Below, piece by piece: positions 1 to 64,000 of a stretch of 64,000 nucleotides of DNA. The DNA lies in assembly GCF_002242685.1 (NCBI RefSeq), contig NZ_NBIM01000001.1:310001-374000 (forward strand), in the 5' to 3' direction. The position numbers were made by a program, and so were the translations under genes. The notes under the pieces were generated by a model, which was not told the origin of the DNA, ran no database searches, and saw only the letters and a list, made by a program, of their open reading frames with translations. Position 1 is the first letter of the stretch. Every line of letters starts with the position of its first letter. The DNA is from Oceanimonas doudoroffii. GTDB lineage: Bacteria > Pseudomonadota > Gammaproteobacteria > Enterobacterales > Aeromonadaceae.

Positions 1-255
1 CTTGAGCAGGGTATCGATATACGCACACCAGGCTTGGCCGTTGCGCTCGGGAACATTGCTTTGACCCCGGATTCCTAAGTGAAATTCCACCACCGATTTC
101 CATTCCTCGGAGCCGGTGTCGGGGCCGTGACCCTGGCCGTCACCGGTATGGACCTTTTTCTCGACCCATTGCGCCCACTCGGGGGAACACAGTGGGGCGC
201 CTTGGGCCCAGACAGGCAAGGCGGCAAATATCAGCAGTAATAACCCGTGTTTCAT
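1..255 (-). CDS. Secreted hypothetical protein, C-terminus cut off by window edge
   Basis: An open frame reads leftward from an ATG at 255 and is still open at base 1, so at least 85 residues are present and the C-terminus is missing. The first 18 or so residues (MKHGLLLLIFAALPVWAQ) look like a signal peptide with a short basic start, a leucine-rich core and a small-residue cleavage site, so the product is probably exported. The mature part has Cys residues in 'PLCSPEWA' and 'QAWCAYID' and a Gly/His-rich stretch (HTGDGQGHGPD). I do not recognise the family. The neighbour tyrR is transcribed in the same direction toward it, with a hairpin-bearing repeat between them, so co-transcription is doubtful. 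Confidence 0.6.
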   Translation of the reverse strand, partial: MKHGLLLLIFAALPVWAQGAPLCSPEWAQWVEKKVHTGDGQGHGPDTGSEEWKSVVEFHLGIRGQSNVPERNGQAWCAYIDTLLK

Positions 256-270
256 GACGAGAACCTCTCA

Positions 271-358
271 TTGGAGCGCAGGCTGCGAGCCTGCAAATTG
301 GCGCGTGGACATTGAGCACCATGAGGGAGCTAATGCGGGCGAGTTGTCCGCGCTCCAA
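271..358. repeat. REP-like two-hairpin intergenic element
   Basis: The outer ends are a perfect 9-base inverted repeat, TTGGAGCGC (271-279) and GCGCTCCAA (350-358). Just inside the left end is GCAGGCT-gcg-AGCCTGC (278-294), a 7-bp perfect hairpin. The element fills the gap between tyrR and the secreted protein and could act as a transcript end for tyrR, but it has no U-tract. It resembles REP/BIME-type chromosomal repeats. Confidence 0.5.
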
Positions 359-362
359 CACC

Positions 363-1913
363 TTATTTTTTGTGTTTGCCGATGCCGTGATCCCTGAGCT
401 TGTTGGCCACGGCGGTGTGAGAGATGCCCAGGCGTTTGGCCAACAACCGGCTGGACGGGTATTCCGGATACAGCCGGGCCAGCAGCAGGCGCTCAAAGCC
501 CTTGACCGCCTCTTCCAGCGAGCCTTCGCACAGGGCATCCAGCCCCGGCAGGCCGCTTTGCTCCGGCAGCGCCAAATCATTGATATCCAGTTCGTCTCCT
601 TCCAGCAGGCTGATCGCCCGGTACAGGCAGTTGCCGAGCTGGCGCACGTTGCCGGGCCAGGGGTAATGCTGCAGGTAGTCCGCCAGCCTGGTCGACAGCC
701 GGGGCTGGGGCCGCTCCAGCTCGGCGGCGTAGCGGGTGCACAGGTGCCGGGCCAGGGGCAGAATGTCCTTTTGCCGCTCCCGCAGCGAGGGCACCCGCAG
801 GTTGAGCACGTTGAGCCGATAGAACAGATCCTGGCGAAACAGGCCCTGTTGCACCAGGGTGGCAAGATCCTGCTGGCTGGTGCAGATCACCCGAATGTCC
901 ACCTTGACCTCCTGCTCGTCCCCCAGCCTGCGAAACACGCCATCCTGCAGCACCCTGAGCAGTTTGCGCTGCAGCAGCGGCGACATCTCGCCGATTTCGT
1001 CCAGCAGCAGGGTGCCGCCGTTGGCCTGCTCCAGCACGCCGCGCTTGCCCTTTTCATTGTTGCCAAAGGCCCCGGGGGCATAGCCGAACAGTTCGTTCTC
1101 GGCGGCGTCGTCGGGAATGGCGGCACAGTTGAGCAGCATAAAGGGGCCTTCACCGCGCAGGCTGGCCCGGTGACAGGCGCGGGCCAGCTGTTCCTTGCCG
1201 GTGCCGGTTTCCCCCTGGATCAGCAGGGGCGCATCCAACACCGCCAGCCGGCGGGCTTCCCGCAGCAGCTCGATCATGGCCGGGCTGTGGGCGATAAAGT
1301 CGTCGAAATGCGTGGACTCCCGATGGCGCATGGCCTTGAAGTGCTGGCCGATGCGCCAGGCCGACTTGAACACCACCACGGCGCCGGCCAGGCTCTGCTC
1401 GCCCGACTCTTCGGTCACCCAGATGGGCAGAAAGTCCGCCAGCCAGGGTTGGCCTTCAATGGTAACCTTTTCACTGAGCGGTCGAGGCTGGTCCTGCTCC
1501 AGCCAGCGGCTGACAAAGACGCCTTTCAGCCGAGGGCCCAGGGGCTGCTGCAGCAACTGGGCCTGGGGCTGGTCGAGCAGGGCGCAGGCGGCGTCGTTGG
1601 CCAAGGTGATGCGGCCTTTTACATCCACCGCCACCACGGCGTCGGGCAGCACCTTGAGCAGGGCGGCAATGGCGTTGTGCTCCTGCTCCGAGGGCATGCA
1701 GGCGATGGTCTGCACGTCGTGCACCCCCGGCAGGCGACGAATGGCCGGCATCAGGTGCTGCAGCTCGGCAAAGGCGAGGGCGGGAAAGTTGAGATAGATA
1801 ATGCCGCTGGTGTCGATCTCGATGCCGCGCAGGTCGATGCGGTGCTCCACCAGAATGTTGAGCAGCTCCCGGGTCAGGCCCAGGCGGTCTTCACAATTTA
1901 CTTTCAGGCGCAT
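363..1913 (-). CDS. tyrR: Transcriptional regulator TyrR
   Basis: TyrR senses aromatic amino acids and represses or activates genes for their synthesis and transport. The 516-residue protein has the family layout: an N-terminal ACT domain (about 1-75, starting MRLKVNCEDRLGLT), a PAS domain (about 80-185), an AAA+ core with Walker A GETGTGKE and Walker B LLLDEIGEM, and a C-terminal helix-turn-helix (RLLAKRLGISHTAVANKLRDHG). The loop where sigma-54 activators carry GAFTGA reads GAFGNN, in keeping with TyrR acting at sigma-70 promoters. Length matches the E. coli protein (about 513). The ATG at 1913 begins the conserved ACT start; no clear ribosome site precedes it. A near-perfect TyrR box lies 27 bases upstream, pointing to autoregulation. 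A DAHP synthase gene, a classical TyrR target class, lies at 21153-22193, but I saw no box there. Confidence 0.95.
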   Translation of the reverse strand: MRLKVNCEDRLGLTRELLNILVEHRIDLRGIEIDTSGIIYLNFPALAFAELQHLMPAIRRLPGVHDVQTIACMPSEQEHNAIAALLKVLPDAVVAVDVKGRITLANDAACALLDQPQAQLLQQPLGPRLKGVFVSRWLEQDQPRPLSEKVTIEGQPWLADFLPIWVTEESGEQSLAGAVVVFKSAWRIGQHFKAMRHRESTHFDDFIAHSPAMIELLREARRLAVLDAPLLIQGETGTGKEQLARACHRASLRGEGPFMLLNCAAIPDDAAENELFGYAPGAFGNNEKGKRGVLEQANGGTLLLDEIGEMSPLLQRKLLRVLQDGVFRRLGDEQEVKVDIRVICTSQQDLATLVQQGLFRQDLFYRLNVLNLRVPSLRERQKDILPLARHLCTRYAAELERPQPRLSTRLADYLQHYPWPGNVRQLGNCLYRAISLLEGDELDINDLALPEQSGLPGLDALCEGSLEEAVKGFERLLLARLYPEYPSSRLLAKRLGISHTAVANKLRDHGIGKHKK

Positions 1914-1939
1914 GGAAAGGAATGACAGGGTGAACAGGC

Positions 1940-1957
1940 TGTAAATAATACCTTACA
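1940..1957 (-). promoter_or_regulatory. TyrR box at the tyrR promoter
   Basis: TGTAAA-TAATAC-CTTACA matches the strong TyrR box consensus TGTAAA-N6-TTTACA at 11 of 12 fixed positions. It sits 27 bases upstream of the tyrR start codon, the expected place for autorepression. The motif is nearly palindromic, so the strand given is that of tyrR. Confidence 0.75.
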
Positions 1958-2129
1958 CTAAGACCGGCAGGCGAATGAAGTCGGCATAAAACGTGACAAA
2001 GCCGCTTTTTGCCGCCGTTGAAGGTTTACCTCGGGGCCCGGTTCGTCCATGCTTGCCGGTCCGTGCGGTGGTCGTGGCACCTGCACGCTATTCAATATCA
2101 AAAACAGCAAGTATTTTTCAGGTGAAGTA

Positions 2130-2687
2130 ATGAGCGAAGCGGTTTTCAGTACGGTCAAGTCGTCCCAGGTGATCCTCAAGGAACTGATGGTGCCTTCCTA
2201 TGCCAATTTCGGCGGCAAGGTGCACGGTGGCATTATTTTGTCGCTGATGGACAAGATTGCCTACACTTGCGCCGCCAGCCATGCCAAGGGCTATTGTGTG
2301 ACCGCCTCGGTCGATTCGGTGGACTTTCTCAACCCGGTGGAAGTGGGTGAGCTGCTGACCCTGTACGCGTCGGTCAACTACGTCGGCAAGAGCTCGATGG
2401 AGGTGGGTATCAAGGTGGTGTCGGAAGACTTTAAAAAGGGCATCGTCAAGCACACCAACACCTCCTATTTCACCATGGTGGCGCTGGATGAGCAGACCCG
2501 CAAGCCCACCTCGGTGCCCGGCCTGGTGCTGGAAGACGAGCAGGAAATTCGTCGCTTCGTCATGGGCAAGCTGCGCAAGAAGCTGCGCCGGGCCCACCAG
2601 CAGGAGATTGCCGATCTGCGCCAGGCCCTGAGCCTGGATCAGGAAAGGGCCGAGCTGGAAGGAGAAAACTGCCAGCTGGCGCTGTGA
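2130..2687 (+). CDS. Acyl-CoA thioesterase (hotdog fold)
   Basis: This enzyme likely hydrolyses fatty acyl-CoA to free acid and CoA in the cytoplasm. The 185-residue protein has one hotdog domain (about 10-135) with the family signature NFGGKVHGGIILSLMDKIAY, where the long hotdog helix starts, followed by VTASVDSVDFLNPV. The C-terminal 45 residues are charged and helical (RKKLRRAHQQEIADLRQ), probably a coiled-coil extension. The ATG at 2130 is preferred over upstream in-frame codons because it follows CAGGTGAAGTA and begins the conserved region. Only one base separates it from the downstream MocR-type gene, so they are probably one transcript. Confidence 0.85.
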   Translation: MSEAVFSTVKSSQVILKELMVPSYANFGGKVHGGIILSLMDKIAYTCAASHAKGYCVTASVDSVDFLNPVEVGELLTLYASVNYVGKSSMEVGIKVVSEDFKKGIVKHTNTSYFTMVALDEQTRKPTSVPGLVLEDEQEIRRFVMGKLRKKLRRAHQQEIADLRQALSLDQERAELEGENCQLAL

Positions 2688-2688
2688 G

Positions 2689-4098
2689 GTGAGCAGCAAG
2701 TACCGCCGGTTGGCGCGCCAGATACAGGAACAAATTGAGTCTGGTATCTGGCAGCCCGGCGATCGGCTGCCCTCCTTGCGGGAAACCGCCGGCCGTTCCG
2801 GCTTCAGCCTGATGACGGTGCACAGCGCTTATCAGTTGCTGGAAAGCGAGGGCTGGATACTGGCACAGCCCCAGTCCGGCTACCGGGTGGCGCCGCGCCA
2901 GCACAGTCCGGCCCACGCCGCCCGGCCGGCCCTGCATGCCGCCGAGTCGGTGGACATCAACGCCTTTATCTTCAATGTATTGCAGGCGGGCCAGCGGCCC
3001 GACTGCGTCGCCTTTGGCTCGGCCTTTCCCCATTCCTCGCTGTTTCCGCGGGAACAGCTGGCGCGCTCCCTGAGCCGGGTGGCCCGGCGGCTGGATCCGG
3101 CCCAGCAACTGGTGTTGCCGCCGGGCTGTGCCGAGCTGCGCCGGGCCCTGGCCCGGCGCTATGCGGCCCGGGGCATGGCGGTGTCGCCGGACGACATCGT
3201 GATCACCTCGGGGGCACTGGAGGCCCTCAACCTGAGTCTGCAGGCGCTGACCCGGCCCGGAGACTGGGTGGTGGTGGAGGCGCCGGCGTTTTATGGTGCC
3301 CTGCAGGCGATTGAACGCCTGCAGCTGAAGGCGCTGGCGGTGCCGGTGGACTCGGAGCGGGGGCTGGATCTGGACGCCCTGGCCGATGCCCTGGGGCGTT
3401 ACCCGGTCAGGGCCTGCTGGCTGATGAGTCATTGTCAGAACCCGCTGGGAGCCAGTCTGGACGGGGAGGCGCGCACCCGGTTGCTGGCGCTGCTTAACCG
3501 CCACGGCGTGCCCCTGGTCGAGGATGATGTCTATGCCGAGCTCTATCACGGCGAGCAGGCGCCGTTGCCGCTGCGGGCCCAGGATGAGGGTGTGCTGCAC
3601 TGTTCTTCCTTTTCCAAGACCCTGGCTTCGGGCCTGCGCATCGGCTGGGTGGCGGCGGGGGCCCGAGCCCCGGCGATTCAGCGGCTGCAGCTGATGAGCA
3701 CCCTGACGACCAGTGCACCCATGCAGCTGGCACTGGCCGACTACCTGGGATCCCACCATTACGACCGCCACCTGCATACCCTCAGGCGTGAACTGGCCCG
3801 GCGCAAGCAGCGGTTTTACCAGGCCCTGTGCCGGCACCTTCCGGCCGAAGTGCGAGTGCATGCCAGCCGGGGTGGTTACTTTCTGTGGCTGAGCCTGCCG
3901 CCGGGACTGGACGCCACCGAACTTTACCGGCGCGCCCTGGCCGAGGACATCACCATAGCCCCGGGGCGCATGTTCGCCGCCGGAGAGCAGTTTCGGCACT
4001 GCTTTCGGCTCAATGTGTCACTGCCCTGGAACTCCCGCAGCGAAGCGGCGGTGGAGCGCCTTGCGGTCCTGATACAGGGACTGCTTTCCCCGGTCTGA
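2689..4098 (+). CDS. MocR-family regulator (GntR wHTH plus class I aminotransferase domain)
   Basis: MocR proteins are PLP-binding transcription factors. The 469-residue protein has an N-terminal GntR winged helix (about 1-70: RLARQIQEQIESGIWQPGDRLPSLRETA) joined to a full aminotransferase-like domain (about 100-469). The PLP lysine is in SSFSKTLASGLRIGW, and QNPLG and YAELY are also seen. The GTG at 2689 starts one base after the thioesterase stop; the wHTH needs this start. Which gene it controls is not shown, but a 17-base direct repeat (4105-4153) lies immediately downstream in front of ccoG, and such repeats are typical MocR operators. PdxR, GabR and TauR are relatives; I cannot choose among their substrates. 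Confidence 0.88.
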   Translation: MSSKYRRLARQIQEQIESGIWQPGDRLPSLRETAGRSGFSLMTVHSAYQLLESEGWILAQPQSGYRVAPRQHSPAHAARPALHAAESVDINAFIFNVLQAGQRPDCVAFGSAFPHSSLFPREQLARSLSRVARRLDPAQQLVLPPGCAELRRALARRYAARGMAVSPDDIVITSGALEALNLSLQALTRPGDWVVVEAPAFYGALQAIERLQLKALAVPVDSERGLDLDALADALGRYPVRACWLMSHCQNPLGASLDGEARTRLLALLNRHGVPLVEDDVYAELYHGEQAPLPLRAQDEGVLHCSSFSKTLASGLRIGWVAAGARAPAIQRLQLMSTLTTSAPMQLALADYLGSHHYDRHLHTLRRELARRKQRFYQALCRHLPAEVRVHASRGGYFLWLSLPPGLDATELYRRALAEDITIAPGRMFAAGEQFRHCFRLNVSLPWNSRSEAAVERLAVLIQGLLSPV

Positions 4099-4104
4099 AC
4101 GGCC

Positions 4105-4153
4105 ACTGTTATGGTTTTCTGAGCATGGCCGGCACAACTGTTATGGTTTTTTG
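4105..4153. promoter_or_regulatory. Direct-repeat operator candidate for the MocR regulator
   Basis: ACTGTTATGGTTTT(C/T)TG occurs at 4105-4121 and again at 4137-4153, 16 of 17 bases identical and offset by 32 bases, about three helical turns. Two same-facing sites at this spacing fit the head-to-tail DNA contacts known for MocR regulators. The pair lies between the MocR gene and ccoG, about 100-145 bases before the ccoG start. Assignment to this regulator is inference. Confidence 0.5.
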
Positions 4154-4249
4154 GCCTCGACTGTTTATGTAGCCAGGGGCTACCCCGTGCTCTACTGCGT
4201 ACCCTGCCGGCCTGTTGCCGGAGAGTGAACCACAACGCAAGTGAGCCTT

Positions 4250-5641
4250 ATGAACGACACTTCCTCCCGAATCGACGTCAAGGTGTGTACCGACGTGTCC
4301 CGGCCCCGTGATCAGGGGCATATCTATGTACGGGCCCAGCAGGGCCGCTGGCAACGGTTGCGCCGCCAGCTGGGCTGGGGGCTGATGCTGCTGTTCCTGG
4401 CCGGGCCCTGGCTGCGCTGGAACGGTGCCCAGGCAATATTGCTCGACTGGGAAGCCCAGCGGTTTCACCTGTTCGGCATGACCATCTGGCCTCAGGATCT
4501 GACCTTGCTGGCCCTGTTGCTGATGGTGGCGGCCTTTGCCCTGTTTTTTATCACCGCCTGGCTGGGACGGGTCTGGTGCGGCTACCTGTGTCCGCAAACG
4601 GTATGGACCTTCTGGTTTATCTGGGTGGAAGAAAAGCTGGAAGGTAGTGCCAACCGGCGGCGGCGGCGGGATCAGGAAGCCTGGAGTGTCGACACGTTGT
4701 TGCGCAAGGGCGGCAAGCACCTGATCTGGTGGCTGATAGCGCTGCTGAGTGGTTTCTCCTTTATTGCCTATTTCACCCCCGCCACCGAGTTGGCCACCGG
4801 CCTGCTGACGGGGTCGGCGGGAGCCTGGCCCACTTTCTGGGTGTTGTTGTTCGCCCTTTGTACCTACCTCAACGCGGGCTGGATGCGTACCCTGATGTGC
4901 ACGCACATGTGTCCTTATTCCCGCTTTCAGTCGGCCATGTTTGACGCCGATACCCTGAGCGCCGCCTACGATGCCGGCCGTGGCGAGGCCCGGGGACCGC
5001 GGGCACGCAAGGCCGATCACCGTGCCCAGGGGCTGGGGGACTGCATCGACTGCAACCTCTGCGTGCAGGTGTGTCCGGCGGGCATCGACATTCGCGACGG
5101 CCTGCAGTACGAGTGCATCAACTGCGGCGCCTGCATTGATGCCTGCGATCAGACCATGAACCGCATGGGCTACCCCCTGGGACTTATTCGGTACGCCAGC
5201 GAAAATGAGCTGGCCGGCCAGGGCGTGACCCGCCGGCGACTGCGCATGTGGGCCTACGCCGCCGTCATGGTTGCCATGCTGGGGCTGATGTTGGCGGCGG
5301 CGCTGCTGCGTGAGCCGCTTGCTTTGGAAGTGTTGCGGGATCGCAATGAGCTGTATAGGGAGACCCTTTCGGGCCGAATTGAAAACACCTATACCCTGAA
5401 GGTGGCGAACAAGACCCAGCAGCCGCAAACCATACTGCTGGAGGTGGAAGGGCTGGTGCAGCCGGACTGGCGCGGTCAGCGGCAATGGCAGCTGGCACCG
5501 GGGGAGATGCGGCTGGTGCCGGTCAGCCTGTCGGTGGCCGACGGCAGCCTGATTCGCCCGGTGCAGGCCATTGAGTTCGTGGTGCGCCACCGGGGTGATG
5601 AAGTCCGTACCGACAGCCGCTTTTTCGGACCTCGGCCCTGA
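4250..5641 (+). CDS. ccoG: Cytochrome c oxidase accessory protein CcoG (RdxA/FixG)
   Basis: CcoG is an inner-membrane Fe-S protein that reduces copper for assembly of cbb3-type oxidase. About 463 residues: membrane segments near residues 43-60, 84-105, 157-175, 190-210 and 335-360; the conserved WCGYLCPQTVW and CTHMCPYSRFQ motifs; a double 4Fe-4S ferredoxin region (CIDCNLCVQVCPAG and CINCGACIDACD); and a C-terminal immunoglobulin-like FixG domain. An in-frame GTG at 4241 is the alternative start; ATG 4250 is chosen for its position behind AAGTGAG. No FNR box was found upstream, which is unusual for this gene; instead a direct-repeat operator candidate precedes it. No ccoNOP genes lie in this window. 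Confidence 0.93.
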   Translation: MNDTSSRIDVKVCTDVSRPRDQGHIYVRAQQGRWQRLRRQLGWGLMLLFLAGPWLRWNGAQAILLDWEAQRFHLFGMTIWPQDLTLLALLLMVAAFALFFITAWLGRVWCGYLCPQTVWTFWFIWVEEKLEGSANRRRRRDQEAWSVDTLLRKGGKHLIWWLIALLSGFSFIAYFTPATELATGLLTGSAGAWPTFWVLLFALCTYLNAGWMRTLMCTHMCPYSRFQSAMFDADTLSAAYDAGRGEARGPRARKADHRAQGLGDCIDCNLCVQVCPAGIDIRDGLQYECINCGACIDACDQTMNRMGYPLGLIRYASENELAGQGVTRRRLRMWAYAAVMVAMLGLMLAAALLREPLALEVLRDRNELYRETLSGRIENTYTLKVANKTQQPQTILLEVEGLVQPDWRGQRQWQLAPGEMRLVPVSLSVADGSLIRPVQAIEFVVRHRGDEVRTDSRFFGPRP

Positions 5642-5665
5642 GCCCGGCCGGCGTTGCCGGCCGCA

Positions 5666-8600
5666 TCAGACGCTTTTCAGGGGGCGGCGAAGGGGCGTGA
5701 TGTTGTCGCCGGCGCGAGTCTGCAGCTGATGTTCAAGCTCTGCCACCCACTGCCGGTGCAACTCATGGAGTTCGTTGAAGCGGAGCCGCGCCTGTTGCGG
5801 TTTGCCGCCGGCATGGAGCTGACGCAACTCGGTGGCCAGGCCGTGTAGCTGGCGGTGCAGTTTGGCTAGGGAAGTCAGCCGCTCCTGCTCTTTTGTGCCG
5901 CAGTCGTGGTACCAGAGTCCGAACCGGCATTGCTGGGCATTCAACTCGGGCCAGCCCCGGCCCGGGTGGTGCAGGGCGGTGCGAACGGACTCAAGCCAGG
6001 CGGTATGCTCAATACCCGCATACAGCAAGGGCAGGCGGGCCCGCTCCACCTTTGGCAGGGTGGCCCAGTGGGGCTCCGGCTGCCATTGTTGCACCCAGCC
6101 GGCGAGGTCGGCGGCGGGCATGGGCCGAGCGATGCCATAGCCCTGGGCCAGCTCGCAGCCAATGCGCAGCAGCATGTCGCCGTGGGTTTTGGTTTCCACC
6201 CCTTCCGCCAACACCTGCAAATCAAAGGCATCGGCCAGGCTGAGCACACCGTCGAGTATGGTCAGATCCTCCGGGTCTTCTAGAATGTCGCGCACGAAGC
6301 TCTGATCCACCTTGACCGTGGAGGCGGGTAGTCGTTTCAGGTAGGTCAGGGACGAGTAACCGGTTCCAAAGTCATCCAGCGACAGGCCCACGCCCAGGGC
6401 CCGACAATCGCTCAGCCGTTCGGCGATCTGTGCCAGATCGCCAAGGGCACTGGTTTCCAGTACCTCCAATTCCAGCATGGCCGGGTCGATGTCCGGGTAG
6501 TGGCCGAGCAGCCGGCGTAGCTGATCGGCAAAGTCCGGCTGCCTGAGCTGGCGGGCGCCGACGTTGACGCTGACGGGAAAGTCCAGCCCGGTGCCGCGCC
6601 ATTCGCGCAGCTGTTGCAGGGCCGAGTCGATGACCCAGTTGCCCAGGTCGACGCTAAGGGCGTGATCCTCGATGGCCGGTAGGAAATGGGAAGGCGGCAG
6701 CAGTCCCTTGTCGGGATGCTGCCAGCGGATCAGGGCCTCGGTGCCGAGCACTTCGCCGGTGCGCAGGTTGACCTTGGGCTGGTAATGAAGCACGAATTCT
6801 CCCCGCTGCAGGGCGGTGCGAATGCGCTCCAGGCTTTCATGATGGCTGCGCATGTCCCTGTCCTGCTCGGTGTCGAACAGGTGGTAGCGGTTTTTTCCCG
6901 CCAGCTTGGCCTGATACATGGCCTGATCGGCTTGGCGTAGTAGCTGATCCGGCGCCAGATCTTCGGCCTGGGGGTAAAAAGTGACCCCCAGGCTGGCGGT
7001 CACCCTGAGTCTAAGATGGCCGACCGTCACCGGCCGGGCGGTGGCCTCCAGCAGGCGTTCCAGCAGTGGGGCGCACTCCTCACCGGGCAAATCCAGCAGT
7101 ATGGCCACAAATTCGTCGCCGCCCACCCGGGCCAGAGTATCACCTTCGCGTACCGCGTCCTTCATGCGCCGGGCCGTGGTGGCCAGCACCTTGTCGCCGG
7201 TGGCGTGGCCGTGGCTGTCGTTGATGTGTTTGAAACCGTCCAGATCCAGGTAGACCACCGCCAGCGACTGGCCGTGGCGTCGGGCCTGGGACATGGCCTG
7301 ATACAGTCTGTCCGAGAGCATCAGCCGGTTGTGCAGCTTGGTAAGCGGGTCAAACTGCGCCAGCTGGCGCAGCTGTTGCTCGCTGTTTTTCAGCGGTGTG
7401 ATGTCGGTGCGAATGCCGAGCAGGCCGACCACGCCTTGCTGTTCGGGATCGTCAAAGATGGGCGCCTTGATGTCGAGGAATACGGTGCTGTGGCCATCCT
7501 TGCCGACGATCTCCACCTCTTCGGTGCTGAGCTCGCCGCCCAGTACCCGCCTGTCGGACTCGCGCACGCGCAGGGCGGCGTCCTCGGGAAAAAACTGTTC
7601 GTCAAGGCTGCCCTGCAGGGTGCTGGCATTGCAGCCGAACAGTTCCAGGGCGGCACGGTTGGCGTAGGTATAGCGGAAGCGGGTGTCCTTCATGTAAATG
7701 AAGGAGGGCACGTGATCCAATGCTTCGCGAAAATGGCGGGCCTGATTGCTGGCCGCCTGCAGCGCCAGCTCGGTCTGTTTGTTGACCGTAATATCGGTGA
7801 GCACGCCGCACCAGCTGGTGGCACCGTCGGTTTCCCGCCGGGGCAGGGCGTCGCCCAGCAACCAGCGGGGTTGTTCGTTCGGGCCGCGCACTCGAAACTC
7901 ATGTCGCCAGGGGGTGAGCTCGCGGGACGACAGCCGCATGCTGTCGGTGACCGCCTCCATGTCGTCGGGGTGAATGGCATCAAAAAAGGCGTTGGCGCTT
8001 TCCGCGGCCTGCTGCGGGCTGATGCCGTAGATCTGGCGAATACCTTCACTGGCATAGGGAAAGGAACTGCGGCCATCGGTGCCGAAGCGATATTCAAATA
8101 CCACGCCGGGGACCCGGGCGGCGATGTTTTGCAGCCGGTTCAGCAGCTTTTCCACCTGACGTTCACGCTGGCGGATTTCGTCGGTCAGTTGTTCGGCCAG
8201 TGCCAGGGCCCGAGTGCGGGTGGTCATGGTCGAGCGCAGCAGTAACAGCAACAGCAGGGTCAGAGTAAGGCCGGCGGCCAGGGTCAGCAGGCTGCGGGTA
8301 TAGCCCACGGCAAGGGCGGGGGCGAGGTGTTCAAACACCAGCAGCCACTGGTGGCCATTGAAATTGACAAAGCGCCGCTCCACAAAGGGCCCGGCGGCGC
8401 GGCCGGGGCTGCCTTGCTGAAACAGCAGGCGGGACGGGGTCATGGTGTTGCCACTGTAGACCCGCAGGCCCAGCCACTGGGCGTTATCAAGCTGATGGTT
8501 CTCGAGCAGGCCGCCAATCAACTCCGACATGCTGAAACCGGTGAATACCCAGCCCTGAAACCGGGTGGCGCGAGGGCTGGTGGCATGGCCCGGAGCATAG

Positions 8601-9193
8601 ACCGGTTGCAGCATCATGTAGCCCGAGCCTTCGGCGTGTTGATGACCGAGCAGTACCGGGCGGCCGTTGTCTCTGGCCTGGAACATGGCCCGCCGGTGCT
8701 CGGGGTCGCTCAGTAGATCAAAGCCCGGCTGGTGGTAAGTGTGTTGAGCAAAGGTCTCGAGGTGCAGCACATAACCGTAGGCGTCCCGCTTGCCGGGGGG
8801 ATGAATACGGTGCTCGGGCAGTCGGTTACGGCGCAGTTCAGCGAGGTGGGCTCGGCGTTCGGACTCGCGTACAAAGCGGGCAAAACCCAGCTCCTCCATG
8901 CCCTTGAGCGCGGTGTTGTCGTGCATGCTTTCGGTAAACCGGCGCCACTCGTCCGCGGTAATGGCTTCCGATGCCCCGTGCAGGGCGACCCCGCCACGGC
9001 CGACGAGGGCGTAGGCAAACAGGCGTTCCTCCACCTTGAGGCTGAGCTGATCGGCCACCGCGGCAAAGCGGTTGGCGGCCTGGGTCTCGCTGGCTTGTTG
9101 CAGCTGCCATGCCGCCAGCCCGGTAAACAGCAGGCCGCCGGCCAGCAACAGCCGGCTCAGCAGAGAAAGGCGGGTAGGGGGGGAGAGAAACAT
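5666..9193 (-). CDS. CHASE-PAS-PAS-GGDEF-EAL-CZB cyclic-di-GMP protein
   Basis: This 1175-residue membrane protein should make and/or break cyclic-di-GMP. Order seen: membrane segment (about 10-30), periplasmic CHASE sensor (about 40-260), second membrane segment (about 305-325), two PAS domains (about 345-470 and 485-600), GGDEF domain with an intact motif at 691-695, EAL domain with E819-A-L and DDFGTGYSS, and a C-terminal CZB-like zinc domain containing HH at 1075-1076 and C-R-F-G-x-W-Y-H starting at C1089. Both catalytic motifs look intact, so either activity is possible. ATG 9193 is preferred to the adjacent GTG at 9196. CZB zinc domains are known in chemoreceptors and the cyclase DgcZ; a CZB after EAL is less common. 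Confidence 0.9.
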   Translation of the reverse strand: MFLSPPTRLSLLSRLLLAGGLLFTGLAAWQLQQASETQAANRFAAVADQLSLKVEERLFAYALVGRGGVALHGASEAITADEWRRFTESMHDNTALKGMEELGFARFVRESERRAHLAELRRNRLPEHRIHPPGKRDAYGYVLHLETFAQHTYHQPGFDLLSDPEHRRAMFQARDNGRPVLLGHQHAEGSGYMMLQPVYAPGHATSPRATRFQGWVFTGFSMSELIGGLLENHQLDNAQWLGLRVYSGNTMTPSRLLFQQGSPGRAAGPFVERRFVNFNGHQWLLVFEHLAPALAVGYTRSLLTLAAGLTLTLLLLLLLRSTMTTRTRALALAEQLTDEIRQRERQVEKLLNRLQNIAARVPGVVFEYRFGTDGRSSFPYASEGIRQIYGISPQQAAESANAFFDAIHPDDMEAVTDSMRLSSRELTPWRHEFRVRGPNEQPRWLLGDALPRRETDGATSWCGVLTDITVNKQTELALQAASNQARHFREALDHVPSFIYMKDTRFRYTYANRAALELFGCNASTLQGSLDEQFFPEDAALRVRESDRRVLGGELSTEEVEIVGKDGHSTVFLDIKAPIFDDPEQQGVVGLLGIRTDITPLKNSEQQLRQLAQFDPLTKLHNRLMLSDRLYQAMSQARRHGQSLAVVYLDLDGFKHINDSHGHATGDKVLATTARRMKDAVREGDTLARVGGDEFVAILLDLPGEECAPLLERLLEATARPVTVGHLRLRVTASLGVTFYPQAEDLAPDQLLRQADQAMYQAKLAGKNRYHLFDTEQDRDMRSHHESLERIRTALQRGEFVLHYQPKVNLRTGEVLGTEALIRWQHPDKGLLPPSHFLPAIEDHALSVDLGNWVIDSALQQLREWRGTGLDFPVSVNVGARQLRQPDFADQLRRLLGHYPDIDPAMLELEVLETSALGDLAQIAERLSDCRALGVGLSLDDFGTGYSSLTYLKRLPASTVKVDQSFVRDILEDPEDLTILDGVLSLADAFDLQVLAEGVETKTHGDMLLRIGCELAQGYGIARPMPAADLAGWVQQWQPEPHWATLPKVERARLPLLYAGIEHTAWLESVRTALHHPGRGWPELNAQQCRFGLWYHDCGTKEQERLTSLAKLHRQLHGLATELRQLHAGGKPQQARLRFNELHELHRQWVAELEHQLQTRAGDNITPLRRPLKSV

Positions 9194-9280
9194 CACCGCT
9201 GCTCGTTATTGTTTGATTTGTAGACCGTAATGGTAGCAAGGGCCGGAGTCGAACTACCATGTCGGGGGCACATTAATCGT

Positions 9281-9308
9281 AAAAAGCGGCCCGTTATCAC
9301 AACGGGCC
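9281..9308 (-). terminator. Rho-independent terminator of the aldo-keto reductase gene
   Basis: GGCCCGTT (9288-9295) pairs with AACGGGCC (9301-9308) across a 5-base loop. Read on the minus strand the stem is followed by GCTTTTT. It lies just past the stop codon of the gene at 9316-10365. Confidence 0.85.
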
Positions 9309-9315
9309 GGGCAGT

Positions 9316-10365
9316 TCAGGGTGCCGGGTTGGGATATTGCTGATGAATGTCGGCAATGCCTTGTTGCAGCTCCTCGGTCAGCACCACATGGACACTGTCG
9401 AGGTTTTCCTTCAACTGGGTCAGGCTGGTGGCGCCAATCAGGTTGCTGGTGACAAAAGGCCGGGTGTTGACGAAGGCCTGGGCCAGCTGGGTGGGGGTAA
9501 GGCCATGCTGTCGGGCCAGGGCTACATAGGCGCTGGTGGCGGCCCGTGAGGCGGCACCGTTGTAACGCTGAAAACGATTATACAGGGTGAGTCGGGCCCC
9601 TTCGGGCTGCGCGCCGTTTTCGTATTTGCCGGTGAGCATGCCAAAGGCCAGGGGTGAGTAGGCCAGTAGCCCCACTTGCTCGCGCAGGGAGAATTCGGAC
9701 AGGCCGATTTCATAGGTGCGGTTGAGCAGGTTGTAGGGGTTCTGAATGCCCTGAATGCGCGGATAGTTGTGGCGCTCGGCTTCCCGCAGAAACTGGTGTA
9801 CACCCCAGGGGGTTTCATTGGACAGGCCAATGTGGCGGATTTTGCCGGCCTTGACCAGCTCGTCGAGCACCGCCAGGGTTTCGGCAATGGGCACGGTATC
9901 GGCATCGTCGAGCTGCTCAAAGCCGAGCTGGCCGAACATGTTGGTGCGGCGATCGGGCCAATGCAGCTGATAAAAGTCGACATAGTCGGTCTGCAGCCGG
10001 CGCAGGCTGTCATCCAGGGCCTTAACGATATTGGCCCGGTCCAGCATGGGCTTGCCGTCGCGAAAGTAGGACGGACGCTTGGGGTCGTGGGCCCGGCCCA
10101 CCACCTTGGTGGCCAGTACCACTCGGTCACGGCAGCCCCTGGCCGCCAGCCAGTGGCCAATCATGGTTTCGGTGGCGCCTTGAGTGTGCTCCCGCGGGGG
10201 GATGGGATAGAGCTCGGCGGTGTCGATGAGGTTGACGCCATGGTCCATGGCCATGTCGAGCTGGGCGTGGGCCTCGGCCTCACTGTTTTGCTCGCCCCAG
10301 GTCATGGTGCCGAGGCCGATGAGGCTGACGTCGATATCGGTATTGCCCAGTTTTCGGTATTGCAT
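9316..10365 (-). CDS. tas: NADP(H)-dependent aldo-keto reductase (Tas type)
   Basis: A cytoplasmic TIM-barrel oxidoreductase of 349 residues. The start MQYRKLGNTDIDVSLIGLGTMTWG, the active-site aspartate/tyrosine region LIDTAELYPIP, the lysine in VLATKVVG, and YDP-like YNLLNRTYE match E. coli Tas, which has a similar length (346). The physiological substrate of Tas is not settled; Tas was found as a suppressor of tyrosine auxotrophy. ATG 10365 has a GGGAG ribosome site 4 bases upstream; an upstream in-frame ATG at 10434 would add 23 unconserved residues. The gene stands alone and ends in a clear terminator. Confidence 0.9.
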   Translation of the reverse strand: MQYRKLGNTDIDVSLIGLGTMTWGEQNSEAEAHAQLDMAMDHGVNLIDTAELYPIPPREHTQGATETMIGHWLAARGCRDRVVLATKVVGRAHDPKRPSYFRDGKPMLDRANIVKALDDSLRRLQTDYVDFYQLHWPDRRTNMFGQLGFEQLDDADTVPIAETLAVLDELVKAGKIRHIGLSNETPWGVHQFLREAERHNYPRIQGIQNPYNLLNRTYEIGLSEFSLREQVGLLAYSPLAFGMLTGKYENGAQPEGARLTLYNRFQRYNGAASRAATSAYVALARQHGLTPTQLAQAFVNTRPFVTSNLIGATSLTQLKENLDSVHVVLTEELQQGIADIHQQYPNPAP

Positions 10366-10491
10366 AGCGCTCCCCGTGGGTTGGTTGCGTGTTTTTTGCA
10401 AAACAGCATACCAGTAAAGCAGGGGCGATATCACGGTTAGGCTGTTGGGAGTGGAGGCGTGAGGCTGGTGCGAGGAGTGAGACGCAAGCGT

Positions 10492-10533
10492 AAGGGTTAG
10501 GAACCAGGCAGATTTTTCCGGTTCCTAACCCTT
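10492..10533. repeat. Long perfect hairpin downstream of phoX
   Basis: AAGGGTTAGGAACC (10492-10505) and GGTTCCTAACCCTT (10520-10533) are perfect 14-base inverted arms around a 14-base loop. It lies between the convergent-side end of phoX (stop at 10548) and the aldo-keto reductase start. There is no U-tract on either strand, so it may be a REP-like element or a Rho-independent-like transcript end. Confidence 0.6.
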
Positions 10534-10547
10534 GGTCATTCAGTGGA

Positions 10548-12455
10548 TCAGGCGCCGATAATGCCGCCGTCTTCCCGAGTGATCATCATGACGCTGGAGC
10601 GGGGTTTGCTGTTGCCACCCAGGGGGAAGTGAGAGCCGGCCAGATCTTCGCCCGGGTGTTGAATGCCCACAAACAGGGTTTTGTAATCCGGGGTAAAGGC
10701 CAGTCCGGTCACCTCACAGGCCACGGGGCCGGTGAGGAAACGTCGAATTTCGCCACTGTTGGGATCGGCACAGAGCATCTGATTGTTGCCCTGGCCGGCG
10801 AAGTCGCCCTGATTGGAGTAGTTGCCATCGGTCTGAATCCACAGCCTGCCGCCCTGATCAAAGCCGATGCCATCGGGGCTGTTGAACATGTTGTCGGCGT
10901 TGATATTGGCGGAGCCGGCGTACAGGCCTTCACCGTGCACGGTCGGGTTGCCTGCCAGCACGAACAGATCCCAGTCAAACTCACTGGCGGTGTGGTTGCC
11001 ACCGGCCGGGCGCCAGCGCAGGATCTGGCCGTAATGGTTTTCGGCGCGGGGGTTGGGGCCGCCCACCGGCTGGTTGTCATGCACGCCACGGTTCTTGTTG
11101 TTGGTCAGGGTGCAAAACACCACGGGCTCATGGGGGTGAGCCGCTACCCATTCGGGCCTGTCCATGGTGGTGGCGCCCACCTGGGTGGCGGCCAGGCGAG
11201 CATGGATCAGCACGTCGGCCTGGCTGGCAAAGCCGTTTTCCGCGGTCAGGCCGTTCTTGCCATGGGTCAGCTCGAGCCACTCGCCCTTGCCCCTGAGCTC
11301 GCCGTCCTGGCCTTCGTGGAATTTGGCTACGTAGAGGGTGCCTTCATCCAGCAGGTTGCGGTTGGCAGCCTGGTCATCGGGGTTGTATTTGTGCTTGCTC
11401 ACGAAGCGATACAGGTGCTCGCCGCGCTCATCGTCGCCCAGATACACCACGGCATGGCCGCTTTGGTCGATGACCAGCTCGGCATTCTCGTGCTTGAAAC
11501 GGCCCAGCGCCGTGCGCTTGACCGGCATGGAATCCGGATCCTTGGGGTCGATCTCCACCACCCAGCCGAAGCGGTTGGCCTCGTTGGGGTGCTCGGCCAG
11601 ATCAAAGCGCGAGTCATGGGTATGCCACTGCCAGCCGGCGTCTTCCCGGCCAATGCCATAGCGGGCCTGGGCGGGAGTAATGTCGGCGTCATGCTGGCTG
11701 CCGAAGTAACCGTTGAAGTTTTCCTCACAGGTGAGGTAGGTGCCCCAGGGCGTCATGCCGTTGGCGCAGTTGTTAAAGGTGCCCAGCGCCCACTCGCCCT
11801 TGGGGTCTGCGGCGGTTTGCAGCAGAGGGTGGCCTTTGGCCGGGCCGCCGATGGCCATGGGAGTATTGGCGTGAATGCGGCGGTTGTATTTGCCGTCTTT
11901 GGTCAGGCGCCAGCGCCCATCCTGCTTTTGCAGGGTCATAATGGACACGCCGTGGGCGGCCTGGGCGCATTTGACGTCGTCCGCGCTCATGTTCTTGCCC
12001 TGGTGGGGGAACATGATTTCGTAATTACAATATTCGTTGTTGACCGCCAGAATGGCGGTGTTGTCGTCGAGGGCAAAGAAGCTCATGCCGTCGTTGTTGT
12101 CACCGAACTGGCCGGCCTGGGCATCGGCGCTGTTGCCGGTTTCACTGAACTCGGGCACGGTGCCAAACAGGGGATCGCCCCAGGATACCAGACGCTCCAC
12201 CTGGTAGCCTGCCGGTACGGTAATGGTGTCTTTGGTGCTGGCCGGAACGGGGGCAAAGCCCATCAGCGGGCTTGCCTTGGTGGCGGCGGCCACGGCCCGG
12301 GACAGGGGCGAGACGGTAAAGAAGGCGGCGGCGCCCAGGGCGGCGGCACCACCGAGGAAGCGGCGGCGGCTCAGGCCTTTTTCTACCAGCTGGGTAAATT
12401 CGGGAACCTCGTTCCGGGGATGGTTCAGCTCGTCCTGACGTTCAAAGCGACTCAT
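10548..12455 (-). CDS. PhoX-family alkaline phosphatase, Tat-exported
   Basis: PhoX proteins (formerly DUF839) are calcium/iron phosphatases that release phosphate from organic phosphate esters outside the cytoplasm. The 635-residue product has a twin-arginine signal (SRRRFLG at 29-35 followed by an alanine-rich core), then the beta-propeller body with TCEENFNGYFG, WVVEIDP, YLGDDERGEHLYRF and SPDGIGFDQGGRLWIQTDG. A good ribosome site (AAGGAT) precedes ATG 12455. A Pho-box-like sequence lies 65 bases upstream, consistent with phosphate-starvation control by PhoB. No phosphate transporter or phoBR gene is next to it. Confidence 0.9.
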   Translation of the reverse strand: MSRFERQDELNHPRNEVPEFTQLVEKGLSRRRFLGGAAALGAAAFFTVSPLSRAVAAATKASPLMGFAPVPASTKDTITVPAGYQVERLVSWGDPLFGTVPEFSETGNSADAQAGQFGDNNDGMSFFALDDNTAILAVNNEYCNYEIMFPHQGKNMSADDVKCAQAAHGVSIMTLQKQDGRWRLTKDGKYNRRIHANTPMAIGGPAKGHPLLQTAADPKGEWALGTFNNCANGMTPWGTYLTCEENFNGYFGSQHDADITPAQARYGIGREDAGWQWHTHDSRFDLAEHPNEANRFGWVVEIDPKDPDSMPVKRTALGRFKHENAELVIDQSGHAVVYLGDDERGEHLYRFVSKHKYNPDDQAANRNLLDEGTLYVAKFHEGQDGELRGKGEWLELTHGKNGLTAENGFASQADVLIHARLAATQVGATTMDRPEWVAAHPHEPVVFCTLTNNKNRGVHDNQPVGGPNPRAENHYGQILRWRPAGGNHTASEFDWDLFVLAGNPTVHGEGLYAGSANINADNMFNSPDGIGFDQGGRLWIQTDGNYSNQGDFAGQGNNQMLCADPNSGEIRRFLTGPVACEVTGLAFTPDYKTLFVGIQHPGEDLAGSHFPLGGNSKPRSSVMMITREDGGIIGA

Positions 12456-12519
12456 GTTGTAATTATCCTTTGCTCACGGCGGGTTAGGAATTTTGCACCC
12501 CGAATACTGCTGCGTCATC

Positions 12520-12537
12520 ATGGCAGTTTGATAACAA
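12520..12537 (-). promoter_or_regulatory. Pho box candidate upstream of phoX
   Basis: On the minus strand the sequence reads TTGTTAT-CAAA-CTGCCAT. This matches the PhoB consensus CTGTCAT-AWAW-CTGTCAY with 5/7 and 6/7 in the two half-repeats and the correct 11-base spacing. It lies 65 bases before phoX and 21 bases before the divergent gene at 12558. Confidence 0.55.
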
Positions 12538-12557
12538 CCACATGACAGGAAAAAGAC

Positions 12558-12899
12558 ATGAAAACCCATAGCGCCGATACCCTGGCGAAAATCATTATTA
12601 GCATACAGGCGATATTGATCCCGGTGTTGCTGCTGGCGGGCGCCTGGCTGACTTTGCAGAATAGCGCTCAGGCAGGAAGTCAGGCCGGCCCCTGGCTGTG
12701 GCCGTTTCTGCTGCTGATTTGCGCCGCCTGGCTGTGGTTGTGTCGCCGGGCCTGGCTGGGCTATCTGTCAGTGGAGGGCATGCGCCGGCAGTGGCCGTTC
12801 TGGGTGCTGGTGGCGGTGCAACTGCCGTCCTTTCCCCTGGGTACCTTGATGGGCGCCGGGCTTATTTACCTGAAACTGCGTCATCATCCACGCCACTGA
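12558..12899 (+). CDS. Small inner-membrane protein, unknown function
   Basis: A 113-residue protein with three hydrophobic segments, roughly 12-32 (IIISIQAILIPVLLLAGAWL), 44-63 (GPWLWPFLLLICAAWLWLC) and 80-103 (WPFWVLVAVQLPSFPLGTLM), and a basic C-terminus (KLRHHPRH). AGGAAAAAGAC precedes the ATG as a ribosome site. I do not recognise the family. It is divergent from phoX, and the Pho box candidate lies within the shared promoter region, so joint phosphate control is possible. It ends in a bidirectional terminator shared with the glycine-zipper gene. Confidence 0.75.
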   Translation: MKTHSADTLAKIIISIQAILIPVLLLAGAWLTLQNSAQAGSQAGPWLWPFLLLICAAWLWLCRRAWLGYLSVEGMRRQWPFWVLVAVQLPSFPLGTLMGAGLIYLKLRHHPRH

Positions 12900-12903
12900 T
12901 ACA

Positions 12904-12930
12904 AAAAAGGCAGCCATCGGCTGCCTTTTT
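12904..12930. terminator. Bidirectional Rho-independent terminator
   Basis: AAAAAGGCAGCC-atc-GGCTGCCTTTTT: a 6-bp GC-rich stem flanked by A5 and T5, so it can serve the + strand membrane protein ending at 12899 and the minus-strand gene ending at 12945. Confidence 0.9.
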
Positions 12931-12944
12931 CATTGCGCTGGAAC

Positions 12945-13403
12945 TCAATCGTCGTCGTCATCGTCCCAGTCGCGGCGGTGCTTGCGCTTGTAATATTTTT
13001 TCTTGCCGTGGTAGTGGTGGTGATGCACTTCTTTTTTGTGCCCATCTCCGGTTTTGGCGCCGATGGCGGAGCCGGCGGCACCACCCACACCGGCGCCGAT
13101 CAGCTGGCCGCCGTCGCCGGCCAGGTTCTTGCCAAGGGCGGCACCACCCAGGGCACCCACGGCACCACCAATGGCGGCCTCGTTCTTGTTGCCACGGTTG
13201 GCGGTGGCCGCACCACCGGCGGCACCACCCAGGGCCGCACCCACCAGGGCGCCGGTGTCGCCGCCCATCTGTTTGCCGAGCAGGGCACCGGCGGCACCGC
13301 CGGCGCCGCCGCCGAGAATGGTGTTGAGGGTTTCACCGGCCATGGCCGACTGAATGCCGAACAGCATCGGCAGCATCAGAATTGCAAGGGTCTTTTTAAA
13401 CAT
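12945..13403 (-). CDS. Glycine-zipper envelope protein with His-rich and Asp tail
   Basis: A 152-residue exported protein: signal peptide 1-22 (ends QSAMA), then a long run of G-x3-G glycine-zipper repeats (about 30-115: GGGAGGAAGALLGKQMGG, LGGAAGGAAT, GGAVGALGGAALG), which form packed membrane helices in the 'glycine zipper 2TM' families. The tail is odd: a histidine cluster (HHHHYH), a strongly basic lysine/arginine stretch, and six terminal aspartates. Such tails can bind metal or interact with the cell surface, but no function can be assigned. It converges on the gene at 12558 across a shared terminator. Confidence 0.85.
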   Translation of the reverse strand: MFKKTLAILMLPMLFGIQSAMAGETLNTILGGGAGGAAGALLGKQMGGDTGALVGAALGGAAGGAATANRGNKNEAAIGGAVGALGGAALGKNLAGDGGQLIGAGVGGAAGSAIGAKTGDGHKKEVHHHHYHGKKKYYKRKHRRDWDDDDDD

Positions 13404-13597
13404 GGCTGTCTCACTCAGCGGTTTGTCATTGCCGGGAAATATACTGCCTTTTTTGGCTTTGGGAAGAGGGACTCAGCGGGCACAGTACGGTATCATTTGA
13501 ATTTAATTTTACATTAACATGCTGTTTTATATGGGTTATTTCGTTTTTTTTCTGAAAGTGGGGCGACCAAAGCTGACCGACAACTCCTGACCCATGC

Positions 13598-14704
13598 TCA
13601 GGGTTTGGCCACCCATACCAGGGTGCGCAGGCCATGCTGGCCGTAACGGGCCAGGCGATCGAAGCGGGAGCGGGCAATGGGCAGGTACTGTTTGTCCACC
13701 GGGCTCTCCCCCGTCGCCTCGTCGATGTCGGGGTCGTGAATATAGACAAACTCCCGGTCCATGGCGCACACCAGTACCCAGTGCGGCGCCTTGCGTCCGT
13801 CCAGGTGATAGGTGCTGATCAGCACCAGCGGCAACCGGCCCTGACTCAGCCCCTGTTCCAGCTGCTCCAGGGTGAAGTGCTCATGACGGGGCACAATGCC
13901 GGCCTGGGCAAGGTTGGCGAGAAACTGCCGATGTACCCGCTCCAGCACCACTTTCTTGTCAGGGCTGCGCACACTGTTGATAAACAGCGGGCCGTCCTGA
14001 TTGAGCACCAGCTCCACCGCAAAGCCGCGCCGGTGGGCCGCCAGCGCCAGGCCGTGGGGACCGCAGCCCCCATGCCCCTGGGTCATGAAAATGGTGGTGG
14101 CCTCGCGCCACAACTGCAGCTCTTCGTCGGGCTGGGTATGGTGCGTGGCATCCAGGGCGGAAAGCGCCATCATCAGCGAGGCGGGGCCGCAGGTAAACTC
14201 CGTGGTCTGGCGGTAGTAGGGCACGGTTCGGCTGCCGGCCAGGGGGTGGTAGTGATGAATGCGCTTCTGATAGCGCAGGGCGCTCTCATGGTCTTCGTAG
14301 TAATCGTGATAAATGCCGAACTGGCGATAGCCCAGTTGCTGGTACAGGTTCTGGGCGGCGATGTTGTCGGTGCGCACTTCCAGGCGCATGAACACCGCCC
14401 CCTGCTGCCGGGCACTGGCCTCGGCCTGTTCGAGCAGGGTCCGGCCCAGCCCCAGGCCGCGGGCATCGGGGGAGACCGCGATGGAATAGATGCGCGCCAG
14501 CTGGGTATTGCGGCGAAACAGCACCAGCACATAGCCCAGCAGGGCATCATTCTGTTCGGCCACCAGCAGCACATCCTGAGGGTGCTCGGTAAAGCGCAGA
14601 AAACTGCGCCGGCTGATCCTGTCCTGATCAAAGCAACGGTGTTCCAGGGCCAGCAGGACATCGAGATCGGAACGCAGGGCGGGGCGAACAACAGGCGCGG
14701 ACAT
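13598..14704 (-). CDS. GNAT acetyltransferase fused to C39-like cysteine peptidase
   Basis: A 368-residue fusion. The N-terminal half (about 1-150) is a RimI-like GNAT domain with the acetyl-CoA loop SPDARGLGLGRTLLEQA and the NLYQQLGYRQFGIY C-terminal signature. The second half (about 160-368) is a papain-like peptidase-C39 domain with catalytic Cys in EFTCGPAS (C172), His in KAPHWVLV (H308) and Asp in IHDPDID. ATG 14704 is preferred; a TTG at 14722 would add six residues. It is divergent from a RimK-like ATP-grasp ligase (14843-16348). This combination is described in comparative genomics of amidoligases as a possible peptide-modifying set: ligase adds amino acids, GNAT acylates, peptidase trims. 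The substrate is unknown. Confidence 0.88.
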   Translation of the reverse strand: MSAPVVRPALRSDLDVLLALEHRCFDQDRISRRSFLRFTEHPQDVLLVAEQNDALLGYVLVLFRRNTQLARIYSIAVSPDARGLGLGRTLLEQAEASARQQGAVFMRLEVRTDNIAAQNLYQQLGYRQFGIYHDYYEDHESALRYQKRIHHYHPLAGSRTVPYYRQTTEFTCGPASLMMALSALDATHHTQPDEELQLWREATTIFMTQGHGGCGPHGLALAAHRRGFAVELVLNQDGPLFINSVRSPDKKVVLERVHRQFLANLAQAGIVPRHEHFTLEQLEQGLSQGRLPLVLISTYHLDGRKAPHWVLVCAMDREFVYIHDPDIDEATGESPVDKQYLPIARSRFDRLARYGQHGLRTLVWVAKP

Positions 14705-14842
14705 CAAGGCACCCGAAAGCAAGGTGAGGGTGGTTCAACATACGATAAATTTGATCGGTCGGCGAGAAAATTTCAGTGTATCCGGCGGGCTTTATACATA
14801 GAGTGATGCACAAGGCTCGCTTTTTATTAAACGGATTTCTAC

Positions 14843-16348
14843 ATGACCCAACTTGTTCTGGTAGTGGATGAACTCAGCGCCTGGGCGCCCTATTTTCCCA
14901 GTGAAAACCTGGTGGACTTCGAGACCTACCTCAAGCAGCCGCCGGTCAAGAACGCGCCCCGCACTCGAGTGATCAACCTGTGCCGCACCGGCAAGTACCT
15001 GTCCAACGGCTATTATTGCTCGCTGCTGGCGGAAGCCCGGGGCCAGCATGTGATCCCGTCGGTGTCCACCCTGAATAATCTGCGCAACAAGGGGCTGTTT
15101 GCCTTTGGCTTTGACGGCGTGTCCGAGGCGCTGGATGCGCATGTTGGTGATCTTGAGGCGGGCGCGAAGGTGAAAGTCAAAAGCTGCTTTGGCCAGTGTG
15201 CAGTGCCCGGGCTTGAAAGCCTGTGCCGGGAGCTGTTCGAACGCCTGCCCTGTCCGGTGCTGGAGCTGACCTTCAGGCGCCGCAGTCGCTGGGAGTTGAC
15301 CGGCCTGGCGCCGTTGTCGCCCCGGGAGCTGGCGGAGCAGGAAGAAGACCTGTTTGCCAATGCCCTGGATCGCTATTCCCGCATCATCTGGCGGCAGCCC
15401 AAATCCGCCAAACGCTACCGTTACGATCTGGCCATGCTGGTCAACCCGAATGAGGCGCTGCCGCCGTCGGATGCGGGGGCGCTGAAACGCTTTGTACGCG
15501 CCGGCGAGCGGGCCGGGGTAAACGTGGAAACCATTACCCGCAAGGACTACCAGCGGCTGGCCGAGTACGACGGCCTGTTTATTCGCGAAACCACCGCCAT
15601 TGACCACCATACCTTTCGCTTCGCCCAGAAGGCCGAGCACGAGGGCCTGGTGGTGATCGACTCGCCCACCGCCATTCTGCGTTGTGCCAACAAGATTTTT
15701 CTGGCGGAAAGCTTTGCCAAAAACGGCGTGCCGACCCCAAAAACCTTAATGGTGAATCCCAAACAGAAAGACGCCGCCGACTGGCTGGAAACCGAACTGG
15801 GCTATCCGCTGGTGCTGAAAATACCCGATGGCGCGTTTTCCCGGGGCGTGTACAAGGTGGCCGACAAGGCGCAGCTGGTCGAGACCCTGAGCAAGCTGCG
15901 CAATGCCTCGGCCCTGGTACTGGCCCAGGAGTATTTTTTCACCGAGTTCGACTGGCGCATCGGTGTGCTCAATCATCAGCCCATCTTTGCCTGTAAATAT
16001 TTCATGGTGAAGGGGCACTGGCAGATTTACCGCCACAACGACGGCAAGGAGGCGGACTCCGGCGGCTTTGTCACCCTGCCAACCCATGAGGCGCCCTCGG
16101 CGGTGATTAACGCCGCGCTCAAGGCGGTCAAACCCATCGGCGATGGTCTGTACGGGGTGGATATCAAGGAAGGCAAGGGCCGGGTTGCGGTCATTGAGGT
16201 GAACGACAACCCCAATATCGATCACGGGGTGGAAGACGTGTTTCTGAAAGATCGGCTCTACGACATGGTCATAGAAGATTTCGTGCGGCGGTTTGAAAAG
16301 GGCAGGGAGGCCGTCGCCGCCAAAAAGGGACGACGCGACGGCCGTTAA
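14843..16348 (+). CDS. RimK-like ATP-grasp amidoligase with RLAN N-terminal domain
   Basis: A 501-residue protein likely to join an amino acid (often glutamate) to a carboxyl group using ATP. The N-terminal part (about 1-150, with NLCRTGKYLSNGYYCSLLAEARGQHVIPS) matches the RimK-like ATP-grasp N-terminal domain. The C-terminal part (about 280-490) is the ATP-grasp fold: the lysine in YPLVLKIPDGAFSRGVY, AQEYFFTEFDWRIGVL, and the metal-binding VIEVNDNPNIDHG. It is longer than E. coli RimK (300). Its head-to-head neighbour encodes the GNAT-C39 fusion, with 138 bases between. It ends three bases before the convergent msrB. Confidence 0.88.
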   Translation: MTQLVLVVDELSAWAPYFPSENLVDFETYLKQPPVKNAPRTRVINLCRTGKYLSNGYYCSLLAEARGQHVIPSVSTLNNLRNKGLFAFGFDGVSEALDAHVGDLEAGAKVKVKSCFGQCAVPGLESLCRELFERLPCPVLELTFRRRSRWELTGLAPLSPRELAEQEEDLFANALDRYSRIIWRQPKSAKRYRYDLAMLVNPNEALPPSDAGALKRFVRAGERAGVNVETITRKDYQRLAEYDGLFIRETTAIDHHTFRFAQKAEHEGLVVIDSPTAILRCANKIFLAESFAKNGVPTPKTLMVNPKQKDAADWLETELGYPLVLKIPDGAFSRGVYKVADKAQLVETLSKLRNASALVLAQEYFFTEFDWRIGVLNHQPIFACKYFMVKGHWQIYRHNDGKEADSGGFVTLPTHEAPSAVINAALKAVKPIGDGLYGVDIKEGKGRVAVIEVNDNPNIDHGVEDVFLKDRLYDMVIEDFVRRFEKGREAVAAKKGRRDGR

Positions 16349-16351
16349 TGC

Positions 16352-16822
16352 TTACAGAAAGCCGGTTTCGCCCCGTTTGAGCGGATCCGGCTTGGGCTCG
16401 TCATCGTGGCAAAACTGCATGGAAGCGGAGTTCAGGCAATAGCGCAGCCCGGTGGGCGGCGGGCCATCGGGAAATACATGGCCCAGGTGGCCGTCGCAGC
16501 GGGCACAGCGGATCTCCACCCGGCGCATGCCATGGCTCATGTCTGCCAGCTCGCGAATGTGGTCCGGGTGATAGGGGGCATAAAAGCTCGGCCAGCCGGA
16601 GCCAGACTCGAACTTGCAGGCAGAAGAAAACAGCGGCAGGGCACACAGCCGGCATACATAACAGCCGTCTTCGTGGTTATCGAGCAGGCCGCCGCAAAAG
16701 GGCGGCTCTGTGCCCTGGTTGAGCAGAATGCGGCGCTCGTCCGGGCTCAGCGCGTCGGCCAGGGTCTGCAGCCTGGCCTCGTCGGGCGGGGAGAGATCAT
16801 AGGGGCTGGGAGTCTGGGCCAT
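16352..16822 (-). CDS. msrB: Peptide-methionine (R)-S-oxide reductase MsrB
   Basis: MsrB reduces the R form of methionine sulfoxide in proteins. The 156-residue protein has the structural zinc motifs CYVCRLC (as CxxC) and CARC, the substrate region SGSGWPSFYAP, GHLGHVFPDG, and the catalytic cysteine in RYCLNSASMQF. It is a single-domain form without signal peptide, so cytoplasmic. It follows msrA with one base between the genes, forming an msrA-msrB operon. The frame's final residues (LKRGETGFL) are family-typical. Confidence 0.95.
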   Translation of the reverse strand: MAQTPSPYDLSPPDEARLQTLADALSPDERRILLNQGTEPPFCGGLLDNHEDGCYVCRLCALPLFSSACKFESGSGWPSFYAPYHPDHIRELADMSHGMRRVEIRCARCDGHLGHVFPDGPPPTGLRYCLNSASMQFCHDDEPKPDPLKRGETGFL

Positions 16823-16823
16823 G

Positions 16824-17438
16824 TCAGATATCCTTTTTCAGCTGATGCTTGTAGTAGTGCTGCACCTTGGCCACCTTGGGCCGGGCCACGGCGGCAATAT
16901 AGGGCTGATCCGGGTGTTTGGCGGCGTAGTCCTGATGATGGGTTTCGGCCGGATAGAAAACGTCCAGCGGCTCCAGGGTGGTGACGATGGGCTGTTTAAA
17001 GGCGCCAGCCTGCTCCAGCAGGTCAATGTAGCGCTCCACCAGGGTGCGTTCCTGCTCGTTTTGCCAGAACACCGCCGAGCGGTACTGGGTGCCGGTGTCG
17101 TGACCCTGGCGATTGAGCTGGGTGGGATCGTGGGCAATGCCGAAAAACACCTTCAGCAGGGTGGCCGGGCCGATACGGTCGCTGTCATAGGTGATTTGAA
17201 TGGCTTCGGCATGGCGGGTGGTGCCGGTGCACACCGCCTGGTAATTGGCGGTGTCGGCGTCGCCGCCGGCGTAGCCCGAGGTCACTGCGATTACGCCCTC
17301 AAGCTGGCGATACACCGCCTCGGTGCACCAGAAGCAGCCTCCGGCCAGCACCAGGGTGCGTTCGCCGGTCTGGCGAAAGGCGCCGTCGTCGATATCGGGA
17401 AAGTCGTTGGGCAACAGCCCCAGTACCTCATCGCTCAT
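16824..17438 (-). CDS. msrA: Peptide-methionine (S)-S-oxide reductase MsrA
   Basis: MsrA reduces the S form of methionine sulfoxide. The 204-residue protein has the active site GGCFWCTE (catalytic C35), then SGYAGG, ANYQAVCTGTTRHAEAI, HDPTQLNRQGHDTGTQYRSAVF and the C-terminal HHQDYAAKHP motif. AAGGAGGAACACCGC gives a very strong ribosome site before ATG 17438. It is the first gene of the msrAB operon, and together the two enzymes cover both sulfoxide stereoisomers. Confidence 0.95.
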   Translation of the reverse strand: MSDEVLGLLPNDFPDIDDGAFRQTGERTLVLAGGCFWCTEAVYRQLEGVIAVTSGYAGGDADTANYQAVCTGTTRHAEAIQITYDSDRIGPATLLKVFFGIAHDPTQLNRQGHDTGTQYRSAVFWQNEQERTLVERYIDLLEQAGAFKQPIVTTLEPLDVFYPAETHHQDYAAKHPDQPYIAAVARPKVAKVQHYYKHQLKKDI

Positions 17439-17564
17439 GCGGTGTTCCTCCTTAAAAAGTCCGGCCTACGTTACCATAGACGAAGGTCGGAGCAAGGCTT
17501 GCTGTTGCCTTGCGGCGCATCCTGTTAATCTTGGCACCTTTCTTGTTTTGAACCCCGGAAAATT

Positions 17565-18344
17565 ATGGAACTGGATCTGCTGACCCTGGGACTGCTGGCG
17601 CTGGCGGCCCTGCTGGCCGGCTTTATCGACGCCATTGCCGGCGGTGGCGGCCTCATTACGGTGCCGGCCCTGCTGGCCACCGGCATGCCGCCCACCATGG
17701 CGCTCGCCACCAATAAACTGCAAAGCTGCTTCGGCTCCTTTTCGGCATCCCTTTATTACCTGCGCCGGGGGCTGATTGACTGGCGCAACATGAGGTGGGC
17801 GGTGGCCTGTACCTTTGTCGGCAGCATGCTGGGCACCCTGCTGGTACAGCAGATTGACGCTTCCGTGCTGGAAAAGGTACTGCCGTTTTTGCTGGCGGCC
17901 TTTGCCCTGTATTTTCTGTTTTCCCCGCGGGTGGGGGATGAAGATCGTCAACGTCGGCTGGGGATCATTCCCTTTGCCCTGTTGGTGGGTACCGGCGTCG
18001 GCTTTTACGACGGTTTTTTTGGCCCCGGCACCGGTTCCTTTTTTGCCCTGGGCTTTATTGCCCTGGCCGGCTACAGCATGGGCAAGGCCACGGCCCATAC
18101 CAAGCTGCTGAACTTCACTTCCAATATTGCCTCTCTGCTGTTTTTCATGCTGGGCGGCCAGGTGGTCTGGATTGCCGGCCTGGCCATGGCCGCGGGGCAG
18201 TTTATGGGGGCCAGGCTGGGCTCCAAAATGGTGGTTACCCGGGGTACCCGCATTATTCGCCCCATGCTGGTGACGGTGTCGCTGGTCATGTCGGCGCGAC
18301 TGCTGTGGCAGCAATATCCCCAGTGGTTTGGCTGGGTGGGCTGA
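17565..18344 (+). CDS. yfcA: TSUP-family membrane transporter YfcA
   Basis: A 259-residue TauE/SafE (TSUP) family permease with about eight membrane segments. The N-terminal repeat begins AGFIDAIAGGGGLITVPALLATGMPP and TNKLQSCFGSFSASLYYLRRG, and the second repeat has GFYDGFFGPGTGSFF and TKLLNFTSNIASLL; these are characteristic of YfcA. TSUP members carry sulfite, sulfoacetate or other organosulfur anions, but the YfcA substrate is not established. The downstream btuC GTG start is two bases after its stop, so yfcA-btuC-btuD are likely co-transcribed. Confidence 0.9.
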   Translation: MELDLLTLGLLALAALLAGFIDAIAGGGGLITVPALLATGMPPTMALATNKLQSCFGSFSASLYYLRRGLIDWRNMRWAVACTFVGSMLGTLLVQQIDASVLEKVLPFLLAAFALYFLFSPRVGDEDRQRRLGIIPFALLVGTGVGFYDGFFGPGTGSFFALGFIALAGYSMGKATAHTKLLNFTSNIASLLFFMLGGQVVWIAGLAMAAGQFMGARLGSKMVVTRGTRIIRPMLVTVSLVMSARLLWQQYPQWFGWVG

Positions 18345-18345
18345 G

Positions 18346-19371
18346 GTGAGCGATAAGGCGGCGGCACTCAGCGGCCTGCTGGCCGACCAGCGCCAACGTT
18401 ACCGGCGCTGGTTGCTGGCACTGAGCCTGGTGTTGGCGGCGGCGGTGCTGCTCAGCCTGCAGTCCGGGGCCGTGGGCGTGGGGCTGGAGGTGCTGTGGCG
18501 GCCGGTGTCCAGCCTGGAGCAGCAGGTGTTCTGGCAATTGCGGCTGCCACGCACCCTGCTGGCTGTGCTGGTGGGAGCCAGCCTGGCGCTGTGCGGTGCC
18601 GTGCTGCAGGTGCTGCTGCACAACCCGTTGGCGGAGCCCGGGCTGATTGGCATTTCCAGCGGCGCCAGCCTGGCGGCGGTACTGACCCTGTCTCTGGCGG
18701 GCTGGCTGGGCTGGAACCTGCCTCACTGGGGCGTGTCGCTGGCGGCCTTTGCCGGTGCCCTGGTGATTACTGTGCTGCTGATGCTGCTGGCCCGGCGCCG
18801 GCTGGGGCAGGGGGCCCTGCTGTTGTTTGGCGTGGCGGTGGGTATTTTTGCTAACGCCATACTGACCTGGCTGCTGTATCTGGCCGACGACGCTTCGCTG
18901 CGTACCTTTCTGTTCTGGATGATGGGCAGCCTGGGCTATGGCCAGCGCCTGTCCTGGGGCTGGTGGCTGCCGGCGGTGCTGGCGTTGCTGTGGCTGGTAC
19001 GCCAGGGCCGCCGGCTGGATCTGCTGGCCCTGGGCGAACAACAGGCCCGCTTGCTGGGCCTGGATGCCCAGCGCCTGCGACCCCGGCTGGTGCTGGCGGT
19101 GTGCCTGCTGACCGCCTTCAGCGTGGCCATGGCCGGGGTGATTGGCTTTATGGGCCTGGTGGTGCCCCACCTGCTGCGGTTGCTGGTGGGCGGTCGTCAG
19201 TATTTCCTGCTGCCGGCCTCGGCCCTGGCCGGCGCCGCCCTGCTGGTGCTGGCGGATTTGCTGGCGCGGCAAACCCTGATAACCGGGGAGCTGCCCATCG
19301 GCGCCGTGACCGCCACCCTGGGGGCGCCGGTGTTCGTGTGGTTACTGGTGAAACGCCATGCTGACGCTTGA
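18346..19371 (+). CDS. btuC: Vitamin B12 ABC transporter permease BtuC
   Basis: A 341-residue FecCD-type permease that forms the membrane channel for cobalamin import. Family signatures: RLPRTLLAVLVGASLALCGAVLQ, NPLAEPGLIGISSGASLAAV, FWMMGSLG, and GFMGLVVPHLLRLLVG, the loop that contacts the ATPase. About ten hydrophobic segments are evident. The GTG at 18346 starts two bases after yfcA; an ATG at 18328 inside yfcA would add only six residues. The 3' end overlaps btuD by 14 bases. No cobalamin riboswitch is possible in the two-base gap; any would lie before yfcA, and I saw none. Heme or siderophore permeases are relatives, so the B12 assignment rests on overall likeness. Confidence 0.82.
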   Translation: MSDKAAALSGLLADQRQRYRRWLLALSLVLAAAVLLSLQSGAVGVGLEVLWRPVSSLEQQVFWQLRLPRTLLAVLVGASLALCGAVLQVLLHNPLAEPGLIGISSGASLAAVLTLSLAGWLGWNLPHWGVSLAAFAGALVITVLLMLLARRRLGQGALLLFGVAVGIFANAILTWLLYLADDASLRTFLFWMMGSLGYGQRLSWGWWLPAVLALLWLVRQGRRLDLLALGEQQARLLGLDAQRLRPRLVLAVCLLTAFSVAMAGVIGFMGLVVPHLLRLLVGGRQYFLLPASALAGAALLVLADLLARQTLITGELPIGAVTATLGAPVFVWLLVKRHADA

Positions 19372-20128
19372 TGCCCTCGGTGTGAATGAGCGGGTGGGGC
19401 CGGTCAGCGGTACCCTTGAGGCCGGCCGGCTGACCCTGCTGGTGGGCCCCAACGGCAGCGGCAAGTCGAGCCTGTTGCTGGCGGCGGCCGGGCTGCTCGA
19501 GGCTGAAGGCCAGGTTGAGCTGGACGGTGCCCTGCTGGATCATCTGGAGCTGGCAGAGCTGGCCCATCTGCGGGCCATGCTGGTGCAGCATTCGGTGCTG
19601 CCCGCCGGACTCAAGGGCTATGAATTGCTGGCCCTGGGCGTGCCCGGCGGAGAGGTGACCGAGGCCGCCTGTGAGCAGATGGCGGTGTTAAGTGGCTTTC
19701 TGAAGCTGGACCGCCTCTATGCCCGGCCATTGTCGGCGCTGTCCGGCGGCGAGCAGCAGCGCTTGCTGATTGCCAAAACCCTGCTGCAGGTGTCACCTGC
19801 GCTTAATCCCGATGCACGTCTGCTGCTGCTGGACGAGCCCCTGGCGGGGCTGGACTGGCAGCATCAGCTCGCTACCCTGCGGCTGTTGCGTCACTATGCC
19901 GGGCTCGGCCTGACGGTGGTGGCCTCCATTCACGACATCAACCTGGCGGCCCAGTTCGGCGATGATATCTGGTGTTTGCATCGTGGCCGGCTGGCGGCCC
20001 GGGGCGGCCCTGAGGTGCTGACCCCCGAGCTGGTGGCCGAGGTGTTTGAGGTGAGGGTCACGCTGCTGGAGCAGGACGGTCGGCGACTGTTGTTGCCAGA
20101 CAGTGGTGAAACCGAAAATCGGCAATAG
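19358..20128 (+). CDS. btuD: Vitamin B12 ABC transporter ATP-binding protein BtuD
   Basis: A 256-residue ABC ATPase that powers the BtuC channel. Walker A is GPNGSGKSS (about 31-39), the signature is LSGGEQQRLL, Walker B is LLLLDEPLAGLDW, and the H-loop is SIHDINLAAQ. Translation probably couples to btuC through the 14-base overlap. No periplasmic binding protein gene (btuF) lies in this operon, so the partner must be encoded elsewhere, as in E. coli. A short GC-rich hairpin follows the stop codon. Confidence 0.85.
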   Translation: MLTLDALGVNERVGPVSGTLEAGRLTLLVGPNGSGKSSLLLAAAGLLEAEGQVELDGALLDHLELAELAHLRAMLVQHSVLPAGLKGYELLALGVPGGEVTEAACEQMAVLSGFLKLDRLYARPLSALSGGEQQRLLIAKTLLQVSPALNPDARLLLLDEPLAGLDWQHQLATLRLLRHYAGLGLTVVASIHDINLAAQFGDDIWCLHRGRLAARGGPEVLTPELVAEVFEVRVTLLEQDGRRLLLPDSGETENRQ

Positions 20129-20149
20129 GGGCGGATTAAGTCCCGCCCC
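20128..20149. terminator. GC hairpin between convergent btuD and flavin monooxygenase genes
   Basis: GGGGCGG (20128-20134) and CCGCCCC (20143-20149) form a 7-bp stem with an 8-base loop at the btuD stop codon. There is no U-tract on either strand, so function as a terminator is uncertain. Confidence 0.35.
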
Positions 20150-20160
20150 GTCAAATCGGC

Positions 20161-21156
20161 TCAGCCTTGCAGACCGGCCAGCAGCGACAGGCTGTGGTGG
20201 CGGGCCTGCTGATCGAAGATATCCGTGACCGCCATCACTTCTTGAGCACCGGTACGCGCCAGCAGACTTTCAAGCCGGGCCGCCACGCGTGTCGGGCCGC
20301 CGATGGCGGCGGCGCCAAGAAAGTCTTCCACGCCCCGGCGTTCGTGGGGCAACCAGTGCTGGTCCATGTTCTCTACCGGCGGGCTCAGCAGGCGCGCCTG
20401 GTTGCGCAGCAGCGACAGTACCTTTTGCTGGGCGGTGGTAGCGAGAAACTCGGCCTCGCGGTCGCTATCGGCCATGATCACCGGCAGTCCCAGCATCAGG
20501 TAGGGGGCGTCGAGCACCGCCGAAGGCTGAAACTGCTCCTGATAAAGTCGACTCGCCTCAAACAGCATGCGCGGTGCGAAGTGAGAAGCAAAGGCAAAGG
20601 GCAGGCCCAGCCGGGCGGCGAGCTGCGCACTGAACAGGCTGGAGCCCAGCAGCCAGATGGGCACCTCGGTGCCCGCGCCGGGAATGGCCATCAGTTTCTG
20701 GCCATGGCGTGCCGGGGCCAGTAACTGCTGCAGCTGTTGCACCTGCTCGGGAAAGTCTTCACCGTCTTCCGGCCGTCGGCGCAGGGCGCGCATGGTCTCG
20801 GGATCCGTGCCCGGAGCCCGGCCCAGACCCAAGTCGATGCGATTCGGATACAGGGTGGCCAGGGTGCCAAACTGCTCGGCCACCACCAGGGGCGGGTGGT
20901 TGGGCAGCATAATGCCGCCGGAGCCCACGCGAATGCGCTGGGTCTGGCCGGCAATGTGACCCACCAGTACGGCGGTGGCCGAGCTGGCGATGCCATCCAG
21001 GTTGTGGTGCTCGGCCAGCCAGAATCGCTCAAAGCCAAGGGCTTCTACATGGCGGGCGAGGGCAACGGAATTGCTGAGGGCATCGGCCGCATCGTGACCG
21101 GCGCGAATGTGCACCAGATCGAGCAGGGACAGTTTGACTTGAGATAACAGGCTCAT
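20161..21156 (-). CDS. LLM-class flavin-dependent oxidoreductase (YhbW-like)
   Basis: A 331-residue luciferase-like monooxygenase (bacterial-luciferase TIM barrel), expected to use reduced FMN and oxygen. Family signatures: [73 protein letters not shown], and [30 protein letters not shown], all close to E. coli YhbW of similar length. The natural substrate is unknown. It overlaps the upstream DAHP synthase gene by four bases (ATGA), so the two are probably co-transcribed; a biochemical link between them is not obvious. Confidence 0.88.
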
Positions 21157-22193
21157 GGCACCGCTCTATACAGTCGTTCAAGCACTTGCTCGCTGTCCTG
21201 CCAGCCCAGGCAGGCGTCGGTAATGCTTTGACCAAACACCGGCACCTTGCCACCTTCCACATCCTGACGGCCGGGCTCAATAAAGCTCTCGATCATGACC
21301 CCGGCAATAAAGCGGCTGCCACCCTCGAGCTGGCGGGCGATGTCGTCGGCCACCGCCAGCTGGCGCTGGTGCTGTTTCTGGCTGTTGCCATGGCTCAGAT
21401 CCACCACCAGCCGAGTCGACAGGCCCACGGCATGCAAGCCGGCGGCGGCCTGCTCAATGCTTTGAGCGTCGTAGTTGGGGGTCTTGCCGCCGCGTAAAAT
21501 CACATGGCCATAGGGGTTGCCGTCGGTCTGGTAGATGGTCATCTGTCCGTCCTTGTCGGGGGAGCAGAAAATATGGCCATGGGCGGCGGCGCGCACCGCG
21601 TCCAGGGCAATCTGAATATTGCCGTCGGTACCGTTCTTGAAGCCCACCGGGCAGGACAGCGCCGAGGCCATTTCCCGATGGATCTGGCTTTCGGTGGTGC
21701 GTGCGCCAATGGCGCCCCAGCTGATCATATCGGCAATATACTGGCCGGTCACCATATCCAGAAACTCGGTGGCGGTAGGCAGCCCCAGGGCATTGATGTC
21801 GCCCAGCAACTTGCGCGCCAGGGCCAGGCCGGTGTTGATGTCAAAGCTGCCGTCCAGGTGCGGGTCGTTGATCAGGCCTTTCCAGCCCACTATGGTGCGC
21901 GGCTTTTCAAAATAGGTGCGCATCACAATGCACAGCTTGTCGGCGTAGCGGGCCTTCAACGGCGCCAGCCGTTCGGCATAGGCCAGGGCGGCTTGCGGGT
22001 CGTGAATGGAGCAGGGCCCGATGATCACCAGCAGCCGATGACTGTCACCGGAGAGAATGGCTTCAATTTCGCTACGGGCGGTCAGCACCGTTTCGGCCAT
22101 GGTGTCGGTGAGCGGATAACGCTCGGCAAGTTGATGAGGAGTGGTCAGTGACGCCAGCCGGCGACTTCTCAGTTCGTCTGTAGAGTGGGACAT
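21153..22193 (-). CDS. aroG: 3-deoxy-7-phosphoheptulonate (DAHP) synthase, class I
   Basis: This enzyme condenses phosphoenolpyruvate and erythrose 4-phosphate, the first step of aromatic amino acid synthesis. The 346-residue protein carries [75 protein letters not shown] and [11 protein letters not shown], all diagnostic of the AroF/G/H type. Which amino acid inhibits it cannot be read with certainty, so the symbol aroG is provisional. ATG 22193 begins the conserved start ([12 protein letters not shown]); upstream in-frame extension is discarded because it reads through a terminator. Only about 50 bases separate it from that terminator, and no TyrR box is visible there. Confidence 0.9.
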
Positions 22194-22245
22194 GAACAGC
22201 CTGCTTGAAAGAATGAGGTGCAGCAGCACAATGTCCCTAACATAA

Positions 22246-22274
22246 CCAAAAGCCGTGGCAGGGAAAACCACGGC
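22246..22274 (-). terminator. Rho-independent terminator after the VOC gene
   Basis: GCCGTGG (22252-22258) pairs with CCACGGC (22268-22274); on the minus strand the stem is followed by TTTTGG. It sits between the VOC protein stop (22292) and the DAHP synthase start, both on the minus strand. Confidence 0.75.
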
Positions 22275-22291
22275 CTTCAAGTTTTCTGGGA

Positions 22292-22693
22292 TTAACTGAA
22301 ACGCTGTCCGGAGATGGCCGGATGGTAGATGGGCTGAATGACGTTGCCGGCGGGATCGGTGATGTGAAAGCTGCGGGCGCCGTCACGGTGATCATGGGGC
22401 TGATCCAGCAGGGTCACGCCCTTGGCCTTGAAGTACTGAAACCATTGATCCAGCTCTTCCTTGCTGTCGACGATAAAACCGAAGTGATCCATGCCCTGCA
22501 CCCCGCTGGCGGGCAAATCGGCGCGGCCCAGCGACAGGTTGTCATTGCCGCAGGTCAAATACACCAGATTGTCGCTGGCGCGGTTGAGGATCTCCATGCC
22601 CATGATCTCGGTGTAGAACTGGACGCATTCCTCCAGATTGGGCATGGTAAAGGCGATATGGCGCATGCCGTTAAAACGACCGGGTCTTTCCAT
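22292..22693 (-). CDS. VOC-family (glyoxalase/dioxygenase fold) protein
   Basis: A 133-residue vicinal-oxygen-chelate protein. Two beta-alpha-beta-beta-beta modules are visible: MRHIAFTMPNLEECVQFYTEIMGMEIL in the first and GMDHFGFIVDSKEELDQWFQYFKAKGV in the second, ending in a typical FHITDPAGNVIQPIYHP. The His residues in RHIAF and MDHFGF and the Asp/Glu region near DPAGN are candidate metal ligands, suggesting a metal-dependent lyase or dioxygenase, but the substrate cannot be deduced. ATG 22693 has AAGGAGCCC as ribosome site. It is divergent from a small antibiotic-biosynthesis-monooxygenase gene, with 74 bases between them. Confidence 0.8.
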   Translation of the reverse strand: MERPGRFNGMRHIAFTMPNLEECVQFYTEIMGMEILNRASDNLVYLTCGNDNLSLGRADLPASGVQGMDHFGFIVDSKEELDQWFQYFKAKGVTLLDQPHDHRDGARSFHITDPAGNVIQPIYHPAISGQRFS

Positions 22694-22767
22694 TGCTGGG
22701 CTCCTTGGCACTCATTCTGATATTTGTGTACTATTTGTTGAAATTACATAAACAATTGGAGTTTACA

Positions 22768-23070
22768 ATGTATTCAATTATTGTCAAAACCAAGCTCAAG
22801 CCCGGCACCACCCAGGCTTTTCTCGACGCCATGCTGCCCAATGCCGCCGCCTCCGTGCGCGACGAGCCCGGTTGCCACACCTTTGACGTGCTGCAGGACA
22901 GAGCCGATCCCGAGCTGTTCTGGCTCTATGAAATCTACCAGGACGAAGCCGCCCTGGCCGCCCACAAGGAAACGCCCCACTACCAGGCCAGCCGTGCCGT
23001 GGTCAACGAGCTGATCGCCGAGCAGTCGGTGATCCGCGCCGACGTGCTGGCGGTGAACCCGGCGCGTTAA
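22768..23070 (+). CDS. ABM-domain monooxygenase (YgiN-like quinol monooxygenase)
   Basis: A 100-residue dimeric alpha-beta barrel protein of the antibiotic biosynthesis monooxygenase (ABM) superfamily: MYSIIVKTKLKPGTTQAFL, SVRDEPGCHTFDVLQD, FWLYEIYQDEAALAAHKETPHY are classical. Members such as YgiN oxidise quinols without cofactor; others act on aldehydes or heme, so the exact role is open. TTGGAG precedes ATG 22768 at a good distance. The upstream 74-base divergent region contains TTGTT-N11-AACAA, which fits a T-N11-A LysR-type site but is short. The next gene starts six bases after the stop. Confidence 0.82.
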   Translation: MYSIIVKTKLKPGTTQAFLDAMLPNAAASVRDEPGCHTFDVLQDRADPELFWLYEIYQDEAALAAHKETPHYQASRAVVNELIAEQSVIRADVLAVNPAR

Positions 23071-23076
23071 TTCCTT

Positions 23077-23565
23077 ATGGACATCATGGCCCGGCTGGCG
23101 GACTGGCACATCACGCCGCCGCTGATTGAGCACCCGCCGCTGCACACCTGTGATGATGCCGACCGCCTGCTGGTGGACCGGCCCGGTACCCGGCTGAAAA
23201 ACCTGTTTCTGCGGGACAACTACGGCAAGCGTCATGCCCTGCTGCTGACACGGCACGACAAGCAGGTAGATCTCAAGGCGCTGTCGCGCCAGCTGGGCTG
23301 GTCGCGGCTGGGCTTTGCCTCGGCCGAACGCCTGGAGCGCTACCTGGGGGTGGCGCCGGGCCATGTGTCGGTGCTGGCGCTGGTCAACGATTCGCAGCAA
23401 CAGGTAGAGTTGTGGCTGGATGAAACGTTGCGGGACGGCGACGACTTTCACTGCCATCCGCTGCGCAATACCGCCACCGTGCTGCTGAGCCGGACCGATT
23501 TGCTGCGCTTTACCGAAAAAACTGGCCATGCTCCCCGCTGGCTGGCGGTGCCTTCCCTGGGCTGA
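23077..23565 (+). CDS. YbaK/ProX-type aminoacyl-tRNA deacylase (PrdX)
   Basis: A 162-residue trans-editing protein related to the prolyl-tRNA synthetase editing domain; relatives (PrdX/ProXp-ala) hydrolyse Ala-tRNA(Pro). Signatures: IEHPPLHTCDDAD at the N-terminus, GTRLKNLFLRDNYGKRHALLLTRHDKQVDLKALSRQLG, RLGFASAERLERYLGVAPGHVSVLALVND and FHCHPLRNTATVLL with the conserved Lys and His/Asn positions. ATG 23077 is used; ATG 23086 is an alternative. It follows the ABM gene by six bases and is followed by a GC hairpin. Confidence 0.85.
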   Translation: MDIMARLADWHITPPLIEHPPLHTCDDADRLLVDRPGTRLKNLFLRDNYGKRHALLLTRHDKQVDLKALSRQLGWSRLGFASAERLERYLGVAPGHVSVLALVNDSQQQVELWLDETLRDGDDFHCHPLRNTATVLLSRTDLLRFTEKTGHAPRWLAVPSLG

Positions 23566-23569
23566 TCCC

Positions 23570-23591
23570 GGCGGGGCGGCCATGCCCCGCC
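23570..23591 (+). terminator. GC hairpin after the tRNA deacylase gene
   Basis: GGCGGGGC (23570-23577) and GCCCCGCC (23584-23591) form a perfect 8-bp stem with a 6-base loop four bases after the stop codon. A weak pyrimidine stretch (TGCTTTCCCC) follows. Likely terminator, but the U-tract is poor. Confidence 0.5.
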
Positions 23592-23727
23592 TGCTTTCCC
23601 CTCGCTTTATCCTGCCGGTGCTCGGCGCCCCGCGTCGCTTGGGTGTACACTGGCCGTTTTGGCGCCCGGTGCTCATGCTCGTTCATACTGGTGTTGCGCG
23701 CACAATGGCATAAAAAGGAGTGAGCCC

Positions 23728-25416
23728 ATGTTATGGCCTTTGCGGTGGCTGCCCTGGTGGCTGCTGACGGTGCTGCCGGCCATGGCCGGCGACTACCAAA
23801 TCGGGTTTCTTGCCTACCGGGGCGAGGCCCAGGCCAGGGGGGAGTGGCACGGAGTGCTCGACGATCTCAACCGGGCGTTGCCGGCCCATCATTTCGACGG
23901 TGCCTACCTGACCCAGCAGCAGCTGGATGCGGCCCTGGCCGAGGGGCGGCTCGACTTTGTGGTCACCAATCCGGCCCATTATGTGCTCAACCGCAACCAG
24001 GGGCTGAACTGGCTGGCGTCGTACCGGGATCCCCGTTTTGGCTCGGCTCGGGAAAGCGTGGCGGCCACCCTGCTGGTGCGCGCCGACGGCGACATTACCG
24101 CGGCCCATCAGCTGGCGGGCCGGCGTGTGGGGGCGGTGCATGAACAGGCCTTTGGCGGCTACCTGTTGGTGGCGGAGCAGCTGCGCCGCCAGGGCGTGAC
24201 CCCGGCCAGCCTGGACCTGCAGTTTCGCGGCTACCCGGTGGATGCCCTGATCTACCTGCTGCGTGACGGGGCCCTGGACGCCGTCATGGTACCCGCTTGT
24301 ACCCTGGAGCAAATGATGGAGGAAGGCCTGGTGGCCCGACAGGACTTTCGTGTGCTCATGCTGCAGGCCGACACCCCCTGCGCCCGCTCCACGCCGCTCT
24401 ATCCGGGCTGGAGTTTTGCCGCCGCCGGCATCAATGACGAGACCCTGCTACGGAACATTACCCAGGTCCTGCTGGCCATGAAACAGGACGGGCGCGCCTT
24501 GTGGGGGGCGCCCATTCGCCTGGATGAAGTGGAGCGACTGCTGCAAGACTGGCGTCTGGGACCGGAAGAGTCCCCGCCGCTACGACAGTTGCGCACCGTG
24601 CTGCTGGACTATTGGCAATGGCTGGCAGGGTTGATGCTGGTGCTGCTCACCATTGCCCTGCACCATGTTCGTGTTACTCGACTGCTGCTCAAGCGCACCG
24701 ACGAGCGCGATCGGCTGCATGGCCTTATTCAGAGCCGGGAGCTGGAACTGGTGCGGGCGCGTCAGGCCACCCTGCTGGGTGAAATGGCCACCGGCCTGGC
24801 CCATGAGCTGAACCAGCCGCTGTCGGCCATTCAGGCCTACGCCCAGGCCGGCGAGCTGATGACCACAGAGGAAAACAGCCGTGAGGTGTTCAATCATATC
24901 GTTAGTGAAACCGAGCGAGGGGCCGATATTATTCGCCGTTTTCGCCAGTGGGCCAGCCAGCCGCTGCCGGGGCCACTGGCCTTTGCCCCCGATATGCTGT
25001 GCAGGGAGCTGGCCGACAGAATCACTCCCCGGGCCCAGGCCGCCGGGGTGCGCCTGAGCCTGAATGCCGGCGCCGGCGAGTTGCTCAGTGTGCGCCCGGC
25101 GGTGGAGCAGATCCTGGCCAACCTGCTGGGCAACAGCCTGGATGCTTTTGAGCGCCGGGGTCGGGGTGGGCGGCTGGTGCTCACCGCCGTGTCCGGTGAC
25201 GACGGCTGGACGCTGACGGTGGCAGACGATGCCGGCGGTGTGTCGCCGGCGGTGATCGAGGCACTGGGTCATACCCTGCCCGCCAGCCGGGTGCACGGCA
25301 TGGGCATTGGCCTGATGGTAAGCTACCGGCTGGCGCGCCGGCTGGGAGGCAGGTTGACCCTGGCCAATGTAAAAGACGGCACACGTGCCACACTGTTTTT
25401 GCCCGAGGATGACTGA
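23728..25416 (+). CDS. Sensor histidine kinase with PhnD-like periplasmic domain (TtrS-like)
   Basis: A 562-residue membrane kinase. Signal-like segment 1-20, periplasmic PhnD-type substrate-binding domain about 21-285 (DYQIGFLAYRGEAQARGEW, DFVVTNPAHYVLNR, GGYLLVAEQLRRQG), one membrane segment about 296-318, then a phospho-acceptor domain with AHELNQPLSAIQAYAQ (H359) and an ATPase domain with NLLGNSLDAF, VADDAGG and MGIGLMVSYRLA. This matches TtrS/ThsS kinases that sense tetrathionate or thiosulfate, but the ligand is not proven. AAAAAGGAG precedes ATG 23728. Its stop overlaps the regulator start (TGATG). No tetrathionate reductase is nearby. Confidence 0.88.
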   Translation: MLWPLRWLPWWLLTVLPAMAGDYQIGFLAYRGEAQARGEWHGVLDDLNRALPAHHFDGAYLTQQQLDAALAEGRLDFVVTNPAHYVLNRNQGLNWLASYRDPRFGSARESVAATLLVRADGDITAAHQLAGRRVGAVHEQAFGGYLLVAEQLRRQGVTPASLDLQFRGYPVDALIYLLRDGALDAVMVPACTLEQMMEEGLVARQDFRVLMLQADTPCARSTPLYPGWSFAAAGINDETLLRNITQVLLAMKQDGRALWGAPIRLDEVERLLQDWRLGPEESPPLRQLRTVLLDYWQWLAGLMLVLLTIALHHVRVTRLLLKRTDERDRLHGLIQSRELELVRARQATLLGEMATGLAHELNQPLSAIQAYAQAGELMTTEENSREVFNHIVSETERGADIIRRFRQWASQPLPGPLAFAPDMLCRELADRITPRAQAAGVRLSLNAGAGELLSVRPAVEQILANLLGNSLDAFERRGRGGRLVLTAVSGDDGWTLTVADDAGGVSPAVIEALGHTLPASRVHGMGIGLMVSYRLARRLGGRLTLANVKDGTRATLFLPEDD

Positions 25417-26000
25417 TGCACATTTACCTGCTTGACGATGATCCCAAGGTGTTGGCTGCCAATGCCTTTCTGCTCAAGGCCATGGGTCATGACAGTCGAG
25501 GCTGGTCCGAGCCGGCCCGGTTTCTGCAAGAGTTCGATGGTGATGCCGAGGCGGTGCTGTTGCTGGATCTGGCCATGCCGGAGCTGGACGGGCTGGAGGT
25601 GCTGGCGGAGCTGGACCGCCGGCAATGCCCGGTGGCGGTGATCCTGCTTACCGGCCACGGTGACGTGCCCCAGGCGGTGGAAGCCATGAAGCTGGGCGCC
25701 GTGGATTTTCTGGAAAAGCCGGTGGATGCCCGCCGGCTGGCAGAGGTGCTGACGCGGGCCTGGCAACAGGCCCAGGCGTTGGGACAGCAGGCCGACGCCC
25801 GACGACGGGTGGCCAGGCTGTCGGCCCGGGAACACGAGGTGGTGACCCTGGTCGCTCAGGGGCTGACCAACAAGGCCATTGCGGAACAGTTGTGCGTGGC
25901 GGTGCGCACCGTGGAGGTGCACAGGGCCTCGGCCATGACCAAGCTGGAAGCGGCCAATATGGCCGAGCTGCTGCACTGCTGGCAGCTGTATCAGGGGTAA
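25416..26000 (+). CDS. FixJ/TtrR-type response regulator
   Basis: A 194-residue partner of the kinase just upstream. The receiver domain (about 1-115) has the acidic pair in LLDDDPK, phospho-acceptor Asp in VLLLDLAMPELDG, Thr in ILLTGHGDVP and Lys in DFLEKPVDARRL. The LuxR/FixJ helix-turn-helix (about 130-190) reads LSAREHEVVTLVAQGLTNKAIAEQLCVAVRTVEVHRASAMTKL. Start and stop codons overlap with the kinase gene, so translation is coupled. A 32-bp inverted-repeat element follows the stop within 35 bases and may end the transcript. No target genes are visible. Confidence 0.9.
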   Translation: MHIYLLDDDPKVLAANAFLLKAMGHDSRGWSEPARFLQEFDGDAEAVLLLDLAMPELDGLEVLAELDRRQCPVAVILLTGHGDVPQAVEAMKLGAVDFLEKPVDARRLAEVLTRAWQQAQALGQQADARRRVARLSAREHEVVTLVAQGLTNKAIAEQLCVAVRTVEVHRASAMTKLEAANMAELLHCWQLYQG

Positions 26001-26033
26001 GGACGTCAGAAGTGAAAAGTAAGACGTAGGGCC

Positions 26034-26115
26034 GTAGGTTGTGATGAGCGCAGCGAATCCCAACACTCAGGCGGCTGCGGAAATGTTGGAATTCGCGCTG
26101 CTCATTCCAACCTAC
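26034..26115. repeat. Inverted pair of a 32-bp REP-like repeat
   Basis: Left arm 26034-26065 begins GTAGGTTG and ends CCAACA; right arm 26084-26115 is its reverse complement at most positions (about 26 of 32), with an 18-base spacer. The same unit appears once more, alone, at 30744-30775. The pair lies between convergent genes (response regulator and ruvX). A long hairpin of this type could end transcription from both sides. Confidence 0.7.
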
Positions 26116-26125
26116 TTGTCACCCT

Positions 26126-26542
26126 TCACGGGTGGGCTTCCATCCAGGATTCGAGGATCAGCTGGGCCGAGACCGCGTCTACCGCATCCTTGCCCAGGGC
26201 CTTGTAGCCGCCGGCTTCAAACAGCCGGGCGCGGGCATCCGTGGTGGTCAGGCGCTCGTCCTGCAATTCCACAGGCAGGCCAAAGCGGCCATGAAGCCGG
26301 TTGGCGAACTTGCGGGCGCGGCGGCTGATGTCCTGCTCGGTGCCGTCCATATTGAGCGGCAGCCCCACCACCAGCAGGCTTGGCTGCCACTCCTTGAGCA
26401 GCTGCTCAATCTGATCCCAGTTTGGGACGCCATCGTTGGCCTTGAGGGCGCGCAAAGGACGGGCGCTGGCGGTCAGCTCCTGGCCGACCGCCACGCCAAT
26501 GCTTTTCAGGCCATAGTCAAAGCCCAGCAGGGTACGGCTCAT
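26126..26542 (-). CDS. ruvX: RuvX/YqgF RNase H-fold resolvase-like protein
   Basis: A 138-residue essential protein of the RNase H fold; reported roles are Holliday junction resolution and 16S rRNA 5' processing. Conserved parts: [17 protein letters not shown] with the first catalytic Asp, [26 protein letters not shown], and [17 protein letters not shown] with [16 protein letters not shown] at the end. The start codon overlaps the yqgE stop by four bases, so yqgE-ruvX are coupled, as in many gammaproteobacteria. Confidence 0.95.
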
Positions 26543-27093
26543 GCGTGACCCACCTGGGATGACAGCTGTCGGGAGTCGATGCCGAGCCGACCAATGGCCT
26601 GATGCCAGCGCTGACCCAGGGGAGTATCGAAGATCAGGCTGTTGTCGGCGGGTACCGTCAGCCAGCTGTTTTCCACCAGCTCCTGCTCCAGCTGGCCCGG
26701 GGTCCAGCCGGCGTAGCCCAGGGCTACCAGATACTGCTCAGGCGCCGCATCGGTGCCCAGGGTTTCAAGCACATCGCGGGAGGTGGTGATCATCAGGCTG
26801 TCGGAAAGCCGCCGGCTGGAGCCAAAGCCTTCCATCGGGGTGTGCAGTACAAACCCCCGGTCGGCGGATACCGGGCCGCCCTGCAGCACCGGCTGATCCA
26901 TTCCGGGCACATCGTCGGGCTCCAGCTCCAACTGATGCAGCAGCTCGTGCAGGGGCATGTCGACCGGAATGTTGATCACCAGCCCCATGGCACCTTCCTC
27001 GTTATGCTCACAGATATAGGTCACGGAGCCGGCAAAGAAGGGATCCTTGAGGCTGGGCATGGCGATCAGAAAATGATGTTCCAGTGATTCCAT
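26539..27093 (-). CDS. yqgE: UPF0301 protein YqgE
   Basis: A 184-residue protein of the YqgE (DUF179) family, conserved in gammaproteobacteria but of unknown function. Family signatures: [57 protein letters not shown] and [22 protein letters not shown]. Its position between gshB and ruvX is the common order, and its last codons overlap ruvX. Confidence 0.93.
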
Positions 27094-27155
27094 GTTGTCT
27101 CGATATGAGTAGCGGGCCGCCGCCGGCAGCGACGGTGGCGCCGTGAGTGTTACTG

Positions 27156-28103
27156 TCAGGATAGCCGCTTTTCAATGGCGTCCATCAGCATGCCGGTGAT
27201 GTTGACGTCAAAGGCCGCCTCGATCTCGCGCACGCAGGTCGGGCTGGTGACGTTTACCTCGGTGAGGCGGTCGCCGATGATGTCGAGGCCGACAAAAATC
27301 AGTCCCTTGGCCTTGAGCACCGGGCCCAGGGCCTCGGCAATGCGGCGGTCGCTGTCGCTTAAGGGGCGGGCTTCGCCTCGGCCGCCGGCGGCCAGGTTGC
27401 CCCGGGTTTCTCCGCCCTGCGGAATGCGTGCCAGGCAGTAGGGTACCGGCTCGCCGTCCACCACCAGCACGCGCTTGTCACCGTCCTTGATGGCGGGCAG
27501 ATAGGTCTGCACCATGCAGTAGCGGCTGCCGTGCTCGGTAAGGGTCTCGATGATAACGCCCAGGTTGGGATCGTCTTCCTTTACTCGAAAAATGGAGGCG
27601 CCGCCCATGCCGTCCAGGGGCTTGAGAATGATGTCCTTGTGCTCGGCGTGAAAGGCGCGAATATCGGCGGCACGGCGGGTCACCAGGGTGCTTGGCGTGT
27701 GCTCGGCAAACCAGGCGGTGTAGAGCTTTTCGTTGGCGTCGCGCAGGCTCTGGGGCTTGTTGACGATCAGTGTCCCTTTGTCTTCGGCCCGCTCCAGCAG
27801 GTAGGTGGCGTAGACGAACTCGGTGTCAAAGGGCGGGTCCTTGCGCATCAGGATCACGTCCAGGGTGTGCAGGGGAGTCAGTTCGGGCTCGGCCAGGGTA
27901 AACCACTGGCCGGCATCTTCCTTCACGGTCAGCCGGGCCATGCGGCCAAAGGCTTCACCGTCGCGCAGGCTGAGATCGCCCATTTCCATATACCACAGCT
28001 CATAGCCCCGGCGCTGGGCTTCGAGCAGCATGGCGAAGCTGGTGTCTTTTTTGATATTGATGGACTGAATGGGGTCCATCACGATTCCCAGTTTAATGGT
28101 CAT
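27156..28103 (-). CDS. gshB: Glutathione synthetase GshB
   Basis: GshB adds glycine to gamma-glutamylcysteine to give glutathione, using ATP. The 315-residue ATP-grasp protein starts [33 protein letters not shown] and contains [58 protein letters not shown] and [24 protein letters not shown], all typical. ATG 28103 has GGAG upstream and overlaps the rsmE stop by four bases; an upstream ATG at 28124 would add seven unconserved residues. It is the third gene of endA-rsmE-gshB-yqgE-ruvX. Confidence 0.96.
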
Positions 28104-28831
28104 GCAAGATCTCCAAATCGGCATTGCAGGGCGGTAATGGCGGTCAGCGCCGCGGTTTCGGTGCGCAGTACGCGCGGTCCGAGCAGTATATCAAGAAAGC
28201 CACGGGCCTGAGCGGTGGCAATTTCCTCGTCCGACAGTCCACCTTCGGGGCCGATCAGCAGGCGTACGCCGGCATCGGGGGGGGGCAGGGTGTTGACGCT
28301 GTAATCGGCACGGGGATGCAGGTTGAGCTTGAGCTCATTGGTGTCTTCCGCCAGCCACTGCTCCAGGGCCATGGCCGGGCGTATCTCGGGAACGCGGTTG
28401 CGACCGCACTGCTCGCAGGCGGCGATGGCGATTTTCTGCCACTGCTGCAGCTTCTTCTCCAGGCGTTCGCCGGTGAGTTTGACACCACAACGGCTGGAAA
28501 ACAGCGGGGTGATGACGTTGACCCCGAGCTCCACCGACTTCTGAATGGTGAACTCCATTTTTTCACCCCGGCTCATCACCTGTCCCAGGTGAAAGTGCAG
28601 GGGAGACTCCACCTCATCGGCACTGAATTCGCCCACTCGCACCCGTACGTTTTTCTTGCCGGCTTCAATAATCTCGGCCTGGTACCGGCCGCCGTTGCCG
28701 TTGAACAGCACCAGAGCCTGGCCGGCCTGCATGCGCAGCACCCGGCCCACGTGGTTGGCGCCGTCTTCGGACAGGGTCAGCTCCTGGCCGGTGGCAAGTG
28801 GACTCGGCTCATGGATTCGGGGTATACGCAT
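28100..28831 (-). CDS. rsmE: 16S rRNA m3U1498 methyltransferase RsmE
   Basis: RsmE methylates U1498 of 16S rRNA with S-adenosylmethionine. The 243-residue SPOUT-fold protein has an N-terminal PUA-like part ([33 protein letters not shown]) and the knotted C-terminal domain with [35 protein letters not shown] and [19 protein letters not shown] 28831 starts the conserved region and overlaps the end of endA by 23 bases; it overlaps gshB by four. Confidence 0.95.
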
Positions 28832-29513
28832 AGTTTTTGCACTGCTCCTGAACAAAGGGATTGTGGTTGCCCTGAATGCGGCCGATGCGTTTGTCCCGCT
28901 CGCACTCCCAGGGGCTGACCGGGTATTGCCGGTTCCAGGCCTCAAACAGTTTCTGCTGCTGGCGGGCAATTTTCAGGTTGTATTGTTGCTGCATATACAG
29001 ATAGGTGCGGGCAATGGCGCCCCGACTGTCGGCAGGGGGCTGCACCTTGCGGCCCTTGAAGTCCACCAGCATCTGGCAGCGGCCATATTGTACCGGTTTA
29101 CCGTTCCACTCGGAAAAGCGGTAATTGGAGCGATCGCCGTTGACCTCACCCACCGCCGGCACCAGGTTGTGCAGGTCCCCTTCCATTTGCCGGAATCCCT
29201 GGTCCTTGCGAGTACAGTTCTTGCGCCCGCCCTGCTGCCAGCACTGGCGCTGGTGGCCGAATTCCCAGGCGGGCACCACATGTTCCCATTCAATGCGGCT
29301 GGCGCGGGTTTCCTGCTTGCGCACCCGGTAACCACAGCCGGCCAGGTCCGGCACCAGTTTTTTGCCCTGCTTTTGTATGTTGCAGCCACAGTAAAAGCTC
29401 ACCGGATGATCGGTGTAAATGCCCGGAGCCACCTTTTTGGCCTGACGAAACGACAAGGCTTCGCCATAAGCCAGCGAGGAGCACAGGCTCAGGATCAGAA
29501 GAAAATAGCGCAC
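28809..29513 (-). CDS. endA: Endonuclease I (EndA), periplasmic DNase
   Basis: A 234-residue secreted nuclease. Signal peptide 1-18 ([17 protein letters not shown]), then the endonuclease I fold: [23 protein letters not shown] with paired cysteines, [20 protein letters not shown] with the His-Me finger histidine, [25 protein letters not shown], and four or more further Cys for disulfides. Close to E. coli EndA (235 residues) and Vibrio Dns/Vvn. It overlaps rsmE by 23 bases and heads the operon down to ruvX. Confidence 0.95.
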
Positions 29514-29587
29514 GACTCATTGTTATGTTGGTATTTGTGCGCGCAAGCTTACCACCGGCGGCGGGGCGGGGAAAAGGGCAAGGATGG

Positions 29588-29611
29588 GAGCGCGAAGCAG
29601 GCTTCGCGCTC
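29588..29611. repeat. Perfect 11-bp hairpin downstream of the peroxiredoxin gene
   Basis: GAGCGCGAAGC (29588-29598) and GCTTCGCGCTC (29601-29611) pair perfectly around a 2-base loop. It lies between endA's promoter side and the peroxiredoxin stop at 29620. No U-tract follows; a REP-like element that may stabilise or end the peroxiredoxin transcript. Confidence 0.5.
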
Positions 29612-29619
29612 ATTGTATA

Positions 29620-30090
29620 TCACACCAGCTGCAGCATGGCCTCGGCAGAAGAGACTTCAAACTGGCCGGGGGCTTCCACGCACACTTGAGTGACCACGCC
29701 ATCGTCCACCACCAGGGCAAAACGCTGGGCGCGCAGGCCGCCAAAGGCACCGGTGTCCTTGGCCAGCCCCAGTGCGCGAGTAAAGGCGCCGTCGCCGTCG
29801 GCGAGCATGGTAATGGCGCCGGCGTTCTGGCTTTGCTGCCAGGCGTGCATCACGAAGGCATCATTTACCGACAGGCAAAACAGCTCCACGCCCTTGGTCT
29901 GGAATTCGTCTTCCAGTGCGACAAAGCCCGGCAGATGGGCCTGGGAGCAGGTCGGAGTAAAGGCGCCGGGCACGGCGAAGATCACCGCCTTTTTGTTGCC
30001 GAACAGGTTGTGAGTGTCGGCGTTGGCCTTGCCGCTTTCGGTGATAAAGGTGAAGTCGTGCTGGGGCAGGGTGTCACCGGGTTTGATCAT
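29620..30090 (-). CDS. Prx5-type peroxiredoxin
   Basis: A 156-residue thiol peroxidase that reduces peroxides, probably with glutathione/glutaredoxin. The AhpC/TSA-fold features are VIFAVPGAFTPTCSQAHLPGF with the peroxidatic cysteine (about residue 49), ELFCLSVNDAFVMHAW, and MLADGDGAFTRALGLAKDTGAFGGLRAQRFALVVDDGVV. No fused glutaredoxin domain is present, unlike some relatives. ATG 30090 has AAAAAGGACAACCCC upstream and overlaps the sprT stop by four bases. Confidence 0.92.
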   Translation of the reverse strand: MIKPGDTLPQHDFTFITESGKANADTHNLFGNKKAVIFAVPGAFTPTCSQAHLPGFVALEDEFQTKGVELFCLSVNDAFVMHAWQQSQNAGAITMLADGDGAFTRALGLAKDTGAFGGLRAQRFALVVDDGVVTQVCVEAPGQFEVSSAEAMLQLV

Positions 30091-30599
30091 GGGGTTGTCC
30101 TTTTTCCTGACGGTTTGATGGGCATCAGTGGCTGGCCGCAGTGCAGACACTGGTATCGTTTCTGACCGCGCCGCACGCTGTTGTGCCGGCGCAGGCTCAG
30201 TTTATGGATTCGGCAACCGCAATCATAGCGAAAAACCGGGGCGACCTTCTCGGTATTGAGCCGGTGCCGGGTGCGGGGCTCAAGGCCGAACACCTCGCTC
30301 ATGATGGTTTGCCACTCCCGCCCGTGCGGGCGCACTTGGCCATGCAGGGCAAAGGCTACCAGGTGGGCCACCTCGTGGGGCACGATTTCGGTCAGAAAAT
30401 CCTGCGCATTGTCGGCCAGCAGCACCGGGTTAAAGCGCAGCTCCCAGCGTTCGGTCCAGGCGGAGCCGGCAATGCGGCCGCGCTGGTTAAAGCGCACCAG
30501 CGGCGGGTCAAACGGCCGGCCTGTGTGGCGTTCGGCCAGGGCCAAGCATTCGCTGACCCGGTTCTGTACTTGCTGAAAAAGGGAATCGTCGAGTTTCAT
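30087..30599 (-). CDS. sprT: SprT-family zinc metalloprotease-like protein
   Basis: A 170-residue SprT-like protein. It has the HExxH zinc motif in IVPHEVAHLVAFALHG, the third-ligand region PHGREWQTIMSEVFGL, and a C-terminal zinc ribbon (YDCGCRIHKLSLRRH, YQCLHCGQPL). Relatives of eukaryotic Spartan act on DNA-protein crosslinks; the bacterial role is unclear. ATG 30599 (MKLDDSLFQQVQNRV) is chosen because upstream in-frame sequence falls in a repeat-like region. It is followed by the peroxiredoxin gene with a four-base overlap. Confidence 0.9.
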   Translation of the reverse strand: MKLDDSLFQQVQNRVSECLALAERHTGRPFDPPLVRFNQRGRIAGSAWTERWELRFNPVLLADNAQDFLTEIVPHEVAHLVAFALHGQVRPHGREWQTIMSEVFGLEPRTRHRLNTEKVAPVFRYDCGCRIHKLSLRRHNSVRRGQKRYQCLHCGQPLMPIKPSGKRTTP

Positions 30600-30617
30600 G
30601 CAAACGTCGTTGTAAGT

Positions 30618-30669
30618 ACCGTATTCTCGGGCAAAGGAACCGCTCCCCCGACACGCTGTAAATACATTC
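30618..30669. repeat. Partial copy of a dispersed intergenic repeat
   Basis: ACCGTATTCTC (30618-30628) recurs exactly at 54956-54966, and 30648-30669 matches 54992-55013 at 17 of 22 positions in the same order. This looks like a shorter or decayed copy of the repeat annotated at 54956-55085. It sits directly upstream of sprT. Confidence 0.4.
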
Positions 30670-30743
30670 ATGTGACGGTCAGCGGAACGGCATCCTTTGC
30701 CCTCGTTCTTGACATCAACGGCGTCTGTGTGGGGAAGCCCGCC

Positions 30744-30775
30744 GTAGGTTGTAATGAGCGAAGCGAATTACAACA
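30744..30775. repeat. Single copy of the 32-bp REP-like repeat
   Basis: GTAGGTTGTAATGAGCGAAG starts a 32-base unit that is internally dyad-symmetric (GTTGTAAT ... ATTACAAC) and matches the two arms at 26034-26115. It lies in the gap between metK's terminator and sprT. Confidence 0.65.
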
Positions 30776-30804
30776 TGTGCGCCGGCAGTAAGGTATGCTC
30801 GATC

Positions 30805-30829
30805 AAAAAGGGGAAGCGAATGCTTCCCC
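30805..30829 (-). terminator. Rho-independent terminator of metK
   Basis: GGGGAAGC (30810-30817) pairs with GCTTCCCC (30822-30829) across a GAAT loop; read on the minus strand the stem is followed by TTTTT. It begins eight bases after the metK stop codon. Confidence 0.9.
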
Positions 30830-30836
30830 TTGATGC

Positions 30837-31994
30837 TTACTTCAGGCCGGCGGCGTCGCGCAGCAGGGCGGCCTTGTCGGTGGCCTCCCAGGGGAACTCG
30901 TCCCGGCCGAAGTGGCCGTAGGCGGCGGTGGCCTGGTAGATGGGACGGTTCAGGTCCAGCATCTGGATCAGGCCGTAGGGGCGCAGGTCGAAGTGTTCGC
31001 GCACCAGGGCGTCGATCAGTTCCTCGGCGACCTTGCCGGTGCCGAAGGTTTCCACGCTGATGGAGGTGGGCTCGGCCACGCCGATGGCGTAGGACACCTG
31101 AATTTCACAGCGATCCGCCAGGCCGGCGGCCACGATGTTCTTGGCCACGTAACGGGCGGCGTAGGCGGCGGAGCGGTCCACCTTGGACGGATCCTTGCCG
31201 GAGAAGGCACCGCCACCGTGGCGGGCCATGCCACCGTAGGTGTCCACGATGATTTTGCGACCGGTCAGGCCACAGTCACCCATGGGGCCGCCAATAATGA
31301 ACTGACCGGTGGGGTTGATATGGAACTTGGTGTTCTTGCTCAGCCACTCGGCGGGCAGCACCGGCTTGATAATAAGCTCCATCACGGCTTCACGCAGGGT
31401 GGCCTGATCGATGTCGGGGCTGTGCTGGGTAGACAGCACCACGGTGTCGATGCCCACGGGCTTGCCGTCGTCATAGACAAAGGTCACCTGGGACTTGGCG
31501 TCCGGACGCAGCCAGGGCAGCTCCTTGGCCTTGCGCACATGGGCCTGGCGCTTGACCAGGCGGTGGGAGTAGGTGACCGGCGCGGGCATCAGCACGTCGG
31601 TTTCGTTGGAGGCGTAGCCAAACATCAGACCCTGATCGCCGGCACCTTGCGCGTAGGGATCTTCGTCTTCCCGGTCCACGCCCATGGCGATGTCGGGAGA
31701 CTGCTTGCCGATGGCGTTGAGCACGGCACAGCTGTCGCCGTCAAAGCCCATGTCGGAGCTGGTGTAGCCGATGTCGCGCACGGTGCGGCGGGCCAGCTCT
31801 TCGATGTCGACCCAGGCGCTGGTGGAGATTTCACCGCCCACGATGACCATGCCGGTCTTGACGTAGGTTTCGCAGGCCACGCGGGCCTTGGGGTCTTGCT
31901 TGATGATGGCGTCGAGTACGGCATCGGAGATCTGGTCGGCAATCTTGTCGGGATGACCTTCGGACACGGACTCGGAGGTAAACAGTCTGGCCAT
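30837..31994 (-). CDS. metK: S-adenosylmethionine synthetase MetK
   Basis: MetK makes S-adenosylmethionine from methionine and ATP. The 385-residue protein has [20 protein letters not shown] at the N-terminus, [89 protein letters not shown] and the C-terminal [11 protein letters not shown]. Length equals the E. coli enzyme. AGGAAGTGAAGCAAA precedes the ATG. It is a single-gene unit with its own terminator, divergent from transketolase. Confidence 0.97.
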
Positions 31995-32060
31995 TTTGCT
32001 TCACTTCCTAAAACTTTTAATGAATTCGGTGTTGTCAGGGACCGCACAAAATGGCGGTAT

Positions 32061-32076
32061 TAACATCTGGACGGCT
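32061..32076. promoter_or_regulatory. Weak tandem MetJ-box candidate upstream of metK
   Basis: TAACATCT-GGACGGCT are two adjacent 8-mers matching the MetJ box AGACGTCT at 5/8 and 6/8, about 67 bases before the metK start. Tandem 8-base boxes in this position are expected for MetJ, but the match is weak. Confidence 0.25.
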
Positions 32077-32236
32077 ATTTTAGAGAGGCGAGGGCGGGAA
32101 TGCCAGAAAAATGTGTGACCGGCACGGCGGGCGTAGGTCACGCCGGGGGAGAATAATTTGCGCCTCCCGGCCGTCTTTGGGACAATAACCGCCGATTTGT
32201 TCACCCTTCTTTATAAGAATTTCTCAGGAGATGTCG

Positions 32237-34234
32237 ATGCCTTCTCGTCAAGTGCTGGCTAATGCCGTGCGCGCGCTCAGTATGGATGCGGTACAGAAAG
32301 CCAATTCCGGTCACCCCGGAGCCCCCATGGGCATGGCGGATATCGCCGAGGTGTTGTGGCGTGATTACTTGAAGCACAACCCCGCCAACCCGGAATGGGC
32401 CGACCGTGACCGCTTTATTCTGTCCAACGGCCATGGCTCCATGCTGCTGTACTCCCTGCTGCACCTGACCGGTTACGAGCTGTCCATCGACGATCTCAAG
32501 CAGTTCCGTCAGCTGCACTCCAAGACCCCCGGCCACCCGGAATACGGTTACGCCCCGGGCGTGGAAACCACTACCGGCCCGCTGGGCCAGGGCATCACCA
32601 ATGCCGTGGGCATGGCCATTGCCGAAAAGGCGCTGGCCGCCCAGTTCAACAAGCCCGGCCACGAGGTGGTGGATCACTTCACCTACACCTTCCTGGGTGA
32701 CGGCTGCCTGATGGAAGGCATCTCCCACGAGGCCTGCTCCCTGGCCGGCACGCTGGGCCTGGGCAAGCTGATTGCCTTCTGGGATGACAACGGCATCTCC
32801 ATCGATGGTCATGTTGAAGGCTGGTTCAGCGACGACACCCCCAAGCGCTTTGAAGCCTACGGCTGGCACGTGATCCCCGCCGTGGACGGTCATGACAGCG
32901 CCGCCGTGGCCGCCGCCATCGACGCCGCCCGTGCTGAGACCGGTCGCCCGACCCTGATCTGCTGCAAAACCGTGATCGGTTTTGGCTCCCCCAACAAGGG
33001 CGGCAGCCACGATTGCCACGGCGCCCCCCTGGGCGAGGCGGAAATTGCCGCCACCCGCGAGCAACTGGGCTGGAGCCATGCTCCGTTCGACATTCCCGCC
33101 GACGTGTACGGCGAGTGGGATGCCAAGGCCAAGGGTGCCGAGCAGGAAGCGGGCTGGAACGCCAAATTCGACGCCTACGCCGCCGAATATCCGGCACTGG
33201 CCGCCGAGCTCAAGCGTCGCCTGAACGGCGAGCTGCCCACCGACTGGGAACAGCAGAGCGCCGACTTTATCAAGGGCCTGCAGGCCGCCCCGGCCAAGAT
33301 TGCTACCCGCAAAGCCTCTCAGAACGCCCTTGACGCCTTTGGTAACCTGCTGCCCGAGCTGCTGGGCGGCAGTGCCGATCTGGCCCCTTCCAACCTGACC
33401 ATGCACAAGGGTTCCAAGGCCATCAGCGCCGAGGATGCCGCCGGCAACTACCTGCACTACGGTGTGCGTGAGTTCGGCATGAGCGCCATCATGAACGGCA
33501 TCGCCCTGCACGGTGGTTTCGTGCCCTACGGTGGCACCTTCCTGATGTTTGTGGAATACGCCCGTAACGCCGTGCGTATGGCCGCCCTGATGAAGCAGCG
33601 CTCCATCTTTGTATACACTCACGACTCCATTGGTCTGGGTGAAGACGGCCCCACCCACCAGCCGGTGGAGCAGATTGCTTCCCTGCGCCTGACCCCCAAC
33701 ATGAGCACTTGGCGCCCCTGTGACCAGGTAGAGTCCGCCGTGGCCTGGAAACACGCCATTGAGCGCAAGGACGGCCCCACCTCACTGATCTTCTCCCGCC
33801 AGAATCTGGGACAGATGGAGCGCACCGAGGCCCAGCTGGCCGACGTGGCCAAGGGTGGCTATGTGCTGCGTGACTGCGCCGGTACCCCTGAGCTGATCCT
33901 CATTGCCACCGGCTCCGAGGTAGAGCTGGCTGTGGCCGCGGCCGAGCAGCTGACTGCCAAGGGCCGCGCCGTGCGCGTGGTGTCCATGCCGTCCACCGAC
34001 GTGTTTGACGCCCAGTCTGCCTCCTACCGTGAAAGCGTGCTGCCCGCCGCCGTGACCAAGCGGGTGGCGGTGGAAGCCGGTATTCGCGACTTCTGGTTTA
34101 AGTATGTGGGCTTTGGTGGCGACATCATCGGTATGAGCAGCTTTGGCGAGTCGGCCCCGGCCGGTGAGCTGTTCAAGCTGTTCGGCTTCACCACCGAAAA
34201 CGTGGTGGAGAAGGCCGAGGCCCTGCTGGCCTGA
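32237..34234 (+). CDS. tktA: Transketolase
   Basis: A thiamine-diphosphate enzyme of the pentose phosphate pathway, moving two-carbon units between sugar phosphates; it also supplies erythrose 4-phosphate for DAHP synthase. The 665-residue protein matches E. coli TktA almost end to end: [49 protein letters not shown], the cofactor motif [18 protein letters not shown] ... [50 protein letters not shown] and [13 protein letters not shown] 32237 is preferred to ATG 32231 because CAGGAG touches the latter directly and is six bases from the former. A strong terminator follows. Confidence 0.97.
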
Positions 34235-34253
34235 GCCTGAGCACTGACTGAAT

Positions 34254-34281
34254 AAAAAAACCGGCGTTAGCCGGTTTTTTT
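34254..34281 (+). terminator. Rho-independent terminator of transketolase gene
   Basis: AACCGGC-gtta-GCCGGTT flanked by A-rich sequence on the left and a T7 run on the right (34275-34281). It starts 20 bases after the tkt stop. Confidence 0.92.
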
Positions 34282-34475
34282 GTGCCCGTCATCCAGGCAG
34301 GCCATGAAACTGTGGTGCCCTCAGGATGCGTGAATGATCCTGATCACAATTTTTTAACCGGCGAAAATTTGTTCTTAAAGGAAAAGTTGTTTCTACTCAA
34401 TGTGTTGGGCTTATTTTCGAACATGGGGTCAGGCTTTTCCGCCGTGATTGGCATTGTCCGAGCTGTTAATGGAAT

Positions 34476-34500
34476 ATATATATAATTATGAATTCATAAT
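34476..34500. promoter_or_regulatory. AT-rich operator candidate upstream of TRAP operon 1
   Basis: ATATATATAATTATGAATTC (34476-34495) matches 39351-39370 upstream of the hydantoinase gene at 18 of 20 bases. It overlaps a perfect 16-base palindrome, ATTATGAATTCATAAT (34485-34500). It lies 34 bases before the substrate-binding protein start, so it probably covers the promoter. The likely ligand is the GntR/FCD regulator at 38333-39028; this is inference. Confidence 0.6.
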
Positions 34501-34533
34501 GACGCAGACGACGTCCTAACCAAGGAGAAGGTA

Positions 34534-35544
34534 ATGGGAAACAATCTACACGCTTTCGGCGGTTTCTTTAAAAAGAGTTTGTTAACAATTTCGCTGGGGG
34601 CCACCCTGGCCACCGCCCAGGTGAATGCCGAGACCCTGCGGGTGGCCGGCAACTTTGCCGTGGACCACTCCAGCACCCTGGCCATGGAAGTGTTTAAAAA
34701 GGAAGTCGAGACGGCCACCGACGGCGATATTGAAGTCAATCTGTTCCCGGCCATGCAGCTGGGCGGTGCCTCCGAGAACGTGGATCAGGTGCGTTCCGGT
34801 GTGCTCAACATGACCTGGATTGGTGCCTCTTTTCTGTCGCGCACCGTGCCCGAGCTGGAAGCGGTGAGCCTGCCGTTTCTGTTCAAGGACCGGGACACCG
34901 CCTTTAAGGTCATCGACGGCCGGGTAGGGGACCTGCTTAACGAAAAACTGGCTGACAAGGGCTTTGTGGCCCTGGGCTTTATGGAGCTGGGTCCGCGTCA
35001 CATCACCAACAGTGTGCGTCCTATCGAGTCCATTGATGACTTTGACGGCCTCAAGATTCGGCTGCAGCCCAACGAAACCCACCTCAAAACCTTCCGCGCC
35101 CTGGGTGCCAGCCCAACCTCCATGGGCATCAACGAGGTGTATTCCGCCCTGCAGCAGAAGGTGATCGACGGTCAGGAAAACCCCTTCAGCATCATTCGCA
35201 AAAACAACTACCAGGAAGTGCAGCAGTACCTGACCGATACCGGCCATTTCTTTGACTTTATTGTGGTGGTGGCCAACAAACGTCGCTTCGACAAGCTGTC
35301 CGATGCCGAGCAGCAGGCGGTGCGCCAGGCCATGGCCAAGGCGGTGGAGTGGCAGCGTGAAAAGGCCGCCGAGGAAGATTTGGAGTCCCGTGATCAGCTG
35401 GTGGCTGCCGGCATGAAATTCAACAGCGTCAGCCCCGAACTGCACCAGCGAATGCAGGAGAAGACCGCGGGCATTATCGACGAGCTGAAAGAGCGCCTCG
35501 GTGATGAACTGGTGAACGCCGTACTGGAGGACGCCAAGTCATGA
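34534..35544 (+). CDS. TRAP transporter substrate-binding protein (DctP family)
   Basis: The periplasmic receptor of a TRAP importer, 336 residues. A signal peptide runs to about residue 32 (ends ATAQVNA-ET). DctP-family features: FAVDHSSTLAMEVFKKEVE, LFPAMQLGGASENVDQVRSGVLNMTWIGASFL, the arginine-containing FDGLKIRLQPNETHLKTFRALGASPTSMGINEVYSALQQKVIDGQENPFS (ligand carboxylate-binding region). The ligand is probably an organic acid but is not identified. AAGGAGAAGGTA precedes the ATG. It overlaps the DctQ gene by four bases. This is the first gene of a block that also encodes DctQ, DctM and a racemase-superfamily enzyme. Confidence 0.92.
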   Translation: MGNNLHAFGGFFKKSLLTISLGATLATAQVNAETLRVAGNFAVDHSSTLAMEVFKKEVETATDGDIEVNLFPAMQLGGASENVDQVRSGVLNMTWIGASFLSRTVPELEAVSLPFLFKDRDTAFKVIDGRVGDLLNEKLADKGFVALGFMELGPRHITNSVRPIESIDDFDGLKIRLQPNETHLKTFRALGASPTSMGINEVYSALQQKVIDGQENPFSIIRKNNYQEVQQYLTDTGHFFDFIVVVANKRRFDKLSDAEQQAVRQAMAKAVEWQREKAAEEDLESRDQLVAAGMKFNSVSPELHQRMQEKTAGIIDELKERLGDELVNAVLEDAKS

Positions 35545-36098
35545 CAACCGGTCATTCCGAGCAGCCGCACATGCTGAACGGAGCCGGGCCTCTGCCTACA
35601 CCGGCGGCGCTTGTCCGCCGGTACCTGCTGAGGCTGGATGCAGCCTCCCGCTATACCATCTGCGTCTGTATGGCGGTGATGGTATTGCTGGTCTCGGCTC
35701 AGGTGTTCTGTCGTTATCTGCTGGCCGAATCCATCGACTGGGCCGACGAAATGTCGCGTCTGGCCTTTGTCTGGGCGGTGTTTCTGGCCATTCCCCATGG
35801 CCTCAAGCATGGCGTTCATGTGGGCATCGATGTGCTGACCAACAAGCTGTCTCCCCGTCTGCAGGAAGGCCTTAGCCGGCTGATGATGCTGGTTAGCGGA
35901 CTCTTGATGGTGGTGGTGTGTTACCAGGCGGTACTGGTGGCCATCGACGGTTGGGGTGAGCTGATGCCCACCATTCCGGTCAGTGCCTCGGTGTTCTACA
36001 TCCCGGTGATGCTGAGCTGTGGCCATGGCCTGCTGCATCTGTTGTTCATGGCCTGGCAAGGCGCCCATGTCTGGGCTGACAAGGAGGAAGCCGCATGA
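35541..36098 (+). CDS. TRAP transporter small permease (DctQ family)
   Basis: The small membrane subunit, 185 residues, with four membrane segments at roughly 40-62, 76-95, 112-132 and 153-172. The family motif SAQVFCRYLLAESIDWADEMSRLAFVWAVFLA is clear, with the conserved Arg/Tyr and Glu that contact the large permease. It overlaps DctP and DctM genes by four bases on each side (ATGA), indicating coupled translation of the three subunits. Confidence 0.92.
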   Translation: MTTGHSEQPHMLNGAGPLPTPAALVRRYLLRLDAASRYTICVCMAVMVLLVSAQVFCRYLLAESIDWADEMSRLAFVWAVFLAIPHGLKHGVHVGIDVLTNKLSPRLQEGLSRLMMLVSGLLMVVVCYQAVLVAIDGWGELMPTIPVSASVFYIPVMLSCGHGLLHLLFMAWQGAHVWADKEEAA

Positions 36099-37375
36099 CC
36101 ACACTGGCGATTATCCTGTTCCTGGTGCTGGCCCTGCTGGGCATGCCCCTGGCCTTTTCTCTGGGCCTGGCGGCCCTGGGGGGACTGGCCTGGAGCGGCA
36201 TTGAACTGTCGGTGCTGCCCCAGCGCATGATGCACGCGGTCAACTCCTTTCCGCTGATGGCGATTCCGCTGTTCATGCTGGCGGGTGAGCTGATGGTGGG
36301 CGGTCAGGTGATGCAACGCACCATCGACTTTGCCAATGCTTTCGTCGGCCGGGTCAAGGGCGGTCTGGCCCACGTCACCCTGCTGTCCGGTCTGGGCCTG
36401 GCCTCGGTTACCGGTGCTGCCGTGGCGGGCGCCAGTGCCCTGGGCACCACCATGATGCCGGCGATGAAAAAGCACTACGACGCGGGCTTTGGCTCGGCGG
36501 TGGTGGCCTCGGCGTCCAACCTGGGACCCATCATTCCGCCCAGCGCGGCCATGATTGTCTACGCCCTGATGGCCGGCTCCTCGGTCTCCGTGGGTGGCCT
36601 GTTCATGGCGGGTGTGGTGCCCGGTGTGCTGCTGGTGGTGGGCATGATGGTGCTGTCGACCTGGATTGCGCACCGCAAGGGCTATCCGCCCACGGGTGAA
36701 CCCTTCAGCCTGAAGAACCTGCTGGTGCAGACCAAACGGGCCGGGGCCATCATGCTGATGCCGGTGATCGTTATCGGCGGCATTGTTGGTGGTGTGTTTA
36801 CCGCCACCGAAGGGGCGGCCATCGCCGTGGTTTACGCCTTTGTCATCGGCAAGTGGATTACCCGCAAGCTGGAATGGGTGGACTTGCCCGGCTGCATGTT
36901 CCGTGCCGCCCTGACCTCGGCGGTGGTGGGAGCGCTGATCGCCTTTGCGACGCCGCTGACCTTCCTGTTCACCATCGATCTCATTCCGATGCGCCTGTCG
37001 GAGCTCATTCAGAGCATCACCGACAACCCACAGGTGTTCCTGGCGTTGGTGATGGCGATGTTGCTGGTGGTGGGCATGTTCCTGGAATCAAACGCGGCCT
37101 ACATCATGCTGGTGCCGCTGTTTGCGCCCATCGCGCTGGCCTACGGTATCGACCCGCTGTATTTCGGCTTTCTGTTCGTGTTCAACCTGGTGATCGGCAT
37201 GATGACGCCGCCGGTCGGGGTGTTGCTGTTCGTGATATGCGGCATCGCCAAAATACCCATGTCTCAACTATTGCGTTACGTCTGGCCCTTTATTGCCCTG
37301 CAATACCTGGTGCTGGCGCTGTGCTGGATTTTCCCCGAGGTAGTGACGGCCCTGCCGCACGCCCTGGGTTACTGA
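36095..37375 (+). CDS. TRAP transporter large permease (DctM family)
   Basis: The large membrane subunit that carries the substrate with sodium, 426 residues and about 12 hydrophobic segments. DctM signatures: PLMAIPLFMLAGELMVGGQVMQRTIDFANAFVGRVKGGLAHVTLLSGLGLASVTGAAVAGASALGTTMMPAM (residue run shown in parts elsewhere in the family), SNLGPIIPPSAAMIVYALMAGSSVSVGGLFMAGVVPG, TEGAAIAVVYAF and NLVIGMMTPPVGVLLFV. The two helical-hairpin regions carrying the conserved Asn/Pro (SNLGPIIPPS and MTPPVG) bind Na+ in related structures. It ends 38 bases before the next gene with no terminator between. Confidence 0.93.
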   Translation: MTTLAIILFLVLALLGMPLAFSLGLAALGGLAWSGIELSVLPQRMMHAVNSFPLMAIPLFMLAGELMVGGQVMQRTIDFANAFVGRVKGGLAHVTLLSGLGLASVTGAAVAGASALGTTMMPAMKKHYDAGFGSAVVASASNLGPIIPPSAAMIVYALMAGSSVSVGGLFMAGVVPGVLLVVGMMVLSTWIAHRKGYPPTGEPFSLKNLLVQTKRAGAIMLMPVIVIGGIVGGVFTATEGAAIAVVYAFVIGKWITRKLEWVDLPGCMFRAALTSAVVGALIAFATPLTFLFTIDLIPMRLSELIQSITDNPQVFLALVMAMLLVVGMFLESNAAYIMLVPLFAPIALAYGIDPLYFGFLFVFNLVIGMMTPPVGVLLFVICGIAKIPMSQLLRYVWPFIALQYLVLALCWIFPEVVTALPHALGY

Positions 37376-37413
37376 TAACTGAATGAAACATAATGACAAG
37401 CAAGGAGCTAACC

Positions 37414-38145
37414 ATGACCAATCGTACTCTGCTGGGCGTACTGACCCCTTCTTCTAACACCACTCTGGAGCCGGTAACCGGCGATATTCTGCATGGCGTT
37501 AACGGTGTCAGCGCCCACTTTGGCCGCCTCAAGGTGACCGAGATCTCCCTGACCGACCAGGCCCTGAGCCAGTTCGACAACGAGCCTTTCCTGCAGGCAT
37601 CCCGGCTGCTGGCCGATGCCAAGGTGCAGTCCATCACCTGGAGTGGCACCTCTTCCGGCTGGCGTGGCTTTCAGGATGACGAGATCCTGTGTAAGGCCAT
37701 TACCGACGCCACCGGCATTCCGGCCACCACCTCGGTGCTGGCGCTGAACGAGCTGTTTGCACTGACCGGTGTCAAGCGCTTTGGCCTGGTGACCCCTTAT
37801 CTGCACGAGGTGCAGAAAAAGGTGGTGGCCACCTATGCCGATGCCGGCTTTGGCTGTGTCGCCGAGCGTCACCTCAATGACAAGGGCAACTTTTCCTTCT
37901 CCGAGGTGAGCGAGGACACCATCGAGCAAATGGTGCGCGAAGTGGCGGCCGAAGGCCAGTGTGACGCCATCACCATTTTCTGTACCAACCTGCGCGGTGC
38001 CCGCGTGGCGGCGCGGCTGGAACAGGAACTGGGACTGCCCATCTACGACACCGTCTCTACCGGGGTGTGGAAGGGCATGCTGCTGGCCGATGCAGATCCG
38101 AGCCAGATCCAGGGCTGGGGTTCTTTATTTTCGGTTAAACCGTAA
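37414..38145 (+). CDS. Arylmalonate decarboxylase/maleate isomerase superfamily enzyme
   Basis: A 243-residue member of the Asp/Glu racemase fold. The start GVLTPSSNTTLEPV matches maleate isomerases (PSSNTTxE). However, the position of the first catalytic cysteine is glycine: the loop reads WSGTSSGWRG (G78), as in arylmalonate decarboxylase (GTSLSFYRG, G74). The second cysteine is present in TIFCTNLRG (C190; C188 in the decarboxylase). So a one-cysteine decarboxylase-like or lyase-like reaction fits better than isomerisation or racemisation. AAGGAGCTAACC precedes ATG 37414. It is the last gene of TRAP block 1, so its substrate is probably the imported compound or a product of it. Confidence 0.75.
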   Translation: MTNRTLLGVLTPSSNTTLEPVTGDILHGVNGVSAHFGRLKVTEISLTDQALSQFDNEPFLQASRLLADAKVQSITWSGTSSGWRGFQDDEILCKAITDATGIPATTSVLALNELFALTGVKRFGLVTPYLHEVQKKVVATYADAGFGCVAERHLNDKGNFSFSEVSEDTIEQMVREVAAEGQCDAITIFCTNLRGARVAARLEQELGLPIYDTVSTGVWKGMLLADADPSQIQGWGSLFSVKP

Positions 38146-38158
38146 TTATATATTATAT

Positions 38159-38236
38159 AATTCATAAATAAGGCGGCCCGCCCGGATTGGGTAACACCTC
38201 TTAGCGGGCTGCCACAGTGATTTCTTATTCATAATT
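38159..38236. promoter_or_regulatory. Operator half-site candidates upstream of the GntR gene
   Basis: AATTCATAA at 38159-38167 and ATTCATAATT at 38227-38236 repeat the ATTCATAAT/ATTATGAAT core found in front of the two TRAP-locus blocks. They flank a hairpin and lie about 170 and 97 bases before the regulator start, as expected for autoregulation. The half-sites are less extended than those at 34476 and 39351. Confidence 0.4.
38172..38213 (+). terminator. Hairpin after TRAP block 1
   Basis: GGCGGCCCGC (38172-38181) pairs with GCGGGCTGCC (38204-38213) with one G-U pair and a 22-base loop. It follows the racemase-superfamily gene by 27 bases. The following sequence has only a short T stretch, so it is a modest terminator or an mRNA end-protecting hairpin. 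Confidence 0.45.
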
Positions 38237-38332
38237 CGATCGGGATCACCCTTGTCCGCCTCGGTCATACCGTTTTAGCCGGCAAGGGATTAAGGTACTC
38301 GATCACTAACATTCATATAACAGGAGCACGAT

Positions 38333-39028
38333 ATGGCAAGCAGTGGTAACACTCTGGGCCAAAGTTCCCTGCGGCGACGCTCATTGCATGAGGAAGTGGC
38401 CGACTGCGTGCGCACCATGATCATCGAAGGTGAGCTGAAGGAAGGGGAGCGCATCAACGAGCCGGCGCTGTGCAAGCAGCTGGATATCTCCCGAACCCCG
38501 TTGCGGGAAGCCCTCAAGGTATTGAACTCCGAAGGTATTGTGACCATTGAGCCCAACCGGGGCGCCCGGGTGGCGGTGATCACGCCGGAGGAAATTCGTG
38601 AACACTTTGAAATTATCTGCTCCCTGGAGCGTCGTGCCGCCGAGCTCACCGCCGAGCGTGCCACGGCCGCCGATCTGGAACAGCTGACCCGGCTGCAGCA
38701 GCAGCTGGAAGGCTACCATCAGGCTCAGGACAAGCAGCATTACTTTGAAATCAATCAGCATATTCATCGCCTGATCATCGAGCTGGCCGGCAACGACACC
38801 CTGATCCAGCTGCATCACCAGTTGATGAACAAGGTTAGCCGCGGCCGCTATCTGGCCATCGACTTTCATCATCGCTGGGACGAGTCCGTGGCCGAGCACC
38901 AGGCACTGCTGGAAGCCCTCAAGGCCGGTGACGGCGATCGGGCCGGCCGCATTCTGGCCGAGCACGTGATGCACACCGGCAACTTGCTGGTGCAGGAACT
39001 GGAGCAAAAACAACAAAAAGCGGGCTAA
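38333..39028 (+). CDS. GntR-family regulator, FCD (FadR-like) subfamily
   Basis: A 231-residue transcription regulator. The N-terminal winged helix (about 14-80) reads SLHEEVADCVRTMIIEGELKEGERINEPALCKQLDISRTPLREALKVLNSEGIVTIEPNRGARV in overlapping family motifs; the C-terminal FCD effector domain (about 95-225) has the metal-ligand pattern D/N...H...H: NQHIHRLIIELAGN, HHRWDESVAEHQALLEALKAGD and AEHVMHTGN. FCD regulators sense organic acids and repress breakdown operons. CAGGAGCACGAT precedes the ATG. Sitting between TRAP block 1 and the hydantoinase block, it most likely controls both through the shared AT-rich motif. Confidence 0.92.
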   Translation: MASSGNTLGQSSLRRRSLHEEVADCVRTMIIEGELKEGERINEPALCKQLDISRTPLREALKVLNSEGIVTIEPNRGARVAVITPEEIREHFEIICSLERRAAELTAERATAADLEQLTRLQQQLEGYHQAQDKQHYFEINQHIHRLIIELAGNDTLIQLHHQLMNKVSRGRYLAIDFHHRWDESVAEHQALLEALKAGDGDRAGRILAEHVMHTGNLLVQELEQKQQKAG

Positions 39029-39406
39029 GCCGCTGGCCAGGGCGGCGCCAGGCCCCGCTCTTGTTTTTTTGATGGTTTCTTCGTTTTTCTTTTTCTCTCT
39101 TTAACCTTCCTTTCTTCCTTTCTGCCAGCCGGTGCTCCGGCTGTTGCCTGACCGTCTTGGCTTTCCTCCCAACTGCCGGTCACGACATCGTGCTTCCGCG
39201 ATAGCCAGTGGTTTCTCAGTTGGTCTTCATATGAGGCGTGCCAGCTTTTTGCACAAAACTCGTTTGTTAACGATTTGTTTTATTTGTGCGACCCCGTTCA
39301 CATTCCCGTTACTGCCGGTTTGAAAGCCTCAATAAGCAATGATTAATTACATATACATAATTATGAATGCAATCTAGTGGATTAGAACAACATCAAGGAG
39401 TGACCC
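39029..39406. other. 378-base intergenic region before the hydantoinase gene
   Basis: Begins with an imperfect GC-rich hairpin region and a T7 run (about 39017-39070) that could end gntR transcription. It continues with a strongly pyrimidine-rich tract, TTTCTTCGTTTTTCTTTTTC and following, to about 39125. The last 70 bases are AT-rich and carry the operator candidate at 39351-39370 and a good ribosome site (CAAGGAGTGACCC) for the hydantoinase gene. No coding region is convincing here. Confidence 0.6.
39351..39370. promoter_or_regulatory. AT-rich operator candidate upstream of the hydantoinase operon
   Basis: ATATACATAATTATGAATGC contains the perfect 10-base palindrome CATAATTATG and matches 34476-34495 at 18 of 20 positions. 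It lies 37 bases before the hydantoinase start. Proposed site for the GntR/FCD regulator encoded just upstream. Confidence 0.6.
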
Positions 39407-40828
39407 ATGTCTGAGTTTGATCTGGTGATTCGAAACGGCCGCATTGCCACCGCCGCCGACGTGACCGACTGTGATATCGGTATCAAGGACGGCCGCATCG
39501 TGGCCCTGGGCCTGAACCTGGGCGAGGGCCAGGAAGAGATTGATGCCAGCGGCAAGCTGGTGCTGCCGGGCGGCGTGGACGCCCACTGTCACCTGGATCA
39601 ACCGATGCCGGACGGCCTGCGCATGGCCGACGATTTCTATACCGGCACCCGCTCCGCCGCCTGTGGCGGCACCACCACCGTCATGCCCTTCGCGGCCCAG
39701 GAAAAGGGCCAGTCGCTGAAAGCGGCGGTAGAGGATTATCATCGTCGCGCCGAGGGCAAGGCGGTGGTGGACTACGCCTTTCACCTGATCGTGAGTGACC
39801 CGACCGAAAAAGTGCTCAAGGAAGAGCTGCCGGAGCTGATTCGCCAGGGCTGTACTTCGTTCAAGATTTACATGACCTACGACGACCTCAAGCTCAATGA
39901 CGGTCAGATCCTCGACGTACTGGCGCTGGCCCGGGACGAGGGCGCCATGGCCATGATCCACGCCGAGAACGCCGACTGCATCGGCTGGCTGACCAAGCGG
40001 CTGATCGACGCCGGTCATACCGCCCCCAAATACCACGCCGCCGCCCGCCCCATGCTGGTGGAGCGGGAAGCGACCCACAGGGCCATTGCCCTGTCCGAGC
40101 TGGTGGACGTGCCCATTCTGATCGTGCACGTGTCCGGTGAGGAAGCGGTGGAGCAAATTCGCTGGGCTCGCAGTAAGGGCATCAGCATCTATGCTGAGAC
40201 CTGCCCCCAGTATCTGTTCCTCACCGCCGAAGATCTGGGCATTGACGGCTACGAAGGCGCCAAGTGCGTGTGCAGCCCGCCGCCCCGGGACGAGGCCAAC
40301 CAGCAGGTGATCTGGGACGGCCTGGAAGACGGCCTGTTTACCATCTTCTCCTCCGATCATGCGCCGTTCCGCTACGAGGACCCTCAGGGCAAGAAGCCGA
40401 ACGGCGAAGAGGTGGACTTCCCCTACATTCCCAACGGTATTCCTGGCCTGGAAACCCGCTTGCCGCTGCTGTTCTCCGAAGGTGTCAACAAGGGCCGCAT
40501 TACCCTTAACCGCTTTGTCGAGCTGACCGCCACCAACCCGGCCAAGCTCTACGGCCTGTATCCACAAAAGGGCAGCATTGCCGTGGGCGCCGATGCCGAC
40601 ATTGCCATCTGGGACCCCAAGCGTGAGGTGGTCATTCAGAACGAGTTGCTGCACCACGACGTGGATTACACCCCCTACGAGGGCCAGGCGGTGACCGGCT
40701 GGCCGGTACTGACCTTGAGCCGGGGCCGGGTGGTGTGGCGCGATGGTGAGGTGCTGGGCCAGGCCGGTGACGGCCGCTTTTTGCCCTGCGGCAAGCCGGA
40801 CATGGCCAAGCCCAAGGTACGCCGCTGA
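39407..40828 (+). CDS. D-hydantoinase/dihydropyrimidinase-family cyclic amidohydrolase
   Basis: A 473-residue zinc amidohydrolase that opens cyclic amides such as dihydropyrimidines, hydantoins or imides. Metal ligands are visible: GGVDAHCHLDQP (HxH at 60-62), the carboxylated lysine in SFKIYMTY (K153), histidines in MIHAENAD and LIVHVSGEEAVEQI, and the aspartate in FSSDHAPF. Substrate-loop features (TTVMPFAAQ, PKYHAAARP) fit the D-hydantoinase group rather than allantoinase, but the substrate cannot be fixed by eye. CAAGGAGTGACCC gives a strong ribosome site. It leads the second block of the locus, followed by an aminotransferase and TRAP genes. Confidence 0.92.
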   Translation: MSEFDLVIRNGRIATAADVTDCDIGIKDGRIVALGLNLGEGQEEIDASGKLVLPGGVDAHCHLDQPMPDGLRMADDFYTGTRSAACGGTTTVMPFAAQEKGQSLKAAVEDYHRRAEGKAVVDYAFHLIVSDPTEKVLKEELPELIRQGCTSFKIYMTYDDLKLNDGQILDVLALARDEGAMAMIHAENADCIGWLTKRLIDAGHTAPKYHAAARPMLVEREATHRAIALSELVDVPILIVHVSGEEAVEQIRWARSKGISIYAETCPQYLFLTAEDLGIDGYEGAKCVCSPPPRDEANQQVIWDGLEDGLFTIFSSDHAPFRYEDPQGKKPNGEEVDFPYIPNGIPGLETRLPLLFSEGVNKGRITLNRFVELTATNPAKLYGLYPQKGSIAVGADADIAIWDPKREVVIQNELLHHDVDYTPYEGQAVTGWPVLTLSRGRVVWRDGEVLGQAGDGRFLPCGKPDMAKPKVRR

Positions 40829-40905
40829 GCGTCAGGGAACGATTTCGGGCAGGGTGAACCGGGACGGTTCACTCGCCCATCAACTGAGCAGTTCAAGGAG
40901 TGAAT

Positions 40906-42072
40906 ATGTCATACAAAAGCGGGCGTCATTTTCTGCAGATCCCGGGCCCTTCACCGGTGCCGGAGCGTCTGGTTCGCGCCATGTCACAAGCGGTGATCGA
41001 TCACCGCGGGCCGGAGTTCGGAGAGCTGGGCCGTGACGTGCTGGCCGGCATCAAGCGCATTTTCCAGACCGACAGCCCGGTGGTGATTTATCCCGCCTCC
41101 GGCACCGGTGCCTGGGAAGCGGCTCTGGTCAATACCCTGAGTCCGGGCGACCGAGTGCTGATGTGTGAAACCGGCCAGTTCGCCACCCTCTGGCATGAGC
41201 TGGCCACTCGTCTGGGCGTGGAAGTGGAGTTCCTGCCCGGCGACTGGCGCCACGGGGCCGATCCGGTTGCCATTGCCGAGCGCCTGAGCCGGGACACCGA
41301 GCATCACATTCAGGCGGTGTGCGTAGTGCACAACGAAACCTCCACCGGCGTGACCAGCCGCATTGCCGATATTCGCCAGGCCATTAACGGCACCGGCCAT
41401 CCGGCGCTGTTTATGGTCGACACCATCTCCGGTCTGGCCTCGGCCGAATACAAGCACGATGAATGGGGCGTGGATGTGACCGTGTCCGGCTCCCAGAAGG
41501 GCCTGATGCTGCCGCCGGGCATCAGCTTCAACGCCCTGAGCGACAAGGCCCTGGCTCGCAGCAAGCAGTCCGCTTTGCCTAAGTCCTACTGGGACTGGGC
41601 GTCCATGCTGGCGGGCAACGCCACCGGCTATTTCCCCTACACGCCCGCCACCAACCTGCTCTATGGCCTGAAGGAAGCCATCGCCATGCTGGAAGAGGAA
41701 GGCCTGGATAACATCTTTGCCCGTCACCAGCGTCACGCCGAGGCCACTCGCCGGGCGGTGCAGGCCTGGGGTCTGGAAGTGCTGTGCCTCAATCCCGAGG
41801 AATACAGCCCGGTGCTGACCACGGTACTGCTGCCGGAAGGCCAGGATGCCGACGCCCTGCGCAAGGTCATTCTGGAGCGCTTCGATATGTCGCTGGGAGC
41901 GGGCCTTGGCAAGCTCAAGGGCCGGGTGTTCCGCATCGGTCATCTGGGCGACATCAACGATCTGACCCTGCTCGGCACCCTGGCCGGCGTCGAGATGGGC
42001 CTGGTGGCGGCGGGCGTGCCCCACAGCCCGGGTGGCGTTCAGGCCGCCATGCGTTTTCTTGCCGACCACTAA
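40906..42072 (+). CDS. Class-V aminotransferase (alanine/serine-glyoxylate type)
   Basis: A 388-residue PLP enzyme of the class-V group that includes alanine-glyoxylate, serine-glyoxylate and ureidoglycine-glyoxylate aminotransferases. Features: IPGPSPVPERLVRAMSQAVIDHRGPEFGEL at the N-terminus, YPASGTGAWEAALVN (cofactor phosphate loop), VHNETSTGV, DTISGLASAEYKHDEWGVDVTVSGSQKGLMLPPG with the PLP lysine (K198), and the C-terminal FRIGHLGDINDLTLLGTLAGVEMGL. ATG 40906 has AAGGAGTGAAT; GTG 40900 is the alternative. In this setting it could remove the amino group from an intermediate using glyoxylate or pyruvate. A hairpin follows before the next TRAP gene. Confidence 0.9.
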   Translation: MSYKSGRHFLQIPGPSPVPERLVRAMSQAVIDHRGPEFGELGRDVLAGIKRIFQTDSPVVIYPASGTGAWEAALVNTLSPGDRVLMCETGQFATLWHELATRLGVEVEFLPGDWRHGADPVAIAERLSRDTEHHIQAVCVVHNETSTGVTSRIADIRQAINGTGHPALFMVDTISGLASAEYKHDEWGVDVTVSGSQKGLMLPPGISFNALSDKALARSKQSALPKSYWDWASMLAGNATGYFPYTPATNLLYGLKEAIAMLEEEGLDNIFARHQRHAEATRRAVQAWGLEVLCLNPEEYSPVLTTVLLPEGQDADALRKVILERFDMSLGAGLGKLKGRVFRIGHLGDINDLTLLGTLAGVEMGLVAAGVPHSPGGVQAAMRFLADH

Positions 42073-42081
42073 GTGATTGCG

Positions 42082-42103
42082 GTGGCCCGCATGAGCGGGC
42101 CAC
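42082..42103 (+). other. Intercistronic hairpin before TRAP receptor 2
   Basis: GTGGCCCGC (42082-42090) and GCGGGCCAC (42095-42103) form a perfect 9-bp stem with an ATGA loop. No U-tract follows, so it is more likely an mRNA processing or stability element than a full terminator. Confidence 0.5.
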
Positions 42104-42146
42104 TTACTCATGCCATTGGGCATATTCAAGGAAGGAGAGTCTCATC

Positions 42147-43181
42147 ATGAGAAAACTGATCACCGCCACCCTGCTGGGCAGTGTCCTGGCATCCACACCG
42201 GCCCTGGCCGAGACCATCAACCTCAAGGTCATCGGGCAACCGCTGGCCACCGGCCTTATTCAGAAAAACAAGGAGCAGCCATTTTTTGAAAACCTGGCCG
42301 AAAACACCGGTCTGCCGATCAAGGTCAACTACAAGCCCCTGGACACGACCGGCATCAAGGACGTGGAGCAGCTCAGGGTACTGAAGTCCGGCCTGTTCGA
42401 TCTTATTTCATTGCGTATGTCCCAGGTATCCCGGGACGAGCCCACCATTCTGGGTCTGGATCTGGTCGGCCTGAACCCTAACTTCGAGCAGGGCCGCAAG
42501 GTGGTGGCCGCCTACAAGGACACGGTGGATCAGCGTCTGCAGGAGCGCTTCAACACCAAACTGCTGGGGGTCTGGCCCTTTGGCCCTCAGGTGCTGTTCT
42601 GTAACCACCCCATCAACAGCCTGGAAGACGTCAAGGGCCTGAAGGTGCGGGTGTATGACCAGAACCTGGCCCAGTTTGTGGAGTCCGTGGGCGGCGTGCC
42701 GGTGCCGGTGGCCTTTGGCGACGTACACCAGAGTCTGGCGCTGGGCATGATTGAGTGTGCCATTACCGGTCCCAGCTCGGCCAATTCCGCCGGCTGGCCG
42801 GAAGTGACCACCCACATGCTGCCCCTGGGCTTCCAGCTGGCGCTGAACGGCTATGGCATCAACCTCAAGGCCTGGAACAAGCTGGACGAACAGCAGCAGC
42901 AGACCCTGCAGGCCGCCTTTGACGAGCTGAACGAGGAAATCTGGCGCTACTCCGAAGAACTGTTCCTGGATGCCAGCCGCTGTAACGTGGGTGAGCAGCC
43001 CTGTGACACCGGCAAGTCCTTCAACCTGGTGGAAGTACCGGTGAACGAGGCCGACCTGGCCACCGTGGCCAATACCGTGACTCAGGTGTCTTACCCGACC
43101 TGGGCCGAGCAGTGCGACAAGTCCAATGCGCAATGTTCCGCCAACTGGAAACGGGACCTGGCGGATATCGTGGGCCTGTAA
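42147..43181 (+). CDS. TRAP transporter substrate-binding protein 2 (DctP family, Cys-rich C-terminus)
   Basis: A 344-residue periplasmic receptor: signal peptide 1-22 (MRKLITATLLGSVLASTPALA), then the DctP fold with LKSGLFDLISLRMSQVSRDEP, FGPQVLFCNHPINSLEDVKGLKVRVYDQNLAQFVESVGGVPVPVAFGDVHQSLALGMIECAITGPSSANSAGW. The C-terminal part holds four cysteines (SRCNVGEQPCDTG and EQCDKSNAQCSANW), unusual for DctP proteins and likely disulfide-bonded in the periplasm. It differs clearly from receptor 1, so it should bind a different ligand. AAGGAGAGTCTCATC precedes ATG 42147. A strong hairpin separates it from its permease genes. Confidence 0.9.
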   Translation: MRKLITATLLGSVLASTPALAETINLKVIGQPLATGLIQKNKEQPFFENLAENTGLPIKVNYKPLDTTGIKDVEQLRVLKSGLFDLISLRMSQVSRDEPTILGLDLVGLNPNFEQGRKVVAAYKDTVDQRLQERFNTKLLGVWPFGPQVLFCNHPINSLEDVKGLKVRVYDQNLAQFVESVGGVPVPVAFGDVHQSLALGMIECAITGPSSANSAGWPEVTTHMLPLGFQLALNGYGINLKAWNKLDEQQQQTLQAAFDELNEEIWRYSEELFLDASRCNVGEQPCDTGKSFNLVEVPVNEADLATVANTVTQVSYPTWAEQCDKSNAQCSANWKRDLADIVGL

Positions 43182-43186
43182 CCCTT

Positions 43187-43214
43187 AACAACGCCGGCCT
43201 GTGCCGGCGTTGTT
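43187..43214 (+). terminator. Strong hairpin between TRAP receptor 2 and its permease genes
   Basis: AACAACGCCGGC (43187-43198) and GCCGGCGTTGTT (43203-43214) pair perfectly (12 bp, CTGT loop), followed by GTCTG. It is placed where partial termination or 3'-end protection would give more receptor than permease, a common arrangement for binding-protein transporters. Confidence 0.6.
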
Positions 43215-43321
43215 GTCTGATGAGATTTCAAGTGGATCGGTTGGCGATATGGGCCTCGCCGGTCCCACGTCCGGCAACAGGGTGATGGCTGCCCTGGCGC
43301 CGGTGACAAGGAGACGTTGAC

Positions 43322-43930
43322 ATGAAGCGCATAGAGCAAATGGCCAGCATGGCCTTTGGCGGCATGTTTCTGCTGTTGTCGCTGATGATTGCGGTAGAGA
43401 CCCTGCTGCGCAAGTTTTTCAAGATATCCCTGCAGGGGGTCGATGAGCTGAGCGGTTACGCCCTGGCGGTAGGCGCCACCCTGGCGTTCACCATCGCCCT
43501 GTTCGGACGGGCGCACATGCGCATCGACATTTTTCACGAGCGGCTGCCCAAAGGTCTGCAGAGCGTGCTGAATTGGCTTTCCGCCCTGTTCATGTGCGGC
43601 CTGGGCCTGTTTATGGTGTGGGTGTGCGTGAATGTGGTGCTGGAAACCCTGGACTACGGCAGCACCTCCCAGACGCCCTGGGCGACCCCGCTGATTTATC
43701 CGCAGAGCGTGTGGATGGCGGGCCTGGCGGTATTTGCCCTGGTGGCCCTGGGCTATGGCCTGCGCGCCAGCTGGCTGTTGGCTTCTGGCCGGCACCAGAC
43801 ACTGAACAATGAATTCAACCCCAAGGGGGTGAGTGAAGAGCTGAAGGAAGAGCTGGAAGATTTTGCCCAGCGCCAGCAGCAACAGGATCAAGCGACCGCG
43901 GCACAGAAGCTGGCCGGGGAGGGTGCGTAA
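43322..43930 (+). CDS. TRAP transporter small permease 2 (DctQ family)
   Basis: A 202-residue small permease with four membrane segments (about 8-28, 42-62, 82-105 and 132-152) and the family region LRKFFKISLQGVDELSGYALAVGATLAFTIALFGRAHMRIDI. The C-terminal 45 residues form a long charged, glutamine-rich cytoplasmic tail (EELKEELEDFAQRQQQQD), longer than usual. CAAGGAGACGTTGAC is the ribosome site. Stop and start codons of this gene and the DctM gene share one base (TAATG). Confidence 0.9.
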   Translation: MKRIEQMASMAFGGMFLLLSLMIAVETLLRKFFKISLQGVDELSGYALAVGATLAFTIALFGRAHMRIDIFHERLPKGLQSVLNWLSALFMCGLGLFMVWVCVNVVLETLDYGSTSQTPWATPLIYPQSVWMAGLAVFALVALGYGLRASWLLASGRHQTLNNEFNPKGVSEELKEELEDFAQRQQQQDQATAAQKLAGEGA

Positions 43931-45219
43931 TGACTGTAACCACAGTTTTTATCGGCTTTTTCGCCATGCTCGGCATGTTGTTGCTGGGCGTTCCCATCGC
44001 CGTGGCCATGGCCCTGATTGGGGTGATTGGTGGCATCATGGTGTTCGATTGGACTTTTATGGACTCTATCGGTGCCGTCGTCTGGAGCGTGCACAACGAG
44101 GCGCTGCTGACCGCCATTCCGCTGTTCATTCTGCTGGGCGAGCTGCTGCTGCGCAGTGGAATTGCCGACAAGATGTTTCTGTCCATGGCGGCCTGGTTGG
44201 GCCGGTTGCCAGGTGGTCTGCTGCACACCAACATCGGCTCCTGTGCGCTGTTTGCCGCCACCTCCGGCTCCTCGGTGGCCACCGCCGCCACCATCGGCAC
44301 GGTAGCGCTGCCGTCGCTGCAGGAGCGCAAGTACTGCATGCGCCAGTCCCTGGGCAGTCTGGCCGCCGGCGGCACCCTGGGGATCCTTATTCCGCCCAGC
44401 GTCAACATGCTGATCTACGGCTCGCTCACCAACAACTCCATCGGCAAGCTGTTTATGGCGGGTCTTATTCCCGGTGTCATGCTGAGTCTACTGTTCATGG
44501 TGTATATCGCCTTTGCCAACCGGGGTCAGGGCAGTGTGCGGGAAGAAAAGCTGAGCCTGTCCGAAAAGCTGCGCCTGTCCCGCCATCTGATCCCGCCGGC
44601 GGTGGTGTTCGGCATCGTCATGGGCAGCATCTACAGCGGCCTGGCCACCGCCACCGAGTCGGCCGCCCTGGGGGTGATGACCGCACTCTGGTTTGCCTGG
44701 CGCTCCGGCAAGCTGTCGCTGACCTTCCTGCAGGAATGTTTTGTACAGACCGCGCGCATTACCGGCATGATTTTGCTTATCATCACCGCCGCCTTCGTAC
44801 TTAACCTGACCATCAGCCTGACCGGGGTGGTGGATGAACTGACCGCCTGGGTGACTTCCTTTGGTCTCAGTGTGACCGGTTTGCTGCTCATTCTCATTCT
44901 GTTCTACCTGGCCCTGGGCATGTTTATGGACGTGCTGTCCATGCAGGTGCTGACCATTCCCATCACCTATCCCATCGTGACCGCTCTGGGTGTGGATCCC
45001 ATCTGGTACGGCGTGTTTGTGGTACTGATGTGCGAGCTGGCGCTGATCACGCCGCCGGTGGGCATGAACCTGTTCGTGGTGCAGAGTGTGCGCAAGGACG
45101 GCGGCAATATCAGCGATGTGATGTGGGGCGTGGTGCCGTTCATCCTGATCATGATGCTGTTCACCTTCAGTCTGATGATGTTCCCGGAGATTGCCCTGTG
45201 GCTGCCCAACCTGATGTAA
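43930..45219 (+). CDS. TRAP transporter large permease 2 (DctM family)
   Basis: A 429-residue large permease with about 12 membrane segments. Signatures: IPLFILLGELLLRSGIADKMFLSMAAWLGRLPGGLLHTNIGSCALFAATSGSSVATAATIGTVALP, GTLGILIPPSVNMLIYG, ATATESAALGVMTALWFAW and LALITPPVGMNLFVVQSV. The GSSVATAATIG loop is typical of the second DctM subgroup, distinct from the permease at 36095-37375. Its 3' end overlaps the amidase gene by 22 bases. Confidence 0.92.
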   Translation: MTVTTVFIGFFAMLGMLLLGVPIAVAMALIGVIGGIMVFDWTFMDSIGAVVWSVHNEALLTAIPLFILLGELLLRSGIADKMFLSMAAWLGRLPGGLLHTNIGSCALFAATSGSSVATAATIGTVALPSLQERKYCMRQSLGSLAAGGTLGILIPPSVNMLIYGSLTNNSIGKLFMAGLIPGVMLSLLFMVYIAFANRGQGSVREEKLSLSEKLRLSRHLIPPAVVFGIVMGSIYSGLATATESAALGVMTALWFAWRSGKLSLTFLQECFVQTARITGMILLIITAAFVLNLTISLTGVVDELTAWVTSFGLSVTGLLLILILFYLALGMFMDVLSMQVLTIPITYPIVTALGVDPIWYGVFVVLMCELALITPPVGMNLFVVQSVRKDGGNISDVMWGVVPFILIMMLFTFSLMMFPEIALWLPNLM

Positions 45220-46613
45220 CCCAAAGCTGGCGCCTCGGCGCCCTTGAGCTGGCGGCGGCTTATGCCGCCGGCACCCTGACCCCGCTGGCGGTGGTCGAGG
45301 CGCTGGGCGAGCGTATCGCCCGGCTCAACCCTGAGCTTAATGCATTTATCACTTTTAACCCGGCGGCCGCTGAGGAAGCGGCCGCCGCCACCGCGCGCTG
45401 GGCCGAGGGCCGGCCCCTGAGCCCGTTGGATGGCGTGCCGCTGACGGTCAAGGATCACCTCAACACGCAAGGGCTGGCCACTACCTGGGGTAACCGGGCC
45501 CTGGCCGGCAATATCGCTAGCGAAGACGAGCTGGCGGTGTCCCGCTGCCGGGCCGCCGGGCTGGTGATCCTGGGCAAGACTAACGTGCCCGAGTTCACCC
45601 TGGAAGGCTATACCGACAACCCCCTGTTCGGCGTGACCCGTAACCCCTGGAACCCGGCGCTGACCCCCGGCGGCTCCAGCGGCGGCGCGGTGGCGGCCCT
45701 GGCCGCCGGCCTGGGGCCACTGGCGCTGGGCACCGACGGCGGCGGCTCCATTCGCCGGCCGGCGTCTCATACCGGCCTGGTGGGGCTCAAGCCTTCCATC
45801 GGTGCCGTGGCCCGGGTCGGCAGCCTGCCTCAGGTGATGCTCGACTTTGAAGTAGTGGGGCCGCTGGCCCGCAGTGCCGCTGATGCCGAAGCCCTGTATC
45901 GCATTATCAGTGGCCCCGATGTGCGGGACCCGGCGTCCTGGCGCACTCGTCCCGAGGCACCGGCCGGCAAGCTTCGCATTCACTATGTGCCCCGTTTTGG
46001 TGACCAGCCCTTGCATGCCGAGATTGCCGGGAACGTGGAGCAGGCGCTGGCGGTGTTTGCGCGCCAGGGCCATCAAGTTACCCGGGGTGAGCTGCCGTTT
46101 TCCCTTGAGCCGGTGGACAAGTTCTGGCCCATGCTGGGTGCTGCGGCGGTGGCGGCCATTTTCCGTGCCTTTCCCGAAACCGAGCCCGAGGCCGCCGGGC
46201 GTTTTCGCGATATGGCCGGGCAGGGCAGGCAACTGTCGGCCTCCGATTATCTGTGTGGCCTGGACGGCATTCGCCGCTTTCGCCGTACCGTGGCCGAGGC
46301 CTTTGTTGATATCGACATCATCGTCACGCCCTCGGCGGCGGCCCTGCCCTGGCCGGCGGAGCAACCTTATCCGGGCGAGATTGACGGCCGGCCGGTGGGC
46401 CCCCGGGGTCACGCCATTTATACCGGCTGGGTCAATGCCTGCGGCCATCCGGCCATCAATTTGCCGGCGGCGCCCTCGGCGGCTGGCCTGCCTATCGGCT
46501 TTCAGCTGGTGGCCGGAATGAGCCAGGATGAGCTGCTGCTGCGGCTGGCGGCGGACTATGAACGGGAAAGTGGACGGGGCTGGCAATGGCCGGCGCTGGC
46601 AGAAACCAAATAA
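45198..46613 (+). CDS. Amidase-signature family hydrolase
   Basis: A 471-residue amidase with the Ser-cisSer-Lys triad: lysine in PLTVKDHLNT, cis-serine in TPGGSSGGAVAAL and nucleophile serine in GTDGGGSIRRPAS. It hydrolyses an amide to acid and ammonia. GTG 45198 is proposed as start because GGAG lies eight bases before it and the conserved SWRLGALELAAAYAAGTLTP follows soon; it overlaps the TRAP permease gene by 22 bases. Other in-frame starts upstream would read far into the permease. In the locus it could act on the half-amide left after ring opening by the hydantoinase-family enzyme. This order of reactions is inference. Confidence 0.88.
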   Translation: MAAQPDVTQSWRLGALELAAAYAAGTLTPLAVVEALGERIARLNPELNAFITFNPAAAEEAAAATARWAEGRPLSPLDGVPLTVKDHLNTQGLATTWGNRALAGNIASEDELAVSRCRAAGLVILGKTNVPEFTLEGYTDNPLFGVTRNPWNPALTPGGSSGGAVAALAAGLGPLALGTDGGGSIRRPASHTGLVGLKPSIGAVARVGSLPQVMLDFEVVGPLARSAADAEALYRIISGPDVRDPASWRTRPEAPAGKLRIHYVPRFGDQPLHAEIAGNVEQALAVFARQGHQVTRGELPFSLEPVDKFWPMLGAAAVAAIFRAFPETEPEAAGRFRDMAGQGRQLSASDYLCGLDGIRRFRRTVAEAFVDIDIIVTPSAAALPWPAEQPYPGEIDGRPVGPRGHAIYTGWVNACGHPAINLPAAPSAAGLPIGFQLVAGMSQDELLLRLAADYERESGRGWQWPALAETK

Positions 46614-46626
46614 CAGGATGAGCACC

Positions 46627-47400
46627 ATGGAACAACAAGTACAACAGCAACAACAGATTCAGCAGGCGGTGGCCCGGGTGCTGGCCGCTTACGAGAGCGG
46701 GACCCAGTTCGAGGCCGGTGAGGGGCCGAAAACCGTGCAGCAGGCCTACGCCATTCAGGATGGCGTGGCCCGCCACCTGTGGCCGGCCGAGCGCACGCAC
46801 TGCTGGAAGGTGGGGTCCCCCAACCGGGATACCGAACCCTACAGTGCGCCCATTCCGCCCCAGAAGGTGTATGACAGCGGTGAGAGCCTTAATGGCGCCG
46901 ATTTTCACATGATTGGTATCGAGGCGGAGCTGGCCTTTCGAGTCACCCAGGCCCTGCCGGTGCGTGCCCAGGCCTACAACGGGCAGGAAGTGCGCGCGGC
47001 GCTGGGCGAGCTGTGCGTGACCCTGGAGCTGGTGGATACCCGGCTGCGAGAATGGCAGCAAACCAGTGCCCTGTGGCGACTGGCCGACAACCAGATCAGC
47101 GGCGGCCTGGTGGTGGGCAGCGGCATTGAAGACTGGCAGGACCGGGATCTGGCGCTGCAGCCGGTGCAGCTGACCGTGAACGGCGAGGTGCTGGCGGACA
47201 AAAGCGGCGGTCATCCCCTGGGCGACCCCACCATGCTGCTGACCTGGGCGGTCAATCATCTGGTGGCGCGCAACCAGGGGCTTCAGCCTGGCGATCTGAT
47301 CACCACCGGCAGCTGGACCGGCATGAAGTTTATCGAGCCCTGCGCCGATATTCGGGCGGTGTTCCCCGGCATTGGCGGGGTAGCCCTGTCTATCGCATAA
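46627..47400 (+). CDS. FAH-family hydratase/decarboxylase (2-keto-4-pentenoate hydratase-like)
   Basis: A 257-residue member of the fumarylacetoacetate hydrolase fold. Features: YAIQDGVARHLW, KVGSPNRDTEP, the metal-binding IGIEAELAFRV and CVTLELVDTRL, and NQISGGLVVGSGIEDWQDRDL, followed by HPLGDPTMLLTWAVNHLVARNQGLQPGDLITTGSWTG. The E-x-E...E metal-ligand pattern matches 2-keto-4-pentenoate hydratases, which hydrate or decarboxylate keto acids. ATG 46627 is chosen for its spacing to AGGATGAG; ATG 46618 is an alternative. The gene follows the amidase by 13 bases, so it is in the same operon. Confidence 0.85.
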   Translation: MEQQVQQQQQIQQAVARVLAAYESGTQFEAGEGPKTVQQAYAIQDGVARHLWPAERTHCWKVGSPNRDTEPYSAPIPPQKVYDSGESLNGADFHMIGIEAELAFRVTQALPVRAQAYNGQEVRAALGELCVTLELVDTRLREWQQTSALWRLADNQISGGLVVGSGIEDWQDRDLALQPVQLTVNGEVLADKSGGHPLGDPTMLLTWAVNHLVARNQGLQPGDLITTGSWTGMKFIEPCADIRAVFPGIGGVALSIA

Positions 47401-47418
47401 GGTGAATTAAAAGGCGCC

Positions 47419-48375
47419 GTGCTGCCCGATAAGGAGGATATTATCGCCTGGTTACTGCCCGGCGGCCTGTGTGCCGCCATCATGCTGGCCCTGCTGCTGC
47501 CGGGCCCCGGTGTCTGGCTGGCCCAGTGGCAGCCGCTGCCCTGGCTGGTGGCGGTGATCTTTCTGGTCAATGGCCTGCAGACTCGAGTGCATGAACTCAG
47601 GCCCGAAGCGGGCTTTGGCCGAGTATTCGGCCTTGCACTGGTTATCAGCCTGCTGCTGTCCCCCCTGTTGGGGGCACTGCTGTATCACTTCAGCGGGTTG
47701 GCGCCGGGCCTGGCGCTCGGCCTGCTGGTGGTGTCTGTGGTGCCGCCGACCCTGTCGTCCTGCGTGGTGCTGACCCGGCTCAGCGGCGGCAATGCCCAGT
47801 GGTCGCTGTTTATGACCCTGGGGCTGAATCTGCTGGGTATTATCACCATTCCGTTGATGCTGAGCCTGCTGATCGGCAGCAGTGGTGTGCTGTCACCCTG
47901 GCCCTTGCTGCACAAGCTGTCGCTGATGGTACTGCTGCCCTTTGTGCTGGGTATGGTACTGCGGCGGCTGCTGGGGGCCAGGGTGGTGCGGCGCTGGATG
48001 ACGGTGGTGCCGACCCTGAGTGTGGTCACCACTGCCTGGATCACCCTGTCTACCAGCCGGCCGGCCCTGCTGGCGTTGGAAGGGGTGGACTTACTGGCGC
48101 TGGCGGCCTGGTCGCTGCTGTTGCACGGTATTCTGCTGGCGCTGTGCCGGCTGGCGGGCAGGGGACTGGCCCGACCGGCACGGCTGGCGCTGCTGTTTAC
48201 CGCCGCCCAGAAAACCACGCCGGTGGCGGTCAGCGTGCTGGTGGCCATGAGTGCCGCACAGGGCCTGGCGGTAGTGGCCTGCCTGGTGTTTCACTTTCTG
48301 CACATGCTGGCCGACGCCCTGCTGGCGTCGCGCATTGCGGCACGCACGGCGGCCATGGTTCGCGCCGAGGCTTAA
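47419..48375 (+). CDS. SBF-like (bile acid:sodium symporter fold) carrier
   Basis: A 318-residue membrane protein with about ten hydrophobic segments, including IIAWLLPGGLCAAIMLALLLPG, LPWLVAVIFLVNGLQTRVHEL, GLLVVSVVPPTLSSCVVLTRLSGGNAQWSLFMTLGLNLLGI and RLALLFTAAQKTTPVAVSVLVAM. The paired VVPPT and QKTTP motifs match the SBF-like (YfeH/BASS-related) family, which move organic anions with sodium. GTG 47419 is the proposed start, 18 bases after the FAH-family stop, with AAAAGGCG-like pairing upstream. It may export or import an intermediate of the same pathway. Its 3' end overlaps the convergent kinase gene by four bases. Confidence 0.82.
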   Translation: MLPDKEDIIAWLLPGGLCAAIMLALLLPGPGVWLAQWQPLPWLVAVIFLVNGLQTRVHELRPEAGFGRVFGLALVISLLLSPLLGALLYHFSGLAPGLALGLLVVSVVPPTLSSCVVLTRLSGGNAQWSLFMTLGLNLLGIITIPLMLSLLIGSSGVLSPWPLLHKLSLMVLLPFVLGMVLRRLLGARVVRRWMTVVPTLSVVTTAWITLSTSRPALLALEGVDLLALAAWSLLLHGILLALCRLAGRGLARPARLALLFTAAQKTTPVAVSVLVAMSAAQGLAVVACLVFHFLHMLADALLASRIAARTAAMVRAEA

Positions 48376-49703
48376 TGTTCGGCGCTGAAGGTACAGTAAA
48401 ACCGGGTCGCCTCCCGACCCGAGGTCACTTCAACGGGCGCCTGGTGACCGTCAAGAATGGCCTTGACCAGGGCCAGCCCCAGGCCATGGCCCGGGCTGTG
48501 GCGGCTGCGATCGGCCCGGTACAGCCGTTCAAAAATATGGGGCAGATCGGCCTCGCTGATGCCCATGCCAGTGTCTTCCACGATCACTTCGATGGCGCTG
48601 CCCTGGCGCCGGGCCAGCAGTTTGACCTCACCTCCCGCCGGCGTGTACTTGATGGCGTTGTCGAGCAGGTTGGCAAAGGCCTGGCTCAGGGCCTGGGGAT
48701 CACCGTGGATCACCAGCTCCGGTGCCAGCTCGGTGGTCAGGGTGATCTCCTTGTCTTCGGCGGCGAGTTCGTACAGCTCGGCCACTTCTTCCAGCAGCCG
48801 GCTCAGGTCGCAGGGCTCGAGCCGGGCCGGGTCCAGCCCCTGCTCGGCAGCGGTGATCGCCAGCAGGTAACCGAGCTGGGCCTCCATGCGCTGGTTTTCT
48901 TCGGCGCAGTCGAGCAGGCTGTCGTACCAGTGTTGCGGCGCCTTGCTGGCCAGCGCCTGCTCCAGGCTCAGGCGCTGACGGGTAAGGGGGGTGCGCAGAT
49001 CGTGTGCGGCACTGTCCAGGGCGTGGCGCAGCCCGCTGACCAGGCGGTGGATTCGGGCCATCTGCTGGTTGAACAGCAGGATCAGCTGGCCGAGTTCGGT
49101 GTGTGTTGAGGCGGTTTGTGGCACCGGGCGGTCGAGGCCGTCCCGTTGCAGGCTGCCGATGCGGTGAATCAGGGCGCGAATGGGACGCAGGGTGCGTCGG
49201 GTGAGCCAGGCAACCAGCCCCAGGCTGATCAGCAGCATGGGCAGCAGCAGTTGCAGCATGGTCTGACGGTAGCGGGCCAGATCCTGCTGCCGAGGCTGGG
49301 CCGACAGCGCCACCTGCAGCCGGTAACCGTCAAGCTGGCGGCCCTGGTGCCAGCTGCCGTCGGCGAGTTGGCCGTCGACCTCGGCCGGCAGGGCGGGGCC
49401 GGCGCTGAACAGCAATTGTTGCGCTCGATCGCTGAAGCGCACCCGGTAGTGGCTCAGCAGCAAAAACTCCCGATCCCGCTCCAGCACGTGCAGCAGCTTG
49501 TCGGGGCCGGCGTCGGAGCTTACCCGCTGGTAGTTGTCGAGCAGGGTGGTCACCAGCTGGCGATCCTTGTCGAGCAGGCGTTTACCCAGCAGGTGATCGC
49601 CGGCCAGCAGCAGGCCGCCGGTCACCAGGGTCATCAGCACCAGGTACCAGAGGGTGAGGGTCAAGCCGGTGGTAAAGCGGGGATTAATCGGCGCGCAGGA
49701 CAT
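48372..49703 (-). CDS. Sensor histidine kinase (HAMP type)
   Basis: A 443-residue membrane kinase: membrane segments about 13-34 and 152-172, a periplasmic domain between them (about 35-150, no recognised fold), a HAMP-like linker (RRTLRPIRALIHRIGSLQRDG), the phospho-acceptor H-box SAAHDLRTPLTRQRLSLEQAL and an ATPase domain with NLLDNAIKYT, VEDTGMGIS and HGLGLALVKAILDGH. ATG 49703 overlaps the response regulator gene by 20 bases; a TTG two codons earlier is the alternative. The pair is divergent from a secreted HbpS/GlcG-like protein, a combination like the Streptomyces SenS-SenR-HbpS heme-sensing set. That comparison is inference. Confidence 0.88.
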   Translation of the reverse strand: MSCAPINPRFTTGLTLTLWYLVLMTLVTGGLLLAGDHLLGKRLLDKDRQLVTTLLDNYQRVSSDAGPDKLLHVLERDREFLLLSHYRVRFSDRAQQLLFSAGPALPAEVDGQLADGSWHQGRQLDGYRLQVALSAQPRQQDLARYRQTMLQLLLPMLLISLGLVAWLTRRTLRPIRALIHRIGSLQRDGLDRPVPQTASTHTELGQLILLFNQQMARIHRLVSGLRHALDSAAHDLRTPLTRQRLSLEQALASKAPQHWYDSLLDCAEENQRMEAQLGYLLAITAAEQGLDPARLEPCDLSRLLEEVAELYELAAEDKEITLTTELAPELVIHGDPQALSQAFANLLDNAIKYTPAGGEVKLLARRQGSAIEVIVEDTGMGISEADLPHIFERLYRADRSRHSPGHGLGLALVKAILDGHQAPVEVTSGREATRFYCTFSAEH

Positions 49704-50358
49704 AGCCAATGCCTCTCAGGGTATGCAGCAGTTTTTGGGTCTGGCCCTTGTCGATTTTATTGCGCAGCCGGCATACCAGCACGTCCACCACGTTGGTCTG
49801 GGGATCAAAGCGATAATCCCAGACCCGCTCGAGAATCTGGGTGCGGGATACCACCCGGCCCTGGTGACGCAGCAGCAGCTCCAGCAGCACCAGCTCCCGG
49901 GGTTGCAGTGCCAGCCGCTGGTCGCCGCGCCAGGCCAGCTTGCGCGCTGGATCCAGACGCATATCCGCCAGTCGCAGCAGGTCCAGAGCCGGTGTCGGCT
50001 GGCACCGGCGCAGCAGCACTTCAATGCGTGCCAGCAGCTCGCTGAAGGCAAAGGGCTTGGTCAGGTAGTCGTCGCCGCCGAGGCGCAGTCCCTGCACCCG
50101 GTCGTCCACCGAACGGCGTGCGCTCAGCAGCAAAATAGGGAAGTCGGCCCCCTGGCCTCGCCATTCCTGCACCAGCTCAAGGCCATCCTGGCCTGGCAGC
50201 ATGATATCGACAATGGCAAGGGCGGGAGCCTGTTCCAGGGCCTGCCAGGCGGCTTCTTCGGCCCGGCTGCAGTGCTGCACCCGGTAGCCCTGCTCGGTGA
50301 GGCCGCGGGTAAGAAAGGCGGCAATTTTGGCGTCATCTTCAACCAGCAACAGCTCCAT
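49684..50358 (-). CDS. OmpR/PhoB-family response regulator
   Basis: A 224-residue partner of the kinase. Receiver domain (about 1-115): MELLLVEDDAKIAAFLTRGL, phospho-acceptor Asp in AIVDIMLPGQDGLEL, Ser in ILLLSARRS and Lys in DYLTKPFAFSELLARI. The winged-helix DNA-binding domain (about 125-222) has RLALQPRELVLLELLLRHQGRVVSRTQILERVWDY and VVDVLVCRLRNKID ... LRGIGYVLRAD. Closest in form to QseB/CusR/PhoP-type regulators. ATG 50358 begins the conserved receiver; upstream in-frame sequence is not conserved-looking. It precedes the kinase gene with a 20-base overlap. Confidence 0.92.
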   Translation of the reverse strand: MELLLVEDDAKIAAFLTRGLTEQGYRVQHCSRAEEAAWQALEQAPALAIVDIMLPGQDGLELVQEWRGQGADFPILLLSARRSVDDRVQGLRLGGDDYLTKPFAFSELLARIEVLLRRCQPTPALDLLRLADMRLDPARKLAWRGDQRLALQPRELVLLELLLRHQGRVVSRTQILERVWDYRFDPQTNVVDVLVCRLRNKIDKGQTQKLLHTLRGIGYVLRAD

Positions 50359-50504
50359 GGCCTGGGTCTCCGTGGTGTGTATCGCGGTTATTGTACCGCC
50401 ATCGGGCGAAGCGGCCATGAACCTTTCCATTCTGTAATGCAGCGGCAAGGTGAGGGCAAGGCAGGTTGGTTAAAGTCATCGGGACATCAACAAGGAGATG
50501 TATC

Positions 50505-50975
50505 ATGAAAAAAGTTCTCGCCGTACTGGCCCTGGCCAGCCTGGGTGTTCAGGCCCAGACCATTGCTACCCCGGTACTGACCACCGATACCGCTCTCAAA
50601 CTGGTGAGCGAAGGTATCGGCCAGTGTGCCAAAGACGGCTATAACGTCACCGTGGCCGTGGTGGATCGCAGCGGTGCCCTCAAGGCGCTGGCACGCAATG
50701 AAAACGCCGGCCCGCACACCCTGGAAAGCGCTCGTAAAAAGGCCTTTACCTCGGCCTCCATGGGGGTGGTCACCGCTGATCTGGCCAACAACATCGCCGA
50801 CAAGCCGGCCCTGTTCGGGCTGCGGGAAATGCACCCCGACATGCTGATCCTGGGCGGCGGCCTGCCGATCCGAATCAATGATCAATTGGTGGGTGGCATC
50901 GGCATCGGCGGCGCCCCGGGCGGCCACCTGGATCAGGCCTGTGCCGATGCCGCCCTCAAGGCGGTGCTTAAGTGA
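50505..50975 (+). CDS. Secreted GlcG/HbpS-family protein
   Basis: A 156-residue exported protein: signal peptide 1-18 (MKKVLAVLALASLGVQAQ), then a GlcG/HbpS (DUF336) domain: LKLVSEGIGQCAKDGYNVTVAVVDRSGALKALARNENAGPHTLESARKKAFTSASMG and PDMLILGGGLPIRINDQLVGGIGIGGAPGGHLDQACADAAL in family motifs. HbpS of Streptomyces binds heme and modulates a sensor kinase; other members have unknown ligands. A strong ribosome site (CAAGGAGATGTATC) precedes ATG 50505. It is divergent from the two-component genes with about 146 bases between. Confidence 0.87.
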   Translation: MKKVLAVLALASLGVQAQTIATPVLTTDTALKLVSEGIGQCAKDGYNVTVAVVDRSGALKALARNENAGPHTLESARKKAFTSASMGVVTADLANNIADKPALFGLREMHPDMLILGGGLPIRINDQLVGGIGIGGAPGGHLDQACADAALKAVLK

Positions 50976-50990
50976 AGTCGGCAGGGCGAT

Positions 50991-53939
50991 CTATGCCTGA
51001 CCGCTCAGCCAGTTCATCAGGGCGTCTTCCGGCATGGGACGGGCGCGTAAAAAACCCTGATAGGCGGGGCAACCCAGCAGCCTGAGCTGGCTGCGTTGGG
51101 GCTCGGTCTCCACCCCTTCCGCCACCACCGCGAGTTGCAGCTGGCGTGCCAGCTGCAAAATGCAGGCAATAATGGCCCTGTCCCTGGGATGGGTGTCGAT
51201 ATGGCGAATAAAGGCGCGATCCAGCTTGAGCTCGTCTACCGGCAGTTCCCTCAGGTAGGCAAAGGAAGAATAACCGGTGCCGAAGTCGTCAATGGACAGC
51301 AGGCAGCCCAGCTCCTTGAGCCGGGCCATGCGCTGGCGGCTTTCGTCCAGGTTTTCCAGAATGACCCCTTCGGTCACTTCCAGGATCAGACGGTGACGGC
51401 AGCCGGGAAAGCGTTGCAGCAGGGTTTCCATACGGCTGACAAAGTCCGGGCTGTGAAAGTGGCGGGCACTGATATTGACCGACAGTCGCACCGGGCCGCT
51501 GTTGTGCTCGCGCCAGTGTTGCAGCCGCGCGCAGGCCCGCTGCAGCACCCAGTCACCGATCTCGCAGATCAGCGAGGTTTCTTCGGCCACCGGAATAAAG
51601 AGTCCGGGCGGTATCGGGGCCTGCCCCGGTGGCTGCCAGCGCAGCAGGGCTTCCGCCCCCAGCACCCTGTCCTGCTCAAGGCTGAGCTGGGGCTGAAAGT
51701 GCAGTTCCAGCTCTTCATTTCTCAGCGCCTGCTGCAGGGCGTTGGACAGCTGCAGCCGTTCCTGAATTTCTTCGGCCATCTCCCGGTTGAAAAACACATG
51801 GCTGCCGGGGGCGATGCGTTTGGCCATATGGCTGGCGGTGTCGGCCTGACGCAGATATTCCTCATGGCCGGCATCGCTGAGCGGGAACAGGCTGATGCCG
51901 GCGCTGGCGCTGACGTGCAGGCGCAGGCCACTGATTTCAAAAGGCAGCGCAAAGAGTTCCCGAAGCCCCTTGGCAATCTGTTCGGCACGGGTCTTGGCGG
52001 TGGTGTAACCGTGGCCCAGGTTGGGGCACAGCAGCACGAATTCGTCGCTGGCAATGCGTGCCAGGCTGACCCCGTCCAGGCCTACACAAAAGCGGGTCAG
52101 CCGCTCAGCCACCTGCACCAGCAGTGCGTCGCCCACCGCATAACCGAGGGAGTTGTTGATGTTCTTGAAGTCGTCGAGATCCAGCAGCAACAGGGCCCCA
52201 CGGCTGGCACCCTGGCCGGCCAGGGTCACGATATCGCGAATGTGCTCCACCATGAAGCGACGGTTGTGCAGGCCGGTCAGTTCGTCGCCATACGCCATTT
52301 TTTCAATGCGGTGCCGGTTGGCCTGCTGCTCGGAAATGTCTTCGACATGATAGACGTAGTGGGTAATGCCCAGTCCGTCACGAATTTTGCTGACCCGTAC
52401 ATTGACCGGCAGGGGCTGGCCGTCGGTACGCAGCAGTTGCTGTTCGCCCTGCCACCAGCCGGTACGCTCCAGGGCCTGTATGATGTTGTCCACTTCATAG
52501 ACGCCGGGCATGTCGGCCCGCAAGGCCAGCAGTGACATGTCGGTCAGCTCGGCGGTGGTCAGGCCGCACAGGCGGGCAAAGGCCTGGTTGGCCTGCTGAA
52601 TGCGCATCTGGCTGTCCGCAATAAAAATCCCTTCCCGGGCTTCAAAGGCGGTGGCAGTAACCATCAGCCCTTCCTGCATGCGACGCTGACGCAGTTCGGC
52701 GCCGACCCTGGGCTCCAGCCCTTGCAGCAGGGCCTGCAGTGACGCCGGTTGCGTCAGTGGCCGGTCAAACAACAGCGCCAGGGTGCCGAGGGGACTGCCG
52801 TCTTCATGGCGCAGCGCCAGGCCGGCATAGCCCTGAATGTGGGCTTCGGTTAGCCGCTTGTCATCGGGAAACTGGGTCGCCACATCGGTGGTAAACAGGC
52901 GCACCGGCTCGCCGGTTTCCAAGGTCATGGCGCAGGGCGTGTGGGCCAGGTGATAGCTGAAGGGCGGACACAACTGCCCCTGACGGCTGCAGGCCAGCAC
53001 GCGAATCGTGTCTGCCTGGCGGGGCTTGAGGCCGACCAGGGCGGTGTGGGCCCCGGTCAGCCCGACCAGTTGCAGCATCAACTGGTTAAAAAAGTCCTGG
53101 CCGGTGTGGCGGCACAAGAGTGGCGTCAGCCGGGTCATGAGCTCGCCGTCGGGAACTGGCCCCGCGGGCAGGGTGGCGGTCAGCTCCGGGGCCCTGGCGA
53201 GGTGGGTGGCCAGGGCCGCTACAAACTGCATGTCGCTGGCGCTCATGGCCGGGTGGGGACGGGCATATTCCAGGCTGAGCAGGCCGGCGGTGCCAGGCGT
53301 AAAGGGCAGGGGCACGTCGAGCCGATGGTGAATGCTGTCGGCGCTCAGGTAGTCAAAGGCCGCGAGCAGGGGCTGGCCGGCACAGTGACTGTAGCTGAGA
53401 CCACCCCGTTGATGCAGGGTGCGCAGGTAGCGCCGGTCGGCCCGCACCGGACGCAGGGCAAACGGCAACCCCTGGCTGTAGATCGGACGCAGCAGTTCGT
53501 CTGCCTCGTAATGGCGCCAGATAATGATGCGATCCGGCCGCAACCGGCTGAACAACAGATCGGCCAGCTCCGCCAGCCGGGCGTCCCGCTCTGTGCCCAG
53601 GGCGCGGTGCAAGCGCCATTCCAGCAGGCCCAGCTCGTCCAGGTGTTCGTTCTGGGAGACATCGGCGCTCAGCAGCCAGTTGTCGTGTTCAACCGGGGCC
53701 AGGTGACACTGCCAGCGGCGGCCATTCACCGTCAGCCCCAGTTGCGTGGCCTGCCTGGCGTGGCAGGCCTGCTCCAGCCGTTGCCGATCGTGTTCATTCA
53801 GTCGTTCCAGCAGGGACTGCTCTGCATTTGGCATCGTCAGGCCGGCGGGCAGGGCGGTCAACGGGTAAAGATGGAACTGGGGATCCAGCCTGAAAAAGCA
53901 CAGGGTGTGCTGGGCCTGGGGCAACGCAGGCAACGACAT
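50991..53939 (-). CDS. GAF-PAS-GGDEF(degenerate)-EAL protein
   Basis: A 982-residue cytoplasmic protein without clear membrane segments. It has two GAF-like regions (about 120-260 and 290-430), a PAS domain (about 440-560, IFIADSQMRIQQANQAFARLCGLTTAEL), a GGDEF domain whose active-site motif is ASDEF (630-634) and an EAL domain with E763-A-L, SIDDFGTGYSSFAYL and EVTEGVI, all intact. Loss of both glycines suggests the cyclase half is inactive or only binds GTP, so the protein is probably a c-di-GMP phosphodiesterase. ATG 53939 is chosen for AAGGATG upstream; an upstream start at 54023 would add 28 residues. Confidence 0.85.
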   Translation of the reverse strand: MSLPALPQAQHTLCFFRLDPQFHLYPLTALPAGLTMPNAEQSLLERLNEHDRQRLEQACHARQATQLGLTVNGRRWQCHLAPVEHDNWLLSADVSQNEHLDELGLLEWRLHRALGTERDARLAELADLLFSRLRPDRIIIWRHYEADELLRPIYSQGLPFALRPVRADRRYLRTLHQRGGLSYSHCAGQPLLAAFDYLSADSIHHRLDVPLPFTPGTAGLLSLEYARPHPAMSASDMQFVAALATHLARAPELTATLPAGPVPDGELMTRLTPLLCRHTGQDFFNQLMLQLVGLTGAHTALVGLKPRQADTIRVLACSRQGQLCPPFSYHLAHTPCAMTLETGEPVRLFTTDVATQFPDDKRLTEAHIQGYAGLALRHEDGSPLGTLALLFDRPLTQPASLQALLQGLEPRVGAELRQRRMQEGLMVTATAFEAREGIFIADSQMRIQQANQAFARLCGLTTAELTDMSLLALRADMPGVYEVDNIIQALERTGWWQGEQQLLRTDGQPLPVNVRVSKIRDGLGITHYVYHVEDISEQQANRHRIEKMAYGDELTGLHNRRFMVEHIRDIVTLAGQGASRGALLLLDLDDFKNINNSLGYAVGDALLVQVAERLTRFCVGLDGVSLARIASDEFVLLCPNLGHGYTTAKTRAEQIAKGLRELFALPFEISGLRLHVSASAGISLFPLSDAGHEEYLRQADTASHMAKRIAPGSHVFFNREMAEEIQERLQLSNALQQALRNEELELHFQPQLSLEQDRVLGAEALLRWQPPGQAPIPPGLFIPVAEETSLICEIGDWVLQRACARLQHWREHNSGPVRLSVNISARHFHSPDFVSRMETLLQRFPGCRHRLILEVTEGVILENLDESRQRMARLKELGCLLSIDDFGTGYSSFAYLRELPVDELKLDRAFIRHIDTHPRDRAIIACILQLARQLQLAVVAEGVETEPQRSQLRLLGCPAYQGFLRARPMPEDALMNWLSGQA

Positions 53940-54028
53940 GATGATGACATCCTTGTTCTTGTTATGGTCATGGCGCGTCATGATGACGGGGGCTGGTTTC
54001 ATTGTAAACCAGGTGGCCGCCACTCATT

Positions 54029-54050
54029 TAATTTAGTTGTTTCTAAATTA
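54029..54050. promoter_or_regulatory. Perfect inverted repeat upstream of the yeeE/yedE pair
   Basis: TAATTTAG (54029-54036) and CTAAATTA (54043-54050) are perfect 8-base arms around TTGTTT. It lies 50 bases before the YeeE-like gene and 90 bases before the divergent GGDEF-EAL gene. Similar AT-rich dyads are bound by ArsR-type sulfur regulators that often control yeeE/yedE genes, but no such regulator gene is in the window. Confidence 0.5.
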
Positions 54051-54099
54051 GATTTATCTTTTAATGATGACTGATGTGTTGTCACACAGGAGACCGAGA

Positions 54100-54513
54100 A
54101 TGAGTGGCATTGAATATGGAAGCGCCCTGGGAGGGGGTATCTTGATTGGCCTCGCCGCCTTGCTGTTGCTGCTGGTCGGTGGGCGTGTCGCCGGCATCAG
54201 CGGCATCGTGGCGGGTCTGGGGGGCGCCTCCGATAAAGGCTGGCGCCTGGCCTTTGTGACGGGGTTGATCACGGTGCCGCTGGCGGCCTTTGGTTTCAAC
54301 CTGGCCGAGGCGGCACCGCTGCAGCATTATTCCCCCTGACGGCTGGTCCTAGCCGGTCTGTTGGTGGGGCTGGGAGCCCGGTTGGGCAATGGCTGCACCA
54401 GCGGCCACGGCATTTGTGGCCTGGGCCGGCGGTCACCCCGCTCGGTGGTGGCGGCTCTGGTGTTTATGGCGGCGGGCATGGCAACCGTGGCCCTGAGTGG
54501 ACCGGGAGGCTGA
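54100..54513 (+). pseudogene. YeeE/YedE half-transporter interrupted by an in-frame TGA
   Basis: From ATG 54100 (ribosome site ACAGGAG) the frame reads MSGIEYGSALGGGILIGLAALLLLLVGGRVAGISGIVAGL..., stops at TGA 54337-54339 (codon 80), then continues in the same frame for 57 more codons to TGA 54511. The downstream part contains [21 protein letters not shown], the diagnostic sulfur-binding signature of YeeE/YedE proteins. The two pieces together give 137 codons, the normal length of this half-transporter. The most likely change is TGG to TGA. So either the gene is broken, read-through occurs, or the base is a sequencing error. The partner gene starts three bases after the final stop. Confidence 0.85.
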
Positions 54514-54515
54514 TC

Positions 54516-54932
54516 ATGCTGATATTCATCGCCTTGTTGTCCGGCGCCCTGTTCGGACTCGGGTTACTGCTGTCGGGCATGATGAACCCGGAAAAAATAC
54601 TGGGTTTTCTTGACCTGTTCGGGCAGTGGGATCCCACCCTGGCGCTGGTCATGGCCGGGGCCCTGGGCGTGTTTGCCCCCGGTTATTGGTGGTTTCGCCG
54701 GCAAGGTCGAGGACACTGCGTGCTGGGCGACTCGCTGCCCGAGGTGCCGGCCGCCCGTTTTGATCGCAAATTGTGGTTCGGTGCCCTGCTGTTTGGCATT
54801 GGCTGGGGACTGGCGGGCATCTGCCCCGGGCCGGCCCTGGGACTGCTGGCCAGTCTGCAATGGCAGGCCGGCCTGTTTGTGGCCGCCATGATCGCCGGCT
54901 TCTGGCTGGTGGGGCGGCTGCAAAAAAACTGA
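54516..54932 (+). CDS. YeeE/YedE family (DUF6691) membrane protein, second half-transporter
   Basis: A 138-residue membrane protein, partner of the interrupted YeeE-like gene just upstream. It has four hydrophobic segments and the family motifs LFGLGLLLSGMMNPEKILGFLDLFGQWDPTLALVMAGAL and LFGIGWGLAGICPGPAL, with the cysteine of GICPGPA. YeeE/YedE pairs are associated with thiosulfate or reduced-sulfur uptake. CGGGAGGCTGATC precedes ATG 54516. The intact state of this gene next to a broken partner suggests the upstream defect is recent. Confidence 0.85.
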   Translation: MLIFIALLSGALFGLGLLLSGMMNPEKILGFLDLFGQWDPTLALVMAGALGVFAPGYWWFRRQGRGHCVLGDSLPEVPAARFDRKLWFGALLFGIGWGLAGICPGPALGLLASLQWQAGLFVAAMIAGFWLVGRLQKN

Positions 54933-54955
54933 AGCCAGTTCCCATCGTTTGTAGC

Positions 54956-55085
54956 ACCGTATTCTCTCGTCGGCCAAAGCGTACTGCTTCGCCGGCACGC
55001 CGTGAATACTTCCCTGTAGGCCCCACTGCGCCATTCATGGCATGTGACGAGCGTTACAGGGAGGTACTTGAAGCGTGTCGGCGGA
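54956..55085. repeat. Dispersed intergenic repeat with 32-bp imperfect inverted arms
   Basis: Arms at 54988-55019 and 55054-55085 are inverted copies with 23 of 32 positions matching; the outer part GCCGGCACGC / GCGTGTCGGC and the inner CCCTGTA / TACAGGG are nearly perfect. A shorter related sequence is found at 30618-30669. The element fills the gap between the sulfur-transport genes and bcp. Confidence 0.6.
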
Positions 55086-55128
55086 GCGCAACCGCGCTGT
55101 TGCTTCGCATTGCGCTCTCTTCACTGTT

Positions 55129-55596
55129 TTACTGCTGTTTCAGATAATCCAGCACCACCTCGTGGTGATCCTTGGTCTTGAACTTGTTGAATACCTTGGT
55201 GACGATGCCGTTTTCGTCCACCAGAAAGCTGATGCGGTGAATGCCGTCGTATTCCTTGCCCATAAACTTCTTCGGGCCCCATACGCCAAAGGCGTCGGCC
55301 ACGGCGTGATCTTCATCGGACAACAGGGTGAAGTTAAGTCCGTCCTTTTCTTCAAATTTTTTCAGCCGCGCCACCGGATCGGGGCTGATGCCCAGCACCA
55401 CCACCCCCAGTGCTTCAAGTTCGGCACGGCTGTCACGCAGGCCGCAGGCCTGTACCTTGCAGCCGGGAGTCATGGCCTTGGGATAGAAATACACCAGCAC
55501 CTTTTTACCGCCGAAATCGCTCAGGCTCACGTCCTGGCCGTTCTGATCACAAAGGGTAAAGGCCGGGGCCTGGCTGCCTTCCTGCAGATAGCTCAT
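55129..55596 (-). CDS. bcp: Thioredoxin-dependent peroxiredoxin Bcp
   Basis: A 155-residue peroxidase that reduces peroxides with thioredoxin. AhpC/TSA-fold features: GSQAPAFTLCDQNGQDVSLSDFGGKKVLVYFYPKAMTPGCKVQACGLRD with peroxidatic and resolving cysteines five residues apart, VVLGISPDP, FTLLSDEDHAVADAFGVWGPKKFMGKEYDGIHRISFLVDENG. AGGAAACAACAA precedes ATG 55596. It overlaps the gcvR stop by four bases, the usual gcvR-bcp order in gammaproteobacteria. Confidence 0.95.
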   Translation of the reverse strand: MSYLQEGSQAPAFTLCDQNGQDVSLSDFGGKKVLVYFYPKAMTPGCKVQACGLRDSRAELEALGVVVLGISPDPVARLKKFEEKDGLNFTLLSDEDHAVADAFGVWGPKKFMGKEYDGIHRISFLVDENGIVTKVFNKFKTKDHHEVVLDYLKQQ

Positions 55597-56141
55597 TTGT
55601 TGTTTCCTGTGGTTGGTTTGCGTTTGAGACGAAAACTGTGGTGTTCGCAGTCCAGCTCTTCACACAGCCGGGCAAACACGGCCTGTGCCTCGTCATCGGT
55701 GAGGGCTTCCGGCAGGTTAAGCTGAAAATGGGCCTGGAACTTGCCGCAGTGCTCACCGGTGAGGGTCTGGTTCTGCATGGCCTGAATGTCCCAGCCGGCA
55801 TCGCTGAAAAACTGGGTGCAGCGATTAACGATACCTGGCCTGTCGGTCAGCACGATGTCGGCGTCGGCGTTCAGCACATAGCTGGGTTGAGTGAACACCT
55901 GCGTGCGTTTCATCATGGTGATCAGTTGCTGGCTCTGGCCAAACAGTGGCAGGGTGGTTTCCAGCCGGGTGATCTGGTTCCAACTGCCCGACAGCAGCAG
56001 AATAAAGGTGAACTCGTTGCCGAAGATGCCCAGCCGGCTGTCGACGATATTGCAGCCGCAATCGGAAACATGGCGGGCCACTTCGTTTACGATGCCGGCT
56101 CTGTTTTCGCCTATGGCGGTCACCACGAGATGATGGGTCAT
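55593..56141 (-). CDS. gcvR: Glycine cleavage system regulator GcvR
   Basis: GcvR represses the glycine cleavage operon by binding GcvA. The 182-residue protein has two ACT-type domains: HHLVVTAIGENRAGIVNEVARHVSDCGCNIVDSRLGIFGNEFTFILLLSGSWNQITRLE and VLTDRPGIVNRCTQFFSDAGWDIQAMQNQTL. Two starts are possible, ATG 56141 (MTHHLVV) and ATG 56177 (MTLPSTALFG); neither has a strong ribosome site, and I chose the one next to the conserved domain. It is divergent from dapA, as in E. coli. Confidence 0.88.
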   Translation of the reverse strand: MTHHLVVTAIGENRAGIVNEVARHVSDCGCNIVDSRLGIFGNEFTFILLLSGSWNQITRLETTLPLFGQSQQLITMMKRTQVFTQPSYVLNADADIVLTDRPGIVNRCTQFFSDAGWDIQAMQNQTLTGEHCGKFQAHFQLNLPEALTDDEAQAVFARLCEELDCEHHSFRLKRKPTTGNNK

Positions 56142-56273
56142 CGGCCGTCCGAATAAAGCTGTGGAAGGGAGCGTCATGGTAGCATAAAAGCCGCTTGGCT
56201 CCAGTGCCTCTCTTGTATTCCGGTTAACCGGCCACTACCATAGCGCTTCTTTCCCAGATAACGGAGCCGGCCC

Positions 56274-57167
56274 ATGTTCAGTGGCAGCATAGTGGCGCTC
56301 ATTACTCCCATGACCCCGTCGGGTGAAGTGGACTTTGTCAGCCTGCGCCGGCTGGTGGATTACCACATGGCGGCGGGCACCCATGCCATCGCCCCCATGG
56401 GCACCACCGGCGAGTCACCGACTTTGAGCACCGCCGAGCATCTGGATGTGGTGCGCGCCGTGGTGGAGCAGGCCGATGGCCGCCTTCCGGTGATCGGCGG
56501 CTGCGGCTCCAACAATACCCGTCAGGCCATTCGCCTGAGCCGCGCTATGGAAGACATGGGTGTGGCGGCCGGCCTGTCGGTCACCCCCTATTACAACCGG
56601 CCGTCTCAGGCCGCCCTGCTGGCCCACTACACCGCCATTACCGAAGCCAGCGGCCTGCCGCAAATCCTGTATAACGTGCCCGGACGCACCGGTTGTGACC
56701 TGTTGCCGGACACCGTTGGCCGACTGGCGGAACTTGCCGGAGTGATCGGTATCAAAGAAGCCAGCGGGCGTCTCGAACGAGTCAGTCAGCTGCGCGCCTG
56801 CTGCGGTGCTGACTTTCTGCTGTTCGGCGGCGACGACGAGCTGGCGCTGGATGTGATGCGGCTGGGCGGGCAGGGGGTGATTTCGGTCACCGCCAACGTC
56901 GCCGCCGCCGAGATGAGCGCCTTGATGAACGCAGCCCTGGCGGGCGACTGGGAGCAGGCCGAGGCGATTAACCGGCGGCTGCTGCCGCTGCATCGCGGGC
57001 TGTTTTGTGATACCAATCCTGTACCGGTGAAATGGGCCTGCGCCGAGCGCGGCCTGATTGACTCAGCGGTACCGCGTTTGCCCTTGATCTCCCTGAACCA
57101 TTCGGGGCAGGAACGAGTAAGGGGCGCGTTGACAGAAGCCAACTTGAGGGCATGGATCCAAGCGTGA
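56274..57167 (+). CDS. dapA: 4-hydroxy-tetrahydrodipicolinate synthase DapA
   Basis: DapA condenses pyruvate with aspartate semialdehyde in lysine and diaminopimelate synthesis. The 297-residue TIM-barrel protein has MFSGSIVALITPM, APMGTTGESPTLSTAEH, VIGGCGSNNTRQAI, TPYYNRPSQAALLAHY, the Schiff-base lysine in GVIGIKEASG, and GGDDELALDVMRLGGQGVISVTANV. Length fits the family (292). It overlaps bamC by 16 bases, an order (dapA-bamC) shared with E. coli. Confidence 0.96.
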   Translation: MFSGSIVALITPMTPSGEVDFVSLRRLVDYHMAAGTHAIAPMGTTGESPTLSTAEHLDVVRAVVEQADGRLPVIGGCGSNNTRQAIRLSRAMEDMGVAAGLSVTPYYNRPSQAALLAHYTAITEASGLPQILYNVPGRTGCDLLPDTVGRLAELAGVIGIKEASGRLERVSQLRACCGADFLLFGGDDELALDVMRLGGQGVISVTANVAAAEMSALMNAALAGDWEQAEAINRRLLPLHRGLFCDTNPVPVKWACAERGLIDSAVPRLPLISLNHSGQERVRGALTEANLRAWIQA

Positions 57168-58150
57168 AAGCAACAACAATGATGACAGGCCTGCTGGCCG
57201 TGAGTGTACTGGCCGGCTGCAGCAACCCGGAAACCCGCAGCCAGGCAAACCGGGGATTTGACTATGAAACCGAATCGCTGCGCACCGCGCCGCTGCTGAT
57301 CCCCGAGGGGCTGGAAGCACCGCGTTTCAACACCGAATACGTGATCCCCACCGATACGGTGCGCGGCGCCGTCGGCAAGGCACTCGACGTTCGTCCGCCC
57401 ACTCAGGTGCTGCCGCTGGTGCGGGGCACCGAAGCCATGGATGAAGGCACCGGCCTGTGGTTTTACCAGCAGCGGCTGGATCAGCCCCTGGAGCGTGAGC
57501 TGACCCAGGCCCTGAGTGCCTTTTTTGAGCAGAGCGACGCCGAGCACAACACCGTCGCGGGCGGCTTTGAAAGCGACGGCGAGGCCATCGGTGCGCCCAA
57601 GCAACAGTTTCGCTGGCAGCTGACCCCGGATCCGGTGCGCCGGGCCGTAGGCATACAGGTGCAGGCCACCGAGGGGGCCGACCGCCTGGCCCAGGATCGG
57701 CTGCGGGCCGAGGCCTCCATGCTCAACGCCTTTTCACTGTCCTACCAGCAGGCGCTGAGCCGTCAGCAGGAACTGCTGGACCAGGGCCCGATTGCCCTGC
57801 GGCTGGACAGCGAACAGGCCCGGCTGTTGGCCGAACAGGGCTATGACCGCACCTGGAAGCGGCTGATCACCCTGCTGCCGAAGCTGGGCTTTGACATCAG
57901 CAATCGCCAGCAGGCGCTGGGTTATGTGGACGTGGAGTTTGACGGCCTGAGCAAGGGCGACTGGCGCGATCTCAAGCTGCCGGCACTGAGCATTCCCGAG
58001 CAGGAATACCGCATTCAGCTGGGAGATCAGGGTGAACTTACCAGCCTCACCCTGAGCGACAAGAACCGCGAGCCGGTGTCGGCCGAGGTGCTGAATGAGC
58101 TGGCCAACACCCTTGGCCCGGCCTTTGAGCGCAGCGATCTGGTGCGCTGA
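57152..58150 (+). CDS. bamC: Outer membrane assembly lipoprotein BamC
   Basis: BamC (NlpB) is a lipoprotein of the BAM complex that inserts beta-barrel proteins into the outer membrane. The 332-residue protein has a lipobox LAGC with acylated C23, then the disordered N-terminal region that binds BamD (SQANRGFDYETESLRTAPLLIPEGLEAPRFNTEYVIP) and two helix-grip domains, the second starting DRTWKRLITLLPKLGFDISNRQQALGYVDVEF. ATG 57152 is chosen (GAGG five bases upstream); GTG 57164 and ATG 57179 are shorter alternatives. It overlaps dapA by 16 bases. Confidence 0.93.
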   Translation: MDPSVKATTMMTGLLAVSVLAGCSNPETRSQANRGFDYETESLRTAPLLIPEGLEAPRFNTEYVIPTDTVRGAVGKALDVRPPTQVLPLVRGTEAMDEGTGLWFYQQRLDQPLERELTQALSAFFEQSDAEHNTVAGGFESDGEAIGAPKQQFRWQLTPDPVRRAVGIQVQATEGADRLAQDRLRAEASMLNAFSLSYQQALSRQQELLDQGPIALRLDSEQARLLAEQGYDRTWKRLITLLPKLGFDISNRQQALGYVDVEFDGLSKGDWRDLKLPALSIPEQEYRIQLGDQGELTSLTLSDKNREPVSAEVLNELANTLGPAFERSDLVR

Positions 58151-58157
58151 ATGTTAT

Positions 58158-58183
58158 GTAGGCCCGGCTGAAGCCGGGCCTAC
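58158..58183 (+). repeat. Perfect 12-bp hairpin after bamC
   Basis: GTAGGCCCGGCT (58158-58169) and AGCCGGGCCTAC (58172-58183) pair around a 2-base GA loop, eight bases after the bamC stop. No U-tract follows. GTAGG...CCTAC outer ends recall the 32-bp repeat at 26034, so it may belong to a REP-like class; it could also end the bamC message. Confidence 0.55.
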
Positions 58184-58215
58184 ACGTTCCCAACCCTGAA
58201 TCCCCATTCCCTGAA

Positions 58216-60558
58216 ATGACCTCCATTCAGCCGGGCTTTGTGCTGACCCGCCACAGCCGGGATCGCCACGGCCACATCGACATTCACTACTGGTTGTGCA
58301 CGCCCCGAGGGCCGGTGCGGCTGACCGTGCGCGGCGAGCGCGCCCTGTTGATGGTGCCGGTGGCCGATAGGGCACGGGTGGAGAGGGTGCTGGCGGGGCT
58401 GGCGTGTGACTGGACCGAGCCCGGCCTGCACAGCTTTGCCCACCAGCCCCTGGCGGTGCTCTATTTCGCCACCATGGCGGAACAGCTGCAGGCGCTGCAG
58501 CGCCTGCAGGCCGAGGGCGTGGAAGTGCTGGAGCACGACTTTCGGCCCCACGAGCGTTATCTCATCAGCCGCTTTATTCGCGGCAGCGTCGAATTTACCG
58601 GCATGGCGCGACCCCAAGCCGGCTTCATGCAGGTGGACGATGCCCGACTGCGCCGCGGCCAGTGGCAGCCGCAGTTTCGCGTGCTATCGCTGGACATTGA
58701 ATGCTCGGGCCAGGGGGAGCTGTATTCCATCGGCCTGTTTGGTTCGAAGCTCGCCCGTGTGATCATGATAGGGTCGCCCGAACCCGCCGCCACCGACATA
58801 CGCTGGGTGAAGGATGAGCCGGCGCTGCTGCACGCCCTTGAAGACGAGCTGGCGCGCTATGATCCCGACATTTTGATCGGCTGGAATCTGGTGGCCTTTG
58901 ATCTGCGGCTGATCCTGAAGCGGGCGGCGCTGCACGGCATCAGGTTGCGGCTGGGCCGGGGCGGCGAGGGGGCCTTTTTGCGTGAACGGGCCCACACCGA
59001 GCAGGTGTTTGTGACCCTGCCGGGCAGAGTGGCCATCGACGGCATCGATGCCCTCAAGACCGCCTGCTACCAGTTCGACAGTTTCAGCCTGGAGTCGGTG
59101 GCTCAGGCCTTGCTGGGGCGGGGCAAACAGACGGAAGACGTGGCCAACCGGCTGGCCACCATCATGCGTGACTTTCGCCACAACAAGCCGAAGCTGGCCG
59201 CCTACAACCTGGAAGACTGCCGGCTGGTGTGGGACATTTTCGCCCACACTCAAGTGCTCGACTTTCTGCGCCTGCGCAGCCAGCTTACCGGGCTGGAGCT
59301 GGATCGCATCGGTGGCTCGGTGGCGGCCTTTGTGCAGGTGTATCTGCCGCACCTGCACCGGGCGGGTTTTGCCGCTCCCAACCTGCCTCCCGGCGGGGGG
59401 CTGGCCAGTCCCGGCGGCTATGTGATGAACTCCCGGCCGGGGCTCTACCGCCACGTGCTGGTGCTGGACTTCAAGAGCCTGTATCCGTCGATTATTCGTA
59501 CTTTTCGCATCGATCCCCTGGGGCTGGTGCTCGGGCTGAAGGAAAACGATGCCATTCCCGGCTTTCGGGGCGCGCGTTTCTCCCGTACCCATCACTTTCT
59601 GCCCGATATCATTGCTGGACTCTGGCGCGAGCGGGATCAGGCCAAGCGGGAGCAGGACGAACCGCGCTCCCAGGCCATCAAGATCCTGATGAACTCCTTT
59701 TACGGCGTGCTCGGCTCCGGCGGCTGCCGCTTTTACGACACGCGGCTGGCGTCTTCCATTACCCTGCGCGGTCACGACATCATGCAACAAAGCGCCCGGC
59801 GCATTGAAGCCGAAGGCCACGAGGTGATTTACGGCGACACCGACTCGGTGTTCGTGCTGCTGAACGGCGAGCACGACGAGGCCTCGGGCAGCCGGGAAGG
59901 GCAGCGGCTGGCGGCCTTGATCAACGATCACTGGCGTGAGCATTTACAGGCCGAGCTGGCGTTGGAGAGCTTTCTTGAGCTGCAATTTGAGAGCTATTTT
60001 GCCCGTTTTCTGATGCCCACCATACGCGGCCGGGAAGAGGGCTCCAAAAAGCGCTATGCCGGGCTGAAGCTGCAACAGGGGGAGGCACAGTTGGTGTTCA
60101 AGGGGCTGGAAACCGTGCGCTCCGACTGGACACCCCTGGCGCGGGCCTTTCAGACCGAGCTGTACCGGCTGGTGTTTGATGATAAAGACCCGAGTGACTT
60201 TGTGCTGACCACCCTGGCACAAACCCTTGGTGGCGAGCGGGACGCGGAGCTGGTGTACCGCAAGCGGCTGCGCCGGCCCCTGGCCCAGTATGTGAAATCC
60301 CAGCCGCCCCAGGTGCGGGCGGCGCGACTGGCGGACGAGCACAACGCCCGCCTGGGTCGGCCGCTGCGTTACCAGCGTCGGGGCGTCATTGACTATGTGA
60401 TCACGGTAAACGGGCCGGAGCCGGTGGAATACCGCCAGTCGGCCATGGATTATCAGCATTACGTAGACAAGCAGCTCAGGCCGGTGGCGGATGCCATTTT
60501 GCCCTTTGTGGGTCTGTCCTTTGAGGGGATCACCAGCCAGCAACTGGGATTGTTTTAA
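58216..60558 (+). CDS. polB: DNA polymerase II
   Basis: A 780-residue family-B DNA polymerase with 3'-5' exonuclease proofreading, used in restart and repair. Exonuclease motifs: VLSLDIECSGQGELYSIGL and GWNLVAFDLRLI. Polymerase motifs: LDFKSLYPSIIRTFRIDPLGLVLG (region II), ILMNSFYGVLGSGGCRFYDTRLASSITLRGHDIM (region III) and YGDTDSVFVLL (region I, catalytic Asp pair). The thumb end has PLAQYVKSQPPQVRAAR and YRRG-like RRGVIDYVITVNGPEPV. Length equals E. coli PolB (783). E. coli polB is SOS-induced, but I see no CTGT-N8-ACAG LexA box in the short upstream gap. Confidence 0.96.
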   Translation: MTSIQPGFVLTRHSRDRHGHIDIHYWLCTPRGPVRLTVRGERALLMVPVADRARVERVLAGLACDWTEPGLHSFAHQPLAVLYFATMAEQLQALQRLQAEGVEVLEHDFRPHERYLISRFIRGSVEFTGMARPQAGFMQVDDARLRRGQWQPQFRVLSLDIECSGQGELYSIGLFGSKLARVIMIGSPEPAATDIRWVKDEPALLHALEDELARYDPDILIGWNLVAFDLRLILKRAALHGIRLRLGRGGEGAFLRERAHTEQVFVTLPGRVAIDGIDALKTACYQFDSFSLESVAQALLGRGKQTEDVANRLATIMRDFRHNKPKLAAYNLEDCRLVWDIFAHTQVLDFLRLRSQLTGLELDRIGGSVAAFVQVYLPHLHRAGFAAPNLPPGGGLASPGGYVMNSRPGLYRHVLVLDFKSLYPSIIRTFRIDPLGLVLGLKENDAIPGFRGARFSRTHHFLPDIIAGLWRERDQAKREQDEPRSQAIKILMNSFYGVLGSGGCRFYDTRLASSITLRGHDIMQQSARRIEAEGHEVIYGDTDSVFVLLNGEHDEASGSREGQRLAALINDHWREHLQAELALESFLELQFESYFARFLMPTIRGREEGSKKRYAGLKLQQGEAQLVFKGLETVRSDWTPLARAFQTELYRLVFDDKDPSDFVLTTLAQTLGGERDAELVYRKRLRRPLAQYVKSQPPQVRAARLADEHNARLGRPLRYQRRGVIDYVITVNGPEPVEYRQSAMDYQHYVDKQLRPVADAILPFVGLSFEGITSQQLGLF

Positions 60559-60588
60559 AGAGGAATGGAAGTGGCGGCGCCGGTTGTT

Positions 60589-60608
60589 ACTCCCGCGAAG
60601 GCGGGAGT
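60589..60608. repeat. ACTCCCGC-gaag-GCGGGAGT hairpin repeat
   Basis: A perfect 8-bp inverted repeat with a GAAG loop followed by CCAG. Hairpins of the form CCCGCgaagGCGGG followed by AxTCCAG are widespread dispersed repeats in many proteobacterial genomes. It lies between polB and the ypfN gene, which converge here. Confidence 0.65.
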
Positions 60609-60647
60609 CCAGCGCACACGCATTTCACTTGGCGGACATGACGATGC

Positions 60648-60872
60648 TTAGTGCCGATGTGTGTCGTCGGATTTAGTGTCGTCCTTGTCTTCGGGCTTGT
60701 ATTGGCCCGGGGGCACGCCCCAGTCGTCCTTGCCGTCATCCCAGCGACGCAGCTTCATCTTGTCGCGATTTTTCTGCACGTTCTTTTCTATGTGCTTGGT
60801 GTCCTTGAGGGCGCTGACGAACAGGCCAACCAGAAACAGCAGGGGCAGGGCAATCCAGAGCCAGGCGCTCAT
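60648..60872 (-). CDS. ypfN: UPF0370 family small membrane protein YpfN
   Basis: A 74-residue single-pass membrane protein. Residues 4-22 (WLWIALPLLFLVGLFVSAL) form the membrane segment, followed by KDTKHIEKNVQKNRDKMKLRRWDDGKDDW, which resembles the E. coli YpfN cytoplasmic part, and a very acidic/histidine tail (DDTKSDDTHRH). It is near dapE, its neighbour in E. coli, which supports the assignment. Function unknown. Confidence 0.75.
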   Translation of the reverse strand: MSAWLWIALPLLFLVGLFVSALKDTKHIEKNVQKNRDKMKLRRWDDGKDDWGVPPGQYKPEDKDDTKSDDTHRH

Positions 60873-60882
60873 GGTGTTTTCC

Positions 60883-61542
60883 TCATCGGTGAATATAGCG
60901 GGCGAAAATGTCGTCCATCATGTTAAGGATATGCGTTTTTCCGGCCACCGGCCGGGCGGCAATGGCGTCGGCCACCAGGGCTGGGGTCAGTTGTCGTTCG
61001 CACTCCTGAGAGAGCGGCCGGTAGCTCAGGTGCCAGGGCTCGGCCCCCACACCGGCGGCCACCGCATAGGGCAGGTAAAAGCCAAAACGCTCCATGTTGG
61101 CCGCCAGCCATTGGCTTAACGGGTAAAAATACCCGCCCTGCTCATATTCCCAGGGCTCAAGCTGCAGCTTGCCACCGGTGGGCAAAAGCCTGGGATCATA
61201 GATATCGAGATCCGTGCCCCAGTGGTGACGGCTGGTGCCGGGCAGGGCACTCCAGCGCAAAATGGCGTGAATGCGTTCGGGCTCGCTCAGGGCGAGCGCG
61301 TCCAGCGGCTGGCTGTGGGCATCCAGCAACGGCCGGCTGCCCTCGAACTTGCCGTTCCAGATCGCCAACTGGCGATCAAAGCCACGAAAACTGGACGCCG
61401 GTGCCAGCATAAAGCCGGCACCGGCGGCCGCCGCCTGCAGGGCCACGAAAGCGTCTCTGGCCTCGGCCTGCAGCCGGTGGCCCGGCTCGGCAAGTTGCAC
61501 AAGATGCCCTTCATTCAGGCCCAGCAGGCAGTCGACTCTCAT
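60883..61542 (-). CDS. M15-family peptidase (D-alanyl-D-alanine carboxypeptidase-like)
   Basis: A 219-residue zinc peptidase of the VanY/M15 group, likely trimming the D-Ala end of peptidoglycan peptides. Zinc-site motifs: [11 protein letters not shown] (His and Asp) and the third ligand in [11 protein letters not shown], with [17 protein letters not shown] typical of the family. There is no clear signal peptide in the form starting at ATG 61542 ([14 protein letters not shown]), so export is unclear. The start overlaps the dapE stop by four bases (ATGA), and ypfN follows ten bases after its end. Confidence 0.9.
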
Positions 61543-62672
61543 GCCAGCAGTCGCTCCAGAATGCCTTCGTACATGTCGGTGAGCTGCTCCAGATCGGCCA
61601 TTTTCACGCATTCGTTCAGCTTGTGAATGGTGGCATTGACCGGACCCAGCTCAATCACCTGGGCGCCGGTCTGGGCGATAAAGCGGCCATCGGAGGTACC
61701 GCCGGTGGTCAGCAACGCCGGCTCCTGATGGCGTACCGCCTGCACTGCACCCACGGTGGCGGTGAGCAGATCGCCGGTGTCGGTGAGGAAGGGCTTGCCG
61801 TTCAGCAGCCAGTCGATGTGGTAGTCCAGACCGTGGGCGTCGAGAATGCTGTGCACGCGGGCCTTGATCTTGTCCTCGTCGAGCTCGGTGCTGAAGCGGA
61901 AGTTGAACTGCACCTTCATTTCGCCCGGAATCACGTTGGAAGCGCCGGTGCCGGCGTGAATGTTGGCAATCTGAAAGCTGGTGGGCGGAAAATAATCGTT
62001 GCCCTTGTCCCACTCGATGGCGGCCAGCTCGGCCAGGGCCGGAGACGCCTTGTGCACCGGGTTGTCGGCCAGGTGCGGATAAGCCACATGGCCCTGCACG
62101 CCCTTGACGGTGAGATCGCCGGTGAGGGAGCCGCGACGGCCGTTCTTGACCACGTCGCCCACCTCATGGGTGGAGGAGGGTTCGCCCACCAGGCACCAGG
62201 TGATCTTTTCGTTACGGGCTTCCAGGGTGTCCACCACGCGGGTGGTGCCGTTGATGAAAGGGCCTTCCTCGTCGCTGGTGATCAGAAAGGCGATGGAGCC
62301 CTTGTGATCGGGAAAGCGGGCCACGAAGCGCTCGGTGGCCACCACCATGGCGGCGAGCGAACCTTTCATGTCGGCGGCGCCGCGACCGTGCAGATAGCCT
62401 TCAATTTCGGTGGCTTCAAAGGGCGGCGTGTGCCACTGATCCAGCGGGCCGGGGGGCACCACATCGGTGTGGCCGGCAAAGCAGAACAGCGGGCCCTCGG
62501 TGCCGCGGCGGGCCCAGAGATTGGTGGTGTCTTCAAACACCATGGTTTCCAGATTGAAACCCAGTGCGGCCAGCCGCTCCCCCATCAGCTCCTGGCAGCC
62601 TTCGTCTTCGGGAGTGACCGAAGGGCGGTTAATCAGCTCACGGGTGAGCGCCAGCACGGCAGAGTCAGTCAT
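61539..62672 (-). CDS. dapE: Succinyl-diaminopimelate desuccinylase DapE
   Basis: DapE releases succinate to give LL-diaminopimelate, in the same lysine pathway as DapA. The 377-residue di-zinc peptidase has [80 protein letters not shown] and [33 protein letters not shown], matching E. coli DapE. AAGGAAACAC precedes ATG 62672. It follows the yffB-like gene by 15 bases; the order yffB-dapE is conserved in E. coli. Confidence 0.96.
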
Positions 62673-62687
62673 GTGTTTCCTTAACAT

Positions 62688-63038
62688 TTATTGATTGAAC
62701 AGGCGGGCATAGTGCTCCGGCTTGAAGCCCAGATGCAGTTCGCCGTCGAGGTCCAGCAACGGCCGCTTGATCATGGCCGGGTGGGCCTGCAGCAGGGCGG
62801 CGGCGCTCTCCGGCCCCAGGGCGGCCTTGTCGGCATCACTGAGGGCGCGGTAGGTGGTGCCCCGCTTGTTGAGCAGCTGTTCCCAGCCCAGCAGCTCCAG
62901 CCAGTGGGCCAGTTGCTCGGGGTCGAGGCCGTCGGCGCGGTGATCCACAAAGCGGTAGTCAACGCCCGCCTGCTCCAGCCACTTGCGGGCCTTTTTGATG
63001 GTGTCGCAGTTTTTGATGCCGTAAAGGGTAACGGTCAT
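62688..63038 (-). CDS. yffB: ArsC/Spx-like protein YffB
   Basis: A 116-residue thioredoxin-fold protein of the ArsC/Spx group. It starts MTVTLYGIKNCDTIKKARKWLEQ with a single redox-type cysteine, followed by VDYRFVDHRADGL, LLNKRGTTYRAL and HPAMIKRPLLDLDGELHLGFKPEHY. Only one Cys is in the active-site loop (NCDT), so arsenate reduction may need glutathione or may not occur. The family's function is unknown. It heads the yffB-dapE-M15-ypfN minus-strand group. Confidence 0.9.
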   Translation of the reverse strand: MTVTLYGIKNCDTIKKARKWLEQAGVDYRFVDHRADGLDPEQLAHWLELLGWEQLLNKRGTTYRALSDADKAALGPESAAALLQAHPAMIKRPLLDLDGELHLGFKPEHYARLFNQ

Positions 63039-63263
63039 TGTGCAGCTCGTTAAAGAGGGTGGCCGGAATTTTGTCATTTAACCTTCGGGGCTGCAACCGG
63101 CCGTGCCGGCGGGGTAAAATAGGCTGGCGCATTAGGGCGGCTTTGGGTAGTGTTAGCCCTTTGAATTCCCGTCGTGGCCGCATTTGGCGCTGTTTTAAGC
63201 AGCCCACCTTCAGGCGGCCTTTTATCTGGTTGGCCCTCAACGAAAGAGAAAAAGGGGAAAGGC

Positions 63264-64000
63264 TTGGAACTCAAGGAATACTGGAGCGACAGCTATCACT
63301 CCAGCGATTTTAAATTGACCCGCATCGGCCTGGTGGCCATTCGTTTTCGCTGGCTGGTGGCCTTGCTGATCATCGGTATTGCCGGCTGGATTGCCGTGGA
63401 CTGGTGGGTGCTGGACCCGGCCCATTTCAAGCTTATCTGGAAAATGCGCCTGATCACCGGCGCCATGCTCACCCCGCTGTTGCCCCTCAGTTACCTGTGC
63501 AAGCTCAACCGGCGCTGGATGATAGCCTCCCTGTATTTTCTGATCGGGGTATTGCTTACCTTTAACCTGGTGGGGTTGTGGAGCTTTCGCGACGGCACGC
63601 CCATTCCCATCGGCTATATCGCCTTTCCCTATTTTCTGCTGGCGTTGCTAAGCGTGTTGCCGCTGCCGGTAAAATCCGGGCTTCGCGTGGCCGTGGTGAT
63701 CACCCTGTGTGTGCTGGGTACCGACTACTGGCTGAATCCCGACAGCCTGCACGGCGGCGCCCTGCTGGACCGACTGTGGCTGCTCATCTGTTTTTCCCTG
63801 GCCATGCTCTGGGTTCAGGCCGGGCAGTTGCGCATGCTGCTGGATCTGTACCGGGAGTCTACCCGGGATCCGCTTACCCGGCTGATGAACCGCCGCTTGT
63901 TTATGCGTCAGCTTGAGCTGCAGCGCAGCGAAGGCGGCCAGCGGCCCTTTACCCTGATCCTGTTCGATCTGGACAGGTTCAAGCGCATCAATGACGAGCA
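63264..64000 (+). CDS. Membrane diguanylate cyclase, 3' end cut off by window edge
   Basis: An open frame from TTG 63264 (AAAGGGGAAAGGC upstream) runs to the last base, giving about 245 residues without a stop. The first 190 residues contain about six membrane segments (WLVALLIIGIAGWIAVDWW, MRLITGAMLTPLLPL, WMIASLYFLIGVLL, YIAFPYFLLALLSVLPL, VAVVITLCVLG, LWLLICFSLAMLW). Then the GGDEF domain begins: TRDPLTRLMNRRLFMRQLELQR and FTLILFDLDRFKRINDE. The catalytic GGDEF motif itself lies outside the window. Probably a diguanylate cyclase with a membrane sensor. Confidence 0.85.
   Translation, partial: MELKEYWSDSYHSSDFKLTRIGLVAIRFRWLVALLIIGIAGWIAVDWWVLDPAHFKLIWKMRLITGAMLTPLLPLSYLCKLNRRWMIASLYFLIGVLLTFNLVGLWSFRDGTPIPIGYIAFPYFLLALLSVLPLPVKSGLRVAVVITLCVLGTDYWLNPDSLHGGALLDRLWLLICFSLAMLWVQAGQLRMLLDLYRESTRDPLTRLMNRRLFMRQLELQRSEGGQRPFTLILFDLDRFKRINDE

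Follow-up and report, generated by a model that had tools for sequence, protein, structure and literature searches.

A 13-gene cluster of Oceanimonas doudoroffii with two TRAP importers, a hydantoinase and a one-cysteine enzyme, probably for uptake and breakdown of nitrogen-rich ring compounds

What is taken up and broken down by a cluster that joins two TRAP importers to a hydantoinase, an amidase and an Asp/Glu-racemase-fold enzyme, and do its genes serve one pathway? The window is a 64,000-nucleotide stretch of Oceanimonas doudoroffii DNA, in which 13 + strand genes occupy positions 34534-48375 (~14 kb). Besides these, the cluster encodes a class-V aminotransferase, a FAH-fold enzyme, an SBF-like carrier and one GntR/FCD regulator. 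Its probable task is to import nitrogen-rich ring compounds akin to purine breakdown products and take them apart. We lean slightly towards reading it as one catabolic regulon that handles one or two external carboxylated compounds of hydantoin or ureide type, the chemical family to which allantoin and further products of urate or of oxidised nucleobases belong. No description of this gene set was found in the open-licence PMC literature.

All named genes are confirmed as + strand reading frames, and the gene content is as the first-pass annotation had listed it. The Pfam scan covered 10 of the 13 proteins, each scoring over its family cut-off; DctQ1, DctM1 and DctM2 take their names from position, sequence and homologues that carry TRAP permease annotations. 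Binding protein, small permease and large permease occur together twice, giving two P-Q-M sets (three of the six TRAP proteins Pfam-scanned). The first consists of DctP1 (34534..35544; PF03480, 274.6 bits), DctQ1 (35541..36098) and DctM1 (36095..37375; 64% to an annotated Defluviimonas TRAP large permease), and the second of DctP2 (42147..43181; PF03480, 84.4 bits), DctQ2 (43322..43930; PF04290, 71.8 bits) and DctM2 (43930..45219; 65% to its annotated Defluviimonas counterpart). The amidase-signature hydrolase (45198..46613; PF01425, 322.9 bits) starts within the end of dctM2. It is followed by the FAH-fold enzyme of 2-keto-4-pentenoate hydratase/4-oxalocrotonate decarboxylase type (46627..47400; PF01557, FAA_hydrolase, 45.0 bits), with best PDB matches 1sv6 and 2wqt (42.9 bits) and 5d2i (38.7 bits), and by the SBF-like carrier (47419..48375; PF13593, 139.7 bits). 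The regulator gene (38333..39028; PF00392, GntR, 61.5 bits; PF07729, FCD, 90.6 bits) is flanked by gaps of 187 and 378 bp; the remaining gaps are at most 140 bp, and several TRAP genes overlap.

The Asp/Glu-racemase-fold enzyme (AMD, 37414..38145; PF17645, Amdase, 78.3 bits) has one catalytic cysteine. Cys190 is present in 142 of 142 aligned sequences, and Gly78 at the other catalytic position is conserved at 1.00; Cys93 (141/142) and Cys148 (134/142) are also conserved. In structure comparison the fold is that of maleate isomerase and arylmalonate decarboxylase (AMDase), which are not separated (Z within 1), EutA being absent from the compared list. PMC4996985 characterizes AMDase by catalytic Cys188, Gly74 where the second Cys would stand, Pro14-Pro15, Gly189, an ILLSCGGL motif and a hydrophobic pocket. 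AMD shares the Cys and Gly pair but has Pro12-Ser13, Cys190-Thr191-Asn192 and, in the pocket stretch, His35, Arg38 and Glu43. It scores 66 bits with the AMDase model NF052327 (cut-off 225), and score and motifs together rule out a Bordetella-type AMDase. The earlier label "arylmalonate-decarboxylase-like" thus holds for the fold and fails for several published motifs. A maleate isomerase has two catalytic cysteines, whereas AMD has Gly at the first position, as placed through the AMDase alignment. Its match to EutA is weak (68 bits against a cut-off of 318). Judged by sequence, AMD belongs to a separate large family with a CTN motif, an enzyme family without an established job. A protein search with AMD scored 7,999 candidates, 6,973 of them at E <= 1e-20, and the named entries among the 120 relatives listed are racemase or maleate isomerase. 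These features bear on a cyclic imide route, where succinimide or maleimide would be opened to a half-amide, the amidase would give the dicarboxylate and a maleate-isomerase-like enzyme would give fumarate. We consider it very unlikely: AMD has Gly where superfamily racemases carry their other catalytic Cys, and the aminotransferase and FAH enzymes would have no evident role.

The hydantoinase (39407..40828; Amidohydro_1, 93.8 bits) falls in the dihydropyrimidinase/D-hydantoinase group, with 832 bits for NF009941 (cut-off 647) and 576 for TIGR02033 (cut-off 393). It reaches 272.5 bits with the allantoinase AllB model TIGR03178 (cut-off 357.85). Its His-x-His, Lys, two His and Asp, which we take to be the metal ligands, align with those of solved D-hydantoinases. 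Reductive pyrimidine breakdown, with dihydrouracil or dihydrothymine opened by a dihydropyrimidinase, would suit these scores and the fact that this is the only match in its own genome at E <= 1e-80. It is nevertheless quite improbable, as the genes identified in the cluster include no dihydropyrimidine dehydrogenase or beta-ureidopropionase and the aminotransferase is of glyoxylate type. A hydantoinase (>=50% identity) lies within ~10 kb of AMD in 12 of the 18 loci found by AMD alone, whose genomes hold 0-3 such genes each; in the other six it is below threshold or not seen, one of them (G454) having a split copy. Since AMD neighbours vary (ABC, MFS, NCS2 and deaminase-type genes), AMD and hydantoinase may serve several substrates.

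The class-V aminotransferase (40906..42072; Aminotran_5, 79.5 bits) is BhcA-like and probably glyoxylate-linked. It scores 442 bits with the BhcA model NF045640 (cut-off 650), and an Asp-His-Arg motif, which we infer to be relevant to BhcA, is present in 7 of 7 aligned aminotransferases, including a BhcA above the cut-off. The same segment is Gly-Gln-Phe in PucG (3isl), where the Gln is presumably important; this motif and the scores (154.6 bits to PucG, 361.8 to plant AGT1) exclude a ureidoglycine:glyoxylate aminotransferase. Relatives at 66-74% identity are found in other contexts too.

The upstream regions carry AT-rich elements. One, partly palindromic, lies upstream of TRAP1 (34479..34496, + strand) and another upstream of the hydantoinase gene (39354..39371, + strand); these two transcription units thus share an upstream element. 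Both match an 18-base pattern with zero mismatches and are the only such matches in the genome. With three mismatches the pattern gives four matches, one overlapping the TRAP1-upstream site, and the reversed-pattern control gives one. A related, unstranded element lies between AMD and the regulator gene (38143..38167). In the seven Oceanimonas, Zobellella and Oceanisphaera loci displayed, the TRAP1-upstream element is in the same place with substitutions (7/7), and the other two are recognisable (7/7 each); the DctP1-upstream element is absent in 3 of 3 Marinobacterium loci. The TRAP1-upstream element is a candidate operator to which the regulator may bind. A sigma-70 promoter search found 0 against 3.9 expected by shuffle, and an Rfam scan of 34200-48500 at gathering thresholds gave no non-coding RNA match.

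The genes stay together across genomes. All 13 are collinear in five loci of Oceanimonas, Zobellella and Oceanisphaera (L003, L004, L006, L007 and L010), and each of the three Marinobacterium loci has all 13 families in another order; the association is more than chance. Further related clusters occur in other proteobacteria and on a Rhodobacterales plasmid, and Defluviimonas plasmid homologues match at 54-64% (TRAP1), 54% (AMD), 63-65% (TRAP2), 69% (aminotransferase), 59% (hydantoinase), 50% (amidase) and 32% (FAH). Because related clusters are kept in several lineages, the first-pass proposal of one catabolic regulon that imports and opens a cyclic amide or ureide withstands the neighbourhood test that it had set itself. 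Across 23 genomes AMD and the aminotransferase occur together in 10, AMD only in 1, the aminotransferase only in 1 and neither in 11 (one-sided Fisher test without correction for kinship, p = 9.8e-5). It is improbable that one regulator governs two or three independent functions, such as TRAP1-AMD on one side and hydantoinase-TRAP2-FAH on the other. Such a split would account for TRAP2 accompanied by a HyuE-like gene but by no further member of the cluster (in the stretches read of Rhizobium, Neorhizobium and Marinovum plasmids and of G1045 and G908), for AMD with other transporters, and for the presence of AMD in just 3 of the 9 DctP2 loci fetched besides G533 and G816; but the same families are reassembled in different orders in distant lineages, and within the genus AMD and the aminotransferase come and go together. 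As the two importers pair with different partners elsewhere, two entry substrates, as earlier suggested from the two receptors, are plausible. The best solved-structure matches (4p47, 203 bits, for DctP1; 2pfz, 54 bits, for DctP2) carry general names, so no ligand is inferred. DctP2 was rejected as a cluster marker, the gene order recurring in 5 of 244 genomes (G533 order) and 5 of 200 (G816 order), the centre counted each time.

A sister species has lost both amidase and aminotransferase and retains the rest of the cluster. The FAH enzyme is kept without these two in G002 and, within the stretch read, in G820, and in tabulated AMD-containing loci the aminotransferase is always accompanied by the amidase (11/11). 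The pair forms a separable branch, and the FAH enzyme appears to work without it. The linear order first proposed, from ring opening through ammonia loss and transamination to release of a small acid, read with the FAH enzyme as last step, thus lacks support in that form.

In a minority of loci the neighbouring genes suggest ureide or hydantoin chemistry. Hydroxyisourate-hydrolase-like genes lie beside TRAP1 in Defluviimonas (1), G533 (2) and G1171 (2), three of the six TRAP1 loci outside the Oceanimonas group and Marinobacterium, with UraD-like genes in Defluviimonas and G533; the stretch read in G1171 has no close hydantoinase. Neither gene type is found in the window's cluster or in the eight TRAP1 loci tested in the Oceanimonas group and Marinobacterium. 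Near AMD are PuuE and ureidoglycolate-lyase relatives in G454, bhcRABCD in G969 (five genes over NCBIfam cut-offs, ~0.7 kb away) and malate synthase G in Defluviimonas (~10 kb). Racemase homologues missing one or both catalytic cysteines neighbour some loci; in the aligned HyuE-like proteins, at the positions we take to be catalytic, the second Cys is missing in 12 of 12 and both in 7 of 12. Among the substrates first listed, these neighbours in other genomes favour ureides and hydantoins and make imides and dihydropyrimidines less likely. The canonical UraH-PuuE-UraD-ureidoglycolate lyase set sits elsewhere in the own genome, near G000:C1:2046000, and that pathway was rejected for the cluster itself; cluster-free relatives (G004, G006, G010) also have UraD, so plain allantoin is not an obvious extra substrate. 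None of UraH, UraD, PuuE/AllB or ureidoglycolate lyase is among the ten proteins scanned, the other three being TRAP permeases.

A dihydroorotate or hydantoin-5-acetate route would run from the ring to N-carbamoylaspartate, by the amidase to aspartate, by transamination with glyoxylate on the BhcA-like enzyme to oxaloacetate and glycine, and by FAH-type decarboxylation of oxaloacetate. It is unlikely, although the aminotransferase shares its Asp-His-Arg with BhcA, an aspartate:glyoxylate enzyme, never occurs without the amidase in those 11 loci, and TRAP importers prefer carboxylates; the hydroxyisourate-hydrolase-like and UraD genes and the FAH retention are left unexplained.

For the favoured single regulon, we infer substrate class, every reaction, step order and glyoxylate as product as follows. 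TRAP1 and TRAP2 would import carboxylated hydantoin- or ureide-type compounds, and the hydantoinase would open the cyclic ureide to an N-carbamoyl (ureido) acid. On the ring, or on the acid formed by its opening, AMD may carry out one-base chemistry adjacent to a carboxylate, be it isomerisation, decarboxylation or proton transfer, and the FAH-fold enzyme would split the product, ending the core route. In the separable branch the amidase would take off an amide or carbamoyl nitrogen, and the aminotransferase, with an acidic amino acid and a small acid (probably glyoxylate) as partners, would transfer an amino group to give glycine. The product is likely glyoxylate or glycine. A more specific and rather unlikely version makes the CTN family a new enzyme class of ureide breakdown, beside hydantoinase, for oxidised nucleobase products such as 5-hydroxyhydantoin or alloxanate. 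After TRAP import, the one-cysteine enzyme (in some species also a UraD-like enzyme) would decarboxylate or isomerise; ring opening would give ureidoglycolate, FAH-type cleavage glyoxylate and urea, and transamination glycine. Opening of 5-hydroxyhydantoin would lead straight to ureidoglycolate, and the carbon that bears both hydroxy and carboxy groups in the UraD substrate is present in alloxanate as well. The company that AMD keeps in genomes, hydantoinases and in some loci urate-type or glyoxylate-assimilation genes, yields a short substrate list. If true, marine and soil bacteria would have a further way, next to the canonical allantoin route, of using carbon and nitrogen from ureides, and light would fall on the natural role of AMDase-like enzymes.

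Several known systems resemble the cluster in part. Bordetella AMDase shares with AMD the fold, one catalytic Cys, Gly replacing the other and nearby TRAP genes, whereas AMD has CTN not CGG, PS not PP, charged pocket-stretch residues and hydantoinase neighbours; the gene sets in a TRAP review citing AMDase neighbourhoods (PMC5812351) differ from the cluster. Ectoine utilisation (Eut/Doe with TRAP) is similar in its importer and in the weak EutA match, but AMD falls below the EutA cut-off and no ectoine gene is among the other genes identified. Hydantoin utilisation (racemase, D-hydantoinase, carbamoylase) has a ring opener of the same family and HyuE-like homologues in several cluster versions; it differs in that the 13 genes include no nitrilase-type or M20 carbamoylase. 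From the beta-hydroxyaspartate cycle (BhcABCD) the cluster has a BhcA paralogue, below the BhcA cut-off, and adjoins a bhc operon in G969, while BhcB, BhcC and BhcD are missing from the 13 genes. The ureidoglycine carbamoyltransferase route, as given in PMC4016543, has a different gene set. In the canonical urate/allantoin pathway (PuuD, UraH, UraD, PuuE, ureidoglycolate lyase) PuuE opens the ring, here the hydantoinase, and nothing corresponds to the amidase, FAH and one-cysteine enzymes. The two would share ureide ring chemistry and a glyoxylate end product, both have racemase-family homologues, and canonical genes lie near cluster relatives in Defluviimonas, G454 and, at 13-40 kb, G820.

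Thirteen genes, all on the + strand, make up the cluster at 34534-48375. They encode two TRAP importers (TRAP1 and TRAP2, with receptors DctP1 and DctP2) and the Asp/Glu-racemase-fold protein AMD of the 'CTN' family with one catalytic cysteine (37414..38145, +). Further products are a hydantoinase, a class-V aminotransferase, an amidase and a FAH-fold protein; a GntR/FCD regulator and an SBF-like carrier complete the set. Ten of these proteins were assigned by Pfam and NCBIfam scans and the other three by annotated homologues. The hydantoinase scores over two curated cut-offs. A close relative of the host is Oceanimonas sp. CHS3-5, with 97% identity in the aminotransferase. The outer neighbours, judged by eye, resemble transketolase and a sensor kinase. 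The genus-level group comprises 23 genomes, of which 10 have both AMD and the aminotransferase and 11 have neither; G002 has AMD alone and G008, a genome 84% complete, the aminotransferase alone (one-sided Fisher p = 9.8e-5, uncorrected for kinship). AMD was counted here at 81% identity or more, which leaves out the weaker matches of some genomes (E about 1e-7 to 1e-16). Transketolase was located in ten cluster-free relatives, and six of these were read. Similarity to the window ends at 34285 in G013 and restarts at 51002 after about 10 bp; the missing stretch is replaced by about 160 and 130 bp in G007 and G016, and by some 2-3 kb of different sequence in G004, G006 and G012. Because the missing stretch extends over the window genes at 48.4-51.0 kb as well, its right end does not mark that of the cluster. 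The carrier gene of G002 is followed directly by the gene found at 51 kb in the window.

The first-pass annotation had proposed that these enzymes serve a single pathway, and this proposal withstands comparison with other lineages, since homologous clusters retain all or large subsets of the families. Three Marinobacterium loci contain all thirteen, with the order changed, and a Defluviimonas plasmid carries homologues of TRAP1, AMD, TRAP2, FAH, GntR, aminotransferase, hydantoinase and amidase. Large subsets are found in G816, G820, G533, G461, G969 and a Sinorhizobium plasmid. A search with AMD alone (E <= 1e-30) of 369 class-level and 398 phylum-level genomes gave matches in 2 and 16 genomes, respectively, besides the window's own, 17 of them distinct. 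Loci of about 20 kb centred on AMD were retrieved for 18 of the 19 matches; the second copy of G454, lying in an adjoining stretch, was not counted. At 12 of the 18 loci, AMD has a hydantoinase gene (50% identity or more) no further than about 10 kb away. At a thirteenth (G454, L106) the hydantoinase gene is split into two pieces about 9 kb apart, and the locus has a transposase-like gene. As AMD-carrying genomes hold 0-3 such hydantoinase genes each, simple arithmetic puts the chance expectation well under one case. Twelve AMD-centred plasmid regions, chosen by hand out of 233 records, include seven with a hydantoinase at the same threshold. Annotated amidohydrolases under this threshold adjoin AMD in Leptolyngbya and Rhizobium johnstonii. 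On Rhizobium and Paraburkholderia plasmids, AMD is adjoined by DUF3830 genes (L146, 12073-12480; L152, 12031-12450).

Hydantoinase, AMD and FAH look like the core of the pathway and amidase followed by aminotransferase like a side branch, given the loss in G002 and the uneven occurrence of the two genes across AMD loci. G002 retains TRAP1, AMD, GntR, hydantoinase (98%), TRAP2, FAH and SBF and lacks both aminotransferase and amidase, with the rest of the cluster intact. The loss sites lie at 10389-10475 and 13557-13640 of its locus L185. The beginning of the amidase gene survives as a remnant of about 40 bp, which favours deletion. Where AMD-containing loci were tabulated, the aminotransferase occurs only with the amidase (11/11, seven from the host's group and Marinobacterium). 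The amidase occurs without the aminotransferase in L108, L129 and L175, and neither was seen in G820, Paracoccus (L148) and G002, where hydantoinase, AMD and TRAP2 are present.

Two neighbours of AMD, both serving glyoxylate assimilation, hint at glyoxylate as a product. The bhcRABCD operon of G969, with all five genes over NCBIfam cut-offs, begins about 0.7 kb from AMD, and malate synthase G of Defluviimonas lies about 10 kb from it. The aminotransferase of the window is a paralogue of BhcA, the aspartate:glyoxylate aminotransferase of the beta-hydroxyaspartate cycle, and bears Asp-His-Arg. By alignment, plant AGT1 has Asp-Tyr-Arg at the matching positions, where Tyr and Arg touch the side chain of serine; the His-Arg that phosphoserine aminotransferase has there binds a carboxylate (PMC6797613). 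Compared with these motifs, Asp-His-Arg suggests that the reaction likely uses an acidic amino donor and glyoxylate as acceptor. Where relatives of the aminotransferase lie outside such clusters (most of L011-L082), their neighbours differ. Close relatives in L030, L040, L066 and similar loci adjoin a large FAD/Fe-S D-2-hydroxyacid-dehydrogenase-like gene and a crotonase, a separate recurring neighbourhood.

In favour of a single regulon, dctP1 and the hydantoinase gene are both preceded by an AT-rich element that is in part a palindrome, and a related one follows AMD. Each of the seven Oceanimonas, Zobellella and Oceanisphaera loci displayed has the three in recognisable form, with substitutions. 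A genome-wide search with the 18-base pattern gives two exact matches, both at the cluster, and four with three mismatches, one of which overlaps the first site; the reversed-pattern control gives one. A 15-base form gives five matches at four places within the window against 0.06 expected. We infer that the GntR/FCD regulator binds this element. The region upstream of dctP1 lacks it in all three Marinobacterium loci, where the regulator shows 47-50% identity and opposite orientation.

In a minority of loci, neighbour genes point to nucleobase-derived ureide and hydantoin chemistry. Hydroxyisourate-hydrolase-like genes stand beside TRAP1 in Defluviimonas (one), G533 (two) and G1171 (two). Outside the Oceanimonas group and Marinobacterium they thus occur at 3 of 6 TRAP1 loci, and within these groups at none of the 8 tested. 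Tandem pairs are found in L129 (4332-4691 and 4721-5071) and L192 (6770-7111 and 7263-7595), from genomes of different classes. The Defluviimonas protein is above the Pfam cut-off and below that of TIGR02962 (75 vs 87.45 bits), one G1171 copy is above the Pfam cut-off, and the remaining assignments are by tblastn identity (33-46%). The canonical urate-pathway gene for UraD lies between dctP1 and AMD in G533 (TIGR03164 134 bits, cut-off 96), and in Defluviimonas about 3 kb past dctP1, adjoining an annotated urate pathway. Relatives of PuuE, another enzyme of the canonical urate/allantoin set, are near AMD in G454 (57 and 39% identity), G461 (41%; 299 bits vs cut-off 425) and Salipiger (39%); the resemblance is weak in G1171 (33%), whose protein has no Pfam family at 1e-6. 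In Caballeronia, AMD adjoins genes for a nucleobase symporter and for an amidohydrolase whose 8-oxoguanine-deaminase match stays below the threshold (416 vs 532 bits). Urate genes of G820 are 13-40 kb away from AMD; in the same genome, the FAH gene adjoins one for a protein of glutamate-dehydrogenase type that carries a response-regulator domain at its N terminus (L169, 6719-8425). The window cluster itself contains no urate-type gene.

TRAP2 accompanies a HyuE-like gene, with no further cluster genes in the stretches read, in Rhizobium rosettiformans, Neorhizobium, Marinovum, G1045 and G908. At the positions we take to be those of the HyuE catalytic cysteines, the second is absent from all 12 aligned HyuE-like proteins and both from 7, so these are not ordinary racemases. 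Homologues of HyuE/allantoin racemase with neither cysteine (L007 9220-9918, L010 9267-9950, L163 7794-8546 and others) are possibly a non-racemase family.

Taken together, we lean slightly towards a ureide/hydantoin regulon with glyoxylate or glycine as end product. Our commitment is limited because the host carries a canonical allantoin set elsewhere in its genome, AMD has varied neighbours, receptors of the TRAP2 type are often found where the cluster is missing (AMD is present in 3 of 9 further loci), and the urate and glyoxylate links come from a handful of loci. TRAP import of such compounds has already been proposed, since a purine TRAP transporter and allantoin racemase are named among the purine-use genes of marine bacterioplankton (Braakman et al. 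2025, PMC11698098).
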